DNA of 64,000 bases from the NCBI GenBank assembly GCA_902788175.1, contig CADAJF010000002.1, forward strand, positions 36,479-100,478. The letters run 5' to 3'. The notes beneath the pieces are model-generated. The model had not been told where the DNA came from. It did no database searches and was given only the letters and a program-made list of their open reading frames with translations. This DNA comes from an uncultured Bacteroidia bacterium. Its GTDB lineage: Bacteria > Bacteroidota > Bacteroidia > Bacteroidales > UBA932. Positions 1-64,000 of the stretch are shown piece after piece (position 1 is the first letter of the stretch; every line of letters starts with the position of its first letter). The position numbers were made by a program, and so were the translations under genes.

Positions 1-1
1 C

Positions 2-1117
2 AAGATAGCTGAAACCTATGGCCCCTACATTAAGGATGCTCACGAGTATCTTGGAATCCATATGGTGAACAAGGACGGAAAGATTATTTATGAGCCCTCC
101 GACAGTCCTACCTGGGGTTATTTCTTCGACGGTATCCCGTCCAAGATTGATCCCCGCGCGTTTGCGTACTACACCCTTCCCGGAGACTACGACAATCGTA
201 TTGAGACGGGCTATTGCACTTCCCCCCGTCCTCCGAAGCCTGACGGCGAAGACGAAAAGGCTCTTCCTATCACTCCGTATCTTGACAAAAAGAACGAGGC
301 GCTGCCCATCGATGTCACCTACTCCTGGAACGGCATGGTGAGCGGCTGGGCTTTTGACGATACCTTCTGGAATGAAACCGGTATCGGCACTTGTCCTAAA
401 TCTCCGAGGAAAGTTGCCTACACACGTTGGCACACCTTCCCCCCGCTGTCCGAGCGTTATCGTAACAGCAAGGAGTACCGCGTATTCTTCGGCCCTTGGG
501 AGACTTACTTCCTCCTGGCAGAGGCCGCAGTGCGTGGCTGGAATGCCGGTATCAGCGCAGAAGAAGCCTACAACACTGGTATTCAGCTTAGTTTTGAGTA
601 CCTGAACGTAGATGCCAACTACAACGCCTACATCAACTCCGAGGACTACAACCGCGTGGGTACTTCCGTGAAGTTCGGCCACACCGCCGAGCCCGCCAAC
701 TACACCATCAACTACAAGGATCCTGTTTCCGGCAACCTGAAGACCACCCAGTACAAGTATCCGGATGCTTCCAAGGTGCTGTACAAGGGCAAGAAGCTCA
801 ACGACCAGCTCACCAAGATCATCACCCAGAAGTACATTGCCAACGCTCCCTGGCTGCCTGTGGAAAGCTGGTGCGACCACCGTCGCCTGGGCCTGCCGTT
901 CTTCGAGATTCCCGTTAGCACCACGGAGCTGAACTATCTCGCCGGCTGGACCAAGAACTCCTGGCAGAATGGCCAGAAGGTAGGTTACTACCCCCAGCGT
1001 ATGAAGTATCCTTCTTCCCTGCGGAATGCCAGCCCCGAGGAGTATCAGAATGCCCTCAACCTGATGGGTATGACCGATGAGAACATCACCACCCCGCTGT
1101 GGTGGGCTCTCAAGTAG
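2..1117 (+). CDS. SusD-like (SusD_2 type) nutrient-binding outer-membrane lipoprotein, 3' part
   Basis: This is the C-terminal part (about 370 residues) of a protein whose start lies outside the window; the frame is open from base 2. The stretch around YFLLAEAAVRGWN followed by AEEAYNTGI, and the later KYIANAPWLPVESWCDHRRLG, are the TPR-type helix and C-terminal signatures of the SusD/RagB-like family most often annotated SusD-like_2. Such proteins sit on the outer surface as lipoproteins and cap a TonB-dependent SusC-type transporter. That partner should lie just upstream of the window. A strong terminator follows 25 bp after the stop, so this is the last gene of its operon. The ligand cannot be told from this part. 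Confidence 0.85.
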   Translation, partial: KIAETYGPYIKDAHEYLGIHMVNKDGKIIYEPSDSPTWGYFFDGIPSKIDPRAFAYYTLPGDYDNRIETGYCTSPRPPKPDGEDEKALPITPYLDKKNEALPIDVTYSWNGMVSGWAFDDTFWNETGIGTCPKSPRKVAYTRWHTFPPLSERYRNSKEYRVFFGPWETYFLLAEAAVRGWNAGISAEEAYNTGIQLSFEYLNVDANYNAYINSEDYNRVGTSVKFGHTAEPANYTINYKDPVSGNLKTTQYKYPDASKVLYKGKKLNDQLTKIITQKYIANAPWLPVESWCDHRRLGLPFFEIPVSTTELNYLAGWTKNSWQNGQKVGYYPQRMKYPSSLRNASPEEYQNALNLMGMTDENITTPLWWALK

Positions 1118-1141
1118 TCTGAAGTTTTTGTCTGAACGATT

Positions 1142-1175
1142 TCGGGCGACCCCTCCCAGGGCCGCCCGATTTTTT
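1142..1175 (+). terminator. Rho-independent terminator after the SusD-like gene
   Basis: The stem TCGGGCG/CGCCCGA, continued inside by CCC/GGG across a single-base mismatch, closes a six-base loop. A run of six T follows at 1170-1175. It ends the plus-strand transcript. Confidence 0.85.
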
Positions 1176-1213
1176 GGAGAGAGAGCCGATCAAGTCGGCC
1201 ATGACACCGTGTC

Positions 1214-1234
1214 ATTCCCGGCTTGACCGGGAAT
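1214..1234. repeat. Short extragenic palindrome
   Basis: ATTCCCGG-cttga-CCGGGAAT is a perfect 8-bp inverted repeat lying against the 3' end of the fucosidase gene. Its flanks and loop (GTCAT before, CTTGA inside, ATC after) resemble the palindrome at 8686-8707, so both may belong to one dispersed family. Confidence 0.55.
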
Positions 1235-2590
1235 CTACAGGCTGAATTTCAACGCCAGGGGCTCCTGGGGGAGGCTTTTGGGCAGGCAGACGGTCACGGT
1301 GCCGTCTTTGACTGTGGCCTTGAGTTTTTTCCCGTTATTGAGGAGGGTGACCTTGCCGCCTTTGGGGAGATTCCCCGTCCAGGACAGCGTTGAAGGCAGG
1401 ACCTCCCCGTCCGGAAGGGCATAGATGGCGTAGAGCGTTTCTCCGTCCTTGGAAGCGTTGAACCAGAGCTTGCCGCAGTTGTAGCGCTCTGTGGTTCGGG
1501 TGCCGTAAAGGGCCTCGCCGCATCGCTCCAGCCATGCACCTATTTCCTGCAGAATATCGGCGGCCTTGTCCTCAATAATGCCTTCCGGGGTGGGACCCAC
1601 GCCCAATGCCAGGCAGCCGCCCTTGGCGCTGATCTCGGCCAGGATGCCAATTACCCTGCGGGCGCTTTTGTAGGGCGCGTCAGGTGTCCAGCCCCAGTCG
1701 TTGCTTAAGGTGATGCAGGATTCCCAGGGGTAGTGCAGCTGCGTAGCGGGGATGGACTGCTCCGGCGTCCGGTAGTTCTCGTTGGGCCCGTGGATGGTGC
1801 GGTCTACGCAAATTAGCCCGGGGCTCACCCTGCGGGCGTCAGGGAGGACTTCCTCCAGCCCCACCTGGTCTCCGCGAATCCAGCCGCCGTCCAGCCAGAG
1901 GATATCCAGTCGTCCGTAGCGGCCGCCGGTGATTTCCTTCAGCTGGTTCTTGGTATAGGCCACATAGCTCTCCCACCAGTCCGGGTGCTGCTCTACCTTA
2001 TAATTGATACCGCGCCCGGGCGTGGCGTAATAGGGGTTCCAGAAGCCCTCGCAGTGCCAGTCCGGCTTGGAGAAATAGGCGCCAATCAGAAAACCCTTGG
2101 GGCGGAAGGCGTCAAAGACATGCCGGGCTATGTCCTTTTGGGGATGGGTGGAAAAAGGTCCGGCCTTGGCCACGCTGAAGTCCGTGTACTGGGAGTCAAA
2201 AAGACAGAAGCCGTCGTGGTGTTTGGTGGTGAAAATCATGTACTTCATGCCTGCACGTTCGAAGACATCGGCCCACTGTTCCGGGTTAAAATCCACGGGG
2301 TTGAACTCCTTGGAGAGCCCCCAGTACCACTGCTTGTAGCCTTCGTAGGTGCTTCCCTCCGGGCGCACTATCCAGTCCTCGTTGCAAAGGTTCCAGGACT
2401 CCACGATTCCCGGAACGCTGTAAAGCCCCCAGTGCATCAGAACGCCAAACTTAAGGTCTTGCCAGCGGTCCAGTTTTTCCAGTACCAGCGGATCCGTGGG
2501 CCACTGGTAGTCATCAGAATGTTTGTTTTGGGCCAAGGTGCCCGCTGCGGCCGCCAATAGCAGGGCCAGCGCCAGAACGGTCTTTCTCAT
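1235..2590 (-). CDS. GH29 alpha-L-fucosidase, secreted
   Basis: A 451-residue exo-glycosidase predicted to remove alpha-L-fucose from glycans in the periplasm or at the surface. A signal peptide (MRKTVLALALLLAAAAGTLAQ) is followed by the TIM barrel. Family marks include KFGVLMHWGLYSVP near residue 50, KHHDGFCLF near 125, and DILWLDGGW, whose second Asp (about 234) aligns with the GH29 nucleophile. An in-frame ATG three codons upstream (2599) is possible, but the start at 2590 gives a cleaner signal peptide. The gene stands alone on the minus strand with no obvious SusC/D partner beside it. Substrate linkage cannot be read from the sequence. Confidence 0.9.
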   Translation of the reverse strand: MRKTVLALALLLAAAAGTLAQNKHSDDYQWPTDPLVLEKLDRWQDLKFGVLMHWGLYSVPGIVESWNLCNEDWIVRPEGSTYEGYKQWYWGLSKEFNPVDFNPEQWADVFERAGMKYMIFTTKHHDGFCLFDSQYTDFSVAKAGPFSTHPQKDIARHVFDAFRPKGFLIGAYFSKPDWHCEGFWNPYYATPGRGINYKVEQHPDWWESYVAYTKNQLKEITGGRYGRLDILWLDGGWIRGDQVGLEEVLPDARRVSPGLICVDRTIHGPNENYRTPEQSIPATQLHYPWESCITLSNDWGWTPDAPYKSARRVIGILAEISAKGGCLALGVGPTPEGIIEDKAADILQEIGAWLERCGEALYGTRTTERYNCGKLWFNASKDGETLYAIYALPDGEVLPSTLSWTGNLPKGGKVTLLNNGKKLKATVKDGTVTVCLPKSLPQEPLALKFSL

Positions 2591-2662
2591 AACAATCATG
2601 GTTTTTCACAAATATCGGCAGAAAAAGTGAAATAACCATCATCCCCCCTCCCGGGGCCGGCC

Positions 2663-2725
2663 TTATTGTTTCATGAGGGCCACGAACTCTTCCGGTGTGC
2701 AAATGGTAATGCCGGAGGGGTGATT
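2663..2725 (-). pseudogene. Remnant of a PIN-domain toxin gene (3' end only)
   Basis: On the minus strand an open stretch reads NHPSGITICTPEEFVALMKQ and then stops; an in-frame stop lies just upstream. The ending closely matches the C-terminus of Bacteroidetes PIN toxins, including the intact one next door, which ends in FLTPEEFLAKLQA. No PIN core or antitoxin remains on this side. I infer a decayed second toxin-antitoxin copy. Confidence 0.5.
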
Positions 2726-2793
2726 TTAGACGAATGGGAGTAGGATCAATCCTGCAAAAACATATCATTTTTCCATAAAATACAAGGAGGATG

Positions 2794-2840
2794 TTTTGCA
2801 ATTTTGAAAAAATGTTATATCTTTGCATAAAATGTTATAT
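2794..2840 (+). promoter_or_regulatory. Promoter and putative autoregulatory operator of the toxin-antitoxin operon
   Basis: TTTTG (2794-2798), a 19-nt spacer and TATCTTTG (2818-2825) match the Bacteroidetes -33/-7 promoter. Two exact copies of AAAATGTTATAT (2809-2820 and 2829-2840) lie 20 bp apart, two helical turns, flanking the -7 box. This is the sort of direct repeat that a ribbon-helix-helix antitoxin could bind to repress its own operon. Confidence 0.6.
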
Positions 2841-2843
2841 ACT

Positions 2844-3119
2844 ATGGGAACACAAGCACGGATACAAACCGCATTTCGCCTCCGTCCAAGCTTATTGGAG
2901 CGGATAAAAAAGGAGGCCAGTTTCAGGAAACAGTCGGTAAACGCTTATGTAGAAACCGTATTGGAAAGGGAAACCCAATTGATTTGGCCCAAACTCCCCA
3001 AAGAATTCTTCGAAGAGCCGGAGGATTTATTTAATTGCAAGGGACACATCCCTTCACCCACGAAAGAAATGCTGGAAACAGATCCTAAACTTGCCCATAT
3101 ATGGAACATCGGCGCTTAA
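2844..3119 (+). CDS. Ribbon-helix-helix type antitoxin
   Basis: A small protein (91 residues from ATG 2844) whose N-terminal half, TAFRLRPSLLERIKKEASFRKQSVNAY, looks like an Arc/CopG ribbon-helix-helix DNA-binding fold. The C-terminal half is acidic and probably wraps the toxin. ATG 2832 is also possible, but the predicted transcription start is about there, which favours 2844. The stop overlaps the PIN toxin gene, the usual antitoxin-first arrangement. The role as antitoxin and autorepressor is inferred from this context and from the repeats at its promoter. Confidence 0.75.
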   Translation: MGTQARIQTAFRLRPSLLERIKKEASFRKQSVNAYVETVLERETQLIWPKLPKEFFEEPEDLFNCKGHIPSPTKEMLETDPKLAHIWNIGA

Positions 3120-3553
3120 AGGTAATGATTGACACCAACGTTCTTTTAGACGTTATGTGTCCCGACAACAGGCCCTCTACAGAAACCTCCACTGCTATTT
3201 TCCGGGCCATCAAAAAGGGCGTCCTGGAAGGCGAACTCTCCACTCAGAGCATTGTTGACGCTGCTTATGTAGCCTCCCGCACAGAAGGAAAAGAGCTGCT
3301 CAATTTCAAGCAAAAGGTGCAGGAGTTACGCAATTATATCAATATTGGAGGCATTGACCAGTTCAGCCTTTTCGCTGCAGTGCAAAAAGGAACAGGAGAT
3401 TTCGAGGATGACGTTCAATATGAACACGCATACGACTCAGGCTGCGACGTGCTTCTTACCAACGACAAAGAGTTCCTTAAGCACTACGCAAAGAAAGAGG
3501 TCCCCATAAAATTTCTGACCCCGGAAGAATTCCTGGCCAAGTTGCAGGCGTAA
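3101..3553 (+). CDS. PIN-domain ribonuclease toxin (VapC-like)
   Basis: A 150-residue PIN-domain protein. The first acidic residue lies in MIDTNVLLDV near the start, further acidic positions in DFEDDVQYEHA, and the last in LLTNDKEF; these would hold Mg2+ in the nuclease centre. PIN toxins usually cleave tRNA or rRNA and are silenced by a partner encoded just upstream. The gene overlaps the antitoxin stop by 19 bp if ATG 3101 is used; ATG 3125 (MIDTN) would leave a 5-bp gap and is equally plausible. The C-terminal TPEEFLAKL motif recurs in the remnant at 2663-2725. Confidence 0.85.
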   Translation: MEHRRLKVMIDTNVLLDVMCPDNRPSTETSTAIFRAIKKGVLEGELSTQSIVDAAYVASRTEGKELLNFKQKVQELRNYINIGGIDQFSLFAAVQKGTGDFEDDVQYEHAYDSGCDVLLTNDKEFLKHYAKKEVPIKFLTPEEFLAKLQA

Positions 3554-4642
3554 TTACTCCTTCAGGGCGGCGGCAAGGGCTTCCCAGTGTTCCGGAGTCA
3601 TGCTGCCGGGGGTGAAGAGGCAAATGCCGGCGGCACCGGCCTCACGGGCGCCGTTTACGGCAGTAGCTATCTCGGACGGAATAAGGCCGGACTCTTCAGG
3701 GTCTTCCAGTTCCACCTTCCGCTTCCATTCACGGCAGATGAAAAGGCCGCTGATAACGGGCACATTCCCAGCGGCGGCCACTTCCTCTGCCGTTACCGTG
3801 CCCACCCACTGGGCCGGCTCCAGGTAAAAGTCATTGTAGTTCATGGGGAAGAGCATGTCCACATCCCATTTGTCCCATTCCTGACGCACCATCCAGCGGG
3901 CGTGAGAGGCAGGGCCGGGGAATACATCGGCGCTCACTTTCTTGCCTGCGGCGTGCACGGCGGCGCAGATTTCATTCACCAGGGCAGTTACCTGGTCGCA
4001 GCGGAACTGGGCCCATTCCTCCACCTTGGAAGGATCTTCCACTTCCTTGATATCAATGCCCGTGAGCTCCTTGAAAGCACTTACGCAGTCGTCGCAATAG
4101 CAATAGTCTGCCGGGGGATATTCCTCGTCCATCACCAGGCCATACTTGTCCCACAGGCCACGGGAAAGGATAACGTCCGGGTAACGGATATAGTCCAGCT
4201 GCACATAATCCACATCCGGAATGCGGGCAATAGCTGTCATCTGCTCCACAAGGTGGGCATGCACCTCCGGATTCCGGGGGTCAAGTGCCTTATAATAAGG
4301 GACATACGCCGGAAATTCATCGGCGCTCTGCCCCAGGCGGTTCACGGCATACCAGTGATGCGGTTTATCGGCGCGCAGCATGCAGGGAATCCAGGCATGG
4401 TACTCCAGTCCCTCGGCGTGCGCCAGGGCCGATGCCTTGGCCACGATCTCCGGATTGCCATTCTCCAGGCAAACACCCACAACGCCCTGGGACTTCCAGA
4501 ACTGAAAGTCCTTCTGGAGCTTGTCAAAGTCTGTTTTTTCATTGATACCTTGCCAAACATACACAGGGAACTTAGCTTGCTCCTGGGTGCAGGAAGCCAG
4601 AAGGGCAATGGCTGCCAAAAGGGAGAGGAGGATTCTTTTCAT
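3554..4642 (-). CDS. GHL10-like putative glycoside hydrolase, lipoprotein
   Basis: A 362-residue protein with a lipobox signal peptide (MKRILLSLLAAIALLASC). The start is placed at 4642 because everything upstream in frame lacks protein character. It has the (beta/alpha)8-type pattern of glycosyl-hydrolase-like family 10 proteins: YHAWIPC, then DYVQLDYIRYPD, whose acidic residues are typical of the putative active site, then MLFPMNYNDFY and GLFIC. No reaction is established from the sequence. It diverges from the CBM9-GH92-ManA operon with a 60-bp gap, so it may act on the same glycan. Three more GHL10-like lipoproteins occur in this window. Confidence 0.7.
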   Translation of the reverse strand: MKRILLSLLAAIALLASCTQEQAKFPVYVWQGINEKTDFDKLQKDFQFWKSQGVVGVCLENGNPEIVAKASALAHAEGLEYHAWIPCMLRADKPHHWYAVNRLGQSADEFPAYVPYYKALDPRNPEVHAHLVEQMTAIARIPDVDYVQLDYIRYPDVILSRGLWDKYGLVMDEEYPPADYCYCDDCVSAFKELTGIDIKEVEDPSKVEEWAQFRCDQVTALVNEICAAVHAAGKKVSADVFPGPASHARWMVRQEWDKWDVDMLFPMNYNDFYLEPAQWVGTVTAEEVAAAGNVPVISGLFICREWKRKVELEDPEESGLIPSEIATAVNGAREAGAAGICLFTPGSMTPEHWEALAAALKE

Positions 4643-4674
4643 GACGCTTTTTTCTAAATCTCCGTAAATATAAC

Positions 4675-4682
4675 TATTTTTG
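4675..4682 (+). promoter_or_regulatory. -7 promoter element of the mannose operon
   Basis: TATTTTTG matches TAnnTTTG and lies 20 bp before the first ATG of the operon. A T-rich stretch at 4648-4653 is the only candidate for the -33 box, so the upstream element is weak. Confidence 0.45.
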
Positions 4683-4702
4683 TAAAAATTTACTATCATC
4701 GC

Positions 4703-5446
4703 ATGAAACGTTTTCTCCTTCCCGCCCTGCTGCTTGTAGCCATCGCCTGCGGCGAAAAAGCCCCCCAGACCCCCCAACCACGCATTTACAACGCTCCTAA
4801 AGTAAGCGGTATCATCCTGGTGGACGGCATCCTGGACGAACCTGACTGGCAAAACGCTCCCCAGAGCGAAGCCTTCGCAGACATCCGCGGCGTGGACTTC
4901 GAACCCCGTCCCACCCAGGAAACCTTCATGAAAATGCTCTGGGACGAGGAATACCTCTACATAGCCGGTATCATCCATGAGCAGAACGTAACTGCCAGCC
5001 TCACGGAGCATGATGCCATCATCTACAAAGACAATGATTTCGAGATTTTCATAGACCCGGACGGAGACTGCCGCAATTACTTCGAGATTGAGACCAACGC
5101 CCTGGGCACCGTCATGGACCTGCTGATGGACCGCCCCTACAGCCAGGACGGCCATTTCTTCCTGCCCTGGGACTGCCGCGGCCTCAAGCTGGCCACCCAC
5201 GTAAGCGGTACCCTCAATGACAACTCAGACACCGACAAAGGCTGGACGGTGGAGGTAGCCATCCCCTTCGAGGCCCTCACCGTAGATTTCAAGAACCCCA
5301 AAGAGCTCCAGGACTGGCGCATCAATTTCTCCCGCGTAGAGTGGCTCAAACCCGGCGGCCCGGAAGAGAACTGGGTCTGGAACCCCACCGGCGTAGTGGA
5401 CATGCACCAACCCCAATCCTGGGGCATCCTGCACTTCGAGCAATAA
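4703..5446 (+). CDS. CBM9-like carbohydrate-binding lipoprotein
   Basis: A 247-residue lipoprotein (MKRFLLPALLLVAIAC signal). The rest is one family-9-like carbohydrate-binding domain. DGILDEPDWQNAP opens it, followed by MKMLWDEEYLYIAGIIHE, the acidic IYKDNDFEIFIDPDGD segment and GWTVEVAIPFEAL. Such domains occur alone in Bacteroidetes loci as surface or periplasmic glycan binders without catalysis. It is the first gene of an operon with GH92 mannosidase (12-bp gap) and manA, so a mannose-containing glycan is the likely ligand. Ligand binding is inferred. Confidence 0.8.
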   Translation: MKRFLLPALLLVAIACGEKAPQTPQPRIYNAPKVSGIILVDGILDEPDWQNAPQSEAFADIRGVDFEPRPTQETFMKMLWDEEYLYIAGIIHEQNVTASLTEHDAIIYKDNDFEIFIDPDGDCRNYFEIETNALGTVMDLLMDRPYSQDGHFFLPWDCRGLKLATHVSGTLNDNSDTDKGWTVEVAIPFEALTVDFKNPKELQDWRINFSRVEWLKPGGPEENWVWNPTGVVDMHQPQSWGILHFEQ

Positions 5447-5458
5447 AAATCCCCTCCT

Positions 5459-7663
5459 ATGCGTAAACTCCTCCTCGCTGCCGCCGCCATCGTCATGGCC
5501 GCCTGCAGCACCCCCAAGGCCGAGGCTGACTACGCCTCCTTCGTGAACCCTAAAATCGGCACCGGCGGGCACGGGCATGTGTTTGTGGGCGCCAATGTGC
5601 CCTTCGGCTTTGTGCAGCTGGGCCCCACCAGCATCCCTCAAAGCTGGGACTGGTGCTCCGGCTACCACGACAGCGACAACACCGTCATCGGCTTCAGCCA
5701 CACGCACCTGAGCGGCACCGGTATCGGCGACCTTTTTGACATCACCGTCATGCCCACCACCGGCCCCACTACGCCGGGACGCGGCATCCATGGCAAGCCG
5801 GACGAAGGCGCCTGGAGCTACGCGGACCGCAGCAAGGAAGTGTGCGAGCCCGGCTACTACAGCGTTCCCCTGGAGCGCTACAACATCACGGCCGAACTCA
5901 CCGCCACCTCCCGCGTGGGCCTGCACCGTTATACCTTCCCTGCAACAGAAGACGCCCGATTGGTCTTTGACCTGGAAAACGGCGGCTGCTGGGACGATGT
6001 AACCGACGCCGGCTTCCAGGTGGTAAAGAACGAAAACGGACAGGTGACGGCCCTTGGCGGTTACCGCTATTCCACCGGTTGGGCCAAGAACCAGAAAATC
6101 TTCTTCTGGGCAGAGTTCTCCCGCCCCGGTGTCAGCTTCACAGAGACGGAAACCCCCCGGAATGAGAGCGAACGCGGGCGCACCCGCAAGCCCCTGTACG
6201 GCTATCTGGGCCTGGGAAGCACCGCTGAAGGTGAGCAGCTGCTCCTGAAAGTGGCCCTCTCCCCCGTTTCCGTAGAAGGCGCCAAGGCCAACATGGCCGC
6301 AGAACTCCCCGGCTGGGATTTCGACGCCGTGAAGGCCAGTGCCCGCAGCGCCTGGAACAAGGAACTGGGCAAGGTCCGGATCGAGACCGACAGTGAGGAC
6401 CAGCGCGCCGTCTTCTATACCGCCCTTTATCACACGATGATTGCTCCCTCGGCCTTCAACGATGTGGACGGGCAGTACCGCGGCTCGGACGACGTTGTTC
6501 GGAAAGGAGATTTCCAGAACTACACAACCTTCTCACTCTGGGACACTTACCGCGCAGCCATGCCGCTGATGACCCTCCTCCACCCAGAGAGGATGGACGA
6601 CATGGTAGCCACCATGTACCATATTTACAAAGAGCAGGGAGACCTCCCCGTCTGGCACCTGATGGGCAATGAAACGGACTGCATGGTGGGCAATCCCGGC
6701 CTGATCAGTTTTGCCGATGCAGTGGTAAAGGGCTTCCGCGCCGGCCTCACGGACGATCAAATCATTGACGCCATGGTGGTCAGCGCCACCACGCCGGACC
6801 GTGGCCAGAACTTCCGCATGCAGTACGGCTACATCCCGGCCAACCTCTACCACGAGAGCGTAGCCAACGACATGGAATACGCCATCGCGGACGGTGCCCT
6901 GGCCAACTGCGCAGCATTCCTGGGCCGCCCCGACATTGCCGCCACCTACCGCGAGCGCAGCCACTCCTACCGCCATTTCTGGGACCCCGAGCTCCAGTTC
7001 ATGCGCGGCCGCAAGACGGACGGCTCCTTCACCGAGCCCTTCGACCCCATCTACAGCCGCCACGAGCAGTCAGACTACACCGAAGGCACCGGCTGGCAGT
7101 ACCTGTGGCTGGTTCCGCAGGATGTGGACGGCCTGGTAGAACTCTTCGGCTCCAAGGAAGCCACGCTGGAGAAGCTGGACGGCCTCTTTGAGGCACCGGA
7201 CCACGTGGTGGGCGAAAACGCCTCGCCGGACATCTCCGGCCTCATCGGCCAGTATGCCCACGGCAACGAGCCCGGCCACCACACCATTTACCTCTACAGC
7301 ATGCTGGGCCGCCCGGACAAAGCCGCCGCCCGCCTGCACCAGGTTTATGAAGAGATGTATTTCAACGACGTGGAAGGCCTGGCCGGCAACGAGGACGTGG
7401 GCCAGATGAGCGCCTGGTACGTGCTCTCTTCCATGGGCTTCTACCAGGTAGAGCCCGCCTGCCCGCGCTATTGGTTTGGCCTGCCGCTGTTCCGTAAGCA
7501 GGTGGTCAAGGTCTCCGGCGGCGAATTCACCATCACCGCCAACGGCCCGCTGGACGGCCATATCACCGCCGTCAAACTCAACGGCCAACCCTACGAAAAA
7601 CCCTACATCGAGCACGCCCAGATCATAGCCGGCGGCACCCTGGAATACGAAATGAGCAAATAA
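5459..7663 (+). CDS. GH92 alpha-mannosidase, lipoprotein
   Basis: A 734-residue exo-acting alpha-mannosidase of the Ca2+-dependent GH92 family, with lipobox signal MRKLLLAAAAIVMAAC. The N-terminal beta domain carries VNPKIGTGGHGHVFVGANVPFG and GFSHTHLSG. The catalytic (alpha/alpha)6 domain has NETDCMVGNPG, HGNEPGHH (Glu near 604, the family's catalytic acid) and NEDVGQMSAWYV (Asp near 646, the base region). Enzymes of this family trim N-glycan or yeast mannan mannose by inversion. The following gene encodes phosphomannose isomerase 3 bp away, so the released mannose would be channelled to fructose-6-phosphate. Exact linkage cannot be assigned. Confidence 0.93.
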   Translation: MRKLLLAAAAIVMAACSTPKAEADYASFVNPKIGTGGHGHVFVGANVPFGFVQLGPTSIPQSWDWCSGYHDSDNTVIGFSHTHLSGTGIGDLFDITVMPTTGPTTPGRGIHGKPDEGAWSYADRSKEVCEPGYYSVPLERYNITAELTATSRVGLHRYTFPATEDARLVFDLENGGCWDDVTDAGFQVVKNENGQVTALGGYRYSTGWAKNQKIFFWAEFSRPGVSFTETETPRNESERGRTRKPLYGYLGLGSTAEGEQLLLKVALSPVSVEGAKANMAAELPGWDFDAVKASARSAWNKELGKVRIETDSEDQRAVFYTALYHTMIAPSAFNDVDGQYRGSDDVVRKGDFQNYTTFSLWDTYRAAMPLMTLLHPERMDDMVATMYHIYKEQGDLPVWHLMGNETDCMVGNPGLISFADAVVKGFRAGLTDDQIIDAMVVSATTPDRGQNFRMQYGYIPANLYHESVANDMEYAIADGALANCAAFLGRPDIAATYRERSHSYRHFWDPELQFMRGRKTDGSFTEPFDPIYSRHEQSDYTEGTGWQYLWLVPQDVDGLVELFGSKEATLEKLDGLFEAPDHVVGENASPDISGLIGQYAHGNEPGHHTIYLYSMLGRPDKAAARLHQVYEEMYFNDVEGLAGNEDVGQMSAWYVLSSMGFYQVEPACPRYWFGLPLFRKQVVKVSGGEFTITANGPLDGHITAVKLNGQPYEKPYIEHAQIIAGGTLEYEMSK

Positions 7664-7666
7664 GCC

Positions 7667-8641
7667 ATGAGTCCCCTTAAATTTGAACCCATCTTCAAGA
7701 CCATTGTCTGGGGCGGCGAGAAGATTGCCCCGTACAAGGGCGTGGAAACCCGGCAGGAACACATAGGCGAGAGCTGGGAACTGAGCGGTGTCGCGGGCAA
7801 CGAGAGCATCGTCGCCGAAGGCCCCCTGAAAGGCCGTACCATAGCCTCCTTGGTGAAAGAGTACAAGGGAGAACTGGTGGGCAAGCACGTGTACCAGAAC
7901 ACCGGCGACGAATTCCCTCTGCTCATCAAGTTCATCGATGCGCTTACGGACCTGTCCATCCAGGTGCACCCGAACGACGAACTGGCCGCCGCGCGGCACA
8001 ACGGTTCCAAGGGGAAGACCGAGATGTGGTACGTGGTGGCGGCCGATGAAGGCGCCCACCTCCTGGCCGGCCTCACAGAAAAGATTACGCCGGAGCAGTA
8101 CGCCGCCAAAGTGGCCGACGGCACCATCACCGATGTCCTGGCCCGCTACGATGTACATCCCGGAGATGTTTTTTTCCTGCCCGCCGGGCGCATCCACGCC
8201 ATCTGCGGCGGCTGCTTTATCGCAGAAATCCAGCAAACGTCCAATATTACCTACCGCATCTACGACTACGGCCGCCTGGGCCTGGACGGCAAGCCCCGCG
8301 AGGTACACACAGAACTGGCCAAGGATGCCATCGACTACACGGTGTACCCCAGCTACCGCACAGAGTACACCCCGCTCCAGGACGAGGAAGTGGAAGTGGT
8401 GAACTGCCAGTATTTCACCACCAGCATCTATGACCTCACCCTCCCCTACGCCAAGGACCTGAGCGCCATCGATTCCTTTATGGTGGTGATGTGCCTTTCC
8501 GGCTCCGGCACCCTGGAAGTGGACGGCGAGCAGCTTCCTATCCGCCAGGGAGAGACCGTGCTTGTCCCGGCCAGCGCCGACGACATCTGCTTCATCCCCG
8601 AGGGGGGAAGCATGAAGCTTTTAAGCAGCTACATAAGGTAA
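7667..8641 (+). CDS. manA: Mannose-6-phosphate isomerase, class I
   Basis: A 324-residue cytoplasmic zinc enzyme interconverting mannose-6-phosphate and fructose-6-phosphate. The cupin fold shows the metal ligands expected of the family: Gln and His in QVHPND (about 99-101), Glu in KTEMWY (about 118) and His in GRIHAI (about 178). The sequence begins with the typical LKFEPIFKTIVWGG. It starts 3 bp after the GH92 stop, so the two are co-transcribed and linked in function. A bidirectional pair of hairpins follows the stop. Confidence 0.93.
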   Translation: MSPLKFEPIFKTIVWGGEKIAPYKGVETRQEHIGESWELSGVAGNESIVAEGPLKGRTIASLVKEYKGELVGKHVYQNTGDEFPLLIKFIDALTDLSIQVHPNDELAAARHNGSKGKTEMWYVVAADEGAHLLAGLTEKITPEQYAAKVADGTITDVLARYDVHPGDVFFLPAGRIHAICGGCFIAEIQQTSNITYRIYDYGRLGLDGKPREVHTELAKDAIDYTVYPSYRTEYTPLQDEEVEVVNCQYFTTSIYDLTLPYAKDLSAIDSFMVVMCLSGSGTLEVDGEQLPIRQGETVLVPASADDICFIPEGGSMKLLSSYIR

Positions 8642-8646
8642 AAAAG

Positions 8647-8670
8647 ACCCCCGGTCCACAAGCCGGGGGT
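8647..8670 (-). terminator. Terminator for the minus-strand operon ending with the M3 peptidase gene
   Basis: ACCCCCGG/CCGGGGGT with an eight-base loop is a perfect hairpin. On the minus strand it is followed by six T (complement of the A run at 8640-8645). Confidence 0.7.
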
Positions 8671-8685
8671 GACTTCGCAAATGTC

Positions 8686-8714
8686 ATGGCCGGCTTTGAC
8701 CGGCCATCTTTTTT
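8686..8714 (+). terminator. Terminator for the mannose operon
   Basis: ATGGCCGG-ctttga-CCGGCCAT is a perfect 8-bp stem followed by C and six T (8709-8714) on the plus strand. It overlaps the stop codon of the convergent peptidase gene. It resembles the palindrome at 1214-1234. Confidence 0.75.
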
Positions 8715-10710
8715 ATTGCAGGCCTCTGGCCCTCATGAGGGCGGAAGGATCGGGTTCTGAGCCGCGGAACTGCTTGTAAAGCACCATGGGCTCTTCGCTG
8801 CCGCCCTTCTCCAGGAAGGTCTTGCGGAAGCTTGTGGCAGTGGCTTTGTTGAAGATACCGTCGGCCTTGAACTTCTCCCAGGCATCTACGGCCAGGACAT
8901 CGCTCCAGAGGTAGCCGTAGTAACCGGCACTGTAGCCGCTGCCCATGATGTGGTTGAAGTAGGAGGTGCGGTAACGGGGAATGATTTCTTCCATCAGGCC
9001 CATTTCTTTGCATACCTTGGTCTCGAAGTCACGGACATCCTGGGCGCCGGCAAACTTGGCCAATTCCTCTGCGGAGAGCTGGTGCCACTTCATGTCCAGG
9101 ATGGAGGCGGCGCAAAGCTCGCCGGTGGTAAAGCCCTGGTTGAAGGTGAGAGACTTCTCGATTTTCTCTACCAGCTCTGCGGGGATGGGCTCGCCGGTCT
9201 GGTAATGGTTGGCATACTTGGCCAGGATTTCCGGCACGAAGGCAAAGTTCTCGTTGAACTGGGAGAAGAGCTCCACAAAGTCGCGGGTGACGGAGGTGCC
9301 GCTCACCGTAAGGTAGTTGCACTGGCTAAGCAGGCCGTGAAGGGCATGGCCGAACTCATGGAAGGCAGTCTGGACATTGTCAATCGTCAGAAGGCTGGGC
9401 TTGGGCTCGGTGGGATCCGTGCCGGGGGCCGGGTAGTTGCACACGTTCACGATGATGGGGCGCACACCGGCCTTCTGGTCGCGGAAATTGTTCATCCAGG
9501 CGCCGCCGCGCTTGGTGGGACGCACATAGTAGTCGCGGTAGAAGATACCGATCAGGGAACCGTCGGCGTCCGTAATCTTGTAGGCGTTCACCACGGGGTT
9601 ATAGACCTCCACCTCACCGGTAACATCCTCGAAGTGAATACCGTAAATCATTTCGGCGGCGGTGAAGACACCCTTCAGGACGCTGTCGGCCTGGAAGTAG
9701 GGTTTGGCCTGGTTCTCATCCAGGGCATAGCGCTGGACGCGGAGTTTCTCTGCGTAGTAGCCCCAGTCCCAGGCTTCAATCTTGTGACCGGCCATCTTTT
9801 CCATTTCCTTCATCTGGACCTTGGCGCTGCGCATGGAAGCGTCCATGATGGGCTGCAGGAAGTTGTCCACGGTCTCGGGGGTGCCGGCCATCTTGTTGGA
9901 AAGCTGGTAAGAAGCAAAGTTGGGATAGCCCAGCATGGCGGCCAGCTCGGCGCGGAGCCTGAGGGTTTCCAGGACGATGGCGTTGTTGTCGTTCTCGTCG
10001 CCGTGGTTACCGCGGGAAGAATAGGCCTCAAAGACCTGCTTGCGCTTTTCGCGGTCCTCGCAGGAGCCCATGAAGTCATAGTATTCGCTGACGGTGATGC
10101 CGGTTGCCTCCTTGAAGGCGTTGTTCTCTGCCAGAAGGTTCTGGCCGAATTTCTGGCTAAGGGTGGCCAGGCGGGTATTGATTTCTGCAAAGCGCTTCTT
10201 GGCCTCGGGGTCCAGGCCCACGCCATTGCGCTCGAAGCTCTGGTAGATTTTCTTCACCACCATCTGCTGCTCGCGGGTAAGGTTCCCGGACTGCTCATAG
10301 ACGGCCTTCACGCGGGCAAAGAGGTCTTCGTTCATCATGATTTCATTGGAAGCCTCGGTGATCAGGGGGAGTACCTCCTCCTCGATGGCCTGCATCTCAG
10401 GGGTGGATTCACTCTCCGTCAGGTTAAAGAAAACGCCCGACACCTTGTCCAGGATGGGGCTGGCCTCTTCGTAGGCAAGGATGGTATTCTCGAAGGTGGG
10501 GGCATCGGGGCATTTTATGATAGCCTCGATATTGGCCTTCTGCTCCTCCAGGCCGGCCTTGAAGGCAGGCATGTACTGGTCCGTAGTGATTTTGGAGAAA
10601 GGAGCCGTTCCGTAAGGGGTGTCCCACTCCTGCAGGAAGATGTTGGTGGTTTTTTCTTTACACGCTGTGAGCATGGCAAGTGCGGCAAAAATGACAAATA
10701 ATTTTTTCAT
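8713..10710 (-). CDS. M3 family peptidyl-dipeptidase (Dcp-like), lipoprotein
   Basis: A 665-residue zinc metallopeptidase of the thimet/Dcp family. The start is set at 10710, where a lipobox signal (MKKLFVIFAALAMLTAC) begins; the in-frame sequence before it is not protein-like. The zinc site is HEFGHALHG near residue 452, within the family's AFHEFGHALH motif, and the NKMAGTPETVDNFL and RDYYVRPTKRGGAWM segments are typical of Dcp. It would remove C-terminal dipeptides from oligopeptides in the periplasm. It lies 14 bp after the outer-membrane barrel gene and closes that operon. Confidence 0.9.
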   Translation of the reverse strand: MKKLFVIFAALAMLTACKEKTTNIFLQEWDTPYGTAPFSKITTDQYMPAFKAGLEEQKANIEAIIKCPDAPTFENTILAYEEASPILDKVSGVFFNLTESESTPEMQAIEEEVLPLITEASNEIMMNEDLFARVKAVYEQSGNLTREQQMVVKKIYQSFERNGVGLDPEAKKRFAEINTRLATLSQKFGQNLLAENNAFKEATGITVSEYYDFMGSCEDREKRKQVFEAYSSRGNHGDENDNNAIVLETLRLRAELAAMLGYPNFASYQLSNKMAGTPETVDNFLQPIMDASMRSAKVQMKEMEKMAGHKIEAWDWGYYAEKLRVQRYALDENQAKPYFQADSVLKGVFTAAEMIYGIHFEDVTGEVEVYNPVVNAYKITDADGSLIGIFYRDYYVRPTKRGGAWMNNFRDQKAGVRPIIVNVCNYPAPGTDPTEPKPSLLTIDNVQTAFHEFGHALHGLLSQCNYLTVSGTSVTRDFVELFSQFNENFAFVPEILAKYANHYQTGEPIPAELVEKIEKSLTFNQGFTTGELCAASILDMKWHQLSAEELAKFAGAQDVRDFETKVCKEMGLMEEIIPRYRTSYFNHIMGSGYSAGYYGYLWSDVLAVDAWEKFKADGIFNKATATSFRKTFLEKGGSEEPMVLYKQFRGSEPDPSALMRARGLQ

Positions 10711-10724
10711 TATGGTTAAAGTTG

Positions 10725-12383
10725 TTAAAGTGTGCAAAAAACGCGGAAAGAATAGCGTACAGGCGGTTCCCAATGCCCGAAGAAGGGGCGGAATCCGGCC
10801 GCAACGCCCACTTGCCGCTGCCCTTCCAGCGCCCAGGTTTTTCCAGCCGACAGGTCTGCCATCGGGATATCGTCCCTGTAGAGGAAGCCGCCGTCCACGA
10901 ACCAGGCATTGGCGCTCCACGAAAGGCCGCCGTACAGGAGAGTGGGCTCTGCCTGCATCTCGGAGCCAAAGTGGCCGGCCGTAACCTGGCCTTGGAGGGA
11001 GAGGTTGGGAATGATGTATATCGGCACCTTGAATGCCAGATCCATGCCCAGGTGATAGTCGCCGGTGCCTACGGGGCTTTCATAAAAGCCGGTGAGTTTC
11101 ATATTGGCCCCGTTGGTATCCAGGGCCAGATTAACGTCTGAGCAGAAGTAGCGTGTGTCGTGGGCCGGCGAGAGTTTACTGAGGCCCGCATTCGCATAGA
11201 CACGTAGCGTTTTTCCCAGCAGGCGGCTCACGCCCACCTTCCCGGTATAGGTGGGGCCCTTGACCCAGGAGAGGTCCTCCACCCCGCCCTGGACACCGGC
11301 CGAAAAACCCCACTGCCCGGCAGAGAGCTGGGCGGCCAGCCATCCGCCAGCCCGGCCGGAATCTTGGCTGCTGCGCCCATCCACGCCGCCGGAGAGGACC
11401 ATTCGCCGGCCGGCATGCCAGGTGAAGGCACCCGCCAGGTGCAGGGAGGTCCCTCCCCCTTCGGAGAATCGGCCCAGGGCTGTCACAAAGGCCCGGAAAG
11501 GGACCGGGGGCTGGAAGTCGTAGCGGAGGAAGGAAAGGGTACTGACGTCCCGCATAAGGGCCGAGCTCAGTTTATGCGCCTTCCCCAGGCTCTTGTCCAC
11601 ACCCATGTAAAACGCATAAGGTTCCGTGCCTGGCTGCCGCCAGGCGCTGCCGGAGAGGTTGGCGGCCAGGTTCCAACCGCCGCCCAGAGGGCCGGTGGCG
11701 TAGGAGGCTTCGGCTCGAAGGCCGTAGAGGGCATTGTCCGTGCTCAGGCTGCTCCGGAAACCGCTTCGCATGGACGAGGCCGTAGCGGAAATTTCCGTAA
11801 CGCTGTTAAGGCCGCCGAAGGCTGTCTCCGACAGGCCTGCACCGGAGGTGAAACGGCTGTTGCGCAGCGCCTCCAGAAGACCGCCGTAGAGGGTGGGATC
11901 TTCCTCATCCATCCTCACACCGGCAAGCGTCACCTCTTCCTGAATGCGGTGCGGCTGGGGTGAGATGGCTGTTCTCCCAAAAAGGAGGCTGCTGTAGTTT
12001 TTATGCAGGTCTGAAGAGGCCCCGGGAGCATCTTCCCAGCTGTCCGAAGCCCGGTTCACCTCTCCCAGGAGGATATTGAAGACGTTCTTTACCCGGCCTT
12101 CGGCCACCATTACGGGAAGGCGGTTTTCCAAATAGCCGGAGCCCTGGAAAACGAGCAGATAGGTTCCGTCCGGCACTTCTTCCAGCAGGAAGTTGCCCCT
12201 GGCGTCCGTACACACCTCCTGCACCAGGGCGGCGCCATCCATCAGGCGCACGCGCACATGCTCCAGGGGGCAGCGCTCCGTTTTGGACAACACACGCCCT
12301 TTTACGCCCCCCGCGGGGGTTTCTTGCGCAAACAGGAGAAGGGTCTCCAGAAGGGCGATGGCTGCCAGGAGGGCTCTACGCAT
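10725..12383 (-). CDS. Outer-membrane beta-barrel protein with carboxypeptidase-like regulatory domain
   Basis: A 552-residue protein with a signal peptide, then a CarboxypepD_reg-like beta-sandwich (GGVKGRVLSKTERCPLEHVRVRL to about residue 110), then a plug-like stretch and alternating aromatic/glycine strands ending in YSFRVFCTL, which suits a membrane barrel closed by a C-terminal strand. It resembles a reduced TonB-dependent receptor but is much shorter than SusC proteins, with a barrel of only about 350 residues. The start codon overlaps the stop of the endonuclease/phosphatase gene (TAATG), so translation is probably coupled. An uptake role for the products of the upstream nucleases is only inferred. 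Confidence 0.7.
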   Translation of the reverse strand: MRRALLAAIALLETLLLFAQETPAGGVKGRVLSKTERCPLEHVRVRLMDGAALVQEVCTDARGNFLLEEVPDGTYLLVFQGSGYLENRLPVMVAEGRVKNVFNILLGEVNRASDSWEDAPGASSDLHKNYSSLLFGRTAISPQPHRIQEEVTLAGVRMDEEDPTLYGGLLEALRNSRFTSGAGLSETAFGGLNSVTEISATASSMRSGFRSSLSTDNALYGLRAEASYATGPLGGGWNLAANLSGSAWRQPGTEPYAFYMGVDKSLGKAHKLSSALMRDVSTLSFLRYDFQPPVPFRAFVTALGRFSEGGGTSLHLAGAFTWHAGRRMVLSGGVDGRSSQDSGRAGGWLAAQLSAGQWGFSAGVQGGVEDLSWVKGPTYTGKVGVSRLLGKTLRVYANAGLSKLSPAHDTRYFCSDVNLALDTNGANMKLTGFYESPVGTGDYHLGMDLAFKVPIYIIPNLSLQGQVTAGHFGSEMQAEPTLLYGGLSWSANAWFVDGGFLYRDDIPMADLSAGKTWALEGQRQVGVAAGFRPFFGHWEPPVRYSFRVFCTL

Positions 12384-13444
12384 TACGGCTCAATCACAAT
12401 GTAGGTGGGATAGTGGTCCGAGTAACCGGCAATAAACTGCCCGTTGGAGAAGGTGCGGAAAGGCGTTCCGCGGTACTGGCCGCTTTGCTGAGTCATGTAG
12501 GGCTTCTCGAAAACGCGGCCGTAGTAGCGCCCCTGCTTCTTGATGGTAAGGCCCTGGCCATGGACCAGCGGCTCATTCACCAGGATGCAGTCAAAGATAT
12601 TGGGGTCTCCCCTGTAATAAAGGGAGCCGATTCCCGCCTCCAGCATTTCCCAGAAGGGGTTGAAAAAGTCCTCCTCCCCTACATCGGCCACCTTGCGCCG
12701 GCCGTGAAGGTAGGTGGAAAGGGAGGCGTCCTGGGGATTGTCGTTCATGTCCCCCATCACTACGCACTTGATGCCGGGATGCCTGCGTTGCATCTCCCGG
12801 CTGTGGTCATAGACTATCTCTGCGGCGCGGGCGCGCACGTCCTGGCCTTTGTCTCCCCTGCGGGACGGGAAATGGCATACGTAGAAGGCAAAGTGCTCTC
12901 CGTCAATGACGCCGTGCACCATCAGGACATCGCGGGTGCGGAAATCCGCCTGCTCCTTCTTATTATAAGTGGTGAACTTGATGGAGGAGTTGAAATCGAA
13001 GGGGATGCTCTCGCTTTCCACCACCTTCATGCGGGAGGGGTTGTAGAGCAGGGCCACGTCTATGCCGCGGCGGTCCGGGCCTTCGTGGTGCACAATCTTG
13101 TAGCGGGCAGGGGCGATGGCGGACTCGCTCACCAGGTCTTCCAGTACCTGGCGGTTTTCCACCTCCGCCAGGCCCAGCACGGTGTGCCAGATGCCGTTTT
13201 CAGCGCGCATATCTGCAATTACCTGTGCCAGGTTGGCCAGTTTGACGGCATATTTGTCCTCCGTCCATTCATTGGCGCCGCCCGGGAGGTAGTCGTAGTC
13301 GTTCTTGCCACGGTCGTGCGTGGTGTCGAACAGGTTTTCCACGTTATAGAAGCCGATTACGTGCTTCCCGCCCTTTTTCTTGGCGCAGCTTTGGACGGGT
13401 GAGAGCAGCACCAGCGCCGCCAGCAGGAAGATAATGCGTTTCAT
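12383..13444 (-). CDS. Endonuclease/exonuclease/phosphatase family protein, lipoprotein
   Basis: A 353-residue protein with a lipobox signal (MKRIIFLLAALVLLSPVQSC). The EEP fold is shown by IGFYNVENLFDT (metal-binding Asn), GLAEVENRQVLEDL (Glu), RRGIDVALLYN, VCHFPSRRG and VVMGDMNDNP, ending in YSDHYP with the catalytic Asp-His pair. Members cleave phosphodiester bonds in nucleic acids or lipids. The gene follows the DNA/RNA non-specific nuclease with no intergenic base (TAA directly before ATG) and overlaps the barrel gene. A joint role in using extracellular nucleic acid is likely but not proven. Confidence 0.85.
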   Translation of the reverse strand: MKRIIFLLAALVLLSPVQSCAKKKGGKHVIGFYNVENLFDTTHDRGKNDYDYLPGGANEWTEDKYAVKLANLAQVIADMRAENGIWHTVLGLAEVENRQVLEDLVSESAIAPARYKIVHHEGPDRRGIDVALLYNPSRMKVVESESIPFDFNSSIKFTTYNKKEQADFRTRDVLMVHGVIDGEHFAFYVCHFPSRRGDKGQDVRARAAEIVYDHSREMQRRHPGIKCVVMGDMNDNPQDASLSTYLHGRRKVADVGEEDFFNPFWEMLEAGIGSLYYRGDPNIFDCILVNEPLVHGQGLTIKKQGRYYGRVFEKPYMTQQSGQYRGTPFRTFSNGQFIAGYSDHYPTYIVIEP

Positions 13445-14905
13445 TTATTTCAGGTTCCAGAAAGAGTTGTTCTTGGGGTTCTCGGCTTTGACCCTTTGGG
13501 CCGTTTCCTGGGGAAGGTTGGCAAAAAAGACCATACCCGTTTTTTCTTCCAGCTCCTTGAGGGAACAGGAGTAGTTCTTGTAGCTGCCGGTGCTGATCTG
13601 GTTGCCGCTGCTGCTGATTACATGGTTGAAATAGAAGCCGGCACCGATATAATTGCCCTTGCTCAAACGCAGAATGGCCTTGTAGTAGGCCTTGGGGATG
13701 GAGACCATCTGGCCGTCGTGGTCGCTTACCTTGGGACAGGTACTGTCCACGATGCAGCCGGTAACCACATATAAGGAATCCGTACTGTTGGCGGAAGAGC
13801 TCCAGTCCCTGACTGCCGTCTCAAGACTGTTCCAGGCACCGCCGTTGAAACCGGATTCCTGGGGGGTGACATTGGAGGTATAGAACGTCTGCATGTTCAC
13901 CATGGCGCCGCCCAGACGGTCTGCCGAGGGGAGTTGGTGACCACGGCTGAGCACCAAACCGGTTTTATAAGTACTCCATTTGTAGCTTCCTCCGGAAGAG
14001 ACATTGGGCGTTTTTACAAAAGGATCGGACCTCCAGGCCTGGTTGGTTGTGACAATTTTGTCGTAACGGGTGACACGGTTTTTGGTAAACTGGTCATACA
14101 AGGGATAGGCCACCCAGTCCGACACCTTGCCTTCCGGATTGTACGAGAAAGAGTAGTTACGCACCCTGTCAAAACGGAGAATGGCAGTATGTGCGTAATA
14201 ATTCTCCGGACTGTTCACCTGAGGAAGCTCCATCCAGGAAGGGACCTGCTTGTATTCTGCCCCCCTGTCATCCTCCGGTACGGTGAGACGGTCTGTAGAT
14301 ACCGTCGCGTCCAGGATCTCCCAGGTGGGAGCAGACTCCGTGGTACTGGCATATACAAAGGCAAATCTGATTTTCTTTCCCTTGTAGGCTGCCAGGGGCA
14401 GATTCCCTGACGGGGCCAGTTCAAAATAGCTATGGTCCACCAGCCATTTGGGAATCTCACAATTCTTCCAGCTGGTGCCGCCGTCCTCGCTCACTTTCAC
14501 GGAAAAATGGTCCGCTGCGGTTCCCTTTTTCACATAAGCGAAAGCGTGATTAAAGTTAAGATAGACAGACTCTTTGTATTCCGTGAGATCTATCTCCGGG
14601 GAGACAAGCCAGCTTTCCGCCTTGTAGTTGGTGCTGCCATCCGAGGCCGTAGCCTGAACACCATACTTGGGATTCTGGGAATCGTACGCCCAGACCGGTT
14701 TGTTGAAGCCGCCCTTCTGCTTGTCCTGCACGGTGAAATCCCCCATCCCCTTGGTAAAGTCCTGGGAAAGGATCAGCGCCGGCAGGGACGATGAACCGTT
14801 ATTTCCACCGCTGTTGTCTCCCCCGTTTTGGGACGGATTGTCTTTCCCGCAGGATGTCATCATCGAGGAGATTATCAGCGCAAAAAACAGTAAATGGTAT
14901 TTCAT
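13445..14905 (-). CDS. DNA/RNA non-specific endonuclease with N-terminal jelly-roll domain, lipoprotein
   Basis: A 486-residue protein; the start at 14905 gives the lipobox signal MKYHLLFFALIISSMMTSC. A low-complexity Gly/Asn linker is followed by a choice-of-anchor-J-like beta domain (about 35-200) and then a NUC1-type nuclease domain. The active-site motif reads LSRGHQLPSADR, where many family members have DRGH; the catalytic His is kept. The metal-binding Asn region is probably GAWNSLE. It would degrade extracellular DNA and RNA. It is the first gene of an operon with the EEP protein, a barrel protein and an M3 peptidase, with a -7 box about 24 bp upstream. Confidence 0.8.
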   Translation of the reverse strand: MKYHLLFFALIISSMMTSCGKDNPSQNGGDNSGGNNGSSSLPALILSQDFTKGMGDFTVQDKQKGGFNKPVWAYDSQNPKYGVQATASDGSTNYKAESWLVSPEIDLTEYKESVYLNFNHAFAYVKKGTAADHFSVKVSEDGGTSWKNCEIPKWLVDHSYFELAPSGNLPLAAYKGKKIRFAFVYASTTESAPTWEILDATVSTDRLTVPEDDRGAEYKQVPSWMELPQVNSPENYYAHTAILRFDRVRNYSFSYNPEGKVSDWVAYPLYDQFTKNRVTRYDKIVTTNQAWRSDPFVKTPNVSSGGSYKWSTYKTGLVLSRGHQLPSADRLGGAMVNMQTFYTSNVTPQESGFNGGAWNSLETAVRDWSSSANSTDSLYVVTGCIVDSTCPKVSDHDGQMVSIPKAYYKAILRLSKGNYIGAGFYFNHVISSSGNQISTGSYKNYSCSLKELEEKTGMVFFANLPQETAQRVKAENPKNNSFWNLK

Positions 14906-14928
14906 GACGAGTCTTTTACATATCCTTA

Positions 14929-14936
14929 CAAAGATA
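14929..14936 (-). promoter_or_regulatory. -7 promoter element of the nuclease operon
   Basis: On the minus strand this reads TATCTTTG, a perfect TAnnTTTG, 24 bp before the nuclease start. No properly spaced -33 TTG was found; the region overlaps the T-run of the preceding terminator. Confidence 0.5.
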
Positions 14937-14953
14937 GCTATTTTTTCCACAAC

Positions 14954-14981
14954 AAAAAAAGCGCAGCCGCGAAGGCTGCGC
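14954..14981 (-). terminator. Terminator after the BACON/OB-fold lipoprotein gene
   Basis: GCGCAGCC-gcgaa-GGCTGCGC is a perfect 8-bp hairpin followed on the minus strand by seven T. It ends the operon of the TonB-dependent receptor at 17060-20383. Confidence 0.85.
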
Positions 14982-15004
14982 CATTCTGTTATGGAAACTT
15001 CAAA

Positions 15005-17041
15005 CTATTGTGCGACAAATTTATAAAGATGCGGGTAAGAGTAACCTTGCACCCAGGAGCCTTCCTTGATGAAACTCGTCTCCCTGTATCCGCGGAAATA
15101 AGGGGTACTACCCGAGGCGTTCATCATGAGGTAGCGGGTATTGTCGGCGGTATCCACGCCGTAAACCTTGATACCGGTATCCGTATATCCAAAGTTCATG
15201 GGAGCGGCGGCATCGGCAAAGGTACACTGGTTTCCGTTGGTTGTAAAGGTAAGAAACTTGCCGTCGCTGAGGGTAATGCTGTAACCTCCTTCCATGGCTG
15301 CAACGGTAACCGCAGCGGCATTGATTTCCTCAGAGGCAGAGATGGCACCGTCAGTGATGGTGACATCTACCGTCTTGGCCAGGTCCTTGTTACTGGCTGT
15401 TCCATGGGCGCCATTCTCCCAGACAATGAGGTACTTGCCTGCCCAGTCAGTCTGGGTGGAACTGACGGCGACATATTTACCCTTCGAGGTATCGCCGCCG
15501 CCACCACCTTGGCCGCCGCCGGCTTCGTGAGACACATACATGCCTCCGCCTACCTGGTTGAGGCCTTTGTAGGAAGTCCTGTAACCGATGATGGTCATCT
15601 TGTCACCTTCCTTCACTCCCAGGGTGCTGAACTTCTTGGACTCTCCGTTGATGCCGGTAGAAACGCCGTAAACATAAACAGAACCTGTTTCGTCCCTGAG
15701 GTTAAGGTTTCCATAGGTTTCGATATCCCACTTGGTTCCTTCCTCGGTGGGTTTCTCGACAGTGCCGGAAATCATATACCAGACATCCTTGCTCTCTGCT
15801 GCTGCCAGGAAGTCTGCCACCTTGACGGCAGTAACAACCTTGTCAATAGCTTCAAAGGTAGCGGAACCCATCTGGGGAGTTTCCTTGTAAGAAGTACGCT
15901 TTCCACAGACAGTGACAATATCGCCCACCTTGGCACCAGAGGTTTCAAAGCCTTCGGCACGATATACCAGCACGCTGCCGGAATAGTCCTGGATATAGAA
16001 GCTCTTGCCTTGGGAATCGGAGGCATACAGCCCTGTGATCAAGCCGTTAAGGCGATAAACACTGCTGCCCTCCGCTGCTGCCAGGAATTCGGCCACGGTG
16101 ACATTCTTGATGGCGCCCTTCTGGTCGATGGTAGCCTCGGTAGTGTAGCGCTTCTTGCCGTCGGTGGTGCCGAAGCTGACCACGGCGGAACGGTCACCGC
16201 CCTCATTGGGCCGGGCGGTGAGGGTTACGATACCCCTGGCGGCATCCACGGTGGTTACGCCCAGCCAGGACTTGGCCTCGTCGGGGATGGTGACATCGAT
16301 ACCGGTGGTACCCTTGCTGGTGAGCATTACCTGCACGTCGCCGCCTGCAACTTCAACGGCTTTCAGGTCAGGGTCTGCGTACACAACTTCCTCCACCTTG
16401 ATGAGGGACTTGTTGATCTTGAGAACGGTAACGTCCACCAGTTCGATGGTGGTGCCGTAAGTGGTCTTGGGACCTTCTACGGTTACCTCGTCACCCACCT
16501 CCAGACCCAGGGACAGGAAGTTCTTGGTATTGCCCTTGGCATCCAGCGTACCGTAAATGGTAATAGTGCCGGTGTTGTCGGTGAGGTACCAGTTGCCATA
16601 AGTGGTGTTATAGATGCCCGTGCAGACACCGGTGACACGGTAAAGCTTGGAATCCGGTCCGGCAATCACGTCTGCGCAGGTTGCGACGGAAACGGTGGCA
16701 ATACCCTGGATGACATTGATGCGCTGGGTTTGATCGCCGCACTTGATCAGGATCTCGGCGGTTCTTCCTTCCCCTGCGGAAGCAGAGAAATTGAGGGTGG
16801 TTTCACCGGCACCTCCCATGGTGGGGGAAACGGTGAGCCACTTGGCGGCATCCTCATCCACGGATACGTACCAGGAATCGGTAGCGGTAACAGTGATGGA
16901 CGTGTTGGCACCTACGCCGGTGTTCAGGGATACATAGGAGCTGGAAACCTTGATTGAGTCCAGATAGTGATCGGCCTCTTTCTCGCAGCTTACGAGCGCC
17001 AAAGCGGCAACGATGGAAGCAAAGATGTATTTGAGTTTCAT
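15005..17041 (-). CDS. BACON-domain and OB-fold-repeat lipoprotein
   Basis: A 678-residue lipoprotein (MKLKYIFASIVAALALVSC). A first BACON-like domain (about 30-115) is followed by a repeat of OB-fold type, each with a pattern like YRVTGVCTGIY...YLTDNTGTITIYG...LEVGDEVTVEGPK. Copies sit near 120-220, 315-405 and 410-510, with a second BACON-like domain between the first two. A Gly-rich linker leads to a C-terminal beta domain. No catalytic motif is seen; these are adhesive or glycan-binding modules. It follows the TonB-dependent receptor by 18 bp and probably serves as its surface partner in place of a SusD. Confidence 0.75.
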   Translation of the reverse strand: MKLKYIFASIVAALALVSCEKEADHYLDSIKVSSSYVSLNTGVGANTSITVTATDSWYVSVDEDAAKWLTVSPTMGGAGETTLNFSASAGEGRTAEILIKCGDQTQRINVIQGIATVSVATCADVIAGPDSKLYRVTGVCTGIYNTTYGNWYLTDNTGTITIYGTLDAKGNTKNFLSLGLEVGDEVTVEGPKTTYGTTIELVDVTVLKINKSLIKVEEVVYADPDLKAVEVAGGDVQVMLTSKGTTGIDVTIPDEAKSWLGVTTVDAARGIVTLTARPNEGGDRSAVVSFGTTDGKKRYTTEATIDQKGAIKNVTVAEFLAAAEGSSVYRLNGLITGLYASDSQGKSFYIQDYSGSVLVYRAEGFETSGAKVGDIVTVCGKRTSYKETPQMGSATFEAIDKVVTAVKVADFLAAAESKDVWYMISGTVEKPTEEGTKWDIETYGNLNLRDETGSVYVYGVSTGINGESKKFSTLGVKEGDKMTIIGYRTSYKGLNQVGGGMYVSHEAGGGQGGGGGDTSKGKYVAVSSTQTDWAGKYLIVWENGAHGTASNKDLAKTVDVTITDGAISASEEINAAAVTVAAMEGGYSITLSDGKFLTFTTNGNQCTFADAAAPMNFGYTDTGIKVYGVDTADNTRYLMMNASGSTPYFRGYRETSFIKEGSWVQGYSYPHLYKFVAQ

Positions 17042-17059
17042 AAGAAGTCCGATATTAGA

Positions 17060-20000
17060 TTAGTTGAACAGATACTTGAGGCCGATGGAGGCATACCAGC
17101 ACTGGCCGATGCTGCGGCTGTGGGTCCAGCGGACAGAGTCTCCGCTGATGGAAGCGGGCGTGGAGAAGGTGGCATAACCCTGGGCGTCCACGCCTTCATA
17201 CTTGAGGATGCGGGCCTCTGAAGGAAGGGCGGAGTTCCAGTACTTGGCGACGCCCCAGCTGCTGTTGAACATGTTCAGCAGGTTCTTGATGTCGAAGCTC
17301 AGCTGCAGGGTGTTCCTGGTCTGGCCGATCTTCACGGTGAAGTCGTGCTTGTAGCTGAGGTCCACGCGGTGCACCCAGGGGCTGTATACGCTGTAAGCCT
17401 CGGCATACTGGCCCTGGTGCTTGCTCAGGTAAGGATCGCTGTGGACAAAGTCCATGAAACGGGTTTCATCGTCCTTGGAAACGAAGCGGAACTGGCCGCT
17501 GGAAACCTGCTCATCCGTGGGGATGTAGAGGGCATCGTAGTTGTAGCCGTCACTGTTCATGTCGTTGGCCATCATGTAGGAGTAGTTGGCGCCGCCCCTC
17601 CAGGCCTCATAGATGAAGCTGTAGTGGTTGCCGCTCTTGTCGTGATGGGTAGCGGAAGCGACGATACGGTCCGGGGTCACGTACTGGGAGTTGTGCAGGC
17701 CGATGTAATTGGGACCCTCTGCGGTGGGAACATAGGTGAAGGCAGACTCGGCAGCGGAGCCGGGCATACCGGTGATTTCCTTGTTCACGGTGTGGGCATA
17801 GGAAGCGGTAAGGGTGAGGCTCTCGACAGGCTGGGCAGTGAGCTGGACGTTGGCGCTCCAGCCATAGCCCTTGGAAGTGTTCTCCAGGACAAAGGCCTTG
17901 GTGCCGGTGCGATAGCCTGCAGGATAGATGGGACGGTTGTCGACGCCGTTGAAACGGGCGAAACCACCCACATTCGGGATAGACCAGTCAGAGATGGCTA
18001 CAGCATTGATGGTCTTGTTGAAAATACCTTCGGCGGTGAGGGTGAGCGGGAAGGAGACCGGGATGGCCCAGTCAAAGGCCAGGGAGGTCTTCCACACCTG
18101 CGGCATCTTGAACTTGGGATCCACGCCGTTGACGGCAGAAGGAACGGTGCCGTCCTCAGGTTTCACGGTAGTAGGATAACCCAGGGTCTGAAGCTTGTTC
18201 AGGAGGGCTTCCACGGTGGCCTTGCCGTTGGCATCGGTGACCAGTCCACCGGCGAACTCGTCCATGGTGAAGCCCATCTTCTTGGCATTGGCGGCATTGA
18301 TCTGGGCCTGATACTGCACCAGACCGCCGTTGGTGGGCATATTGGTGAAGAACACCAGGGGCAGACGGCCGCTGAACAGGCCGGTACCGCCACGGATCTT
18401 CAGGCTGCGGGTGCCGAATACATCCCAGGTGAAGCCCACGCGAGGGGAAACGGTAAGCTTGGCGGTGGGCCACTTGCCGGTGTCGATGTTGGTTTCCTCG
18501 TAGTTCTTGGCCTTGGGATAGTATTTGAGGTCATAGATGGCGTTGTTGGTCATGAGGTCGCTGTTGTTGAACAGCAGGGCGTCCAGACGCAGGCCGTAGG
18601 TGAGCTTGAAGCGGTCGGTGGCGTTCCACTCGTCCTGGGCATAGATGCCGCCTTTGTAGAAGCGGACACGGGCTGCGGGGGCTTTTTCGCCGTCATAGCC
18701 GTAAGTCAGGCAGACAACTTCGGGAGTGGCGCCGTTCATAAAGTCGCTCACGGATTCATAGCGATAGTAGCCGGTACCATTACGCATGTACTGGTTGTCG
18801 GCCATCTGGTACTCGAAGTTCACGCCTCCGGTAATCTTGTGGCGGCCCATGTAGTAGGTGAGGTCGTCCTTGACGTTGGCCACGGTGTTGTGAACGGCAT
18901 TGTTCCAGGTGAAGAGTTCATAACCCAGGGCCATATAGATGTTGGAACCGACGCCGTCCCCCATCAGGTCACCGTCTTTGATATCGATGTGCGGGAACTC
19001 ATCGGAGCCGGAACCACGGATGTCGTCCAGCTTGGAGTAGGTGGCCAGGAACTGGTTGGAGAGGTTGTCCGTGAGGCGGCTGTTCAGGTCCAGGGACCAG
19101 GTGTGCACCAGGTTCTTCATGGAGTACATGGTGTTGGCGAAGGACATGGAGGACTTGGACATACGGCCGTCCACCATACGGGTGCCGCCGTCCATGGAAG
19201 AAGCGTTGGGGCTGTTCCAGATGTTGTTGAGGGTATAATTGTAGCGCAAGGCCAGTTTGTGCTTCTGGCTGATGTTCCAGTCCAGGCGGGCCAGGATCTT
19301 GGCGTTGGACTCATCGGCCGGGAAGTCCGTCCAGGAGCCGGTGACGTAGCCATATTTGTCCTTGACGAATTCTGAAACCTTCTGGAGGTCTGCGTTGGTG
19401 GTGCGGGAGATGAAGTTGTCGGGGTCTGCCACGCCGTTGGAGGAGCCTCTCCAGCGGTTTACGATGGTGGGCTTGACATTGTACTCCGCGTTGACAAAGA
19501 AGAACAGCTTGTTCTTGATGATGGGACCGCCCAGGGTGAAACCGTAGGTGGTGCTGCGGTCCTTGGCGCGGGCTCCGGCAATCTGCTCACCGTCCACGGT
19601 GTCACCGCGAAGATTCTCATTGCGGTGGTACACATAGGCCGTTCCCTTGAAGGTGTTGGTACCCGACTTGGTGATGGCGTTCACGCCGCCGCCGATGAAG
19701 TTGGTCTGGCGGACGTCATAGGGGCTGATGACCACCTGGAGCTCCTCGATGGCATCGATGGAGATGGGGTTGCCGCCGCCGGGGAGGTTTTCACTGAGAC
19801 CGAAGTTGTTGTTGAAGTTGGCGCCGTCCACGGTGAAGTTGGCGGTACGGCCGTCGGAGCCGGCGAAGCTCATGCCGTTACCGCCGTAGGGAGACAGACG
19901 GGTCACGTCCGTGATGCTGCGGCTGACGGTGGGCACAGCCTCAATCTGGCGGCTGTTGATGTTGGTGACGGAACCCGTCTTTTCCTGGGCGGCGAACTTG

Positions 20001-20383
20001 GAGGTGGCATCGGCCACAATCACCGTGCCCTCCAGGAATTCGCTGGATTCTGCAATCTTGGCGTTCAGGCTGTAGGTTTCGGCCAGCTGGAGAGTGACAC
20101 CCGTGTAGGTGGACTCCTGGTAACCCAGGCAGGAAAAATCTACCTTGTAAGGACCGCCGGGACGCATACCCTGAATGGTATAACGGCCTTCAGCGTTGGT
20201 GACGGCGCCGTAGATGGTACCGGAGGGCTCATGCAGAGCCACCACGGCCGCGCCGATGACAGGTTCGCCGCTCTGGTCCACCACGCGGCCGGAAAGGGCG
20301 GAGGTGGTCACCTGAGCATAGGCTACACTGCCCGCAATCAGCGTAGCGAATGCGAGCAGAAGGCTTTTAAAAGCGTTTCTCAT
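17060..20383 (-). CDS. Oar-like TonB-dependent receptor
   Basis: A 1107-residue outer-membrane transporter. After the signal peptide comes a CarboxypepD_reg domain (LSGRVVDQSGEPVIGAAVVAL), then the plug (SFAGSDGRTANFTVDGANFNNNFG, YDVRQTNFIGGGVNAITKSGTN) and a large barrel. This belongs to the Oar-like group rather than to the SusC glycan group, and its usual ligands are often peptides or proteins. It has a divergent paralog at 20579-23863 with a near-identical beginning. The downstream lipoprotein gene is in the same operon. The -7 box lies about 50 bp upstream. Confidence 0.88.
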   Translation of the reverse strand: MRNAFKSLLLAFATLIAGSVAYAQVTTSALSGRVVDQSGEPVIGAAVVALHEPSGTIYGAVTNAEGRYTIQGMRPGGPYKVDFSCLGYQESTYTGVTLQLAETYSLNAKIAESSEFLEGTVIVADATSKFAAQEKTGSVTNINSRQIEAVPTVSRSITDVTRLSPYGGNGMSFAGSDGRTANFTVDGANFNNNFGLSENLPGGGNPISIDAIEELQVVISPYDVRQTNFIGGGVNAITKSGTNTFKGTAYVYHRNENLRGDTVDGEQIAGARAKDRSTTYGFTLGGPIIKNKLFFFVNAEYNVKPTIVNRWRGSSNGVADPDNFISRTTNADLQKVSEFVKDKYGYVTGSWTDFPADESNAKILARLDWNISQKHKLALRYNYTLNNIWNSPNASSMDGGTRMVDGRMSKSSMSFANTMYSMKNLVHTWSLDLNSRLTDNLSNQFLATYSKLDDIRGSGSDEFPHIDIKDGDLMGDGVGSNIYMALGYELFTWNNAVHNTVANVKDDLTYYMGRHKITGGVNFEYQMADNQYMRNGTGYYRYESVSDFMNGATPEVVCLTYGYDGEKAPAARVRFYKGGIYAQDEWNATDRFKLTYGLRLDALLFNNSDLMTNNAIYDLKYYPKAKNYEETNIDTGKWPTAKLTVSPRVGFTWDVFGTRSLKIRGGTGLFSGRLPLVFFTNMPTNGGLVQYQAQINAANAKKMGFTMDEFAGGLVTDANGKATVEALLNKLQTLGYPTTVKPEDGTVPSAVNGVDPKFKMPQVWKTSLAFDWAIPVSFPLTLTAEGIFNKTINAVAISDWSIPNVGGFARFNGVDNRPIYPAGYRTGTKAFVLENTSKGYGWSANVQLTAQPVESLTLTASYAHTVNKEITGMPGSAAESAFTYVPTAEGPNYIGLHNSQYVTPDRIVASATHHDKSGNHYSFIYEAWRGGANYSYMMANDMNSDGYNYDALYIPTDEQVSSGQFRFVSKDDETRFMDFVHSDPYLSKHQGQYAEAYSVYSPWVHRVDLSYKHDFTVKIGQTRNTLQLSFDIKNLLNMFNSSWGVAKYWNSALPSEARILKYEGVDAQGYATFSTPASISGDSVRWTHSRSIGQCWYASIGLKYLFN

Positions 20384-20430
20384 AAAAGAATGAAATAAAA
20401 TATTGATGTCCTAGTGTCTTTTTAAAGATA

Positions 20431-20466
20431 CAAATATACTGCTTTTTTTGAGATTTGGAAGCAAAA
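20431..20466 (-). promoter_or_regulatory. Promoter of the minus-strand TonB-dependent receptor operon
   Basis: On the minus strand TTTTG (20462-20466) and TATATTTG (20431-20438) are spaced by 23 nt, slightly longer than the usual 19-21. Confidence 0.5.
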
Positions 20467-20518
20467 TTATTCTCAAAATCTAGTCAAATAAAGATACCGT
20501 TATTTTCAATAAAAGTTG

Positions 20519-20526
20519 TATCTTTG
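20519..20526 (+). promoter_or_regulatory. -7 promoter element of the plus-strand TonB-dependent receptor gene
   Basis: TATCTTTG matches TAnnTTTG exactly, 52 bp before the start codon. The expected -33 position (about 20495-20500) has no clear TTG. Confidence 0.5.
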
Positions 20527-20578
20527 CGTCCGCCTTCCTAAAGAAAGAATAGCTATCAATATTTATTACAAACATTGT

Positions 20579-23500
20579 ATGAAAAACGCTTTTAAAAGCT
20601 TTTTGCTCGTTGGCATTTTGATGCTTTCGGGTATGGTTGCCCATGCACAGGTGACCACGGCCTCTCTTGGTGGACAAATAGCTGACAACAAGGGGGAAAC
20701 CATAATCGGTGCTGCCGTTCTGGCCACCCACACTCCTTCCGGTACCACCTATGGTGCCGTGACCAACGCTGACGGACGTTACACCATCCAGGGCATGCGT
20801 ACCGGCGGCCCGTATGTGGTAGAAATCTCCTGCCTGGGTTACCAGACCGTCCGCTTCACGGACATCAAACTCGCTCTCGGTGAGAACTATGTTCTAGACG
20901 GCAACTTAGCCGACGACGTAGAGGCCCTGATGGAGGCTGTGGTGATTGCTACGCCCGCTTCCCGTTTCGCTGCCACCAAGACCGGCGCCTCAACGAACGT
21001 GAGCAACGACGAAATGATGGCCCTGCCCAACAGCGACCGCAGCATCAGCGCCCTCACCAAGCTGAGCCCTTATGCTTCCGGCATGAGTTTCGCCGGTTCC
21101 GACGGCCGCAGCACCAATTTCACCGTGGACGGTGCCAACCTGAACAACAACTTCGGCCTGTCGGCCAACCTGCCCGGAGGCGGCACCCCCATTTCCCTGG
21201 ACGCCATCGAAGAGGTGCAGCTGGTGGTGGCCCCCTATGACGTGCGTCAGTCCAACTTCGTGGGCGGCGGTATCAACGCTATCACCAAGTCCGGTACCAA
21301 CACCTTCAAGGGCACTGCCTATGCTTATTACAGCGACGAAGGTACCCGCGGAAACAAGCTCATGGGCGAGCGCATCGGAGACCGCACCTTCGAGCAGAAC
21401 AAAATCTGGGGGTTCACTTTGGGCGGCCCCATCGTCAAGAACAAGCTCTTTTTCTTCGTGAACTTCGAAATGCAGAAGAAGCCGGAGCAGACTATCCAGG
21501 ACCAAACCAAGGATAGCGGCAAAATTGCCACGTTGAACAAGATTGCCGAAAAGCTCCGCACACAATACAAGTACGAGCCCGGTTCTTTCACCGACTACCC
21601 CGGCGGCACAGACAACATGAAGATTCTTGCCCGCGTGGACTGGAACATTTCCCAGAACCACAAGCTGAGCCTCCGTTACAACAATACCACCAACAAGTAC
21701 TGGTATGCCCCCAACGGCAACTCCTGCGACGACAACTTCCGCAACAAGAGTTATAACCGTGCCAGCAAGGTGTCCCAGCCGTTCTCCAACAACATGTACA
21801 GCCAGCAGAACAACGTCTGGTCTGTTGCCGGAGAACTCAACAGCCGCTTCTCCAACAGCGTGAGCAACCGCTTCATCGCCACTTTCACCAACATCAACGA
21901 CCAGCGCGGTTCCAACTCCAGCTACTTCCCGCATATCGACATCATGACCGACGGAGACATCTCCACCGGCAACTTCATCCCCTATTCTTCCCTGGGTTAC
22001 GAGCTCTTCACCTACAACAACGGTGTGCTCAACAATGTGCTCAACATCCAGGACAACCTGACCTTGTATCTGGGCTCACACACCGTAACCGCCGGCGTCA
22101 GCTTCGAGAACCAGAATGCCCGCAATTCCTACATGCGCAACGGTACCGGCTATTACCGCTTCGCCAGCGCCGAGGATTTTCTTAACGGTAATCTGCCGCT
22201 TTCCTTCGTCTACACTTACGGCAACAACGGCGTGGGTAGTCCGGCCGGCGTTGTGGATTACAACCAGTATGGTGCTTATCTGCAGGATGAATGGAACATC
22301 ACCTCCCGCTTCAAACTCAGCTACGGCCTCCGCGCAGACATGTTGGCCTTCAACGACAAAGCTCTCATGACCAACAATGCCATCAAAGCTATTGATTACG
22401 GCGGTAAGAGCATCGATACCGGCAAGTGGCCCCGCACCCGTGTACAGGTGTCTCCCCGCGTTGGTTTTAACTGGGATGTCCAGGGAGACAAGACCTTTGT
22501 TCTGCGCGGCGGTACCGGCCTGTTCCAGGGACGTCTCCCGCTGGTGTTCTTCACCAACATGCCGCAGAACGCCGGTATGATCCAGACCACCGTGAAGTAC
22601 TCTTCCAGCATCAAGAACGGTGAGGTTGTGTATTCCGACGACGTACTGGCTGCCCTTACCAAGCTGAATGGCGGAAAGACCACCGGAGGAACCCTGGTCA
22701 CCAACAATGACGATTATATCAACATCCTGGGGCTCAACACCAACGTTACTCCCGAACAGGGACAAATCGGCAAGAGTGCCGACATCAACGGCGTGGATCC
22801 CGAATTCCGTATGCCGCAGATATGGAAGACCTCCCTGGCGATGGACTGGACCCTTCCCGTCTCCTTCCCCTTCGTCCTCACAGCCGAAGGCATGTTCAAC
22901 AAGACCATTTGGGGAACGCGCCTCGTGAACTGGAACATCGATGAGAGCAAGCTCACCGGCCACTTCTCTGGCCCCGACCAGCGCATCAAGTATCCGGACA
23001 ACTACACTTACGGCACCAACAATGCCTACGTACTCACCAATACCAACAAGGGCTATGGTTACATTTTCAACCTCACGGCCAAGCTTACACCAGCCCGCAA
23101 CCTCAACCTCACTGCAGCATACACCCATACCGAATCCAAGGAGATTTCCGGTATGCCCGGATCAGCCGCTTCCTCGGCTTACCAGGGCCTGTCTTCCGTG
23201 GACGGTCCCAACTTCCTGACCGTAGCCCGCAGCCAGTATGTGGTTCCTGACAAGATTTCCCTCAATGCCAGCTACTACCTGGAGTCCCAGGGCCTGCACT
23301 TCGACCTCTATTACAGCGGAGCCTCCGGCTATGGAAACAGCTACACTTATTCCAATGACATGAACGGTGACGGCCTGGGCCAGGATTTGATGTACATTCC
23401 CGCCAACAAGGCCGAACTCAACTTCAAGACGGACGCCGACCGTGACGCCTTCTGGGCTTTCCTGGAGCAAGACAAGTATCTGTCCAGCCACAAGGGCCAG

Positions 23501-23863
23501 TATGCCGAGGCCTATGCCGCCCGTTCTCCCTGGGTACACCGCTTCGACCTTCATATCGCCAAGGATTTCAGGTTCAATATCGGGAGCACCAAGCACAATA
23601 TTCAGGTGAGCGCTTCCATCGACAACATTGGCAACATGTTTAACAGCAGCTGGGGCGTGCACGCGCTGGATTGCTATTCTACCGGTACCAACGCCGGCTC
23701 CATCAGCCCGCTCAAGTACGAAGGCGTGGATGCTTCCAATAAGCCTGTTTTCTCCATGAACAAAGTGGATGGCGCCTATCCTACCCAGACCTATACCAAA
23801 TACCTGAATAAGACCTACGAGTGCTGGCAGGTTCTCCTCGGCATCAAGTACTTCTTCAACTAA
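20579..23863 (+). CDS. Oar-like TonB-dependent receptor, paralog
   Basis: A 1094-residue outer-membrane transporter starting MKNAFKSFLLVGILMLSG, at the ATG that begins the signal peptide. The domain order is the same as in the divergent gene: CarboxypepD_reg (LGGQIADNKGETIIGAAVLATH), plug (SFAGSDGRSTNFTVDGANLNNNFG, YDVRQSNFVGGGINAITKSGTN), barrel. The two share long identical stretches and clearly arose by duplication, then diverged in the barrel. It stands alone on the plus strand. A 20-bp perfect inverted repeat lies 36 bp after the stop and may act as terminator. Confidence 0.88.
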   Translation: MKNAFKSFLLVGILMLSGMVAHAQVTTASLGGQIADNKGETIIGAAVLATHTPSGTTYGAVTNADGRYTIQGMRTGGPYVVEISCLGYQTVRFTDIKLALGENYVLDGNLADDVEALMEAVVIATPASRFAATKTGASTNVSNDEMMALPNSDRSISALTKLSPYASGMSFAGSDGRSTNFTVDGANLNNNFGLSANLPGGGTPISLDAIEEVQLVVAPYDVRQSNFVGGGINAITKSGTNTFKGTAYAYYSDEGTRGNKLMGERIGDRTFEQNKIWGFTLGGPIVKNKLFFFVNFEMQKKPEQTIQDQTKDSGKIATLNKIAEKLRTQYKYEPGSFTDYPGGTDNMKILARVDWNISQNHKLSLRYNNTTNKYWYAPNGNSCDDNFRNKSYNRASKVSQPFSNNMYSQQNNVWSVAGELNSRFSNSVSNRFIATFTNINDQRGSNSSYFPHIDIMTDGDISTGNFIPYSSLGYELFTYNNGVLNNVLNIQDNLTLYLGSHTVTAGVSFENQNARNSYMRNGTGYYRFASAEDFLNGNLPLSFVYTYGNNGVGSPAGVVDYNQYGAYLQDEWNITSRFKLSYGLRADMLAFNDKALMTNNAIKAIDYGGKSIDTGKWPRTRVQVSPRVGFNWDVQGDKTFVLRGGTGLFQGRLPLVFFTNMPQNAGMIQTTVKYSSSIKNGEVVYSDDVLAALTKLNGGKTTGGTLVTNNDDYINILGLNTNVTPEQGQIGKSADINGVDPEFRMPQIWKTSLAMDWTLPVSFPFVLTAEGMFNKTIWGTRLVNWNIDESKLTGHFSGPDQRIKYPDNYTYGTNNAYVLTNTNKGYGYIFNLTAKLTPARNLNLTAAYTHTESKEISGMPGSAASSAYQGLSSVDGPNFLTVARSQYVVPDKISLNASYYLESQGLHFDLYYSGASGYGNSYTYSNDMNGDGLGQDLMYIPANKAELNFKTDADRDAFWAFLEQDKYLSSHKGQYAEAYAARSPWVHRFDLHIAKDFRFNIGSTKHNIQVSASIDNIGNMFNSSWGVHALDCYSTGTNAGSISPLKYEGVDASNKPVFSMNKVDGAYPTQTYTKYLNKTYECWQVLLGIKYFFN

Positions 23864-23899
23864 GGTATTGTCCTGTCACTACAAGGGGCTGACTCAAAG

Positions 23900-23947
23900 T
23901 GACATGAACCCCGAAAGTTTTTTGTCTAACTTTCGGGGTTCATGTCA
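23900..23947. repeat. Perfect 20-bp inverted repeat after the TonB-dependent receptor gene
   Basis: TGACATGAACCCCGAAAGTT and its exact complement flank an eight-base loop (ttttgtct). It could form a very stable hairpin and end transcription, but there is no T-run directly after it on either strand. Its perfection makes a protein-binding or mobile-element role possible as well. Confidence 0.7.
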
Positions 23948-24138
23948 TTGGTCTCTTTTTCGGGCCAGGTCCTTTTTCAGGTGGCACACCTGGCCCGCCA
24001 ATAATGCTTTCCGTGGCCTGTGAGGCGTTTTATGCGGGCGAGGTCCCCCACCCCGGAATGGGACCTGGCCCGCAGCGGGGTTTCGCTATCGTTGAAAAGA
24101 GCCGAAGACTAGGAGGCGGACGAATAACCTTGCAAAGA
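23948..24138. repeat. Palindrome-rich non-coding spacer
   Basis: No credible gene is seen here. CGGGCCAGGTCC (23961-23972) has two inverted partners: ACCTGGCCCG (23988-23997) and GGACCTGGCCCG (24061-24072). An ATG at 24004 is in frame with the next gene, but the sequence up to 24186 does not look like protein and precedes a good promoter. The spacer may be the edge of an inserted element. Confidence 0.45.
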
Positions 24139-24170
24139 TTTGCATCGGCATTCGCATTCAATTATCTTTG
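24139..24170 (+). promoter_or_regulatory. Promoter of the BRO-family gene
   Basis: TTTG (24139-24142), a 20-nt spacer and TATCTTTG (24163-24170) match the Bacteroidetes consensus exactly. The predicted transcript starts only about 10 nt before ATG 24187, which fixes that start. Confidence 0.7.
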
Positions 24171-24186
24171 CAGAAAACGCTACGCT

Positions 24187-25056
24187 ATGTCTGAAATTGA
24201 AAGAATACAACTTTTTGAGCAGAAAAAGATTCGAACCGCCTGGGACGAAGAGAAGCAGGAATGGTTCTTCTCCATCGTTGATGTTTGCGGGGTGCTGACG
24301 GAAAGCAAGGATTATAATACAGCCAGGAAGTACTGGGCCAAATTAAAGGAGAGGCTTATTGCTGAAGGAAACGAGTTGGTGACAAATTGTCTCCAACTGA
24401 AAATGGTGTCTCCAAAAGATGGAAAACGTTATAACACCGATGTGGCAGATATGCAAGGAATGTTCCGTATCATCCAGTCCATCCCCTCCAAGAAGGCCGA
24501 ACCCATCAAAGTGTGGATGGCCACCGTTGCCGCAGAGCGCATCAACCAGGCCATAGATCCAGAACGTAGCATAGACCAGGCAATCGCAGACTACCGCCGC
24601 CTGGGCTATTCCGAGGCTTGGATTACCCGCCGCATCAAAACCATCGAAATCCGCAAAGGCCTCACCGACGAATGGAAGCGGGGCGGCGTGACCAAAGAGG
24701 TTGATTTTGCCTTCCTCACGGACTTAATGTCCAAAACTTGGAGCGATATGACCACTCGGGAATACAAGAGCTTCAAAGGCCTTACCAAAGAGAATCTCCG
24801 TGACAACATGACCAACATGGAACTGCTGTTGAACTCATTGGCCGAAGAAGCCGCCACCCAGCTCAGCAAAGAACGCAACCCGGAAGGCCTGCGCGAGAAT
24901 GCCGGAGTTGCCAAAGAAGGCGCCGAAGTTGCCAGAAACGCCCGTGAAGACTTTGAGAGGCGTATCGGCCACAGCATCATCTCGCCGGAAAAGGCCATCG
25001 ACCACATCCAGTCTCCGGAACAGCTCCCGTTCTCTAAGCCAGAAGAACAAAGCTGA
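24187..25056 (+). CDS. BRO-N domain (phage antirepressor-like) protein
   Basis: A 289-residue protein. Its N-terminal 110 residues, RIQLFEQKKIRTAWDEEKQEWFFSIVDVCGVLTES with a later KRYNTDVADMQGMFRIIQSIPS, match the BRO-N domain of prophage antirepressors and related chromosomal proteins. The C-terminal part is helical and charged (ERRIGHSIISPEKAIDHI near the end), with no known catalytic site. These proteins probably bind DNA. The chromosomal copies are often solitary and found near mobile or defence regions. It has its own promoter and follows a palindrome-rich spacer, so horizontal acquisition is likely. Its target is unknown. Confidence 0.7.
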   Translation: MSEIERIQLFEQKKIRTAWDEEKQEWFFSIVDVCGVLTESKDYNTARKYWAKLKERLIAEGNELVTNCLQLKMVSPKDGKRYNTDVADMQGMFRIIQSIPSKKAEPIKVWMATVAAERINQAIDPERSIDQAIADYRRLGYSEAWITRRIKTIEIRKGLTDEWKRGGVTKEVDFAFLTDLMSKTWSDMTTREYKSFKGLTKENLRDNMTNMELLLNSLAEEAATQLSKERNPEGLRENAGVAKEGAEVARNAREDFERRIGHSIISPEKAIDHIQSPEQLPFSKPEEQS

Positions 25057-25059
25057 CGC

Positions 25060-25090
25060 AAAAAAACCGTCCACCCCGGAGGATGGACGG
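25060..25090 (-). terminator. Terminator of metK
   Basis: CCGTCCA (25067-25073) and TGGACGG (25084-25090) form the stem. On the minus strand the hairpin is followed by seven T. It lies 11 bp after the metK stop. Confidence 0.8.
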
Positions 25091-25101
25091 CAAGGCTGCT
25101 T

Positions 25102-26415
25102 CTACAGGCCGAAGGCCTTCTTTACGGCGGGCACGCTGTCCAGCTTTTCCCAGCCGAAGAACTGCACTATCTTGTGCTTTCCCTGGACCGTGACGGCCTG
25201 GGTGTAGGGCTTGCGGCCCATGTGGCCATAGGCGGCGGTAGGAGCGTAGATGGGATTCTTCAGGTCAAAACGACGGATGATGCCGGCCGGGGTAAGATCA
25301 AAGAGGATCTTCACCTTTTCTGCAATCTGACCATCTGAGAGGCCGTTTTTGGCTGTGCCGTACGTATCCACGAACACGCTCACGGGCTGGGCTACGCCTA
25401 TGGCATAGGCCAGCTGCACCAGGCACTCGTCGGCCACGCCGGCCGCCACCAGGTTCTTGGCGATGTAGCGGGCCGCATAGGCGGCGCTGCGGTCCACCTT
25501 GGAAGGGTCTTTGCCTGAGAAGGCGCCGCCGCCGTGCGCACCCTTGCCGCCATAGGTATCCACAATGATTTTGCGACCGGTGAGGCCGGTATCCCCGTGC
25601 GGGCCGCCGATCACGAACTTCCCGGTGGGGTTCACATGCAGGATGAAACTGTGGATGAGACTGGCCGTTTCCTCGCTTAGTTTCTCTTTCAGGCGGGGAA
25701 GGACTATGGTTTCCACGTCAAAGCGGATTTTGCTTTGCATGGCGGCATCCACGGTGGCCTGGCCAAACTGCTTCACGGCATCCACGTAAGAAATCCGGCC
25801 CAGTCTTCCGGGGACGAATTCGTCGTGCTGGGTGCTCAGGACGATGGTATGCACCTTCACGGGCTTATGCGTAGTTCCGTCGTATTCGATGGTAAACTGG
25901 CTCTTGGCGTCGGGCCTGAGGTAGGGCATCAGGTGAAGCTCGTTGTGGCGGATATCGGCAAGGACTTCCAGCAGCTTGTGGCTCAGGTACAGCGGGAGGG
26001 GCATGTAGTCTTCCGTGTCGCGGCAGGCATAGCCGAACATCATGCCCTGGTCGCCGGCACCCTGCTCTTCCCCATGGCCGCGCTCTACGCCGCGGTTGAT
26101 GTCTGCGCTTTGCTCGTGCAGGGCGCTCAGGACGCCACAGCTGGAAGCGTCGAACATATAATCGGCCTTGGTATAGCCGATTTTCCGGATGGTGTCGCGC
26201 ACCGTGCCCTGGATGTCCACGTAGGCCTCGGCCTTCACTTCGCCCATCACCACCACCATGCCGGTGGAGCAGAAACTCTCGCAGGCCACCTTTGCCTCCG
26301 GATCCTGCATCAGGAACTGGTCCAGGATGGCGTCGGAAATCTGGTCCGCCACTTTGTCGGGGTGCCCTTCGCTCACCGACTCACTAGTAAATAAATAATT
26401 GGTTTTCATTGCCAT
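25102..26415 (-). CDS. metK: S-adenosylmethionine synthetase
   Basis: A 437-residue cytoplasmic enzyme making SAM from methionine and ATP. Signatures: [17 protein letters not shown] at the start, [12 protein letters not shown], then [26 protein letters not shown]. The start is set at ATG 26415 (MAMKTNYLF), with GAGGG about 8 nt upstream; ATG 26409 is the alternative. The mRNA has a leader of about 130 nt holding a SAM-II riboswitch and a hairpin with seven T, so the product very probably represses its own gene. A good promoter lies just past the stop of the VanX-like gene, making metK its own transcription unit. Confidence 0.97.
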
Positions 26416-26431
26416 AAGTTTACCCTCGCAC

Positions 26432-26467
26432 AAAAAAATTAGCCCCGGGCAAATATGCGGAGGCTAA
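26432..26467 (-). terminator. Terminator-like hairpin in the metK leader (attenuator)
   Basis: On the minus strand TTAGCC-(T)-CCG pairs with CGGGGCTAA, nine pairs with one bulge, and is followed by seven T (complement of 26432-26438). It lies between the SAM-II aptamer and the start codon, as an expression platform would. Confidence 0.6.
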
Positions 26468-26489
26468 AAACACAAAACACTGATATGAA

Positions 26490-26545
26490 ATGTAATTTTA
26501 GCATTTTTTAACGTGGTTGCAAGCAATCCAAATCTATCCACATAT
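26490..26545 (-). promoter_or_regulatory. SAM-II riboswitch upstream of metK
   Basis: Read on the minus strand, TGTGG and CCACG form the P1 stem. The loop contains GATTT-N7-TTGCA with the same spacing as in known SAM-II aptamers as I recall them, and GCTAAAA (complement 26496-26502) closes the pseudoknot region. SAM-II elements are known from Alphaproteobacteria and Bacteroidetes upstream of methionine and SAM genes. The predicted transcript starts about six nt before it. Confidence 0.75.
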
Positions 26546-26555
26546 TTTGGGACGG

Positions 26556-26587
26556 CAAAGGTAGAAAAAAAAGGGGACACTTGCAAA
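26556..26587 (-). promoter_or_regulatory. metK promoter
   Basis: On the minus strand TTTG (26584-26587), a 20-nt spacer and TACCTTTG (26556-26563) match the Bacteroidetes consensus. It starts 27 bp past the stop of the upstream dipeptidase gene in the direction of transcription. Confidence 0.75.
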
Positions 26588-26613
26588 CTTTGAGAATCAT
26601 TTCAAAACAGATT

Positions 26614-27303
26614 CTAATAAACCGGGAAAGTGAAATAAGTGTCCGGATAGGGTTCGTCCTTGAGCGTGAAGTGCCACCATTCACTGTCCAACGGTTTGAA
26701 GCCGTGGCGGAGCATTGCTTCCCGAAGGATCATGCGGTTGGCAAACTGTTCGGACGTGATGCCGGTATAGTCCGGATGGCTCTCTTCCCCAAACCAGTCG
26801 AAGGTGCCGCCCATGTCCACTTCCTTTTCCGTGGTCATGTCAAAGAGCGTCAAATCCACCGTAGAACCGCGTGTGTGGCCGGACTTCTCATAAATATATT
26901 CCTGTTCAAACAGGACAGGCTTGTCCAGCATGGGGTAGAAATAGCGTTTGGTAAGCGTGTCGGAGGGGTCTTTCGACCAGCGTACAAAGTGGTCCACCGC
27001 ACACTGGGGCCGATACGCATCATAAATCTTGAGCCGATAGCCCAGCTTCATCACATCGTCACTCACGGCCTTCAGGCTGTCGGCCGCCTCGCGGGTGAGC
27101 CAGGCCGTCGGGGCTTTGTATCCGTCAATGCGGGTCCCCACAAAATTATAGGTCCCGAAATACCGGATTTCCAGGATTACATCGGGGACCACATCGGTAA
27201 TGGCCACAAACCCGCTGGAGTCTTCCAGCAGGTTGACGGGCAGCCTGCAGGAATTCAAGCAGAACAGGGCCGTTGCCGCGAGAATAAAGGCAATCCTTTT
27301 CAT
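26614..27303 (-). CDS. VanX-like D-alanyl-D-alanine dipeptidase, lipoprotein
   Basis: A 229-residue zinc peptidase of family M15D. A lipobox signal (MKRIAFILAATALFCLNSC) puts it in the periplasm. Zinc ligands lie in SGHTRGSTVDLTL (the SxHxxGxAxD motif, with Thr-Val in place of the usual small residue before Asp) and EWWHF; the substrate-holding Arg is in YDAYRPQ. It would hydrolyse D-Ala-D-Ala, either for nutrition or for wall recycling. No vanH/vanA-type genes are nearby, so a resistance role is unlikely. It follows the small secreted protein gene by 6 bp. Confidence 0.88.
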   Translation of the reverse strand: MKRIAFILAATALFCLNSCRLPVNLLEDSSGFVAITDVVPDVILEIRYFGTYNFVGTRIDGYKAPTAWLTREAADSLKAVSDDVMKLGYRLKIYDAYRPQCAVDHFVRWSKDPSDTLTKRYFYPMLDKPVLFEQEYIYEKSGHTRGSTVDLTLFDMTTEKEVDMGGTFDWFGEESHPDYTGITSEQFANRMILREAMLRHGFKPLDSEWWHFTLKDEPYPDTYFTFPVY

Positions 27304-27309
27304 GCTGGT

Positions 27310-27834
27310 TTACAGGTCCGGATGCAGTTTCTTGGATATCTTGAAGCTGAAAATGAGAGACTTGATGTCACTCTTGGAGATGGATGTTTCCGCGATGTCC
27401 AGGTGCTTTCCCAGGAAGCCCTTGTGGAGCGTGCACGGGACAGTGTCCCCGTCACGGCAGGTGAGTTCTTTTTGCGTACCGTCCTTCTCGGCGAACATAT
27501 CAACCAGTGCGTTCAGATTGTCCATCGCTTCCTGGTAAGTTGTCCCAAAATCCAACAGGACAGCCCCACCGGGGAGACTGAACATAGAGCCCGAATCCTC
27601 CGTTCCAAAGGATAAGGAGACCAGCGTGTGGCTGACACAAAGCAGGAAACTGGGATTCCCGTCATTGTCCTTGACTTTGTACAGCGTGATTTGCTTGCCC
27701 TGGCCGACACCGCCAATCGAGGCATCCGACTCTAACGAAGCCACTTCCATGCTGCCCCCGGCGGGGACATCTCTCTGCGCATAAGAGCAAATGGCCAGGC
27801 ACATAAGTGCGAGTGTTACAAGAATCTTTTTCAT
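27310..27834 (-). CDS. Small secreted protein of unknown function
   Basis: A 174-residue protein that I do not recognise. A clear signal peptide (MKKILVTLALMCLAICSYAQ) is followed by a beta-rich sequence of about 150 residues with alternating hydrophobics (FLLCVSHTLVSLSFG) and a Lys-rich C-terminus (FSFKISKKLHPDL). No lipobox, membrane segment or catalytic motif is visible. It lies between smpB and the dipeptidase gene, 6 bp before the latter, so they are probably co-transcribed. Confidence 0.6.
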   Translation of the reverse strand: MKKILVTLALMCLAICSYAQRDVPAGGSMEVASLESDASIGGVGQGKQITLYKVKDNDGNPSFLLCVSHTLVSLSFGTEDSGSMFSLPGGAVLLDFGTTYQEAMDNLNALVDMFAEKDGTQKELTCRDGDTVPCTLHKGFLGKHLDIAETSISKSDIKSLIFSFKISKKLHPDL

Positions 27835-27854
27835 GGCAAATTGAATTATGAGTT

Positions 27855-28313
27855 TTACCTGTCCAGGCCGCGTTCCATCTCCCGGCGAAGGTCTTTCTTC
27901 TTGATGGTTTCCCGCTTGTCGTACTCCTTCTTACCCTTTGCCAGGGCTATGACAAGTTTTGCGTAACCATTGTCCGCGATGAAAAGCTTTACGGCTACAA
28001 TCGTGAGGCCTTTCTGTTTGTCCGCCTGATACAAATGCCTGAGTTCCTTGCGGTTAAGCAGGAGACGACGGTCCCGCACCGGCTCATGCTGGCCCCAACT
28101 GCCCCAGTGGTACTGGGCTATGTTCATGCCGCGGACAAAGAGCTCTCCCCTCACAAAGTAGCAATAGGCGTCCTGGAGCGAGACCTTGCCGGCCCGGATG
28201 GATTTGATCTCCGTTCCCACCAGCTGAATGCCGGCGGTATAGGTTTCCAGGAACTCGTAATCGAACGAGGCCCGGCGGTTCTTAATCTGTATGCTGCTTT
28301 TTGCTTTGGGCAT
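27855..28313 (-). CDS. smpB: SsrA-binding protein SmpB
   Basis: A 152-residue RNA-binding protein that delivers tmRNA to stalled ribosomes. The OB-fold core is plain in [39 protein letters not shown], and the tail is rich in Lys/Arg ([21 protein letters not shown]) as in all SmpB proteins. The start codon lies only 8 bp from a TACCTTTG -7 box, so the mRNA is nearly leaderless. It shares its short upstream region with the divergent miaA gene. Confidence 0.96.
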
Positions 28314-28317
28314 AGGA

Positions 28318-28348
28318 TTGCAAAGGTAGCACTTTTTCCGTAATTTTG
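28318..28348. promoter_or_regulatory. Overlapping divergent promoters of smpB and miaA
   Basis: For miaA (plus), TTG (28318-28320), a 20-nt spacer and TAATTTTG (28341-28348). For smpB (minus), TACCTTTG is the complement of 28321-28328. The two promoters interleave, so they may compete for polymerase. Confidence 0.6.
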
Positions 28349-28352
28349 CAGC

Positions 28353-29267
28353 ATGCTCAACAAGACCCAGCTCCTTCCGGACCGCCCTGGTATTCCGCCC
28401 ATGGCCCCCCTTCCGGAGCCCGAGACCATAGACCCCGCCGCCCTCGCCAGCGCCTATGCTGCCGGGGAAATTGACCTCATCTGTGTCCTGGGTCCCACGG
28501 CCTCCGGCAAGACGAAGTTTGCGGTTCGTCTTGCCTCGGCTTTGAGGGGGCTCTGCCCCCTATTATCCCCCGCGGCCTTTTCTCCCTCAACGACTTTGCC
28601 TCCGCAAAGTCCCGGGTACGGCCGGCCGGCTGATGCCGGCATCGCTTCGCTCCAAGGCGGTGCGGAGATTTTGTCGGCGGACAGCAGGCAGGTGTACCGG
28701 GGCATGGATATCGGCACGGGAAAGGACCTGAAGGAATACGGGGACGTGCCTTACCATCTGATAGACCTGGTTCCGGCAGGTACCCAGTACAATATCTATC
28801 AGTATCAGGCGGCCTTTGCCCGCTCCTGGGCCGATATCCGCCGGCGCGGAGCCATCCCCATCCTTTGCGGCGGCTCCGGCCTGTACATAGAATCCGTTAC
28901 GCGGGGCTACAAATTCGAGAAGGAGAACGGACTGCCGGGATCGGCCCTGCCGCAGCACGTATATTATATAGGAACGCTGGTCACGCGCGAGGAAAGGGTG
29001 GCGCGGATAGACCGCCGCCTGGAGGAGCGCCTGAAAGAGGGTCTGGTAGAAGAGGTACGCGGCCTGCTGGAAAGCGTCCCCGCCCAGGACCTTATCCGTT
29101 ATGGCCTTGAGTATAAGTTTGTTACGCAGTATATCCTTGGAGAACTAAGCTACGACGACATGGTGATTGCCCTGGGAAATGCCATCCACCAGTTTGCCAA
29201 ACGCCAGATGACCTGGTTCCGCGGCATGGAGCGCGACGGCATCACCATCCACTGGACCCGACCGTAA
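28353..29267 (+). CDS. miaA: tRNA dimethylallyltransferase with an unusual insertion
   Basis: A 304-residue enzyme adding a dimethylallyl group to A37 of tRNAs that read UNN codons. The P-loop GPTASGKT is at 47-54, and the next family motif, [20 protein letters not shown], begins near 105. In ordinary MiaA these two are about 20 residues apart; here some 38 extra residues (about 65-102, low complexity, Pro/Ser/Gly-rich) lie between them, encoded by three adjacent palindromes. An N-terminal extension of about 40 residues also precedes the P-loop. The frame is kept throughout, so the enzyme may still fold with the insertion as a surface loop. Confidence 0.88.
28545..28653. repeat. Palindromic element inserted in frame in miaA
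   Basis: Three perfect hairpins stand in a row: AGGGGGC/GCCCCCT (28545-28561), GACTTTGC/GCAAAGTC (28592-28611) and GCCGGC/GCCGGC (28625-28640). They are followed by TCGCTTCGCTCC (28642-28653), whose exact complement occurs in the spacer after miaA (29317-29328). This is the texture of extragenic repeats, not of a gene. Confidence 0.6.
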
Positions 29268-29402
29268 ATCCCCAATCATGCCAAGCAGAATAGGTCCTCC
29301 GGTTCATCGAAGTACCGGAGCGAAGCGACCGGAGGGGTTTGGGGAGTTCCCTCCCCAATCATGTCGAAGACAATAAGGTCCATGGACTCTCAGTCCATGG
29401 AC
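29268..29402. repeat. Hairpin-rich convergent spacer after miaA
   Basis: Three inverted repeats occupy the gap: CCTCCGGT/ACCGGAGG (29296-29335), TTGGGGAG/CTCCCCAA (29339-29358) and GTCCATGGACT/AGTCCATGGAC (29378-29402, overlapping the stop of the M23 gene). They probably serve as terminators for both converging genes, although long T-runs are missing. Confidence 0.5.
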
Positions 29403-30271
29403 TGGGAGGTAGCAGAGGTCATATACAGCATACGGGAATACTCTTCCGGGCTAAGGGAGGCAAAAAGGTAGTTCACCGGATCCTGGACAACGCCTTTTCT
29501 GCGCACTTCAAAATGAAGGTGAGGCGCTGATACGGAAGTGGATATGCCCACCGTGCCAATTTTCTGGCCGCGCCTGATCTTCTGCCCGTCGGAAACAGAG
29601 ATTTCTCCCAGCAGGCAGTAGCGCGTGGTAAAGCCGTTCCCGTGATTGATTTCCACCGTATTCCCCTTCCCCCTGTGGGAACGGATGATCATGGACACCT
29701 TGCCGCCGGCAGCAGCATAAATCGGCGTCCCTTGAGAAGCTATCAGGTCCAGGCCGTCGTGCCGCATCACCAGCTTGTACACCGGATTGTGTTTGTTGCC
29801 AACGGACGCGCCCGCCTGCACATAGGACATATCCTTGAGGGGCAGCGTCAGGGGCGGAATGCTGTCCGGGCGGCTTTCAAGCATGCGGAATATCTGCTCG
29901 AAGTTGTCGTCAATCAGGTCTGCCATCCGCATCAGGCGGTAACTGTCCGGCGAGGAACTCCCGTCCAGCAGTACATCGGCCGCCGTGAGGGCGTCCAGCG
30001 AAGGGGCCGATGTTTCAAACAAGCCCTCATAGATGGCATTGTCCTTCTCCAGCAGGCCGTCCACCACATCGCCGATCAGGCTTTCCTGCTCCTTCATCTG
30101 CTGGTATCGGCTCCTGTAAAGGTTGTTTTCCCGCTGCAGGGCCTTCTCTTCCTGGGTGGAAAAGATGAGCGCAAAGAGTATATAGAAGGAAATGGACAGC
30201 GAAACCGTTGCCACCAGATAGCGGACCAGACCGCCCAGAATCTTTTTTATGCGGACACGGCGGCTCATCAC
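29390..30271 (-). CDS. M23-like membrane protein, probably degenerate (LytM-type)
   Basis: A 293-residue protein with one N-terminal membrane helix (about 15-36), a coiled-coil stretch and a C-terminal LytM/M23 domain. Two zinc motifs survive: RHDGLDL and APHLHFEV. The catalytic His found in the YxHL motif is lost (RYCLLGE), whereas the neighbouring paralog has RYAHLE. It may therefore be a non-hydrolytic regulator, as described for EnvC-type LytM factors. It overlaps the upstream paralog by 4 bp (ATGA), so the two are translationally coupled and perhaps form a heteromer. Confidence 0.8.
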   Translation of the reverse strand: MMSRRVRIKKILGGLVRYLVATVSLSISFYILFALIFSTQEEKALQRENNLYRSRYQQMKEQESLIGDVVDGLLEKDNAIYEGLFETSAPSLDALTAADVLLDGSSSPDSYRLMRMADLIDDNFEQIFRMLESRPDSIPPLTLPLKDMSYVQAGASVGNKHNPVYKLVMRHDGLDLIASQGTPIYAAAGGKVSMIIRSHRGKGNTVEINHGNGFTTRYCLLGEISVSDGQKIRRGQKIGTVGISTSVSAPHLHFEVRRKGVVQDPVNYLFASLSPEEYSRMLYMTSATSQSMD

Positions 30272-31218
30272 TTGGCAGGTTTACGGACCATTTTGAAATA
30301 ATCCTTGGGAGAGATGGTAAGGTCCAGATACAAGGCTGGGTTCACGCATTCCTTGCGGTAGAGGACCTCGTAGTGCAAGTGGGGGCCCGTGATGCGGCCG
30401 CTGCGGCCGCTGAGCCCCACGCAGTCCCCGCGGGAGACCTTCTGCCCCTCCTCCACGTCCGTGCGCTCCAGGTGGGCGTAGCGCGTCATGTAGCCAAAGC
30501 CGTGGTCCACCTCCACATGGTTGCCATAGCCGCCTTGCTCGTGTTTGACGGCAACCACCGTTCCGTCGCCGGTGGCATATACCGGATTCCCGGGCGGGCA
30601 GGCGAAATCTATGCCGGAATGCAGTTTGGCAATGCCCAGGATAGGGTCTGAGCGATAGCCGAAGGGGCTGGTAAGCTGATAGGTGGAGGGATCCGGATTC
30701 ATGGGCGGAATGGAAGGGATATGGGCCGCCAGGTCTCCCGCCGTACGCTGCAGCACAGACACGTCATCGAAGGAGATGGACTGGATGTAGGCCCGTTTTT
30801 CCAGGCCGTCCAGGCGCCGGGCCACGTCTTCCAAAGCGGTTCCCTGCAGCGCCGCATAGCGGTTTTCTCCGCCGAATCCGCTCATGCGCGCCGCCTGGGG
30901 AATCTCGTCCAGGCCGTAAACGCAGCGGTAAATGCGATCGTCCCGCACCTGCAGGAGGGTGAGGAGGTCGTCGTAGTGGTCCAGCTGCTGGCGCATCTGG
31001 TCCACCCGGGTGCTCCACTCGGCGTTCTGGCGCTTGAGGATGGCCGTTTTCGGAAGATCCAGCCCCAGCACCGACACGTAGAACCACATGTAGCCCAGGA
31101 AAAGGGCCAGCCCGGAAACAAGCACCAGCGAAAGCTTGAGCAGCCGATGTTTGTTCTCCTTGCGGATATCCTCCACCAGCGTCTCCGGTTCAACTATGTA
31201 CTGTTCAATGCGTGACAT
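30268..31218 (-). CDS. M23 family peptidoglycan endopeptidase, membrane-anchored
   Basis: A 316-residue protein: a cytoplasmic N-terminus of about 27 residues, one membrane helix (LSLVLVSGLALFLGYMWFYVSVL), a coiled coil (about 65-90) and an M23 domain. All zinc and catalytic residues are present: HSGIDFA, RYAHLE and GPHLHYEV. It would cut peptidoglycan cross-links in the periplasm. It is the first gene of a two-gene operon with the degenerate paralog, and it diverges from alaS with a TATCTTTG box close to its start. Confidence 0.88.
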   Translation of the reverse strand: MSRIEQYIVEPETLVEDIRKENKHRLLKLSLVLVSGLALFLGYMWFYVSVLGLDLPKTAILKRQNAEWSTRVDQMRQQLDHYDDLLTLLQVRDDRIYRCVYGLDEIPQAARMSGFGGENRYAALQGTALEDVARRLDGLEKRAYIQSISFDDVSVLQRTAGDLAAHIPSIPPMNPDPSTYQLTSPFGYRSDPILGIAKLHSGIDFACPPGNPVYATGDGTVVAVKHEQGGYGNHVEVDHGFGYMTRYAHLERTDVEEGQKVSRGDCVGLSGRSGRITGPHLHYEVLYRKECVNPALYLDLTISPKDYFKMVRKPAK

Positions 31219-31229
31219 AATCTATTCTG

Positions 31230-31263
31230 CAAAGATAGCAAAAATCCTGCCCAATGCCCAAAA
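31230..31263 (-). promoter_or_regulatory. Promoter of the M23 gene pair
   Basis: On the minus strand TTTTG (31259-31263), a 21-nt spacer and TATCTTTG (31230-31237) match the consensus, 12 bp before the start codon. Confidence 0.65.
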
Positions 31264-31287
31264 ATAGGTTTTTTCGAGGAAATAGCG

Positions 31288-31295
31288 TATCTTTG
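31288..31295 (+). promoter_or_regulatory. -7 promoter element of alaS
   Basis: TATCTTTG lies 32 bp before the alaS start. A TTTTTT stretch near 31270 is the only candidate -33 element. Confidence 0.5.
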
Positions 31296-31327
31296 TCAGT
31301 TAAACCGAAATTGAAACAACTCGCTAT

Positions 31328-33940
<2,613 letters not shown>

Positions 33941-33943
33941 GGT

Positions 33944-36418
33944 TTGAAAAGATTAGACCGGTTTCTGTTAAAATCTTTCGTAGGTCCGTTTTTCGCGATC
34001 TTCGGGATTGTTACGTTCATACTGGTCATGCAGTTTCTGTGGCTGTACATCGACGAGCTTGTAGGTAAGGGCTTGGAATTCAAGGTAATCCTGGAATTCC
34101 TCATGTGGGGCAGTTGCCAGGTGCTTCCGCTCTCCATTCCGCTGGCCACCCTGCTCAGCTCCATGATGACCCTGGGCGACATGGGCGAGAAATTCGAGCT
34201 TACAGCCATCAAGGCTTCCGGCATCTCGCTCACGCGCGTGCTCATCCCCATGACGGCGGTGAGCATCCTCATCAGTATCGGCGCTTTTTATATCGGCGAC
34301 CGCCTGGTTCCCTATTCCATCAACCAGATCTACACCATGCGCGACGACATTGGCCGCACCAAGAGTGAGATCAAAATCCCCACGGGAACCTTCTACGACG
34401 GCATTGACGGCTATATCCTGCGCGTAGAAAAGAGGGACCGCCAAACCGGGATGATGTACGGCATCCAGGTGTACGACCACACCACCACCCGGGGCAATAC
34501 CCGCATCACCATGGCCGACAGCGGCATCATCAAGATGTCCAAAGCCAAGGACTACCTCACCTTCCAGCTCTTCAACGGCGTTAACTACCAGGAAGAAAAC
34601 AAGCGCCACTACCAGGACACCGCGCTGGCCCTGAGGCGTATCCGTTTCAGCAACCAGGAGATGGTGATTCCGCTGGAAAACTACGCTTTCAAGCAGTCCG
34701 ACAGCGCCCGTTACGGCGAGCAGGTGCGCTCGATGAACCTGACCAACCTGCGCTTCGGCCACGACTCCCTCACCAGCCTGGTAAACCAGGGCACCCGAAG
34801 GCACGTGGACGAGTTTCGCCGGCAGCTGCAGGTGGGTTACAAGGATCAGCTGGACACCACCTGGCGGTCCAAGGGAGAGACGATTATGCCCATCCCCTCG
34901 GAAGCCAACTGGAGAACCATCCAGGCCAAACACATGGCGCTGGGAAGGGCCGCTTCCGGTGCCAGGCAGCTCCAGTCCATGGCCAACGGCCAAATCATGG
35001 ACTCCGCGGACTATATTCACCTGATCCACCGCACGGACGTGGAAATCTGGAAGAAATACACCCAGGCGCTGGCCTGCCTGCTGCTGTTCTTTATCGGCGC
35101 ACCCATCGGGGCCATCATCAAAAAGGGCGGTCTGGGAACGCCGGCCGTCCTGTCCATGCTCTTTTTCGTGCTGTACTGGGTGGTGGACATCACCGGCGAG
35201 CGCCTTGCCAACAACGGCACCACGTCCGCTTTCCTCGGCAAGTTCATCTCTACCCTGGTACTTGCGCCAATAGGCACCTGGCTCACTATCAAGGCCATCC
35301 AGGACGCCAGCCTTTTCAATACAGACCTGATGAAAAGCGGCTACCGGAGGGTCAAAAGCAAGATTATCCGTATGTTCAGAAAAACCCGTATCGTCTATAT
35401 GGGCACGCCGGAATTCTCGGTGGGGCCGCTGGATGCCCTGGTTAAGGCCGGGTACCAGATTGTGGGCGTTGTCACCGTGCCGGACAAGCCTTCCGGCCGC
35501 GGCCTTAAGATGAACGAGAGCGCCGTCAAAAGATACGCCATAGAAAAAGGCCTGCCGCTGCTGCAGCCGGAAAAATTGCGGGAGGAATCCTTCCTGCAGG
35601 AGCTGGCCGCCTGGAAGGCCGATTTATTTGTGGTGGTGGGCTTCCGCATGCTGCCGGAAGTTGTCTGGAGCATGCCCAAGCTGGGGACCTTCAACCTGCA
35701 CGCCGCCCTGCTGCCGCAATACCGCGGCGCCGCCCCCATCAACTGGGCGGTGATCAGCGGCGAGAACATTACCGGTGTCACCACCTTCATGATTGACCGC
35801 AAGATAGATACGGGCGGTATCATCCTGCGCTCCGAGTGCCGCATAGAACCCACCGACACCGCCGGAACCCTGCACGACAAACTGATGGAACTGGGCTCCC
35901 AGCTGGTGATTGAAACCGTGGAAGGCCTGGTCCAGAAGAATGTAGAACTACGCGTGCAGCGCAGCTTTATCCAGGGCTCGGAACTGCTTAAGCCCGCTCC
36001 CAAGCTCACGCGGGAGCTCCAGCACATAGACTGGAACGACTCTACCCGCCACATCTACAACCTCATCCGCGGCCTGTCTCCCTATCCCTGCGCCTTTACG
36101 GAATTGGAGGCTTTGCCCGGGGATGCCGTCATGGCCGGCTCCGACCGGCCTTCTCCCCTCCAGCTGAAGATTTACTTCGGCCAGATGCGAACGGACCTGC
36201 ATGCCGCTCCGGGGACCGTCCTCTCCGACGGAAAAACCTACTTTGCCATCGCTACGGAGGACGGCGCGATCAGCATCACGGACCTGCAGCTAAGCGGCAA
36301 AAAACGCATGGATGTGAAGAGTTTCCTGCTGGGCTTCCGGAATCCCGGCGCTTACAGGGCCACCCCCGGCACCTCCAAAGCAGAGATAGCCAAAGCTGCA
36401 CCTAAAGAAGATGAATAG
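33944..36418 (+). CDS. LptF/LptG-type permease fused to methionyl-tRNA formyltransferase
   Basis: One open frame of 824 residues joins two unrelated proteins. Residues 1-470 are a YjgP/YjgQ permease of the lipopolysaccharide exporter: three N-terminal membrane helices, a periplasmic beta domain and three C-terminal helices (ACLLLFFIGAPIGAIIKKGG). From about 480 follows a full Fmt: RIVYMGTPEFSV, VTVPDKPSGRG, the catalytic segment FNLHAALLPQYRGAAPINWAV and IDTGGIIL. It uses TTG 33944, 3 bp after alaS. An in-frame ATG at 35372 (MFRKTRIVYMG) could also start Fmt separately. The junction would place Fmt in the cytoplasm, which is topologically sound. Confidence 0.88.
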   Translation: MKRLDRFLLKSFVGPFFAIFGIVTFILVMQFLWLYIDELVGKGLEFKVILEFLMWGSCQVLPLSIPLATLLSSMMTLGDMGEKFELTAIKASGISLTRVLIPMTAVSILISIGAFYIGDRLVPYSINQIYTMRDDIGRTKSEIKIPTGTFYDGIDGYILRVEKRDRQTGMMYGIQVYDHTTTRGNTRITMADSGIIKMSKAKDYLTFQLFNGVNYQEENKRHYQDTALALRRIRFSNQEMVIPLENYAFKQSDSARYGEQVRSMNLTNLRFGHDSLTSLVNQGTRRHVDEFRRQLQVGYKDQLDTTWRSKGETIMPIPSEANWRTIQAKHMALGRAASGARQLQSMANGQIMDSADYIHLIHRTDVEIWKKYTQALACLLLFFIGAPIGAIIKKGGLGTPAVLSMLFFVLYWVVDITGERLANNGTTSAFLGKFISTLVLAPIGTWLTIKAIQDASLFNTDLMKSGYRRVKSKIIRMFRKTRIVYMGTPEFSVGPLDALVKAGYQIVGVVTVPDKPSGRGLKMNESAVKRYAIEKGLPLLQPEKLREESFLQELAAWKADLFVVVGFRMLPEVVWSMPKLGTFNLHAALLPQYRGAAPINWAVISGENITGVTTFMIDRKIDTGGIILRSECRIEPTDTAGTLHDKLMELGSQLVIETVEGLVQKNVELRVQRSFIQGSELLKPAPKLTRELQHIDWNDSTRHIYNLIRGLSPYPCAFTELEALPGDAVMAGSDRPSPLQLKIYFGQMRTDLHAAPGTVLSDGKTYFAIATEDGAISITDLQLSGKKRMDVKSFLLGFRNPGAYRATPGTSKAEIAKAAPKEDE

Positions 36419-37052
36419 GATTGTCATCCTCTGCGACGGGGCATTCCCCACCCAGCCGTATCCGCTGCACCTGCTGGACACGGCAGATGGCGTGGTGTGC
36501 TGTGACGGAGCACTGGAAAAACTGCTGGCGCACCAGCCCTCGGCCCGGCCCCTTGCGGTAGTAGGAGATATGGATTCCCTGCCCCAAGCACTGCAGGAGG
36601 CCTATGCCGGAGTACTGGCGCCCGAATCGGAGCAGGAGCACAACGACCTCACCAAAGCCATGCGCTGGGTGCTGCAGCACCATCCTGAGGTAGAGGAAAT
36701 CACCATCCTGGGGGCCACCGGACTGCGGGAAGACCACACGGTAGGCAACCTGGGACTGCTGATGGAATACACCCGCCTGTTCCAGCTGGGTACGCGAAAA
36801 GTCTGCATGGTATCGGACTACGGCACTTCCTTCGTGGTAACAGACAGCTGCGACCTCCACCTGGGTGAAGGCCGCAGAATCTCACTGTTTACAGCAGACA
36901 ACTCGCTGAATATTCACTCCACGGGCCTGGAATGGCCGCTGGATGGCGTAGTCTTTGACGCCTGGTGGAAAGCCACCCTCAACCGCACCACCGCTCCCGT
37001 CATCTCCCTCCACTTCTCCCACCCCGCCCCCGTTCTGGTGATGGTGGATTAG
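36411..37052 (+). CDS. thiN: Thiamine pyrophosphokinase
   Basis: A 213-residue enzyme that turns thiamine into thiamine diphosphate using ATP. Family marks: VVCCDGALEKLL, VVGDMDSLP, QEHNDLTKAMRW and ILGATGLREDHTVGNLGLL, which carry the nucleotide and Mg2+ sites, and the C-terminal thiamine-binding beta domain with LFTADNSLNIHSTGLEWPL. It overlaps the end of the lptG-fmt gene by 8 bp and is thus the last gene of the alaS operon. It converges on trpB with 7 bp between the stops. Confidence 0.92.
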   Translation: MNRIVILCDGAFPTQPYPLHLLDTADGVVCCDGALEKLLAHQPSARPLAVVGDMDSLPQALQEAYAGVLAPESEQEHNDLTKAMRWVLQHHPEVEEITILGATGLREDHTVGNLGLLMEYTRLFQLGTRKVCMVSDYGTSFVVTDSCDLHLGEGRRISLFTADNSLNIHSTGLEWPLDGVVFDAWWKATLNRTTAPVISLHFSHPAPVLVMVD

Positions 37053-37059
37053 CTGCCTT

Positions 37060-38424
37060 TTATTTATTCAGCGCGTCTGCGCTGGCAACGAAAGACGCCA
37101 GATCCTGCTCCGAGATGTGGTAATTCTGCATCTCGCCGGAGAAGAATTTGTCATAGGAACCCATGTCCACGAATCCGTGGCCGGAGAGGTTGAAAAGGAT
37201 GGTTTTGGCCTCTCCCGTCTCCTTGCACTTGAGCGCTTCCTGGATGGTGGCGGCAATGGCGTGGCAACTCTCCGGGGCGGGAATGATGCCCTCCGTGCGG
37301 GCAAAGAGCACGCCGGCGCTGAAAGAGTCCAGCTGCTCAATGTCCACGGCCTCCATGTAGCCGTCCTTCATGAGCTGGGAAAGGATGACACCCGCACCGT
37401 GGTAGCGCAGGCCGCCGGCATGGATGGAGGCGGGCTTGAAGCTGTGGCCCAGGGTGTACATGGGAAGAAGGGGCGTCATGCCGGCTTCGTCGCCAAAGTC
37501 GTATTCGAATTTGCCGCGGGTGAGTTTGGGGCAGGAATAAGGCTCTGCCGCTATGAAACGGGTCTTTTTGCCGTCCAGTATGTTGTGCCGCATGAACGGG
37601 AAGGCAAGGCCGCAGAAGTTGGAACCGCCGCCAAAACAGGCCACCACAATGTCCGGGTATTCTCCTGCCAGGGCCATCTGTTTCTCTGCCTCCAGGCCGA
37701 TCACCGTCTGGTGCAGGCACACATGGTTGAGCACGGAGCCCAGGGCGTAGCGGCAGTTAGGGGTGCTGACAGCCAGCTCGATAGCCTCCGAGATGGCGCA
37801 GCCCAGGGAGCCACGGTCGTTGGGATTGATAGTGAGGATGTCCTTGCCGGCGCGGGTGGACATGGACGGGGAAGGCGTGACAGCCGCCCCGAAAGCCTGC
37901 ATGATGCTGCGGCGGAAAGGCTTCTGCTCATAACTCACCTTTACCATATAGACGGCGCAGTCTATGCCGAATTTCTTGGTAGCGTAGCTGAGCGCACCGC
38001 CCCACTGGCCGGCGCCGGTTTCCGTGGTGAGGTTGGTAATACCCTGCTCCTTGGCATAGTAGGCCTGCGCAATGGCGCTGTTGAGCTTATGGCTGCCTGC
38101 CGGGGACACACTCTCATTCTTGAAGTAGATGTGGGCCGGGGTGCCCAGCGCAGCCTCCAGTTCGTAGGCACGCACCAGCGGGGTGCAGCGGTATGCCGCG
38201 TACTGCTCCCGTACAGCCTCCGGGATGGGAATCCAGACATCGGTCTGGTTCAGCTCCTGGTCTGCGCACTCCTTGCAGAAGATGGGATACAGGTCCTCCG
38301 CTTTCATGGGCTCCCGGGTGGCGGGGTGCAGGAAAGGAAGGGGCTTGTTGGGCATCACCGCCTGCATGTTGAAATAGTGGGAGGGAATCTCCGATTCCGG
38401 GAGCATAAACTTTTTCTGTCTCAT
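37060..38424 (-). CDS. trpB: Tryptophan synthase beta chain, TrpB2 type
   Basis: A 454-residue PLP enzyme condensing indole and serine to tryptophan. It belongs to the longer TrpB2 group, with an N-terminal extension (PSHYFNMQAVMPNKPLPFLHPATREPM) absent from classical TrpB1. The PLP lysine is in NESVSPAGSHKLNSA, the Glu/Gly motif in TETGAGQWGGAL, and the phosphate loop in CFGGGSNFCGLAFPF. TrpB2 often works without TrpA, taking free indole, and no trpA is nearby. Its leader holds a Trp-codon attenuator, so expression should rise when tryptophan is short. Confidence 0.93.
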   Translation of the reverse strand: MRQKKFMLPESEIPSHYFNMQAVMPNKPLPFLHPATREPMKAEDLYPIFCKECADQELNQTDVWIPIPEAVREQYAAYRCTPLVRAYELEAALGTPAHIYFKNESVSPAGSHKLNSAIAQAYYAKEQGITNLTTETGAGQWGGALSYATKKFGIDCAVYMVKVSYEQKPFRRSIMQAFGAAVTPSPSMSTRAGKDILTINPNDRGSLGCAISEAIELAVSTPNCRYALGSVLNHVCLHQTVIGLEAEKQMALAGEYPDIVVACFGGGSNFCGLAFPFMRHNILDGKKTRFIAAEPYSCPKLTRGKFEYDFGDEAGMTPLLPMYTLGHSFKPASIHAGGLRYHGAGVILSQLMKDGYMEAVDIEQLDSFSAGVLFARTEGIIPAPESCHAIAATIQEALKCKETGEAKTILFNLSGHGFVDMGSYDKFFSGEMQNYHISEQDLASFVASADALNK

Positions 38425-38490
38425 TTTCTTATCGTTTTATATAATTCTCATTCCAATTGTGCCGCTGTCACCGAGTGCAGCGAAGCATCC

Positions 38491-38558
38491 AAAAAAACAG
38501 CACACTGTAAGTCAGCGTGCTGTTAGCTCAGGTATAACTACGGCGAAGCGACTTACAG
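38491..38558 (-). promoter_or_regulatory. trp attenuator: terminator and competing antiterminator upstream of trpB
   Basis: On the minus strand AACAGCAC (38517-38524) pairs with GTGCTGTT (38496-38503); with the inner G-T and CTG/CAG pairs this gives a 12-bp stem followed by seven T (38491-38497). The terminator's loop contains GACTTACAG (38505-38513), which is the exact complement of CTGTAAGTC (38550-38558) just upstream, where the leader peptide ends. Pairing of these two should hinder the terminator; a ribosome finishing the leader peptide would cover the upstream strand and let the terminator form. Confidence 0.75.
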
Positions 38559-38609
38559 GACAAAACTGCAAGTGCACCACCAGAACTTATTGACCAAACT
38601 GTCTGTCAT
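38553..38609 (-). CDS. Trp leader peptide with tandem Trp codons
   Basis: An 18-residue frame reads MTDSLVNKFWWCTCSFVL and then TAA. Two adjacent UGG codons lie at residues 10-11. The stop codon falls inside the upstream antiterminator strand. Leader peptide, stop position, alternative pairing and terminator are arranged as in classic amino-acid attenuators, in front of a tryptophan synthase gene. Confidence 0.75.
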   Translation of the reverse strand: MTDSLVNKFWWCTCSFVL

Positions 38610-38617
38610 ACCACTGG

Positions 38618-38648
38618 CAAAGTAAAGAAGAAAGAATGAATAATCCAA
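38618..38648 (-). promoter_or_regulatory. Promoter of the trp leader and trpB
   Basis: On the minus strand TTG (38646-38648), a 20-nt spacer and TTACTTTG (38618-38625) match the consensus with one deviation. The predicted start lies just before the leader peptide ATG at 38609. Confidence 0.55.
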
Positions 38649-38668
38649 GCATTTCTTAATTTTTTTAT

Positions 38669-38676
38669 TAAATTTG
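38669..38676 (+). promoter_or_regulatory. -7 promoter element of the GHL10-like gene at 38693
   Basis: TAAATTTG fits TAnnTTTG, 16 bp before the start codon. No -33 TTG at the right distance was found. Confidence 0.4.
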
Positions 38677-38692
38677 CTTGGAATTGAACGCT

Positions 38693-40099
38693 ATGAAAAA
38701 AATCTTAACTGCCCTTGCCGTCCTTTTTACGGCCCTCGCCTGTAGCAAAAAAAACGCCCCGGACCCCATGTTCTGGACCTGGCTGGAAGACCTCCCTTCC
38801 ATTGATATGGAGCAAGCTTTCGCCCATATGGAAGAGGCCGGCCTGGATGCCGTCATGCTGCATGCCGCTTCAGCAGAGGACTACAAAAGGGATATCGAGA
38901 TTGCCCGGCGCCATGGCATTCGCGTCTATGCATGGGTATGGATCCTGAATCCGCCCCGCCAGGAGCGCCCGCAAATGCTGGAGAAGCATCCGGACTGGTT
39001 CAGCGTGAACCGCCTGGGACAAAGCGTGCTGGACCACAAGGCCTATGTCAGTTCCTATAAATTCCTGTGTCCCGCCCTGCCCGAGGTCAGGGAATACCTA
39101 CAGGCCAAAGTGGCGGAAATCTGCGCCATTGACGGCATCGAGGGAATCTGCCTGGACTACTGCCGCCTCATAGACTGCGTCCTGCCAATCTCCCTGGCCT
39201 ACAATTACGGCCTCTTCCAGGACACGGAAGTGTTCCCGGAATACGACTTCGGCTACCATCCGGCCATGCTGAAAAAATTTGAAGGCCAGTACGGCTACAA
39301 TCCGCTGGACAAGGAAGACCCGTCCCGCGATGCCGCCTGGTGCGCCTTCCGCAGCGCACAGATTTCGGAAGTAGCCAATCTCCTGTGCGACGAAGTCCAC
39401 AAATCCGGGAAGAAGGTCACCGCCTCTCCCTTTGCCTCAGCCCAACTGGCCAATTTCATGGTCTTCCAGGACTGGCCCTCCTGGAAATTGGACATGGTAC
39501 ACCCCATGGCCTATACCGATTTTTACACCATGGACGCATCGTTTGCCTATGATGCCACGCTTGCCAATGTAGCCGCCGCTCCCGCCGACATGACCGTCAT
39601 GTGCGGCGTGGACACGGAACTGGGAGGAGATCCCGCCTTCATCTTTGACAAAATGGACGCAGCCTTCGCCGCCGGCGCCAAGGGGATTTCACTTTACACC
39701 GTCGAGGGCCTGAACACCCCGGAACTCCGGCAGCAGTTCAAGGAATACGCCGACAGCCTGCGCATCGTCCGCAACAAAGGACAGCTTCCCGAAGCTCCAG
39801 GGACTGCCCCCGACACCAACCCTTTCAACAACCATCGCCTGATGGCCGTTATTGAGCGCAATATGCAGCGGGTAATCGCCGGGGAAGCCATCCATGCCAG
39901 AAGTGTCAACGGCATGGCGGCGGACAAGCCCGACCTCCAGTATCCTGCCCTGAGGCTCAGCGAGTATCAGCTGGTGAAGGAAAGCGACCGCCTCAAAGTC
40001 TATGAAGTCACGGACCTGGAAAGCGGAACTGCCCTCCACGTATATTTCGTCCTGTACGGGGACATTGTCTCCGGCTGGGATGTCAGGCTGGCCAAGTAG
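38693..40099 (+). CDS. GHL10-like putative glycoside hydrolase with C-terminal domain, lipoprotein
   Basis: A 468-residue lipoprotein (MKKILTALAVLFTALAC). Residues 25-365 form a TIM-barrel-like domain: WTWLEDL, HAASAEDYKRDIEIARRHGIRVYAWVW, then GIEGICLDYCRLID, whose acidic residues sit where the putative active site of the GHL10 group is, and MVHPMAYTDFYT. The last 100 residues are a separate domain that I do not recognise. Its stop is 6 bp from the convergent 14-gene cell-wall operon. It is more like the protein at 3554-4642 than like the two in that operon. The substrate is unknown. Confidence 0.65.
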   Translation: MKKILTALAVLFTALACSKKNAPDPMFWTWLEDLPSIDMEQAFAHMEEAGLDAVMLHAASAEDYKRDIEIARRHGIRVYAWVWILNPPRQERPQMLEKHPDWFSVNRLGQSVLDHKAYVSSYKFLCPALPEVREYLQAKVAEICAIDGIEGICLDYCRLIDCVLPISLAYNYGLFQDTEVFPEYDFGYHPAMLKKFEGQYGYNPLDKEDPSRDAAWCAFRSAQISEVANLLCDEVHKSGKKVTASPFASAQLANFMVFQDWPSWKLDMVHPMAYTDFYTMDASFAYDATLANVAAAPADMTVMCGVDTELGGDPAFIFDKMDAAFAAGAKGISLYTVEGLNTPELRQQFKEYADSLRIVRNKGQLPEAPGTAPDTNPFNNHRLMAVIERNMQRVIAGEAIHARSVNGMAADKPDLQYPALRLSEYQLVKESDRLKVYEVTDLESGTALHVYFVLYGDIVSGWDVRLAK

Positions 40100-40105
40100 G
40101 GAACC

Positions 40106-42736
40106 TCAATACAGATTCCAGTAGGGAATCCGTTCCGGAGTAGAATCCAGGTATGGCAGCAAGCTCTCCGGAAGGAAACGGCGTTCCACAGCCATGCGGA
40201 ACATGTATGTACGCCACCAGTCCGCGTCCATGGCAGCCAGGCCGGAGTCCGTCCTGGTGTAGCCGAAACTGTTCTCCGAGACCCATTTGAGCGGTGTCCC
40301 GTCATCGGCCACGCTTACTCCGCACATCGCCATGGCGTGGGTGGAAACCGCACCGTAACTGAGGAACATCTCCCGCTTCTGCTGATGCACATTCACGCCC
40401 AGTTCGCTTTCCAGCGGATAGAGTCTCCTGCTGTAGAGGCCATCGTCCGGGGCGGCGTCTGCAGCGGTGTCTGCCGTGAAATAGAATTTCTGTCCGGCGG
40501 CCAGGGAGCGGATTCCAATCTGTTCCAGCTCTTCTGCAGGCAGGTTAAGGAAGGTCCAGTCAGGCGCGTCCACGGCTGCGCGGGAGCCTTCCACCGTGTA
40601 CATCCTGTAATAAGGACGGGACGGATCGTTCATGAGGATGGCGTACCCTTCCAGGGAAGGCATGAAATCCAGGGCGAAAGACTGCGGTGTATAGCTCTTT
40701 CCCGCATGGATAATCTCCTTGGGCGGAGTTCCCAGGGTGCTGCACAAAAGCCGGTACACCTGCCGGAGTGCAGCCTCCTTTACCGTATCCGGCTCGGTGG
40801 TTTCCCGCATGCGAAGGCCATAGTCCCTCAGAAGTGAACGGAGAGCCCTTAGCAGTTCCCCGCTGTTTTGGGAGCTATGGGTTTCCGGCATGGCCGCAGC
40901 CGGGACAGCCCCATATTTCCGAATCAGATAGGCCGCCTCCAGGAAATGCCCTCCGTCCCAGGTGGGACGACGGAAAATTTTCTCGTTATAGCGGGAATCC
41001 AGTGCCTCCTGCCGATGGTCCCACACTTCGCAGAGGAAAAGATTGGCCTTTTCCATCATGTCCCAGAAATAGGGATATACGACGGAAAACTCCATGGCTC
41101 CCCTGACGGCATTGGTAGTGGCGAAGTACCAGCATCGGCCAGAATTATTCTGGTCCAGGATGGAAGAATGGCCTACATAATACGTGAGCCCCTCCTCTGT
41201 AAGGCCGATATCCTTCCGCAAGGACGGAATCCCTCCTTCCAGAAACGGGGTGTCTCCGGCCTGGAAGGCCGATGGATCCAGCACCGTGGTCAAGGTCGCT
41301 GCCTCCTGGAACGGCGGCCGCCGGTTTCCCATCATGGGCTCGAAGACAAAATCGGGGCCGCGTCTCCGGAGGAACTCCGCGCGGACACGGTCCAGAAGTG
41401 CAGAATCCGTCATCAGCTCTACAGCCGACAAGTACAGGACTTTGGCGGCTCCCAGCGCCCCTTTGGTTCCGATTGTGGTCCCTGAACTGGCCACCTGCTG
41501 CCAACTGTGACCGACACCTCCCGGAACGAAACAGCTGTAGCGGAAACTGCCCGTCGGCACCGCCCAGGTTACATTCCCGACATCTGAAGAAACGTATGCC
41601 TCGTAGCCTTCCTCCGAAGGCGGTACCACTACCGAGAGCTTGTCAATCAAAGAAGCATCCGATCCGGAAACACGCGAAACCTCCCGGGCAAACTCCAGCT
41701 CGCGCTCGTCCAGACGGATGCCGCCCACCTGCCGGAGGGAACGATCCACCAGCCCGGCCATCTCGTCGTTGGGAAGGCGCTCGTAGTTACCGGAGACCAA
41801 CTCGTACTGCATGGTGGTCCCCGTCCCCATGGCAGCTCCTTCGGCCGCGCTCAGGGCCCGCTGAAGGATATCCTTCACGATGGTCCTGGACGGGCTCCGG
41901 AAGTAGTACTTCACGCTGGCTTTGTCCGGGACCACATTGGGTGCTTTTCCACCGTCGGTTATCACATAATGGATGCGGGAGGTCTGCGGCACATGTTCCC
42001 GCATCATATTCATCACATGATTGAACGCTTCCACCGCATCCAATGCCGATCGGCCGGCTTCCGGAGCCCCGGAAGCATGGGAGGACTGTCCGTGGAAAGT
42101 AAAGAGCACCTGCACGTTGGCAAGTCCGGAGGTCCTGTTCACGGTGTTCCGTGTATCCGGATGCCAGTCCAACATAGCGTCAAGACCCTCAAATACCCCC
42201 TCACGCATCATATAGGCCTTTCCGCCCCCACCCTCCTCGGCCGGGCAGCCGAAGAGTTTCACGGTGCCGGCATGTCCGCTTTCCGCCAGCCATTTCGAAA
42301 GCGCCACGGCTCCGGCCACCGACCCTGTGCCCAGCACATTATGGCCGCAGGCCTGCCCGGAAGCGCCGGGAACCAGCGGCTTCCGGTAAGGGACCGTATC
42401 CTGGCTCATTCCGGCTATGGCATCATATTCGGCCATCATGCCAATCACCGGCTTACCGCTTCCGTAGGTTGCCACAAAAGCCGTAGGGATCCCAGCCGCT
42501 TCCCTTTCTATGGAAAAACCCTGACTCTCCAGGAAAGAGGTCCACATGGCCACGCTCCTGAATTCCTTGTATCCCAGCTCCGCAAATTGGAAGATCTTCT
42601 TCTGCAGAGAATCATAGAGGGGGAAATGCGTGTCCAGATAACGGATTCCCCTGTCTGTCCGCGGCTTTTTCGCGGCCTCGAGAGGGAAGGACAGGGCCGC
42701 CAGAAGCAGGCAGCATGCAAAAAAACGTTTTTTCAT
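40106..42736 (-). CDS. Fusion of M20 (AbgB-like) amidohydrolase and C1B (bleomycin hydrolase-like) peptidase, secreted
   Basis: One 876-residue frame with a signal peptide (MKKRFFACCLLLAALSFPLEAA). Residues 25-480 are an M20 metal amidohydrolase of the AbgB group: EYDAIAGM, the metal ligands in QACGHNVLGTGS, CPAEEGGGGKAY and DWHPDT, and GVGHSW. Residues 500-876 are an aminopeptidase C/bleomycin hydrolase domain with the catalytic Cys in NNSGRCWYFAT (about 535), His in STHAMAMCGV and Asn in VSENSFGYT. Both active sites look intact. It would split N-acyl amides and shorten peptides in one polypeptide. It is the last gene of the cell-wall operon, 20 bp after the Ntn hydrolase gene. Confidence 0.85.
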   Translation of the reverse strand: MKKRFFACCLLLAALSFPLEAAKKPRTDRGIRYLDTHFPLYDSLQKKIFQFAELGYKEFRSVAMWTSFLESQGFSIEREAAGIPTAFVATYGSGKPVIGMMAEYDAIAGMSQDTVPYRKPLVPGASGQACGHNVLGTGSVAGAVALSKWLAESGHAGTVKLFGCPAEEGGGGKAYMMREGVFEGLDAMLDWHPDTRNTVNRTSGLANVQVLFTFHGQSSHASGAPEAGRSALDAVEAFNHVMNMMREHVPQTSRIHYVITDGGKAPNVVPDKASVKYYFRSPSRTIVKDILQRALSAAEGAAMGTGTTMQYELVSGNYERLPNDEMAGLVDRSLRQVGGIRLDERELEFAREVSRVSGSDASLIDKLSVVVPPSEEGYEAYVSSDVGNVTWAVPTGSFRYSCFVPGGVGHSWQQVASSGTTIGTKGALGAAKVLYLSAVELMTDSALLDRVRAEFLRRRGPDFVFEPMMGNRRPPFQEAATLTTVLDPSAFQAGDTPFLEGGIPSLRKDIGLTEEGLTYYVGHSSILDQNNSGRCWYFATTNAVRGAMEFSVVYPYFWDMMEKANLFLCEVWDHRQEALDSRYNEKIFRRPTWDGGHFLEAAYLIRKYGAVPAAAMPETHSSQNSGELLRALRSLLRDYGLRMRETTEPDTVKEAALRQVYRLLCSTLGTPPKEIIHAGKSYTPQSFALDFMPSLEGYAILMNDPSRPYYRMYTVEGSRAAVDAPDWTFLNLPAEELEQIGIRSLAAGQKFYFTADTAADAAPDDGLYSRRLYPLESELGVNVHQQKREMFLSYGAVSTHAMAMCGVSVADDGTPLKWVSENSFGYTRTDSGLAAMDADWWRTYMFRMAVERRFLPESLLPYLDSTPERIPYWNLY

Positions 42737-42756
42737 CTTAAGGAGTATCCAGGGGC

Positions 42757-43911
42757 TCAAGGGACTATCACTTCTTTCTTAAAGGCTTCAAAGCGCTGCA
42801 GGGCAGCAGCATTGTACTCTTTGACGGCCGCGAGGTCAAATCCGCTTCTGCGCATGCGAAGATCCAGGACTGAACCGTCCCGGAGTTCCGCTTTCTCATA
42901 ACGGCGGACGGCCTTCAGGATACGGCGGACATGCTTGACTTTCAGATACTTTTCACCACCTTCCCAGGGAAAGGCCCGGACACTTTTTTTCAGCTCCAGG
43001 GAGACCTGGTTGGCCTCTGATGTGACGGGGGCGGGCAGGTTGTCTCCGGCGGCCACCCACACCGCGACGGCATAACAGGATGGCGGCCATCCCACGGCAC
43101 ACCACATCATGCCGGAGGAGGGATCCTCTCCGGGTGCCACCCCTTCAATCACCACGGAAGCCACGCTGCAGTCACGGGCAATGAAATCGTGTTCGTTCAG
43201 GAGGCCGTCATAACGGAACCGCAATGCGTCGCCCCCCTGGAGCACATTGATGAAACTCCGGCCTTCCCGAAGGAAGAATCCCGCATCGAACTTTTTGGAG
43301 CCGCGTTTTTCCATACGCTTGGCGATGGTCTGGTAACGGACATAACCGCCGCCCGCATTCTCTTCGCCGGAAAGCGAAAAATTGGTCCTGTACAGATATC
43401 CTCCGGCCGGCACGTCAAAACGGACCCAGGAGGTGTCCGAGACTTCAAAATAGGCCGCTCCGCCATGCGCATCGATGACCGCAAAGTTGGCACTGATGCC
43501 CCGGGGCTGCTTCCAGGCATCCAGGAAGGCTGTAAAATCGGCCAGGGAGGAACATTCCGCAAGGGCTTTTGCCATGAGTTCCCCGTTCTGCGTGGGAGAA
43601 TCCAGCAGGGAGGGGAAATTATACGAGAGGTTGTTGGAGATGGCAAAACCCGCCTCGTTGATGCCCGAGTACGCCCTTGCATGCTGCGTATCGGTGGTGG
43701 CGAAAAGCGCCGTGTAAGCGTACTTCCCGCCCCGGATGTGCACCATGATGTTTTGCTCGTTGTCGGCGTCCCGCTGCTTCCAGATCAGGGGACGGCCGGT
43801 AGCGCTGGCCTCGGCCGATACGATGGCCGTAGTGCAGGCTGCCGCCCTGAGAGAAAAAAGAAGGGTAAGGAGCAGGGCGCTAACGCCGAATCTTGTAACC
43901 GTAGTATGCAT
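42757..43911 (-). CDS. Ntn-type linear amide C-N hydrolase (C45/C59-like), secreted
   Basis: A 384-residue protein. Cleavage of the signal peptide after RAAA would expose Cys26 (CTTAIVSAEAS), the N-terminal nucleophile expected of Ntn hydrolases such as choloylglycine and penicillin V acylases or C45 acyltransferases. Other family marks are RPLIWKQRDAD (the Arg/Asp pair), AYSGINEAGFAISNN and ISANFAVIDAHGGAAYFEV. It would cleave a linear amide bond. In this operon the likely substrate is an amide of the cell-wall peptide or amino sugar. The start overlaps the transporter gene by 32 bp. Confidence 0.78.
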   Translation of the reverse strand: MHTTVTRFGVSALLLTLLFSLRAAACTTAIVSAEASATGRPLIWKQRDADNEQNIMVHIRGGKYAYTALFATTDTQHARAYSGINEAGFAISNNLSYNFPSLLDSPTQNGELMAKALAECSSLADFTAFLDAWKQPRGISANFAVIDAHGGAAYFEVSDTSWVRFDVPAGGYLYRTNFSLSGEENAGGGYVRYQTIAKRMEKRGSKKFDAGFFLREGRSFINVLQGGDALRFRYDGLLNEHDFIARDCSVASVVIEGVAPGEDPSSGMMWCAVGWPPSCYAVAVWVAAGDNLPAPVTSEANQVSLELKKSVRAFPWEGGEKYLKVKHVRRILKAVRRYEKAELRDGSVLDLRMRRSGFDLAAVKEYNAAALQRFEAFKKEVIVP

Positions 43912-45070
43912 AGTACATGATTAACAGGTAAAAGGGGAGGCAGATCCAGTAGGCATTCTGCATGCCCAACCAGTCTTTCATGGCACCGAACAGGAGAGGA
44001 ATCAATGCCCCGCCGCCGATGGAGGCCACCAGGAGCGAGGAGCCCTTTCCAGTAAACTTCCCCAAATCCACGATGGCAAGGGGCCAGACTGCAGGATACA
44101 TCAGGGAGCAGGCAAAACTCAGGATGGCGACGCACCAGACCGATACGGCCGGAGGGGTGAGCACGATGGCCAGGGAATCGGCTACGGCCAACCAAGTGCA
44201 GATGCGAAGCGCCTGGACCTGCGAAATATACTTGGGAATACAAATAATGCCGATGATATATCCGGCCGCCATCCCTATACCGGGCCAGAGGGTGTATCTT
44301 TCGGGGTTGGCAAGACCCAGGCTCTGGGCATAGTCCAGCACGGTAAGGAGGGCCAGATTCTCCACCCCCACATAGACAAACAGCGCCAGGGCCCCGAGCA
44401 CAAGGTGAGGGAACTGCCAGAGGGAGGTTTTTCCGGCCGCATAGGGACAGTCTTCCTCGTTCTCCTCCCCTTGTGCCTTGATTTCTTCGAGCGGAGCGAA
44501 AAGCGTGATGATGCCCAGTATCACCACTACGGCCATGATGATATATAGAGGTAGGTTAAGATCGTTGAGCCCGACCGCCTCGATGGGTTTGCGCGTGACG
44601 GCGGCAATGAATACGGAGGGAAGACCGAGCGCTATGGAATTGCAGATGCCCATGATGCTGATTCTCCGGGCGGCCGAGTCTATGGGGCCGAGGATGGTCA
44701 CATAAGGATTGATGGCCGCCTGCAGCACCGTATTGGCCGTTCCGCTGATGAAACAAGCCAGAAGATACAGGGCAAAACTCTCCAGCCGGGCCGCCGGGAC
44801 AAAAAGGCCGAAAGCCACGGCAAACAGGAAAAACGAGAGCGACATGGTTTTCTTGTAGCCGATTCTTCCGATAATGGAAGAAGCCGGAAAACTGAACACC
44901 AGAAAAGCGGTAAAGGTGGCCGCAATGACCAGATAGGACTGGGTTGATGTCAGGTTCAGGTTGTTTTCCAGGAACGGGACGAAATACCCGTTGATGCCGG
45001 TAGCGAACCCCACCGTGAAAAACATGCTGCCGATAAAGGCCAGCGGAAGGATATACTTGTTTTTGGGCAT
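43880..45070 (-). CDS. MFS sugar transporter (FucP/NagP-like)
   Basis: A 396-residue inner-membrane protein with about 12 hydrophobic segments. The start MPKNKYILPLAFIGSMFFTVGFATGINGYFVPFLE and GRIGYKKTMSLSFFLFAVAFGLF are typical of the FucP/NagP branch of the major facilitator family, H+-driven importers of fucose, GlcNAc and other free sugars. It stands between the BadF-type kinase and the Ntn hydrolase (6-bp gap and 32-bp overlap), so the imported sugar is probably the amino sugar phosphorylated by that kinase, GlcNAc or MurNAc. Confidence 0.88.
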   Translation of the reverse strand: MPKNKYILPLAFIGSMFFTVGFATGINGYFVPFLENNLNLTSTQSYLVIAATFTAFLVFSFPASSIIGRIGYKKTMSLSFFLFAVAFGLFVPAARLESFALYLLACFISGTANTVLQAAINPYVTILGPIDSAARRISIMGICNSIALGLPSVFIAAVTRKPIEAVGLNDLNLPLYIIMAVVVILGIITLFAPLEEIKAQGEENEEDCPYAAGKTSLWQFPHLVLGALALFVYVGVENLALLTVLDYAQSLGLANPERYTLWPGIGMAAGYIIGIICIPKYISQVQALRICTWLAVADSLAIVLTPPAVSVWCVAILSFACSLMYPAVWPLAIVDLGKFTGKGSSLLVASIGGGALIPLLFGAMKDWLGMQNAYWICLPFYLLIMYYAYYGYKIRR

Positions 45071-45076
45071 GGCTTA

Positions 45077-45925
45077 TTACGGAGTGGTATGATACTTCAC
45101 AAGTCCGTCCATAGGGGCCTTCAGGATGGTTCCCATCTTCATTCCATAACGTTCTGCCACGGGCTGCAGAAGCGCTTGGAAATAGTAGGCCACGGAACCT
45201 ACTGCGTTGAGGGCGTATTTCCGGTAGTCGGGGTAATGCGTGACAATACGGTCGAAGAACTTGGTGAAAGAATCTGTCACCAGTTCCGGAAAATAAGGGT
45301 CTGCGTCCAGCTGCTCGTTGATGAACTTGGCGTACTGTGCACAGAAACGGTTGGGGAAAGGTTTGGTATAGATGGTATCAATGAGCTCCTCTCCGCTCAT
45401 TCCCAGCTTCTTCCCCACCATTTCATGGACCTTCGCGGGCATGTTGCCACGGATGTAGTCCGTAATCAGGCGTTTTCCCAGGTATCCGCCGCTTCCCTCG
45501 TCGCCGAGGATGAAGCCGCAGGAATCTATGTTAAGTCCCTCGTTACATCCGTCATACAGGACAGAATTGGCACCCGTTCCCAGAATGGCGGCAAAACCGG
45601 GTTCCCGCTGAAGGAGGGCACGGCAGGAAGCCAGGGTATCCATGGCCACAAACACTTTCCCGGCCATGGGGAACACCTGCAGGAGCGTACGTTCCATGAA
45701 AGGGTACTGCATGGGGGTTACACCGGCACCATAAAAGGCCATCTCCGTGACACGGCCGGTGTCGAAGCCGGAAGGAAGGCAGGCAAGGATGTCGGCCACA
45801 ATGTCTGCTCCGGAGATGTAATTGGGATTGTACCCCTGTGAATAAAAATCCTGGCGGCCGGTGCCGTCCGGGTTCACGCAGCACCACTGGGTTTTGGTGG
45901 CACCGCTGTCGGCAATCAGTATCAT
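45077..45925 (-). CDS. BadF/BcrA-type amino-sugar kinase (GlcNAc or MurNAc kinase-like)
   Basis: A 282-residue ATPase of the actin-like fold. The phosphate-1 motif is ADSGATKTQW, the phosphate-2 region AILGTGANSVLYDG, followed by GFILGDEGSGGYLGKRLI. Bacteroidetes kinases of this type phosphorylate GlcNAc or, in Tannerella, MurNAc (MurK). The operon also has a MurQ-like etherase and an MFS transporter, the same trio used to salvage MurNAc. I infer that it makes the 6-phosphate that MurQ needs, but the sugar specificity cannot be fixed by sequence alone. Confidence 0.8.
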   Translation of the reverse strand: MILIADSGATKTQWCCVNPDGTGRQDFYSQGYNPNYISGADIVADILACLPSGFDTGRVTEMAFYGAGVTPMQYPFMERTLLQVFPMAGKVFVAMDTLASCRALLQREPGFAAILGTGANSVLYDGCNEGLNIDSCGFILGDEGSGGYLGKRLITDYIRGNMPAKVHEMVGKKLGMSGEELIDTIYTKPFPNRFCAQYAKFINEQLDADPYFPELVTDSFTKFFDRIVTHYPDYRKYALNAVGSVAYYFQALLQPVAERYGMKMGTILKAPMDGLVKYHTTP

Positions 45926-45928
45926 AGG

Positions 45929-46822
45929 CTATTCTTCTTTAATTCCATGAAGGTCGGGGAGTTCTCCCAGGCCGTAGCGGAAAAGGACCACTCCCGAAGC
46001 TTTGGAGCGCCTGACAAACATCCTGGCATCGTTCCTGATTTTCTGCGCGCTCATGGGAACCACCTGCGTGGTGTCGTTGTCTTCATATGTGGTGATGCCG
46101 GCCCATACCTTGGCGGGGGCACCCCGGGTGGCAAAATGATCGGCCGCCGAAAGGGCCCACTCGGCGCCGTGGGGACGATAAGAGTCGCAGTGGTAATAAA
46201 TCATGGGCATGAGGATGTCCAGATACTGCCCCATCTGTGAGGGGTCCTGCCCGTAATAGTGCTCGCTGTCCGGCTCCGGCATCAGGGCTGCCGACAGGAC
46301 AATCCGGGGATTCATGGCCCTCAGGGCCTCGCTGATCTGGCGGCAGAATTCCGTCACGCAGCCCGTAGCGGTGATTTCTTCGGAGGGATTATGCTTGTGG
46401 GCGGTGCCGCCGAAACGGATATAATCGAGGTGGATGCCGTCCACGCCCAGGCTCACATAATGCCTGGCCCGCCCGATAACCTCGTCAAAATATTCCTGTT
46501 TGTAGCGATTGTTCTCATCGTCAACAGGATTGATCCACTTGCCGTCTTTGTAGAAACACTGGAACCAGATGTGAACCTTCATTCCCTTCTGCCGGGCACG
46601 CCGGACGAAGGCCATGGTCGAATCTTCCCCGTGGTTTTTGAACGCCACCTCGTGAAGGATGATATTGCCGATATCCTTGGACGCCAGCGTGTCCAGATTC
46701 ACCTCGTTCATGTATTTGGACCACAGCCAGATTCCATTGGTATTGGTATCGGCTTCCGGGGTTCCGTGGGCACAGGACAGCACCATGGCCGCCAGTGACA
46801 GGGCTGCTAACAGTTTTTTCAT
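45929..46822 (-). CDS. GHL10-like putative glycoside hydrolase, lipoprotein
   Basis: A 297-residue lipoprotein (MKKLLAALSLAAMVLSC) made of one TIM-barrel-like domain: GIWLWSKY, GMKVHIWFQCFYKDGKWINP, VDGIHLDYIRFGGTAHKHN (acidic putative active site), SAALMPEPDSEHYYGQD, DILMPMIYYHCDSY and VVLFRYGLG at the end. It is a close paralog of the C-terminal part of the protein at 51018-52367. A GHL10 relative in E. coli, DigH, cleaves peptide-free peptidoglycan strands, which fits this operon. Gaps to both neighbours are 3 bp. Confidence 0.72.
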   Translation of the reverse strand: MKKLLAALSLAAMVLSCAHGTPEADTNTNGIWLWSKYMNEVNLDTLASKDIGNIILHEVAFKNHGEDSTMAFVRRARQKGMKVHIWFQCFYKDGKWINPVDDENNRYKQEYFDEVIGRARHYVSLGVDGIHLDYIRFGGTAHKHNPSEEITATGCVTEFCRQISEALRAMNPRIVLSAALMPEPDSEHYYGQDPSQMGQYLDILMPMIYYHCDSYRPHGAEWALSAADHFATRGAPAKVWAGITTYEDNDTTQVVPMSAQKIRNDARMFVRRSKASGVVLFRYGLGELPDLHGIKEE

Positions 46823-46825
46823 AAA

Positions 46826-47902
46826 TTAGAACTCAAGTTGATTGTAACGGCCGTTGAAGGTTTCCATTCCTTTCCACTTGGGGGTACCCCAGGTGGAGTC
46901 GTTGTTGGTAGGGTCGGCGATCCACCACTTCCCGTCTGCATAGATTTCGGGGATTACGTGTCCGGTCACGCTGGAATAATAGCACTGCCCGTGCAGGTAA
47001 CGGGCCGGAATTCCGCTGGCGCGGCACATGGCCACCGTGGCGTGGGTCAGGTCACAGCAGTTGCCGCCTTTGGCCTTGATGGTTCCCACGGCACCCTTCC
47101 TGGTATTCATGTAGTTTTCCCATTCCCATGCGTCGCGGGCGTACTTGTAGATGGCTTCGGCCTTCTGGCGGTCGGTGGCATCGGCGGGAAGGCCTTTGAT
47201 CGCTTCGTCCCGGGCGGCAATCACCACCGGGTCGTCAATGGGACAGTTGGAGACAGAACCCAGGTAGGAGGCGGGCCAGGCAGACACTTTTTCAGGAAGT
47301 ACGCCTTCGTTTTTTACAAAGTAGTTGAACACCCGGGTCAGGACCACCATGGAAGTTACCAGGTTCATCAGATTGTCGTGCCTGGTAACCACCATCGTAA
47401 GCTGCGGCATATAGCCTTCGGCCGAAGGATCCGTGGACGGGAAAGTGACATAGTTGGGCAGTTGATGCTCGCTGCGGGCAGGGTCCTGCGAATATGCCAG
47501 AAGCCTTTTTGCCAGATAGAAGACATGGGGCATGTCAATCTCGTCGGGATCGTAGGTGTTCCAGCGGTATTCGCTGCCGAAAGCCACGGGGAATGGATCC
47601 ACATCCTCCTCCTGCCAGGTGTCGGGATTAGCCTGGATCTTTTCCAGGAGCATGCAGGCCGCCAGGGTATATTTCCCCTTGGAGTAGGACAGACCCTCCA
47701 CATTCACCGTCACGGGAAGGGATCCGGTCTTCTCGAACTCGTCGTAGGCATCGGAAAGGGCCTGTGCAAAATGGCCGTTGTAGCTGTCCAGGGTGAACTT
47801 CGGCGGTTCCGGGTCGGGGTCTTTGTTCTCATTGTTCTTGCCACAGGTGCAGACGCAGGCGTTCACAATGGCAACGAGGGTAATTAAGACGTACTTTTTC
47901 AT
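46826..47902 (-). CDS. Transglutaminase-like peptidase with pseudomurein-binding-like repeats, lipoprotein
   Basis: A 358-residue lipoprotein (start 47902; MKKYVLITLVAIVNAC; ATG 47917 also possible). Three segments near 45-90, 125-170 and 186-220 carry the pattern of pseudomurein-binding repeats, a helix followed by LPxxVxV, for example YDEFEKTGSLPVTVNV, HQLPNYVTF and NYFVKNEGVLPEKVSAW. The C-terminal domain is transglutaminase-like with Cys282 (GGNCCDLTHA), His315 (TGHVIPE) and Asp330 (WIADPT). The same architecture is known from pseudomurein endoisopeptidases PeiW and PeiP of methanogen phages. I infer an isopeptidase acting on wall peptides; which wall is open. Confidence 0.68.
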   Translation of the reverse strand: MKKYVLITLVAIVNACVCTCGKNNENKDPDPEPPKFTLDSYNGHFAQALSDAYDEFEKTGSLPVTVNVEGLSYSKGKYTLAACMLLEKIQANPDTWQEEDVDPFPVAFGSEYRWNTYDPDEIDMPHVFYLAKRLLAYSQDPARSEHQLPNYVTFPSTDPSAEGYMPQLTMVVTRHDNLMNLVTSMVVLTRVFNYFVKNEGVLPEKVSAWPASYLGSVSNCPIDDPVVIAARDEAIKGLPADATDRQKAEAIYKYARDAWEWENYMNTRKGAVGTIKAKGGNCCDLTHATVAMCRASGIPARYLHGQCYYSSVTGHVIPEIYADGKWWIADPTNNDSTWGTPKWKGMETFNGRYNQLEF

Positions 47903-47958
47903 TGTTCCAGGTTTCATTGGCAGCGGAAGGGACGGTCAGGCCCCTCCCGCCGAAAAAC

Positions 47959-50900
47959 TTACTCGTCGCCGAACAGTTCGGTGCGGAAAATGGTATCGGC
48001 CGGAATGGCATCGGCCTTGTCCAGGTTGTTGTCAAGCATGTACTTGAAGAAGAAGGCGTAGGTGAGAAGACCACGCATGGAGCAGAAGCAGCCATAGTAG
48101 CCGTCCAGCTGGCCGCCGGAATAACCGCAGAGGTTGGTAATGGTCTGTCCGTGCTGGAAATTCAGGGAACGCATGGCCCAGTTGTCCAAAATGTCCAGCT
48201 TTACCTTGCAGTGCTCACCGTTGCCGTCGCTGCCCATCACGAGATGGCCGCCATTGCCGGGAGTCTCGTTGTAGGGGCTGGAGCCGAAATAGTATCCATG
48301 GGTCTCGGGGATGTCCGTTTCGCTCATGGCCCTGGCACCTCCTTCAAGGGGCGCGATGCTGTTCTTGCCATAATGCTCGGTGTCCAGGCCATCGTAGCCG
48401 CGCACCAGGAGGTAGCAGCGGAGGGCCGTTTCCCACATATCGGCGGTATTGTAACTCTTGTTGCCCACCGTGATGGTGGTGGTGGAAGGTACATAGTGCG
48501 CATTTTCCACGTTAAATTCACCGCCGTCGTAGTCTTCACCCTTGAGCATGTCTATGGTGCCGGTGGTGTTCTGCCAGATATCCAGAATCTTGACATACTC
48601 CTGGGCAAAGTCCTTTACGGTGTATTTCTTGGCAACGGAACCCTGGTTGTACAGGTCGAAGTCGAATTTCTGGTCCTTGAGGGCATCGTACACGTTCTCG
48701 TTGACATTGTTGTCCAGCAGATACTTGTAGATGCGCATCAGCACCAGCAGTTCGCGCATCGGGGAAATGAGACCCTCATAACCGTCAAGCTTCAAAGTGC
48801 TGCTGGAGGTACCGAACTGCTGGAAATTGCCGACATTGCCGAGAGGATTGTTCGAACCCACGGCAATGAAGGAACGGACTACGTGCCAGGAACCTACCTT
48901 CACCATGAAGTTCAGGTCTACGGTCTCTATGGGCGCTCCGTTGTAGGTGACCAGGTCTGAATCGGCGCCTTCATACCAAGGATAACCGCCCCACTTGTTG
49001 CCATCGCTGTGATTAGGCATGGGGGCTTCGCCGAAACTCTGGTTGTTTCCAAGGGTATAGGGCTTGTTGCGGTCGTCCATGGTGTTCAGGAAGGCCTCGC
49101 CTTCAATAGTTACCATGTTCAGGAGGCCGCGGATGGCGATTTCCCAGGCTTCGGAAGAGGTGTACTGCTTCCCGGCCACGTTAAGGACCCAGGGAGTATA
49201 TTTGTCATCGTACTGGTTCCCTTCGTGACTGTCATAGTCGCCGCCGGTTTTACCCACGGGGATGAAGTGTACATTCTCCCAGGCAGTACCCTTTTCAATG
49301 AGGTGCTCACTCTCGGATTCCACCGTACCGACGGTTGCCTCCCAGACCTGGAGACCGTTCACGAATTCCCGGGCGAACTCCTTCAGGCTGGCTTCGCTGG
49401 GTGCAATGTACTTGGACTGCCTTACATCAATCTCGATTCCGTCCACATTGCCGCCCTTGAGGACAATCTTTCCTTCGCGGGCTTCACCGGTGTTAGGCGT
49501 GGCCGAAACCATGACGGTGATGTCGCCTGCTGCGCCCGAGGAGGGATTGACCTGAATCCAGCCGTCGGAAGTGGTCATCGTCCAGGCGGCCTTGGAGGAG
49601 AAGGAATAGGAGACCCCGGAGCCGTCGGCGGGCAGGCTGATGCTGGTTTCCTTGACGTTGATATCCGGCATTTCCACGCCATAGAGGTCAGTGTCAAAGC
49701 GGACATTCTTCACGGCGTCGTAAACATTGTCGGTGATGTTGTTGTCCAGCAGATACTTGTAGAAGCGGGCGGCGATGAGCCACATACGCATGGCGCTCAC
49801 GAAACCGTTTACGCCTTCCTCGACGAATCCGTTGTCGGGGTCGCCGGGGAGGAAAATCTGGTAGTTGCCAATCTTGCCCAGGGCCTGCTGGCGGGTGAGG
49901 AACCAGGCCGCCGTGCGGACAATCAGATAAGGATCGAAGCTGGCGAGATTGATGGGGACACCGTCATTGGTGCTCTCGTACCAGGGATACTGGCCCCAAA
50001 TGTCATTTTCATCCACAGGGGGGATGGGATCCTTCAGGGAACCACCGTTAGCCAAGGTGTGAATCATGGTGTTGCGTTCCTGCTGGAAAGTGGAAGCACC
50101 TTCCTTGGTAATCAGGTTCATGATACCGCGCAGGGCGACGCCCCAGGTCTGTGCAGAGCTGTAAGTCTTGCCGTCGATGGTGACGGTGAAATAGGGCTGG
50201 TACTTGGCATCGTACTGGTCCACGCCGTCGGAATAGCCACCGCTCCAGGGAATGGGAACGAAGTGGACGTCCTGCCAGGCCGAGTTGTTGTCCGTGCAGT
50301 GGGAACCGTCCGCGCTGACCGTACCCACCGTCTTCTCCCAGATGTCCAGGATACCGACAAACTGCTGCGCAAAGCCCTTGAGGGTGGCGGCAGAGGAGAG
50401 GTATTCCGTAGAGATGCTCTTGGGGAAGGAAGCGCCGCTCTTGTAGGCGGCAAGGGCACGGAGCATGGTTACCGTAAGACGGTTGGTGGAGAAAGCCAGG
50501 GCGGAGGAACCGGCGCGGGTCACCAGGGTCTGGTTGGGAACGGTGAGTTTCTCTTCCATTGTCGCGACAAAACGCTTGGCAAGGTCTGCAAGGTCTTCTG
50601 TCCCTTCGCTGATTTTGCCGCCTCCGGTGACGGCGATCTCCTTCTGGTCATAGCTGTCGCGGTCGGGGTGATCGGCTGCCTTGAAGCCTTTGACCTTGAT
50701 TTCGCTCTTGTCGGAGGCCGCAATGGCAACCACCAGCCGGGCAAGAGCTTCCTGGTACTGGGGAAGCGTGAGCTTCGCACTTCCCACCGTCAGATCGCCG
50801 GGAATCAGATTGTCTTCTTCCCAGGCGGCATACGCAGAAGCCGCGGCATTCACCAGTTCGGCCTGCGCAAGGGTGGCAACTGTTTTCTCATCGGGCCCGA

Positions 50901-50979
50901 CGTCTTCCTTATTTTTACAGGAGACCAGGAGAGCGAGAGTCGTCAGAGTCGCCACGGCGTACCATAATAACTTTTTCAT
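47959..50979 (-). CDS. Large repeat lipoprotein with pseudomurein-binding-like repeats and a BACON domain
   Basis: A 1006-residue lipoprotein (start 50979, MKKLLWYAVATLTTLALLVSC). It has many helical repeats of the kind AAASAYAAWEEDNLIPGDLTVGSAKLTLPQYQEALARLV and FAQQFVGILDIWEKTVGTV...VTIDGKTYSSAQTWGVALRGIMNLI; the second type occurs three times (near 210, 535 and 805). A BACON-like beta domain sits about 450-520. No catalytic site is visible. I infer a surface protein that binds cell-wall polymer for the enzymes around it. The next gene, the transglutaminase-like protein, carries shorter versions of the same repeat. Confidence 0.6.
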   Translation of the reverse strand: MKKLLWYAVATLTTLALLVSCKNKEDVGPDEKTVATLAQAELVNAAASAYAAWEEDNLIPGDLTVGSAKLTLPQYQEALARLVVAIAASDKSEIKVKGFKAADHPDRDSYDQKEIAVTGGGKISEGTEDLADLAKRFVATMEEKLTVPNQTLVTRAGSSALAFSTNRLTVTMLRALAAYKSGASFPKSISTEYLSSAATLKGFAQQFVGILDIWEKTVGTVSADGSHCTDNNSAWQDVHFVPIPWSGGYSDGVDQYDAKYQPYFTVTIDGKTYSSAQTWGVALRGIMNLITKEGASTFQQERNTMIHTLANGGSLKDPIPPVDENDIWGQYPWYESTNDGVPINLASFDPYLIVRTAAWFLTRQQALGKIGNYQIFLPGDPDNGFVEEGVNGFVSAMRMWLIAARFYKYLLDNNITDNVYDAVKNVRFDTDLYGVEMPDINVKETSISLPADGSGVSYSFSSKAAWTMTTSDGWIQVNPSSGAAGDITVMVSATPNTGEAREGKIVLKGGNVDGIEIDVRQSKYIAPSEASLKEFAREFVNGLQVWEATVGTVESESEHLIEKGTAWENVHFIPVGKTGGDYDSHEGNQYDDKYTPWVLNVAGKQYTSSEAWEIAIRGLLNMVTIEGEAFLNTMDDRNKPYTLGNNQSFGEAPMPNHSDGNKWGGYPWYEGADSDLVTYNGAPIETVDLNFMVKVGSWHVVRSFIAVGSNNPLGNVGNFQQFGTSSSTLKLDGYEGLISPMRELLVLMRIYKYLLDNNVNENVYDALKDQKFDFDLYNQGSVAKKYTVKDFAQEYVKILDIWQNTTGTIDMLKGEDYDGGEFNVENAHYVPSTTTITVGNKSYNTADMWETALRCYLLVRGYDGLDTEHYGKNSIAPLEGGARAMSETDIPETHGYYFGSSPYNETPGNGGHLVMGSDGNGEHCKVKLDILDNWAMRSLNFQHGQTITNLCGYSGGQLDGYYGCFCSMRGLLTYAFFFKYMLDNNLDKADAIPADTIFRTELFGDE

Positions 50980-51017
50980 TGGCATTTGTGTTAGTTTGGG
51001 TTAATGTATCAATATTT

Positions 51018-52367
51018 TCAATTTATATCCGTCACATCGGGAAACGTACCCAGGCCATAGCGGAACAGGACAAGCCCTTTGGACCTGGAGTCCATGAACA
51101 CGTCTATGTCTTTGCGGAGGGCTTCGGCACTCATTCCCTTCACGCCGGAATCGTCGGTCCCGGTGTAGGTGGTGATGCCGGCCCAGACCTCGGCGGCTGC
51201 ACTGTTGTCGGCGAACCAGTTCACAATGTCCTTGCAGCCGGAATCTCCCCAGCCATAGGAATAACGGTAGGCCATGGGCATGAGAATGTGGATGTACTTG
51301 CCCATCTCGGAGGGGACCTGTCCGTAATAGTACTGGCTGTTCTTTTCCGGCATCAGGGCGGCACTGGTCACCAGGCCTTCCTCGTACGAATCCGTGATTT
51401 CCCTGATTTCGCGGCAGCAACGGTTCACTGCCCCAATGGAATTGACATCGGCCGATACGTTGTGCTTATGGGCGGTGCCGCCGAAACGGATGTAGTCCAG
51501 GTGCAGGCCCTTCACCCCGTATTCCTCAATGTACATGCGGGCATGTTCGCGGATATCGGCATACAGGTCTTCCCGGTAGCACTTGTTCTCGTCGTCCACG
51601 GGACTTACCCAGCCTCCCTTGAAAAAACACTGCATCCAGGCATGCACGATGATGCCCAGTTCCTCGCACTTCTCCAGGAAAGGGATGGTGTTCCGCCTGT
51701 TCACGGACTCAAAAGCCACAAAGTTCAGGAGAATATGGTCATAGCCCTGTTCCTTGAGTTTTTTGAGTTTGGCGGCATCGCCGGCCATCATGTCCGACAC
51801 GTGCGAACTCCAGGCCCAGACCGCGTTCCTGTGGTAGTCTTCCAGGGAAAAAATCCTGTTCTCCTGTGCGAGGGAATTGTAGGTGAGGTTCCGCCAGGAG
51901 TTCCCTCCGTCCGGAATGCGCTGATAACTGCCCCGGGGATAGGCTGCGGCAGGAGTCTCCAAGGATTTGTCCCGGCAGAACTCATCCACCGTCCCGTCTT
52001 TCACGCCCAGGCGGAGCACGAAATCGCTGGCCGATGAAACGCCCGTCACCAGGCTTTCGTCCGCAGTGCTGAGGATAAGCCGCTCACCGGCACCCAGATG
52101 GGCTCCGGAGGCCGCCTTCCAGATGCTCTGGTCCGTGAAATACTCGTCCGTGACATACAATTGAAGCCCTTCCAGGGAAATCGCAGCCCCGGTCGTGTTC
52201 AGGAGTTCCACCCACGTTTGTGCATCGGGAATTTCATCATGTGCAGCAATCTCGTTGATAACCAAGCCCTTGAACGGAGTCATGTCCGTCCCCTCCTCAG
52301 GCGTATCCTTTTTCCCGCAGGCTAGGGCCAGCGGAAGCAAAACAACTATGGGAAGGATTCTTTTCAT
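51018..52367 (-). CDS. Lamin-tail domain plus GHL10-like putative glycoside hydrolase, lipoprotein
   Basis: A 449-residue lipoprotein (MKRILPIVVLLPLALAC). Residues about 30-165 form a lamin-tail-like beta domain (LVINEIAAHDEIPDAQTWVELLNTTG... YQRIPDGGNSW), often an adhesive module. Residues 175-449 form a GHL10-like barrel: GIIVHAWMQCFFKGGWVSP, VKGLHLDYIRFGGTAHKHN, SAALMPEKNSQYYYGQ, HILMPMAYRYSYG and VLFRYGLG. This half closely matches the protein at 45929-46822. It overlaps murQ by 4 bp. The joint presence of two near copies in one operon suggests division of labour on one glycan. Confidence 0.72.
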   Translation of the reverse strand: MKRILPIVVLLPLALACGKKDTPEEGTDMTPFKGLVINEIAAHDEIPDAQTWVELLNTTGAAISLEGLQLYVTDEYFTDQSIWKAASGAHLGAGERLILSTADESLVTGVSSASDFVLRLGVKDGTVDEFCRDKSLETPAAAYPRGSYQRIPDGGNSWRNLTYNSLAQENRIFSLEDYHRNAVWAWSSHVSDMMAGDAAKLKKLKEQGYDHILLNFVAFESVNRRNTIPFLEKCEELGIIVHAWMQCFFKGGWVSPVDDENKCYREDLYADIREHARMYIEEYGVKGLHLDYIRFGGTAHKHNVSADVNSIGAVNRCCREIREITDSYEEGLVTSAALMPEKNSQYYYGQVPSEMGKYIHILMPMAYRYSYGWGDSGCKDIVNWFADNSAAAEVWAGITTYTGTDDSGVKGMSAEALRKDIDVFMDSRSKGLVLFRYGLGTFPDVTDIN

Positions 52368-53194
52368 TGGATGACGCCGGTTTCACGGAGATAGTTTTCC
52401 GCCTTCTTGAGGCCACCGCACTTTTTGATGGTTTCTTCACAGAATTCGTAAGAAAGGGAAGGATTGCGCTCTACCATGGTACGGGTGAGACGGTCCACCA
52501 CTTTGTTGTTGATGAGGTTGGCACAGACCATGCGGTTGCCCTCCACCCGTCCCAGGCGCACCATCAGGGTGGTACTGATCATGTCGCAAAGCAATTTCTG
52601 TGAAGTTCCGGACTTCATCCGGGTGCTTCCGGTGATGAATTCGGGACCGGTGATAATCTCGACGGGATAGTCCACATAGTCGGAAATGGGGCTGCCGGGA
52701 TTGTTGCAGATGCTTCCGCAGGGAATTCCATGTTCCTTGCAGGCCTTCATGGCCGCCAGCACATACGGGGTGTTGCCACTGGCCGAAATCCCTACCACAA
52801 TATCGTTGGAGGTAATATGGTGCTTCTCGCTGAGGGTTCTCCAGCCTTCATCCACGTCGTCCTCCGCCTCTTCCAGGTCCAGGACCAGATTCTCGTTTCC
52901 TCCGGCCAGCACAGCCTGCCAGATTTCGGGATCCACGCCGTAAGTATTGGGAACTTCGAGGACATCCAGCACGCCGAGTTTTCCTCCGGTGCCGGCGCCC
53001 AGCCAGAAAAAGCGGCCGCCCGCGCGGAGACGTTCTTCAATCGCAGTAACAAGTTTTTCGATGGCCGGAAGTACTGCTTCTATCGCCAAGGGAACCTTTT
53101 TATCCTCCTGATTGATATAGCACAGCAACTCAGCCACAGACTTCTTCTCCAGGTGATCGTAGAGGGAAGGTTGTTCTGTAAGTCTTAAAGCCAT
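52364..53194 (-). CDS. murQ: N-acetylmuramic acid 6-phosphate etherase-like protein (MurQ family)
   Basis: A 276-residue SIS-domain protein. MurQ removes D-lactate from MurNAc-6-phosphate, leaving GlcNAc-6-phosphate. Family marks are TEQPSLYDHLEKKSV, GISASGNTPYVLAA and GPEFITGSTRMKSGTSQKLLCDMISTTLMVRLGRV. The active-site loop is unusual: GAGTGGKLGVLDVLEVPNTYG, where MurQ normally has GTSGRLGVLDASECPPTFG; the catalytic Glu and the AEDD pair are kept. The enzyme is thus likely active, perhaps with altered substrate preference. It starts 13 bp after a GH20 gene and overlaps the next gene by 4 bp. Confidence 0.85.
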   Translation of the reverse strand: MALRLTEQPSLYDHLEKKSVAELLCYINQEDKKVPLAIEAVLPAIEKLVTAIEERLRAGGRFFWLGAGTGGKLGVLDVLEVPNTYGVDPEIWQAVLAGGNENLVLDLEEAEDDVDEGWRTLSEKHHITSNDIVVGISASGNTPYVLAAMKACKEHGIPCGSICNNPGSPISDYVDYPVEIITGPEFITGSTRMKSGTSQKLLCDMISTTLMVRLGRVEGNRMVCANLINNKVVDRLTRTMVERNPSLSYEFCEETIKKCGGLKKAENYLRETGVIQ

Positions 53195-53207
53195 GGTTCA
53201 GATATAG

Positions 53208-55046
53208 TTAAAATTTTTTGTATGTAGTTTTTCCTATCTTCTTGTCCGAACGGAAAGCGGCGGCGGCCACCTCCTGGCTCCGGTTGATTACAAAGGGAAG
53301 AGAGTATTCCTCCGACGCGGCTGTAGGTTCGCTTCCATCCAGCGTATAGCGGATGACGGCATCCGGGGCATCGACGCTGATGCTGACCACCTTGCTGTAC
53401 TCCGTGTCCTTATGCAGCTGGATAAGGGGATCGAAGAAGGCCTTGCAGTATCCCACATCCAAACGGTCCAGCCTGCCCAGGTGGGCTTCCAGCCGGCGGG
53501 TGAAGCCGTCCCAGTCCTTGGGGGCGCTGCTCCAGCCGCTCTCGGCGATGGCGCACATGCGGGGCCAGGCCATGTATTCCACGCGCTCGGGCGTGGGCAT
53601 ATACTCGGTCCAGACGCAACCCTCCACACCCATGATGTAACCGGCCTCTTCCGAGGTAAGTACCTCGGGAACAGGATTGTACTCGTACATGGTCTTCAGG
53701 AGGGTGGGGCCTCCCATCGCCAGCGGTTCGGATTCGGGGTCGGCCTGCCAGTAATCCAGGTAATACTTGGGATAGGGTGCCATTACCACATAATGATGCT
53801 GGCGGGCCGCCTTGATGCCGCCTTCCTCTCCCAGCCACGACATCACCGCCGCATTGGGAGCCAGCCCTCCCTGAAGGATTTCGTCCCAGCCGATGATGTC
53901 ACGGCCTTTGGAATTGATGTATCGCTCCATCCGGCTGATAAACCAGCTTTGGAGCTCGTACTCGTCCTTCAGGCCCTCCTTTTTGATGAGCGCCTGACAA
54001 TGAGAACACTGTTTCCAGCTGGTCTTGGGACACTCGTCTCCCCCGATGTGTATGAGTTTGGAGGGGAAAAGTTCGAAGACCTCGTCCATGACATCTTCCA
54101 GGAAGCGGAATGTCTCTTCCTTGGGGCAGTAAACCTGTTTGAAGATACCCCAGCGGGTGGCCGTCTCATAATGGTCTTCCAGCCCGCAGCTGAGCTCCGG
54201 ATAGCAGGCGATGGCTGCCAGGGCGTGACCCGGCATCTCGATTTCCGGGATAACCGTCACATACCGTTCGGCCGCATAGGCCACAATTTCCTTCACCTGC
54301 TCCTGGGTGTAATAGCCGCCATAGGGCTTCCCGTCATATATGCCGGAAGACAGCGAGCCGATGACGGTTTCCTTGCGCCACTGTCCCTTCTCCGTAAGGA
54401 GGGGATACTTCTTGATTTCCAGCCGCCAGCCCTGGTCTTCGGTCAGGTGCCAGTGGAAGCGGTTCACCTTGTGATGGGCCATCACGTCGATATACTTCTT
54501 AAGGAAATCCACGCTGAAAAAATGCAGGCAGCAATCCAGGTGCATCCCCCGGTAAGGGAAGCGGGGGGCGTCGTCAATGCGGCAGCAGGGCACCTCCCAT
54601 TTCACACCACGCTGGCGGGAAGGGGCAAAAACCTCCGCCGGCAGCAACTGCAAAAGGGTCTGGACGGCGTAAAAGGCGCCGGAGGGCGTTCCGTAGTCGA
54701 TAACGATGCGCTGAGGCTCCACGCGAAGTTCGTAGGCCTCTTCCGGAAGGCCGGCATTCATGAAATACACGGTTCCCGGCTGGTTCTTCTCCCGGGTAAA
54801 TGAAAGGTTTATCCCGGCGGCAGAAGCGAGCCGGTCCGTCAGGAACGCTGTAATCCTGTGGAGCTCGGGAGTATCCTCGTCCAGGAAGATTTTTACCTCC
54901 GAGGAAAAAAAGAAACTGCCCTCATCCCTGTCCACGTGGGAAGGGACAGGAACCAGGTTTACAGCAAGGGGAGCCATATCCTTTTTGGCGGTGCAGGAAA
55001 TCAAGAGGGCGCCCAGGGCCACTAGGTATGCGAAGCAGCGTTTCAT
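53208..55046 (-). CDS. GH20 beta-N-acetylhexosaminidase, lipoprotein
   Basis: A 612-residue exo-enzyme with lipobox signal MKRCFAYLVALGALLISC. The N-terminal GH20b domain (about 28-150) leads into the barrel: YRGMHLDCCLHFFS, FHWHLTEDQGWRLEIKKYP, PEIEMPGHALAAIACYPELSC and the catalytic pair IHIGGDECPK. A C-terminal beta domain (TLDGSEPTAASEEY) resembles the FN3-like domain common in these proteins. It would release terminal beta-GlcNAc or GalNAc through substrate-assisted catalysis. It follows the second GH20 gene directly, and murQ comes next. Confidence 0.93.
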   Translation of the reverse strand: MKRCFAYLVALGALLISCTAKKDMAPLAVNLVPVPSHVDRDEGSFFFSSEVKIFLDEDTPELHRITAFLTDRLASAAGINLSFTREKNQPGTVYFMNAGLPEEAYELRVEPQRIVIDYGTPSGAFYAVQTLLQLLPAEVFAPSRQRGVKWEVPCCRIDDAPRFPYRGMHLDCCLHFFSVDFLKKYIDVMAHHKVNRFHWHLTEDQGWRLEIKKYPLLTEKGQWRKETVIGSLSSGIYDGKPYGGYYTQEQVKEIVAYAAERYVTVIPEIEMPGHALAAIACYPELSCGLEDHYETATRWGIFKQVYCPKEETFRFLEDVMDEVFELFPSKLIHIGGDECPKTSWKQCSHCQALIKKEGLKDEYELQSWFISRMERYINSKGRDIIGWDEILQGGLAPNAAVMSWLGEEGGIKAARQHHYVVMAPYPKYYLDYWQADPESEPLAMGGPTLLKTMYEYNPVPEVLTSEEAGYIMGVEGCVWTEYMPTPERVEYMAWPRMCAIAESGWSSAPKDWDGFTRRLEAHLGRLDRLDVGYCKAFFDPLIQLHKDTEYSKVVSISVDAPDAVIRYTLDGSEPTAASEEYSLPFVINRSQEVAAAAFRSDKKIGKTTYKKF

Positions 55047-56846
55047 TTAAAATCTCTTTGTTACTACCTGTCCTATGGGTTTTCCGCCCTCAAAGCCACG
55101 GGCCTTGATGACGCTTCCCTTGTCCACCTGGAAAGGTTTACCGTCATACACGGGGGATTTCCGGGTGGGAGTGCTCCCGTCCAGGGTGTAGCGGATCTCC
55201 CCGTAGGGGAAGTCCAGTTCCAGGTTCATGGGTTTGGGGAAAGGCAGGTTGCGGTCGTAGTCGAAGATGACATTGTAGTACGCCCTGCTGTAATTCACTT
55301 TTTTCTGGTCCAGGGTGCCCAGCACCTTGGGCATGCGCTCCCGGAAAGACTTCCAGTCCTTGTTGGGGCGGGCGGTCCAGCCCACTTCGGCGGCAGCCAC
55401 ATTGCGGGGGAAAGCCTGGCTCTCGGCCTTGTCGTTGTCCCAGATATATTCTGTCCACAGGCAAGTCTCATAACCCACAATAAACTCTTTGCTGAGGGCG
55501 GCCAGGGAGTCTACCGCAGGATAGTAATTATACACTTTCTTCAGGGGCATGAAGATTTCCTGGGCCACGGAATCCGGCTGGTCTTCCTGCTGGTTGTCCA
55601 GATAGCACCAGCGGTTGGGGGTGAGAATGACGCGGATGCCCCGCTTGATGCCCTTGACGGCAGGGGCATGACCGCGGTAAGACATGGCGATGGGATCTTC
55701 AAGGGCGCCGCCGTCCAGGATTTCATCCCAGCCGATGACCGTTTTGCCGTGTTTCCGGAGAAAATCACCCATCCTTTTCACAAAGAAGGTCTGGAGCTCT
55801 TCCTCGGACTCGATTCCCAGCACCTTCATCAGGTCCTGGCAATACTTGCTCTCTTTGTACACGTCCTTGGGAGCCTCGTCTCCGCCGATGTGGTAATAAG
55901 GGGACGGGAAGAGTTCGAACAGTTCCGTGAACACGTCTTCCAGGAAACGGAAGGTAGTGGCCGTGGGAGCATAAAGGTTTTTCCAGATGCCCCAGCGGGT
56001 TTCCACCTCGTATTTCCTTTCCGGGAAGCAGCTGAGCTCGGGATAAGCGGCAATGGCCGCCGTGGAGTGTCCGGGTATTTCCACCTCCGGAATAACCGTC
56101 ACACAGCGTTTGCGGGCGTATTCCACCACTTCGCGAATATCCTCCTTCGTGTAATAACCGCCATGGGGAATTCCATTGCCGATACCGCTGTGCCAGGCCG
56201 TTTCCTTGCGCCAGGCGCCCACTTCGGTGAGGCGGGGATACTTGTCAATCTGGATGCGCCAGCCCTGGTCCTCGGTCAGGTGCCAGTGAAACATATTCTG
56301 CTTGTAGATGGCCATGAGGTCGATAAATTTCATGACCTCCTCTTTGGGAAAGAAAAAACGGCCGCTGTCGAACAGGAGCCCTCGGTACCAGAAAGCGGGT
56401 TCGTCCTCGATGTGACAGGCCGGAGCCGCCCACTTGACGCCCTTCACCCTGACGGGACTGTACACCTTCTCCGGAAGAAGCTGCAGAAGAGTCTGGAGTC
56501 CGTAGAAGGCACCGTTAACCTCGCTGGCCTGAATGACTACTCCCCCGGGAGCCACATCCAACCGGTAGGCCTCCTTCCCCAGGCCCTGCACCTTCCTCAA
56601 CACAATTCTTTCCCCGTTCCCAGAAAGGGAATATCCGGTGGAGAGGACAATCTGGGAGCGGAAATCTTCCGCTATTTCGGTGAACGCAGCATCCTCCACA
56701 ACGAGATCCGTCTTCGGGGACAGGACAAACTGTCCTTCAGCCGGAGTCAGGCTTTTGGGGGTGGGTACGATGTTGTAACGCGGCGCTGCCGCAAGCCCCA
56801 GGCCAAGGGACAGCAAAAGCAGAAGGACGGAGATTTTTTTCATCAC
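55047..56846 (-). CDS. GH20 beta-N-acetylhexosaminidase
   Basis: A 599-residue paralog of the next gene, with a cleavable signal (MMKKISVLLLLLSLGLGLAAA) and no lipobox, so it is probably soluble in the periplasm. The GH20b domain is followed by the barrel: YRGLLFDSGRFFFP, FHWHLTEDQGWRIQIDKYP, PEVEIPGHSTAAIAAYPELSC and the catalytic YHIGGDEAPK. A C-terminal TLDGSTPTRKSPVYDG domain follows. Two GH20 enzymes in different compartments suggest stepwise removal of GlcNAc from longer and shorter glycan fragments. It overlaps the upstream gene by 4 bp and touches the downstream one. Confidence 0.93.
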   Translation of the reverse strand: MMKKISVLLLLLSLGLGLAAAPRYNIVPTPKSLTPAEGQFVLSPKTDLVVEDAAFTEIAEDFRSQIVLSTGYSLSGNGERIVLRKVQGLGKEAYRLDVAPGGVVIQASEVNGAFYGLQTLLQLLPEKVYSPVRVKGVKWAAPACHIEDEPAFWYRGLLFDSGRFFFPKEEVMKFIDLMAIYKQNMFHWHLTEDQGWRIQIDKYPRLTEVGAWRKETAWHSGIGNGIPHGGYYTKEDIREVVEYARKRCVTVIPEVEIPGHSTAAIAAYPELSCFPERKYEVETRWGIWKNLYAPTATTFRFLEDVFTELFELFPSPYYHIGGDEAPKDVYKESKYCQDLMKVLGIESEEELQTFFVKRMGDFLRKHGKTVIGWDEILDGGALEDPIAMSYRGHAPAVKGIKRGIRVILTPNRWCYLDNQQEDQPDSVAQEIFMPLKKVYNYYPAVDSLAALSKEFIVGYETCLWTEYIWDNDKAESQAFPRNVAAAEVGWTARPNKDWKSFRERMPKVLGTLDQKKVNYSRAYYNVIFDYDRNLPFPKPMNLELDFPYGEIRYTLDGSTPTRKSPVYDGKPFQVDKGSVIKARGFEGGKPIGQVVTKRF

Positions 56847-58180
56847 TGGTCTTTCAATGTTTCACGAATGGTTTCCAAAACGCCCTCGCGGTAGATGGAA
56901 GGCATTTTTTCTGACAGGGGATAGGGAGCTTTGATGTAAACGTGCATCTGCTCGATTTCATACTCATAGCCCTTGCGCACCTGGAAGGCATGCTCGGAGG
57001 GAAGATAGGAATTCTGGCCGTTGGTGTAGCCGGCAAAGAACAGCTTGTTTTGCGGGAACGCTGCACGGGCTTCCATCTGATATTCGCAGAACGGCTCTCC
57101 GTCGGAGAAGAAGAACACCACGCCGTTCAGGTTCACGCCGTGAAGATGGAAACGCAGTCTGGAAGGGACTTCCCCGGTCTTGAAACGCTCGAGAATCTCC
57201 TCCTTCCAACCCTGCACGTCATCGGCGAAACGCGGGAAAACGGTTTTGGCGGCGGCGCTCAGGGAATCGGCGTGGCGGATGACAGCCTCGGGGGTCACCT
57301 TGTCCACCTGGTAAGGCAAGTCCACCGTGCGGTTCACAAGGGTGAGCAGGTTCTTTTCGGGAACGGTCTCCAACGGGATGTCCCGGATGGCGTCGGCCAG
57401 CTCTTTTCCGCATTGCTCGGCGTAATCCACTGTCTTGGGACCCTCCGCAGGATCAATGTTGCCCTGGGCGCCTGAAAGCTGGAACACTTCCCCGCCCCAG
57501 GCTTCCTGAAGAAAGCGGGCCGCGACGCCGGGATAGTCCGACGACAGAAGATAACTGGAAGGGCCCATGCTGACAGGATGGCAGGCGTAGTTTACAATGG
57601 AAACAACGGGACTTCCGTCCTGGAAAAAACGGGCCACATAGACGTCCCTGTCCACAGGTCCGTCCTTTTCGCAGCGATTGCCGTTGATGTTGCTCTCACC
57701 CTTCCCCACCTTCATAACGAAAGGTTTTCCGGGGGCCTGGATATTCCTGACCGCATTGGAGACCACCGCTTCCACCATCCTTTCCTTCCAGGCCCGGTTG
57801 GTGCCGCCGGTGTAATTGGAGGCACCGCCGGAGCGGGGAGCGGAATGGGTATGGGTATTATGCATGAGGATGTTCTCTTTGGGAAGGCCGGAGCGCTCCG
57901 AGATCAGGGTGAGCATGGTATCGGCTATCGCCGGGGAGATTTCCATAAGGTCGTTGGAAATGATGCACAGCTTCTTGGTCCCGTCTCCCAGCACCATGCA
58001 GTGGGTGTAAAGAGGAAGATGGATTCCGTCAGAGAGCTTGCTCCTGGCCGCGAAACCGGCCAGCACCATGTGCTCTTCAGGCGTTCCGGAGATATCGGCC
58101 GACGAATAACTCAGGGTGAGACCCTCCCGGCAGGAGAGGGCCGTCACCATGAGCATCATCATGAAAAGCAGTCGTTTCAT
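56843..58180 (-). CDS. Neutral/alkaline ceramidase-like amide hydrolase, lipoprotein
   Basis: A 445-residue lipoprotein (MKRLLFMMMLMVTALSC) matching the N-terminal catalytic domain of neutral/alkaline ceramidases. The zinc and substrate-handling motifs include DLMEIS, HNTHTHSAP, VDRDVYVARF and NYACHPVSMGPSSYLLSSDYPGVAARFLQE. It lacks the ceramidase C-terminal beta domain. Ceramidases cleave an N-acyl amide of a sphingoid base; bacterial relatives in glycan loci probably cleave other amides. In this operon an N-acetyl or lactyl-peptide amide is a plausible target. It sits between susD (3-bp gap) and the GH20 genes. Confidence 0.75.
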   Translation of the reverse strand: MKRLLFMMMLMVTALSCREGLTLSYSSADISGTPEEHMVLAGFAARSKLSDGIHLPLYTHCMVLGDGTKKLCIISNDLMEISPAIADTMLTLISERSGLPKENILMHNTHTHSAPRSGGASNYTGGTNRAWKERMVEAVVSNAVRNIQAPGKPFVMKVGKGESNINGNRCEKDGPVDRDVYVARFFQDGSPVVSIVNYACHPVSMGPSSYLLSSDYPGVAARFLQEAWGGEVFQLSGAQGNIDPAEGPKTVDYAEQCGKELADAIRDIPLETVPEKNLLTLVNRTVDLPYQVDKVTPEAVIRHADSLSAAAKTVFPRFADDVQGWKEEILERFKTGEVPSRLRFHLHGVNLNGVVFFFSDGEPFCEYQMEARAAFPQNKLFFAGYTNGQNSYLPSEHAFQVRKGYEYEIEQMHVYIKAPYPLSEKMPSIYREGVLETIRETLKDQ

Positions 58181-58183
58181 CTT

Positions 58184-60169
58184 TTATTCAGGATATCCGG
58201 GATTCTGGACAAGGTTGCTTCCGCTCTTGGTAATCTCGTTGCGCGGGATGGGCATGAGATAGTTGCGGCCATCCTCGGGGAAGTAGCGGGGCGTAGGATT
58301 CTGGTTCAGGATACAGTCGCCATAGTCGATGGTATATTCCTTGCCAAGCCACTTGTATGTAACGATGTACTCGATGGGCTTGTCGTAGCGGGGATCGCTG
58401 GTATAGCCGGAATAATGGTAGGTTTTGGAAGCGGGAGTATTGCCCCAGTAATAGTTGGTATTGTTCCGGGCCGGATCGTACAGGCGGGCCACACGATAGA
58501 TGGTATCCATCTGGGCGCCGTTGGCAAGGACCATGGTTTTGGCGCTGGCCAGGGGCACGTTCTCATAGAAATCGGCCATCTTCCAGCGGCGAAGGTCGAA
58601 GTAGCGGAAGGTCTCGGCATAGAGCTCCACGCGGCGCTCGTTCACCAGGCGGTCCCACAGGTTGTCTCCGGTTTCCGTCACTTCCGGCATCATCACGTCC
58701 GGACGGCGGCGGATTTTGTTGATATAAGCGCGGCAGGTGGCCTCGTCTCCGAGCCGATAGGCTGCCTCGGCCAGGTTCAGGTACATCTCGGCCAGGCGGA
58801 ACCAGGGATACAGGAGGGTTCCGGTCTGGGACTCAGATATATACGAGGTAGGGATGTACCACTTGTACAATTCCAGGCCGCCATGGTTGCCGGAAGCGGT
58901 GTGTTTGGCCTTGGAGGAATAACCGGGCTCTTCCGGATTGGTGGACAGAAGGAAATCTGCGCGGGTCATGCCGTCGTACTGGTAGTACAGCAGAAGGGCG
59001 TCCTCCCTGGCAGCGCCGTCCTTGTCGCAGTAGGCATACGGATAGAACGGGGCGGCAATGCAGTAATAGAAACGGGGGTCGCGGTTCTTGTAGGGGTGCT
59101 TCTCGTCGTAACCGGAGCCCTCTTCAAACCACTTCTTTCCATTGACCATTTCAAAGTCAATCTGGGCGGCTTGGGTGGGATGGAAGGCCTCCCAGCCATT
59201 GAAATACTCCGCTGTGTAGAGAAGCTGGGCTTTTTTGGTGTAGTTGTCGTCTGCATCGGAAGTGGCGATGAAATACTTGGCCCAGATAAGTTCCGGGGAG
59301 TCCACGTCCTTCCAGAAACCGTCATACGTATCGTCCAGGGAATAGGCACCGTCCACATCGGCACGGTCCACGATGGCCTTGGCGGCATCGAAAGCCCTTT
59401 TCCATTTGTCGGCACTGTAAGCGCCCCGGAAGATGCTGCCCTGCGGATGGGCAGGGTCGTTGAACAGGGGCGAGGCGGCCACCAGGGTCAGACGGCTTCT
59501 GAGGGCCAGGACGATGTCTTTGTTGATGCGTCCCTTCGCGCACTTGTCCTTCCCGGGGAGAAGATCGTAAGCGGTGTCCAGTTCCCCGAGGATGAAGTCC
59601 ACGCAGTCGTCGAAATTGGCGCGGGTCACTACGAAGTCATCGTCCAGGCTGTGGGGCTTGGTGATGAGCGGAACGCCCGCATAACGCTGGATCAGGAGGA
59701 AGTAAGACCAGGCGCGGAGGAAATGGACCTCGCCCATAAGGCGGGTTTTGCCTTCTTCGGTCAGGGCGGTTTCGTGCTCCTGGATGTATGACAGGAAATA
59801 ATTCATCCGGTAAATCCACTGGTAGGTGCGGTTCCAGATGTTGAGGATGGTGGTTCGGGTGTTGTGCGCCTGACCGCCTTCGTTGCTGTACATCACATTG
59901 TCGGGATCCATGAAACCGGATGCGATGTAACGGGTGGATGTTCCTCCGTAACGGAAATAACCTTCATCGGTAATGCAACCCACGTTGCCCTCCTGATAAG
60001 GATCCGGAAGGACTGTGTAGAGTGCATTCACGTAGGATTCGGCCAGGGCGTCTGAATTGAAGACGGCATCTTCGCTGAGCTTGTCAAGCGGCGTCTTGTC
60101 CAGAAAACCGTCTTTGCAGGCGGTAAGAGCAAAGGCCGCGAATATCAGAATACCTATATACTTTTTCAT
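58184..60169 (-). CDS. SusD-family glycan-binding lipoprotein
   Basis: A 661-residue surface lipoprotein (MKKYIGILIFAAFALTAC), longer than average for SusD. Family marks are the N-terminal KDGFLDKTPLDKLSEDAVFN, GEVHFLRAWSYFLLIQRYAGVPLIT (TPR helices) and the C-terminal WFRLAEMYLNLAEAAYRLGD with NERRVELYAETFRYFDLRRW. It would bind the imported oligosaccharide and close the SusC pore. Inserts rich in aromatic residues around 300-480 may form an unusual binding face. It follows susC by 13 bp. Confidence 0.95.
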   Translation of the reverse strand: MKKYIGILIFAAFALTACKDGFLDKTPLDKLSEDAVFNSDALAESYVNALYTVLPDPYQEGNVGCITDEGYFRYGGTSTRYIASGFMDPDNVMYSNEGGQAHNTRTTILNIWNRTYQWIYRMNYFLSYIQEHETALTEEGKTRLMGEVHFLRAWSYFLLIQRYAGVPLITKPHSLDDDFVVTRANFDDCVDFILGELDTAYDLLPGKDKCAKGRINKDIVLALRSRLTLVAASPLFNDPAHPQGSIFRGAYSADKWKRAFDAAKAIVDRADVDGAYSLDDTYDGFWKDVDSPELIWAKYFIATSDADDNYTKKAQLLYTAEYFNGWEAFHPTQAAQIDFEMVNGKKWFEEGSGYDEKHPYKNRDPRFYYCIAAPFYPYAYCDKDGAAREDALLLYYQYDGMTRADFLLSTNPEEPGYSSKAKHTASGNHGGLELYKWYIPTSYISESQTGTLLYPWFRLAEMYLNLAEAAYRLGDEATCRAYINKIRRRPDVMMPEVTETGDNLWDRLVNERRVELYAETFRYFDLRRWKMADFYENVPLASAKTMVLANGAQMDTIYRVARLYDPARNNTNYYWGNTPASKTYHYSGYTSDPRYDKPIEYIVTYKWLGKEYTIDYGDCILNQNPTPRYFPEDGRNYLMPIPRNEITKSGSNLVQNPGYPE

Positions 60170-60182
60170 AATCTAGTCGCCT

Positions 60183-63100
60183 TTATTTGGATGATTGGGA
60201 TGCAGGGGCCTTCTTGGGAGCCGCGAAGGAAACCTTTACGCCGAAGTTGTAGATTCTTACCTGCGGATAGGTCTGATACCCTTCATCGCTGGTTTCCGGG
60301 TCCACATACTTGAGTTCGGAGAAGGTGAGGAGGTTGTAACCGGCCACATACAGGCGGATATCCCTGACTCCGGAACGCTCTCCGAAGATGCGGCCGGGAA
60401 TGGTATAGCCCAGTTCCACATTCTTCAGGCGCAGGAAGGCGGCGTTACGGGAGTAGTAGTCCGAGCGGTTTACGCCGCCGTTGCTCACCGTGGAGCCGAT
60501 TCTGGGATAGTCGGAAGTGGGGTTGTCGAGGGTCCAGGCGTTGGTGGCGGCAAAATGGTCGAGGTTGCCGGACACAGGATCCATCATGGGAGAGTAGTAG
60601 TAGCGGGCAAGGGCCTGTCCCTGCAGGAGGATGGAAAGGTCGAAGTTCTTCCAGTAGAAATCTCCGCTGAGGCCGAAGACCATCTGGGGAACGGATGTGC
60701 GGTCCAGGCGGTAACGGTCCAGGTTGGTGATCTGGCCGTCCCCGTCAAGGTCGTTGAACCAGAAATCACCCAGGGTGGCTCCGCTCATCTGCGGACGGCT
60801 ATCCAAGTCTGCCTGCGTTTTGTTGATACCTCCCACGCTGTAATACAGGCTGGAACCCATGGGGGTACCTTCCAGTTTCATGTAGTCGTGCCCCTCGGGC
60901 CAGGGGGTCTCGTCCATATAGACAATGGTATTCCTGGCATACATCACGTTGCCGTGCACCCTGTAGCGCAAATCGATTCCGGGAATGCGGTACTCGTGGT
61001 TCATCTGGAATTCCACACCCTTGTTGTTCACGATACCGATGTTCTCGTCGGGCAGGCTGTTGGTAAGACCCGTGTAATAAGGGACGGAGGCATTTCTGGT
61101 ACACAGAATGTTGGAACGGTTGGTGTAGAAGGCTTCCAGTTCCCATCCGAACAGACCGTTGCTGACAGTACCGTCCAGACCTACATTCCAGGTACGGGCC
61201 ACTTCCCAGGTGACGTTGGGGTTGGGAATGGCGCCGGGAATGATGTAGTTCACTTCCTTGCCGTCGAACATGGTCTTGTAGGAATAGGCCGACGTGTAAC
61301 CGTAGGTGGTCATGTACTGGAACGGGGCAATCTGGTCGTTACCCTGTTCACCGTAAGAAGCGCGAAGCTTGAGGTTGGTCAGCCAGGGCCAGTTGTCCTT
61401 GACAAAGTTTTCTTCTGAGATACGCCATCCAACGGACACGCCGGGGAAAATACCCCAGCGCTTGGCGGCCGGGAAATTTTCGGAGCCGTCGAAGCGGACG
61501 AGGGCCTGGAAGAGGTATTTGCTCTTGTAGTCATATCCTGCGCGGCCGAAGAAAGAGCGCCTTGCCGTCTCGCGCGCGTAACCGTTGATGGAGTACCAGC
61601 TCTTGTCTGCGGTTCCGGCAAACAGTTCGTCCAGAATGTCGGAGGAGTAGTTGTTGATGCCGGCCCTGAGGTAATCCAGGCGGTAGGAATTCTGCTCGAA
61701 TCCGGCAAGGGCCGAAACGTGGTGGCCGTTGAAGTCCCGGTCATAATTGATGTTGGCGTTGAGGGCCAGGTTCTTGCTGTGGCTCTGGCTCTCGTGCAGC
61801 ACCGGAGTGGGCCAGTAGGAGTTGGAACGCTCCTCGAACGTTTCGGTGATCTCGTCATAGGACCAATAGTTCCAGTTCTGCTGCCAGTTTTTCTTGAAGT
61901 TGCTTACCAGGTCATAGGCCAGGTGACCGTTCACGGAAAGGCCCTTGGTGATGAAACCCAGGTCCCAGTTGGCCGTGAAGGTGGTATTCACCGTATTGAT
62001 GGTGGTACGGTCGTAACCGGTGAGGTCCTGGACAAGGACGGCGGGATTGGTGCCGCCGCGAAGGTATCCGTTGGGGAAATAGGCCGCGCCGGTGGGACGC
62101 ATCCGCATGGCAATGTAGAAGATACCGTACGAGTCGCTGGGGAAGGCGGAATAGTTCTTGTGCTGCTGACGGGCGTTGATGTCAATCCCCAGCTTGAGCC
62201 GGTCCGTCACCTGGATGTCCAGGTTGGAGCGGAGGTTGTACTGGTTGTAATTGGTGGCACTCTTGTGGTAAATACCGTCCTGGTACTGGCCGTTGAACTG
62301 CACGAAGTAGCCTATCCTTTCGGAGCCGCCGTTGATGCTCACCCCATACTTGTGCTGGAAGGAGGCCGGCTTGATGATGGTTCCCAGCCAGTCCGTGTTG
62401 GGATAGGAGATGGGATCGTCCTGGTCGATGTAATGCTGCACCTGGGTGTCGTTGTACACGGGAGCGCCGCCGCTGATGGCCAGGCTCTTGTTGTAGGCTG
62501 TAGTGTACAGGACGGCATCGGCCAGTTTCACCAGCCGGGTGGGCTGCTGGACACCGAGGTCATAGCTGAAGGTAACCTTGGGAGCCTCGTTGTATTTGCC
62601 GCGCTTGGTGGTCACGAGGATAACACCGTTGGCCGAGCGGGCACCGTAGATGGCAGCCGACGCGTCCTTCAGGACGTTCACGCTTTCGATTTCGTCACCG
62701 GTCAGGCGGCCGAATTCGTCTCCTCGTCCCTGAACGCCGTCGATGATGATCAGGGGGCTGTTGTCTCCCAGGGTGGAGCGGCCTCGGATGTACATGACGG
62801 CGTCGTCACGGCCGGGTTCGCCGGAACGGTTGTTCACGATGACACCGGACATACGGCCGGCCAGACCCTGCGAAAGGTTGACGGAGGAGTTTTTCACAAG
62901 TTCTTCGCCGGTGGTGGAGGCCACGGAGCCGGTAAGGGTTACTTTCCGCTGGTTGCCGTATCCTATGGCAACCGCCTCCTCGAGGATCTGGGAGTCATCC
63001 TCCAGCACAAAATTCACGACCGTGCGGCCGCCGACTTTTTCGGAGGATTCTCTGTAACCCAAAAGACTGGCAACCAGTGTTGCCTCGGAAGGAATGCCGG

Positions 63101-63308
63101 TAAGGGAGTACTTACCGTCCAAGCCTGTCATGGCGCCCTTGCTGGAACTGCCCTGGACATAAACCATGGCGCCTGCTATAGGCTCTCCTTTGGTGTCCAC
63201 CACCGTTCCGCGGACGCTGACGGCACCTTCTTTCTGCGCATTGGCAGTGCCGGACGGCAAAGTCAGCACCATGCACATCAGAAGCATCAGGATGTTTTTT
63301 ATACGCAT
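60183..63308 (-). CDS. SusC-family TonB-linked outer-membrane transporter
   Basis: A 1041-residue transporter, first gene of the 14-gene cell-wall operon. After the signal peptide comes the CarboxypepD_reg domain (VRGTVVDTKGEPIAGAMVYVQGSS), the plug (LAGRMSGVIVNNRSGEPGRDD, IIIDGVQGRGDEFGRL, VNVLKDASAAIYGARSANGVILVTTKRGK) and the barrel. It imports glycan fragments together with the SusD protein, powered by TonB. A consensus promoter lies 30-60 bp upstream and an AgaR-like operator about 80-100 bp upstream. Confidence 0.95.
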   Translation of the reverse strand: MRIKNILMLLMCMVLTLPSGTANAQKEGAVSVRGTVVDTKGEPIAGAMVYVQGSSSKGAMTGLDGKYSLTGIPSEATLVASLLGYRESSEKVGGRTVVNFVLEDDSQILEEAVAIGYGNQRKVTLTGSVASTTGEELVKNSSVNLSQGLAGRMSGVIVNNRSGEPGRDDAVMYIRGRSTLGDNSPLIIIDGVQGRGDEFGRLTGDEIESVNVLKDASAAIYGARSANGVILVTTKRGKYNEAPKVTFSYDLGVQQPTRLVKLADAVLYTTAYNKSLAISGGAPVYNDTQVQHYIDQDDPISYPNTDWLGTIIKPASFQHKYGVSINGGSERIGYFVQFNGQYQDGIYHKSATNYNQYNLRSNLDIQVTDRLKLGIDINARQQHKNYSAFPSDSYGIFYIAMRMRPTGAAYFPNGYLRGGTNPAVLVQDLTGYDRTTINTVNTTFTANWDLGFITKGLSVNGHLAYDLVSNFKKNWQQNWNYWSYDEITETFEERSNSYWPTPVLHESQSHSKNLALNANINYDRDFNGHHVSALAGFEQNSYRLDYLRAGINNYSSDILDELFAGTADKSWYSINGYARETARRSFFGRAGYDYKSKYLFQALVRFDGSENFPAAKRWGIFPGVSVGWRISEENFVKDNWPWLTNLKLRASYGEQGNDQIAPFQYMTTYGYTSAYSYKTMFDGKEVNYIIPGAIPNPNVTWEVARTWNVGLDGTVSNGLFGWELEAFYTNRSNILCTRNASVPYYTGLTNSLPDENIGIVNNKGVEFQMNHEYRIPGIDLRYRVHGNVMYARNTIVYMDETPWPEGHDYMKLEGTPMGSSLYYSVGGINKTQADLDSRPQMSGATLGDFWFNDLDGDGQITNLDRYRLDRTSVPQMVFGLSGDFYWKNFDLSILLQGQALARYYYSPMMDPVSGNLDHFAATNAWTLDNPTSDYPRIGSTVSNGGVNRSDYYSRNAAFLRLKNVELGYTIPGRIFGERSGVRDIRLYVAGYNLLTFSELKYVDPETSDEGYQTYPQVRIYNFGVKVSFAAPKKAPASQSSK

Positions 63309-63337
63309 GTTTAATAAAATTGGTTATGGGTCTTTGG

Positions 63338-63368
63338 CAAAGATATGTATAATATTTTCGTTTGGCAA
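63338..63368 (-). promoter_or_regulatory. Promoter of the susC-led cell-wall operon
   Basis: On the minus strand TTG (63366-63368), a 20-nt spacer and TATCTTTG (63338-63345) match the Bacteroidetes consensus. Transcription should start about 35 nt before the susC ATG. Confidence 0.75.
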
Positions 63369-63386
63369 GTGTTTTGTCTAACTTTT

Positions 63387-63405
63387 TTTCGTTTTGTTTC
63401 GTTTT
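63387..63405. promoter_or_regulatory. AgaR-like operator between susC and the DeoR-family regulator gene
   Basis: TTTCGTTTTGTTTCGTTTT fits the TTTCRTTTYRTTT core described for AgaR, a DeoR-family amino-sugar regulator of E. coli. A further GTTTTGT copy begins at 63371. It lies between the two divergent promoters, next to the gene for a DeoR-family protein, so that protein probably binds here. Confidence 0.55.
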
Positions 63406-63426
63406 GTCAGAAAAAGCAACGCCAGC

Positions 63427-63457
63427 TTTGACGAATCAAAAAAAATAATTACCTTTG
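63427..63457 (+). promoter_or_regulatory. Promoter of the DeoR-family regulator gene
   Basis: TTTG (63427-63430), a 19-nt spacer and TACCTTTG (63450-63457) match the consensus exactly, 25 bp before the ATG. Confidence 0.7.
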
Positions 63458-63482
63458 ATTCTGATTCCTCAAACAGCACAGA

Positions 63483-64000
63483 ATGACCACCATCGCCGAA
63501 AGAAGAAAATTCATTCTTGACAGCATTTTCAAGGACGGATTCGTAAAAGTCGCAAATCTGGCCGATGTCCTCCAGGTCACCCAGGCCACCATCCGCAAAG
63601 ACCTCACCCACCTTGAGAACGAGGGCCTGTTGTACCGGGCTTACGGCAGCGCCATGCCCACTTCGCCACACGTAATGGACATCAACCTGAACACCAAGCG
63701 CCTCATCAATTTTAAAAAGAAGGAAAGAATTGCCAAAAAAGCCGTGGAACTCCTGGCCGAGAACGACTCCATCCTCATGGGTGCCGGCTCCACCGTTCAG
63801 GTTATGGCGGAGACGCTCAAGCCCAAAGGACGGCTCAATGTAGTAACACCCGCGGTGAACGTCGCCATTGCCCTGGGAGACATGTCCGGCGTGTCCGTGA
63901 TGCAGCTGGGCGGGATCCTCTACGGAAACTCGATGTGCGTTATCGGCACGGAAGCCAAATCCATGCTCCAGAACCTCCAGTGCACCAAGCTTTTTTTTGG
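63483..64000 (+). CDS. DeoR-family transcriptional regulator (5' part)
   Basis: The first 172 residues are present; the rest runs off the window. An N-terminal winged helix (ERRKFILDSIFKDGFVKVANLADVLQVTQATIRKDLTHLENEGLLYRAYG) is followed by the DeoR sensor domain (NFKKKERIAKKAVELLAENDSILMGAGSTVQ, NVVTPAVNVAIALG, VMQLGG). The family senses phosphosugars. It is divergent from the susC operon, whose kinase and MurQ-like enzyme would make amino-sugar phosphates, and an AgaR-like operator lies between. I infer that it represses the operon until such a phosphosugar accumulates. Confidence 0.88.
   Translation, partial: MTTIAERRKFILDSIFKDGFVKVANLADVLQVTQATIRKDLTHLENEGLLYRAYGSAMPTSPHVMDINLNTKRLINFKKKERIAKKAVELLAENDSILMGAGSTVQVMAETLKPKGRLNVVTPAVNVAIALGDMSGVSVMQLGGILYGNSMCVIGTEAKSMLQNLQCTKLFF

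Follow-up and report, generated by a model that had tools for sequence, protein, structure and literature searches.

The stretch of DNA analyzed here (the window) comprises 64 kb of a Bacteroidales contig (G000:C2:36479-100478) and finishes at the contig end, 100478. It contains 14 minus-strand open reading frames at 40106-63308 with inter-gene distances of -32 to +41 bp, bearing out the same-strand operon with small gaps and overlaps proposed in a preliminary description. The gene order given there holds as far as murQ; downstream of murQ, however, the real order is GHLa, a 1008-residue repeat protein, a transglutaminase-like protein and GHLb. The operon had also been credited with its own DeoR regulator, and a DeoR-type gene (63483..63998, plus strand; PF08220, 50.1 bits, above the cut-off, at C2:99979-100131) does adjoin susC divergently, but it is truncated by the contig end. 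No other HTH_DeoR match at E ≤ 0.001 turned up in the assembly (84.5% completeness). An orthologue in genome G096 (69% identical) also adjoins susC, and another in G114 (63% identical) lies a few kb past the 3' end of the operon; a phmmer search of the PDB with the DeoR sequence gave no match.

The 174 bp gap between susC and deoR (63309..63482) forms a divergent promoter region. The pattern TTG-N-TAnnTTTG, which we take to be the Bacteroidetes promoter consensus, occurs at 63338-63368 on the minus strand, before susC, and at 63427-63457 on the plus strand, before deoR. Unrelated promoters inside the operon were sought with the same pattern, and none was found on either strand within 40106-63308. 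Exact AAACGAAA boxes are located at 63356-63363, 63387-63394 and 63397-63404; these are the only three exact sites in the window, and all of them fall inside this gap. A count of three in 64 kb is itself unremarkable, as it was reached by 22 of 100 shuffles, and the notable part is the clustering, which makes the boxes candidate DeoR operators.

Upstream in the operon, a SusC-type TonB-dependent outer-membrane transporter (60183..63308; TIGR04056, 856.6 bits) and a SusD-type surface-binding lipoprotein (58184..60169; PF07980, E = 8.2e-44) are encoded by adjacent genes with degrading enzymes alongside, as in a SusC/SusD-type polysaccharide utilization locus. These enzymes include two GH20 β-N-acetylhexosaminidases, a (55047..56846; PF00728, E = 4.2e-106; GGDE at 321) and b (53208..55046; E = 2.1e-121; GGDE at 335), the latter with a lipoprotein-type N-terminus. 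A ceramidase-like protein, also with a lipoprotein-type N-terminus (56843..58180; PF04734, E = 5.4e-16), contains HTHSA and CHP motifs, presumably metal ligands, and is a candidate amidase for the sugar-peptide amide. The distal genes encode a NagP/GluP-like MFS sugar transporter (43880..45070; TIGR01272, 212.7 bits, over the cut-off; NF046060, 268 bits, below the cut-off of 625) and two proteins with signal-peptide-like N-termini, namely a C45-type Ntn amide hydrolase (42757..43911; PF03417, E = 6.4e-7; NF040521, 58 bits, below the cut-off of 85) and an M20 amidohydrolase-C1B aminopeptidase fusion (40106..42760; PF03051, E = 3.1e-71; M20_dimer, E = 2.8e-10; TIGR01891, 230.6 bits).

The MurQ-type etherase (52364..53194) belongs to a distinct subtype with GAGTGGK instead of GAGTSGR. 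It passes the broader NCBI etherase model NF003915 (287.5 bits against a cut-off of 168) but fails the TIGR00274 equivalog (239.4 bits against 302), a cut-off exceeded by a copy in 30 of 59 family genomes. The ordinary-type MurQ encoded elsewhere in the same genome also remains below 302 bits (288.2 bits), so the TIGR00274 test alone is weak. The substitutions S70G, P83N and R104V are fixed in 28 locus-type sequences relative to 31 ordinary MurQs from the same genome family, whereas E80 and E111 (in DVLE and EEAEDD), which we take to be the catalytic glutamates E83 and E114 of the Escherichia coli enzyme, are retained. The BadF-type amino-sugar kinase (45077..45925; PDB relatives at E = 9.2e-64 to 2.3e-51) is related to MurK, in which the lactyl pocket is formed by Ser-Pro-Leu with Thr before the catalytic Asp (PMC10465942, in the portion used here). 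In the locus kinase Asp-Ser-Cys replaces Ser-Pro-Leu and Met replaces Thr; DSC is found in 33 of 34 locus relatives and DSL in the remaining one. The MurK paralogue K1058 departs at positions 133-134 and yet takes MurNAc (same portion of PMC10465942), so the changed pocket is no proof against MurNAc. Nevertheless, both enzymes deviate from MurNAc enzymes at conserved positions, which makes plain MurNAc salvage of the Tannerella type, as initially proposed, doubtful, even though NF003915 is passed.

Two lipoprotein-type proteins had been described as GHL10 enzymes. Both instead match Pfam DUF4015 (PF13200), and GHL10 itself was matched only at E = 0.016, by GHLb. GHLa (51018..52367) combines a lamin-tail-like domain (LTD) with a DUF4015-like TIM barrel; all 26 aligned sequences matched both domains at E ≤ 10 (LTD down to 1.6e-9, DUF4015 down to 9e-8), with the window copy at 16.3 bits for DUF4015, below the cut-off of 27. 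GHLb (45929..46822; PF13200, E = 1.4e-9) reaches 38 bits, above the Pfam gathering score of 27. Its predicted model (pLDDT 91) gave Cwp19 as the best PDB match (E = 5.7e-10), and SleL and GH18 enzymes were also among the fold matches; GH18 was further matched by two of the 26 GHLa sequences (best E = 8.7e-5). No methanogen virus was found when GHLb was compared with phage records. Cwp19, DigH and the GHL10/DUF4015 cell-wall glycosidases share a TIM-barrel fold with GHLa and GHLb, although the lamin-tail-like domain of GHLa is additional and the identity between GHLb and Cwp19 is 13-14%. Both proteins are candidate backbone glycosidases. GHL-type proteins are present in eight of 199 family genomes, in all six that contain the transglutaminase-like protein and in two of the 193 that do not (Fisher p = 3.5e-10).

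This transglutaminase-like lipoprotein (46826..47917; PF01841, E = 9.7e-19) is a candidate pseudomurein endoisopeptidase, in which repeats resembling the pseudomurein-binding repeat (PMBR) precede a cysteine peptidase domain of transglutaminase fold. It contains the motifs NCCDLTH, GHV and ADPTNN; C287/C288, H320 and D335, which probably form a transglutaminase-type C-H-D triad, are invariant in 41 family sequences, and PF01841 was matched in all 41. A search of 50,697 phage records gave nine matches at E ≤ 1, the best being Methanobacterium virus Drs3 (two records, E = 7e-22), a virus of Methanobacterium formicicum whose matched gene is annotated, by annotation only, as a 'pseudomurein-binding repeat protein'. 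Next came vir080 of Methanobacteriales (E = 3e-8, also in two records), and the other five reached 1e-4 at best. Among 72,556 plasmid records generic transglutaminases were matched, the best at 9e-7 among the 15 of 26 matches listed. An hhalign comparison of the 41 members with Drs3 gave E = 2.3e-37 over 254 columns, covering the binding and catalytic parts, with Drs3 aligning along residues 19-300 of 300. Against the PMBR part of Drs3 alone the family scored 43.6, compared with at most 17.6 for 60 shuffles and at most 14.9 for GHLa, GHLb and the catalytic part of the peptidase. In a tree of 28 domains Drs3 groups with 14 locus peptidases (of the 41) with moderate support (82/96), while ten generic transglutaminase domains fall apart from this group; vir080 lies outside it, and Drs3 forms a long branch.

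Pfam recognizes three PMBR repeats in the Drs3 protein, along with C71 at a score slightly under the cut-off. In the locus family, Pfam PMBR (PF09373) was matched by 25 of 41 members at E ≤ 10, mostly weakly (best E = 1.7e-6), compared with none of 26 GHLa sequences. The window's own peptidase had no Pfam PMBR match; when peptidases were searched singly, four of ten had PMBR at E = 0.001-0.006, below the Pfam cut-off, and six had none, and across 199 genomes nothing exceeded the cut-off, with chance-level matches down to E = 0.004. The position of PMBR N-terminal to the peptidase is therefore a family-level observation, given by the Pfam matches and the Drs3 profile match. PeiP was the first PDB fold match of the predicted peptidase model (E = 1.6e-6; model pLDDT 74), but a TM of 0.25 and an rmsd of 17 indicate that this rests on local matches. 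By sequence, the comparison with PeiP gave no match (E = 0.11), one comparison with the PeiP/PeiW halves gave E = 0.011 or worse, and C71 (PF12386) was not one of the 24 families found for the 41 members, so the peptidase is not classed as a C71 member. Like PeiW/PeiP (C71) and the Drs3 protein, it has PMBR-type repeats that lie N-terminal to a C-H-D cysteine peptidase of transglutaminase fold; unlike them, it is of bacterial lipoprotein type and lies inside a utilization operon.

PMBR-like repeats also occur, with a BACON domain (E = 1.2e-8), in the 1008-residue lipoprotein-type protein (47959..50985), a candidate wall-binding protein. Its N-terminal part scored 36.5 against the PMBR part of Drs3 (60 shuffles, at most 17.7) and a later repeat region 25.9, and it matched the transglutaminase-like family at E = 2.5e-19. 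Pfam PMBR was not matched in the window copy, and the listed families for 44 members (25 of 33) do not include it.

The gene set was sought in other genomes and turned up in 40 loci, distributed over 39 contigs, mainly from ruminant and other herbivore gut Bacteroidales, so the operon is more than a chance arrangement. Judging by record titles, 15 of the 40 come from ruminant, reindeer or horse gut samples, and a further 11 carry RUG codes, presumably denoting rumen. Close relatives of MurQ, the kinase and GH20 also occur in G003, G034 and G052, where the peptidase, repeat protein, GHLa and GHLb are absent in the 20 kb taken; this module is thus not tied to a pseudomurein wall.

As the preliminary description had proposed, this is a SusC/SusD-type utilization locus with a regulator of its own, and its polymer is most likely the cell wall of a microbe, with cleavage of glycan, amide and peptide bonds. 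Of the several walls named there, pseudomurein is now singled out: we see about an even chance that this Bacteroidales operon serves to utilize the wall pseudomurein of Methanobacteriales living in the gut. From the homology, conservation, promoter layout and co-occurrence observed, we infer the substrate, localization, reactions and order of steps as follows. The 1008-residue lipoprotein and SusD would hold wall material while the PMBR-bearing cysteine peptidase opens peptide cross-links in the manner of PeiW/PeiP, GHLa and GHLb would cut the glycan backbone, and fragments would be imported via SusC. The two GH20 enzymes would then remove terminal GlcNAc or GalNAc, and the ceramidase-like amidase, C45 hydrolase and M20-C1B peptidase would dismantle the all-L peptides. 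The MFS carrier, kinase and MurQ-type lyase would convert the remaining 3-O-substituted amino sugar to GlcNAc-6-phosphate, with DeoR switching the single promoter. Pseudomurein peptide stems contain Glu, and the peptide side of the locus (the C1B aminopeptidase, and a Glt_symporter gene in related loci, with one tested and 17 of 40 by motif strings) fits all-L, Glu-containing stems. The Drs3, profile, tree and fold results for the peptidase, its co-occurrence with GHL-type proteins and the herbivore-gut habitat of the loci also speak for pseudomurein. Against it stand the missing sequence match to the biochemically proven Pei enzymes, the weak PMBR matches, the low TM of the PeiP fold match, the GHLb phage comparison and the peptidase-less loci; moreover, no enzyme for N-acetyltalosaminuronic acid was recognized.

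The evidence favors archaeal pseudomurein over bacterial murein, which is still a serious rival. The polymer may be the peptidoglycan of rumen bacteria that the host or protozoa have digested, with the peptidase as a murein endopeptidase, GHLa and GHLb acting like DigH or Cwp19, and MurQ, the kinase and the MFS carrier salvaging MurNAc; we consider this possible but rather unlikely. MurNAc salvage in Tannerella forsythia relies on a MurQ, a kinase of the BadF type and a transporter, all three of which have counterparts in the locus. The NF003915 score and retained glutamates of MurQ, the Cwp19 and SleL fold matches of GHLb, and the lack of a match of the peptidase to PeiW/PeiP are also in its favor. 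Furthermore, Cwp19 has been published as a lytic transglycosylase (PMC6016235, in the part cited), and bacterial spheroplasts treated with lysozyme are bound by PMBR domains as well (PMC3124540, likewise in part). However, positions conserved in MurNAc enzymes are altered in both MurQ and the kinase, an ordinary-type MurQ is encoded at another place in the genome, and no murein-specific Pfam family (amidase_2/3, NlpC/P60, lysozymes or GH171) was matched in the 14 operon proteins at E ≤ 0.01. In addition, beyond Bacteroidales, the closest relatives that the phage-record search gave for the peptidase belong to viruses of Methanobacteriales.

Less probable again is a host or dietary glycan rich in GlcNAc or GalNAc, such as mucin, N-glycan, chitin oligomers or sphingolipid-linked glycans, in which the GH20 enzymes would form the core and wall-like proteins would have been recruited for binding or trimming. 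The two GH20 enzymes, ceramidase-like amidase and GlcNAc-type MFS carrier would suit such a target, as would the GH18 matches of GHLb and GHLa and the peptidase-less loci, which retain GH20, MurQ and BadF, with CerN in one and the MFS carrier in two of three. It is at odds with two proteins bearing PMBR-like repeats, the C1B/M20 peptide arm and the glutamate symporter of relatives, and the co-occurrence of the peptidase with GHL-type proteins; moreover, sulfatase, sialidase, fucosidase and GH18 had no match in the 14 operon proteins at E ≤ 0.01. Gut methanogens themselves have PMBR beside transglutaminase domains in some adhesin-like proteins, and Methanobrevibacter smithii has one adhesin-like protein with a 'putative glycosyl hydrolase domain' (PMC11532034, in the part drawn on); both observations count in favor of the pseudomurein reading. 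The PMBR-transglutaminase architecture would also agree with a non-nutritional role of the peptidase and repeat proteins in attachment to, or competition with, methanogens, with the sugar genes as passengers. We regard that as very improbable, given that one operon lacking any internal promoter pattern encodes SusC/SusD together with exo-glycosidases, a kinase and a transporter, and that most of the set recurs in the 40 loci.

Compared with known systems, the locus resembles Bacteroidetes polysaccharide utilization loci in combining SusC/SusD, lipoprotein-type proteins and exo-glycosidases in one operon. The usual regulators of such loci are hybrid two-component or ECF systems, and the present one differs in its DeoR regulator, peptide-cutting arm and probable archaeal wall target. 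The MFS carrier, BadF kinase and MurQ-type enzyme occur together as in MurT-MurK-MurQ of T. forsythia, but with a distinct MurQ subtype and a changed lactyl pocket in the kinase, and in a SusC/SusD operon with predicted wall-cutting enzymes. In ruminants, hydrogen is used for methanogenesis mainly by Methanobacteriales. Neither lysozyme nor other hydrolases of bacterial walls are effective against the wall of these archaea (PMC4592898, in the sections used); the wall-opening enzymes described in the sources, as far as excerpted, are Pei-type peptidases from methanogen viruses and proviruses, and the excerpted PeiW/PeiP review text names no backbone glycosidase. If the pseudomurein reading is true, archaeal pseudomurein would be a novel type of substrate for gene sets like this one, and the locus would show the fate of archaeal wall carbon and nitrogen in the gut and supply candidate pseudomurein glycosidases for studies of methanogen walls. 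A bolder version, which we consider unlikely, is that this would be the first bacterial locus that eats an archaeal wall, GHLa and GHLb the first pseudomurein-backbone glycosidases, and the MurQ variant an enzyme that β-eliminates N-acetyltalosaminuronic acid from O-3 of GlcNAc-6-phosphate and does not act on MurNAc, with rumen Bacteroidales recycling or preying on methanogens. The MurQ variant would then represent a lyase-type cut of a β-1,3 glycosidic bond by MurQ chemistry.

Just outside the operon lies a convergent plus-strand gene for a GHL10-like protein, GHLc (38678..40099; PF02638, E = 5e-9), which is likely to be accessory and is found near the operon in ten of the 40 related loci.

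The locus is real, conserved and equipped with its own regulator. Its fourteen consecutive genes, which the preliminary description had taken to be one operon, run on the minus strand from 63308 down to 40106 with intergenic gaps of -32 to +41 bp, and this claim is upheld. The window forms the end of contig C2 in an assembly of 2.09 Mb (58 contigs, estimated completeness 84.5%). According to Pfam and NCBIfam, the genes encode SusC, SusD, a ceramidase-like amidase (CerN), two GH20 enzymes, a MurQ-type protein, GHLa (51018-52367, minus strand; a DUF4015-like domain with a lamin-tail-like domain), a BACON repeat protein of 1008 residues (47959-50985, minus strand), a transglutaminase-like protein, referred to here as the peptidase (46826-47917, minus strand), GHLb (45929-46822, minus strand; DUF4015), a BadF-type kinase, a NagP/GluP-like carrier, a C45-type Ntn hydrolase and an M20-C1B fusion. 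The window copies lie under the curated cut-offs for LTD and DUF4015 in GHLa, for C45 and for NagP; the BadF kinase is under its Pfam cut-off (E 0.11), yet it is clear from PDB homologues. The DeoR regulator, also claimed previously, was confirmed as a divergent gene from 63483 that is the sole PF08220 match in the assembly. A pattern following the Bacteroidetes promoter consensus was found before susC and before deoR and at no position inside the operon. All three AAACGAAA boxes in the 64 kb are located within the 174-bp susC/deoR gap, and this clustering fits a candidate DeoR operator. A scan for sigma-70 promoters gave 13 matches against 9.9 (sd 2.5) in shuffles, a terminator scan gave 29 against 20.3 (sd 5.1), and an Rfam search of 36000-64000 gave none. 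An ORF on the minus strand at 63378-63998 has no Pfam match and was judged to be a chance frame opposite deoR.

The gene order had been suggested as worth seeking in other genomes, and a profile scan of an 84,980-species collection gave 62 pattern stretches, of which 40 were confirmed as loci; five of these appear to repeat contigs already met among 199 family genomes, and two share one contig. Within flanks of up to 10 kb on each side of the peptidase, many of them on cut contigs, a GHL-type protein was present in 38 of the 40 loci (GHLa and GHLb were counted jointly because they cross-match), the repeat protein in 37, BadF in 34, MFS in 30, each of the two GH20 genes in 29, MurQ in 27, C45 in 24 and M20-C1B in 19. 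CerN (13), SusD (11), SusC (4) and DeoR (1) followed, the counts for genes at the 5' end of the operon being low because the flanks are cut, as did the GHL10-like GHLc (10), which in the window lies outside the operon at 38678-40099 on the plus strand. Only L047 and L068 lack a GHL protein, and in the genome of the latter, taken to be G096, a separate contig carries GHLa together with the operon's first half. In G096 (L117, contig C22), murQ and the kinase gene stand apart from the other genes and are read divergently from deoR-susC, with the remaining gene order kept up to the contig end. A gene of the sodium/glutamate-symporter type, absent from the window, was detected by motif strings in 17 of the 40 loci (the single copy checked is PF03616), and in the loci inspected it sits between C45 and M20-C1B. 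Genome G114 has a NagB and PIG-L fusion gene downstream of the carrier, and L046 has a gene of equal size. One contig (RGIG2770) holds two peptidase copies (L048 and L069), with two SusC/SusD sets in L048, which suggests duplication of the locus. For 15 loci the record title refers to a gut sample from a ruminant, a reindeer or a horse; another 11 titles are RUG codes, presumably denoting rumen, and the remaining 14 give no decoded habitat.

Among the 199 genomes, the peptidase query matched 11 at 1e-5; in six, including the window's own, the alignment spans both halves of the protein, and in five only the common transglutaminase core was aligned (28-31%). Profile A7 detected GHL-type proteins (E<=1e-15) in 8 of the 199, including all six peptidase genomes (p 3.5e-10). 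GHLa alone, without GHLb, was found in G107 and G118, and the copy found in G096 is GHLa. The two GHL genomes without the peptidase, G140 and G154, have no other locus gene in 14 and 8 kb, respectively, and G154 may hold a cut-off locus because its GHL gene is near a contig end. Across the phylum, a scan of 395 genomes gave a sole match at 1e-20, to the window's own genome. Among the matches listed from the open-licence PMC literature, none describes a locus of this kind.

The peptidase is related to proteins of methanogen viruses. In 50,697 phage records its best match (34.5%, E 7e-22) is a gene of Methanobacterium virus Drs3 annotated as a pseudomurein-binding repeat (PMBR) protein, and the next (E 3e-8) comes from vir080, which has been assigned to Methanobacteriales; nine records matched in total, two each from Drs3 and vir080 and five others at 1e-4 at best. 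Generic transglutaminases of plasmids reached E 9e-7 and covered a quarter of the query (best 15 of 26 matches). The Drs3 protein combines a transglutaminase core with three Pfam PMBR repeats; it also has a C71 match slightly under cut-off and weak PDB matches to the pseudomurein endoisopeptidases PeiP (E 0.0028) and PeiW (E 0.1), and a profile of 41 locus peptidases aligned to it over 254 columns (E 2.3e-37). When the PMBR region was separated from the catalytic core by comparison to Drs3 residues 1-150 alone, the N-terminal half of the peptidase scored 43.6 (E 1.1e-6; best of 60 shuffles 17.6), against 14.9 or less for GHLa, GHLb and the catalytic half. Pfam PMBR was matched at E<=10 in 25 of 41 family members (best 1.7e-6) and in 0 of 26 GHLa sequences; single-sequence matches are weak (4 of 10 peptidases at E 0.001-0.006), and the window's copy has none. 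Over the 199 whole genomes, PMBR matches at E<=1 occurred in 129 with zero over cut-off, and the match in the window's genome (E 1.26) is outside the locus.

A tree built from 28 catalytic domains puts Drs3 with 14 locus peptidases at a support of 82/96, which is not starred; Drs3 is a long branch and loosely placed within this group, and ten generic transglutaminases, vir080 and PeiP/PeiW fall outside. The predicted peptidase model (pLDDT 74) has PeiP as its first PDB match (E 1.6e-6, 331 columns), a match that is local because TM is 0.25 and rmsd 17. The Cytophaga cysteine protease 3isr ranks behind it (E 1e-4), and was set aside as a real core match that is generic; SAKe proteins, found as PDB matches by sequence only, look like low-information matches. 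The peptidase is accordingly not filed in C71, because sequence comparison to PeiP and PeiW gave no match, and it is described as a candidate that may work like a pseudomurein endoisopeptidase. A PHROGs search gave nothing convincing; viral-contig scans with profile A3, Drs3 and vir080 recovered zero relatives, and a scan with PeiW two loci. PMBR beside transglutaminase domains has been described in adhesin-like proteins of M. smithii and Methanosphaera (PMC11532034).

The N-terminal half of the 1008-residue repeat protein scored 36.5 against Drs3 1-150 (E 2e-5; best of 60 shuffles 17.7), and its later repeat region 25.9 (E 0.0024, without a shuffle control). Pfam PMBR was absent among the matches listed for 44 repeat proteins (25 of 33 families). 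In phage tblastn, the repeat protein and GHLb both matched weakly, and no named methanogen virus was among the best 20 of 22 matches of the former or the three of the latter. The GHLb model (pLDDT 91) folds as a TIM barrel; its best match is Cwp19, published as a lytic transglycosylase (PMC6016235), and the second a GH18 chitinase. SleL and GH191 are also among the 50 fold matches listed. D133 and E183, located at or just past the ends of two barrel strands and invariant in 26 sequences, are candidate catalytic residues. A 'putative glycosyl hydrolase domain' has been noted in one M. smithii adhesin-like protein (PMC11532034); Pfam describes DUF4015 in these words, and the domain probably belongs to the same family.

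Pseudomurein is the best-supported target of the locus, a reading to which we give an about even chance. Its glycan pairs GlcNAc or GalNAc with N-acetyltalosaminuronic acid through a beta-1,3 linkage, and the peptides, which include gamma and epsilon bonds, are built exclusively from L-amino acids (PMC4592898, PMC12996149), a sugar and peptide make-up that the GH20, C1B and glutamate-uptake genes fit. The main rival, murein, is considered rather unlikely. The preliminary description had cited MurNAc salvage by MurQ, a BadF-type kinase and a transporter in Tannerella; the gene set is present here, and MurNAc as the substrate, kept as a rival, is weakened by residue comparison. The locus MurQ, at 239 bits, falls short of the equivalog cut-off (302) but passes the broader NF003915 model, and the ordinary-type MurQ also present on contig C3 of the genome is likewise under the cut-off (288 bits). 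Between 28 locus-type and 31 ordinary MurQs, 27 positions differ, each fixed above 85% per group, including S70G (GAGT loop), P83N and R104V. In the kinase, Met replaces MurK Thr94 in 34 of 34 relatives, and DSC occupies the positions of MurK Ser133-Pro134-Leu135 in 33, with DSL in one; the reference, PDB chain 8oqw, agrees with published MurK in numbering and is presumed to be that protein. These three MurK residues make space for the lactyl group, and K1058, a MurNAc kinase paralogue, tolerates changes at 133-134 (PMC10465942). Because of the residue changes, MurQ and the kinase look, at the sequence level, adapted to a 3-O-substituted amino sugar other than MurNAc, a reading to be taken with caution given the tolerance of K1058. 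Speculatively, the MurQ variant might eliminate a sugar from O-3 of GlcNAc-6-phosphate.

Close relatives of the locus MurQ and kinase, together with GH20, were also found in G003, G034 and G052 (loci L110, L111 and L112), where the kinase motif is DSL in all three and the 20 kb taken contain neither the peptidase nor the repeat protein, and neither of GHLa and GHLb. Because these peptidase-free genomes carry such relatives, the sugar branch probably acts on several polymers, or on one that all these loci share. Both G034 and G052 contain a C45-C1B fusion and a GHLc fusion plus a neighbouring gene, the G034 copy of which has an N-formylglutamate amidohydrolase match slightly above cut-off.

Elsewhere in the window, a GH92 family glycosidase gene lies distant from the operon at 5459-7663 on the plus strand. 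Two divergent genes (17060-20383, minus strand; 20516-23863, plus strand) encode large outer-membrane beta-barrels that share their Pfam families, the former adjoined by a BACON protein at 15005-17041. At 33944-36418 on the plus strand, a single ORF spans LptF/LptG as well as both domains of methionyl-tRNA formyltransferase.
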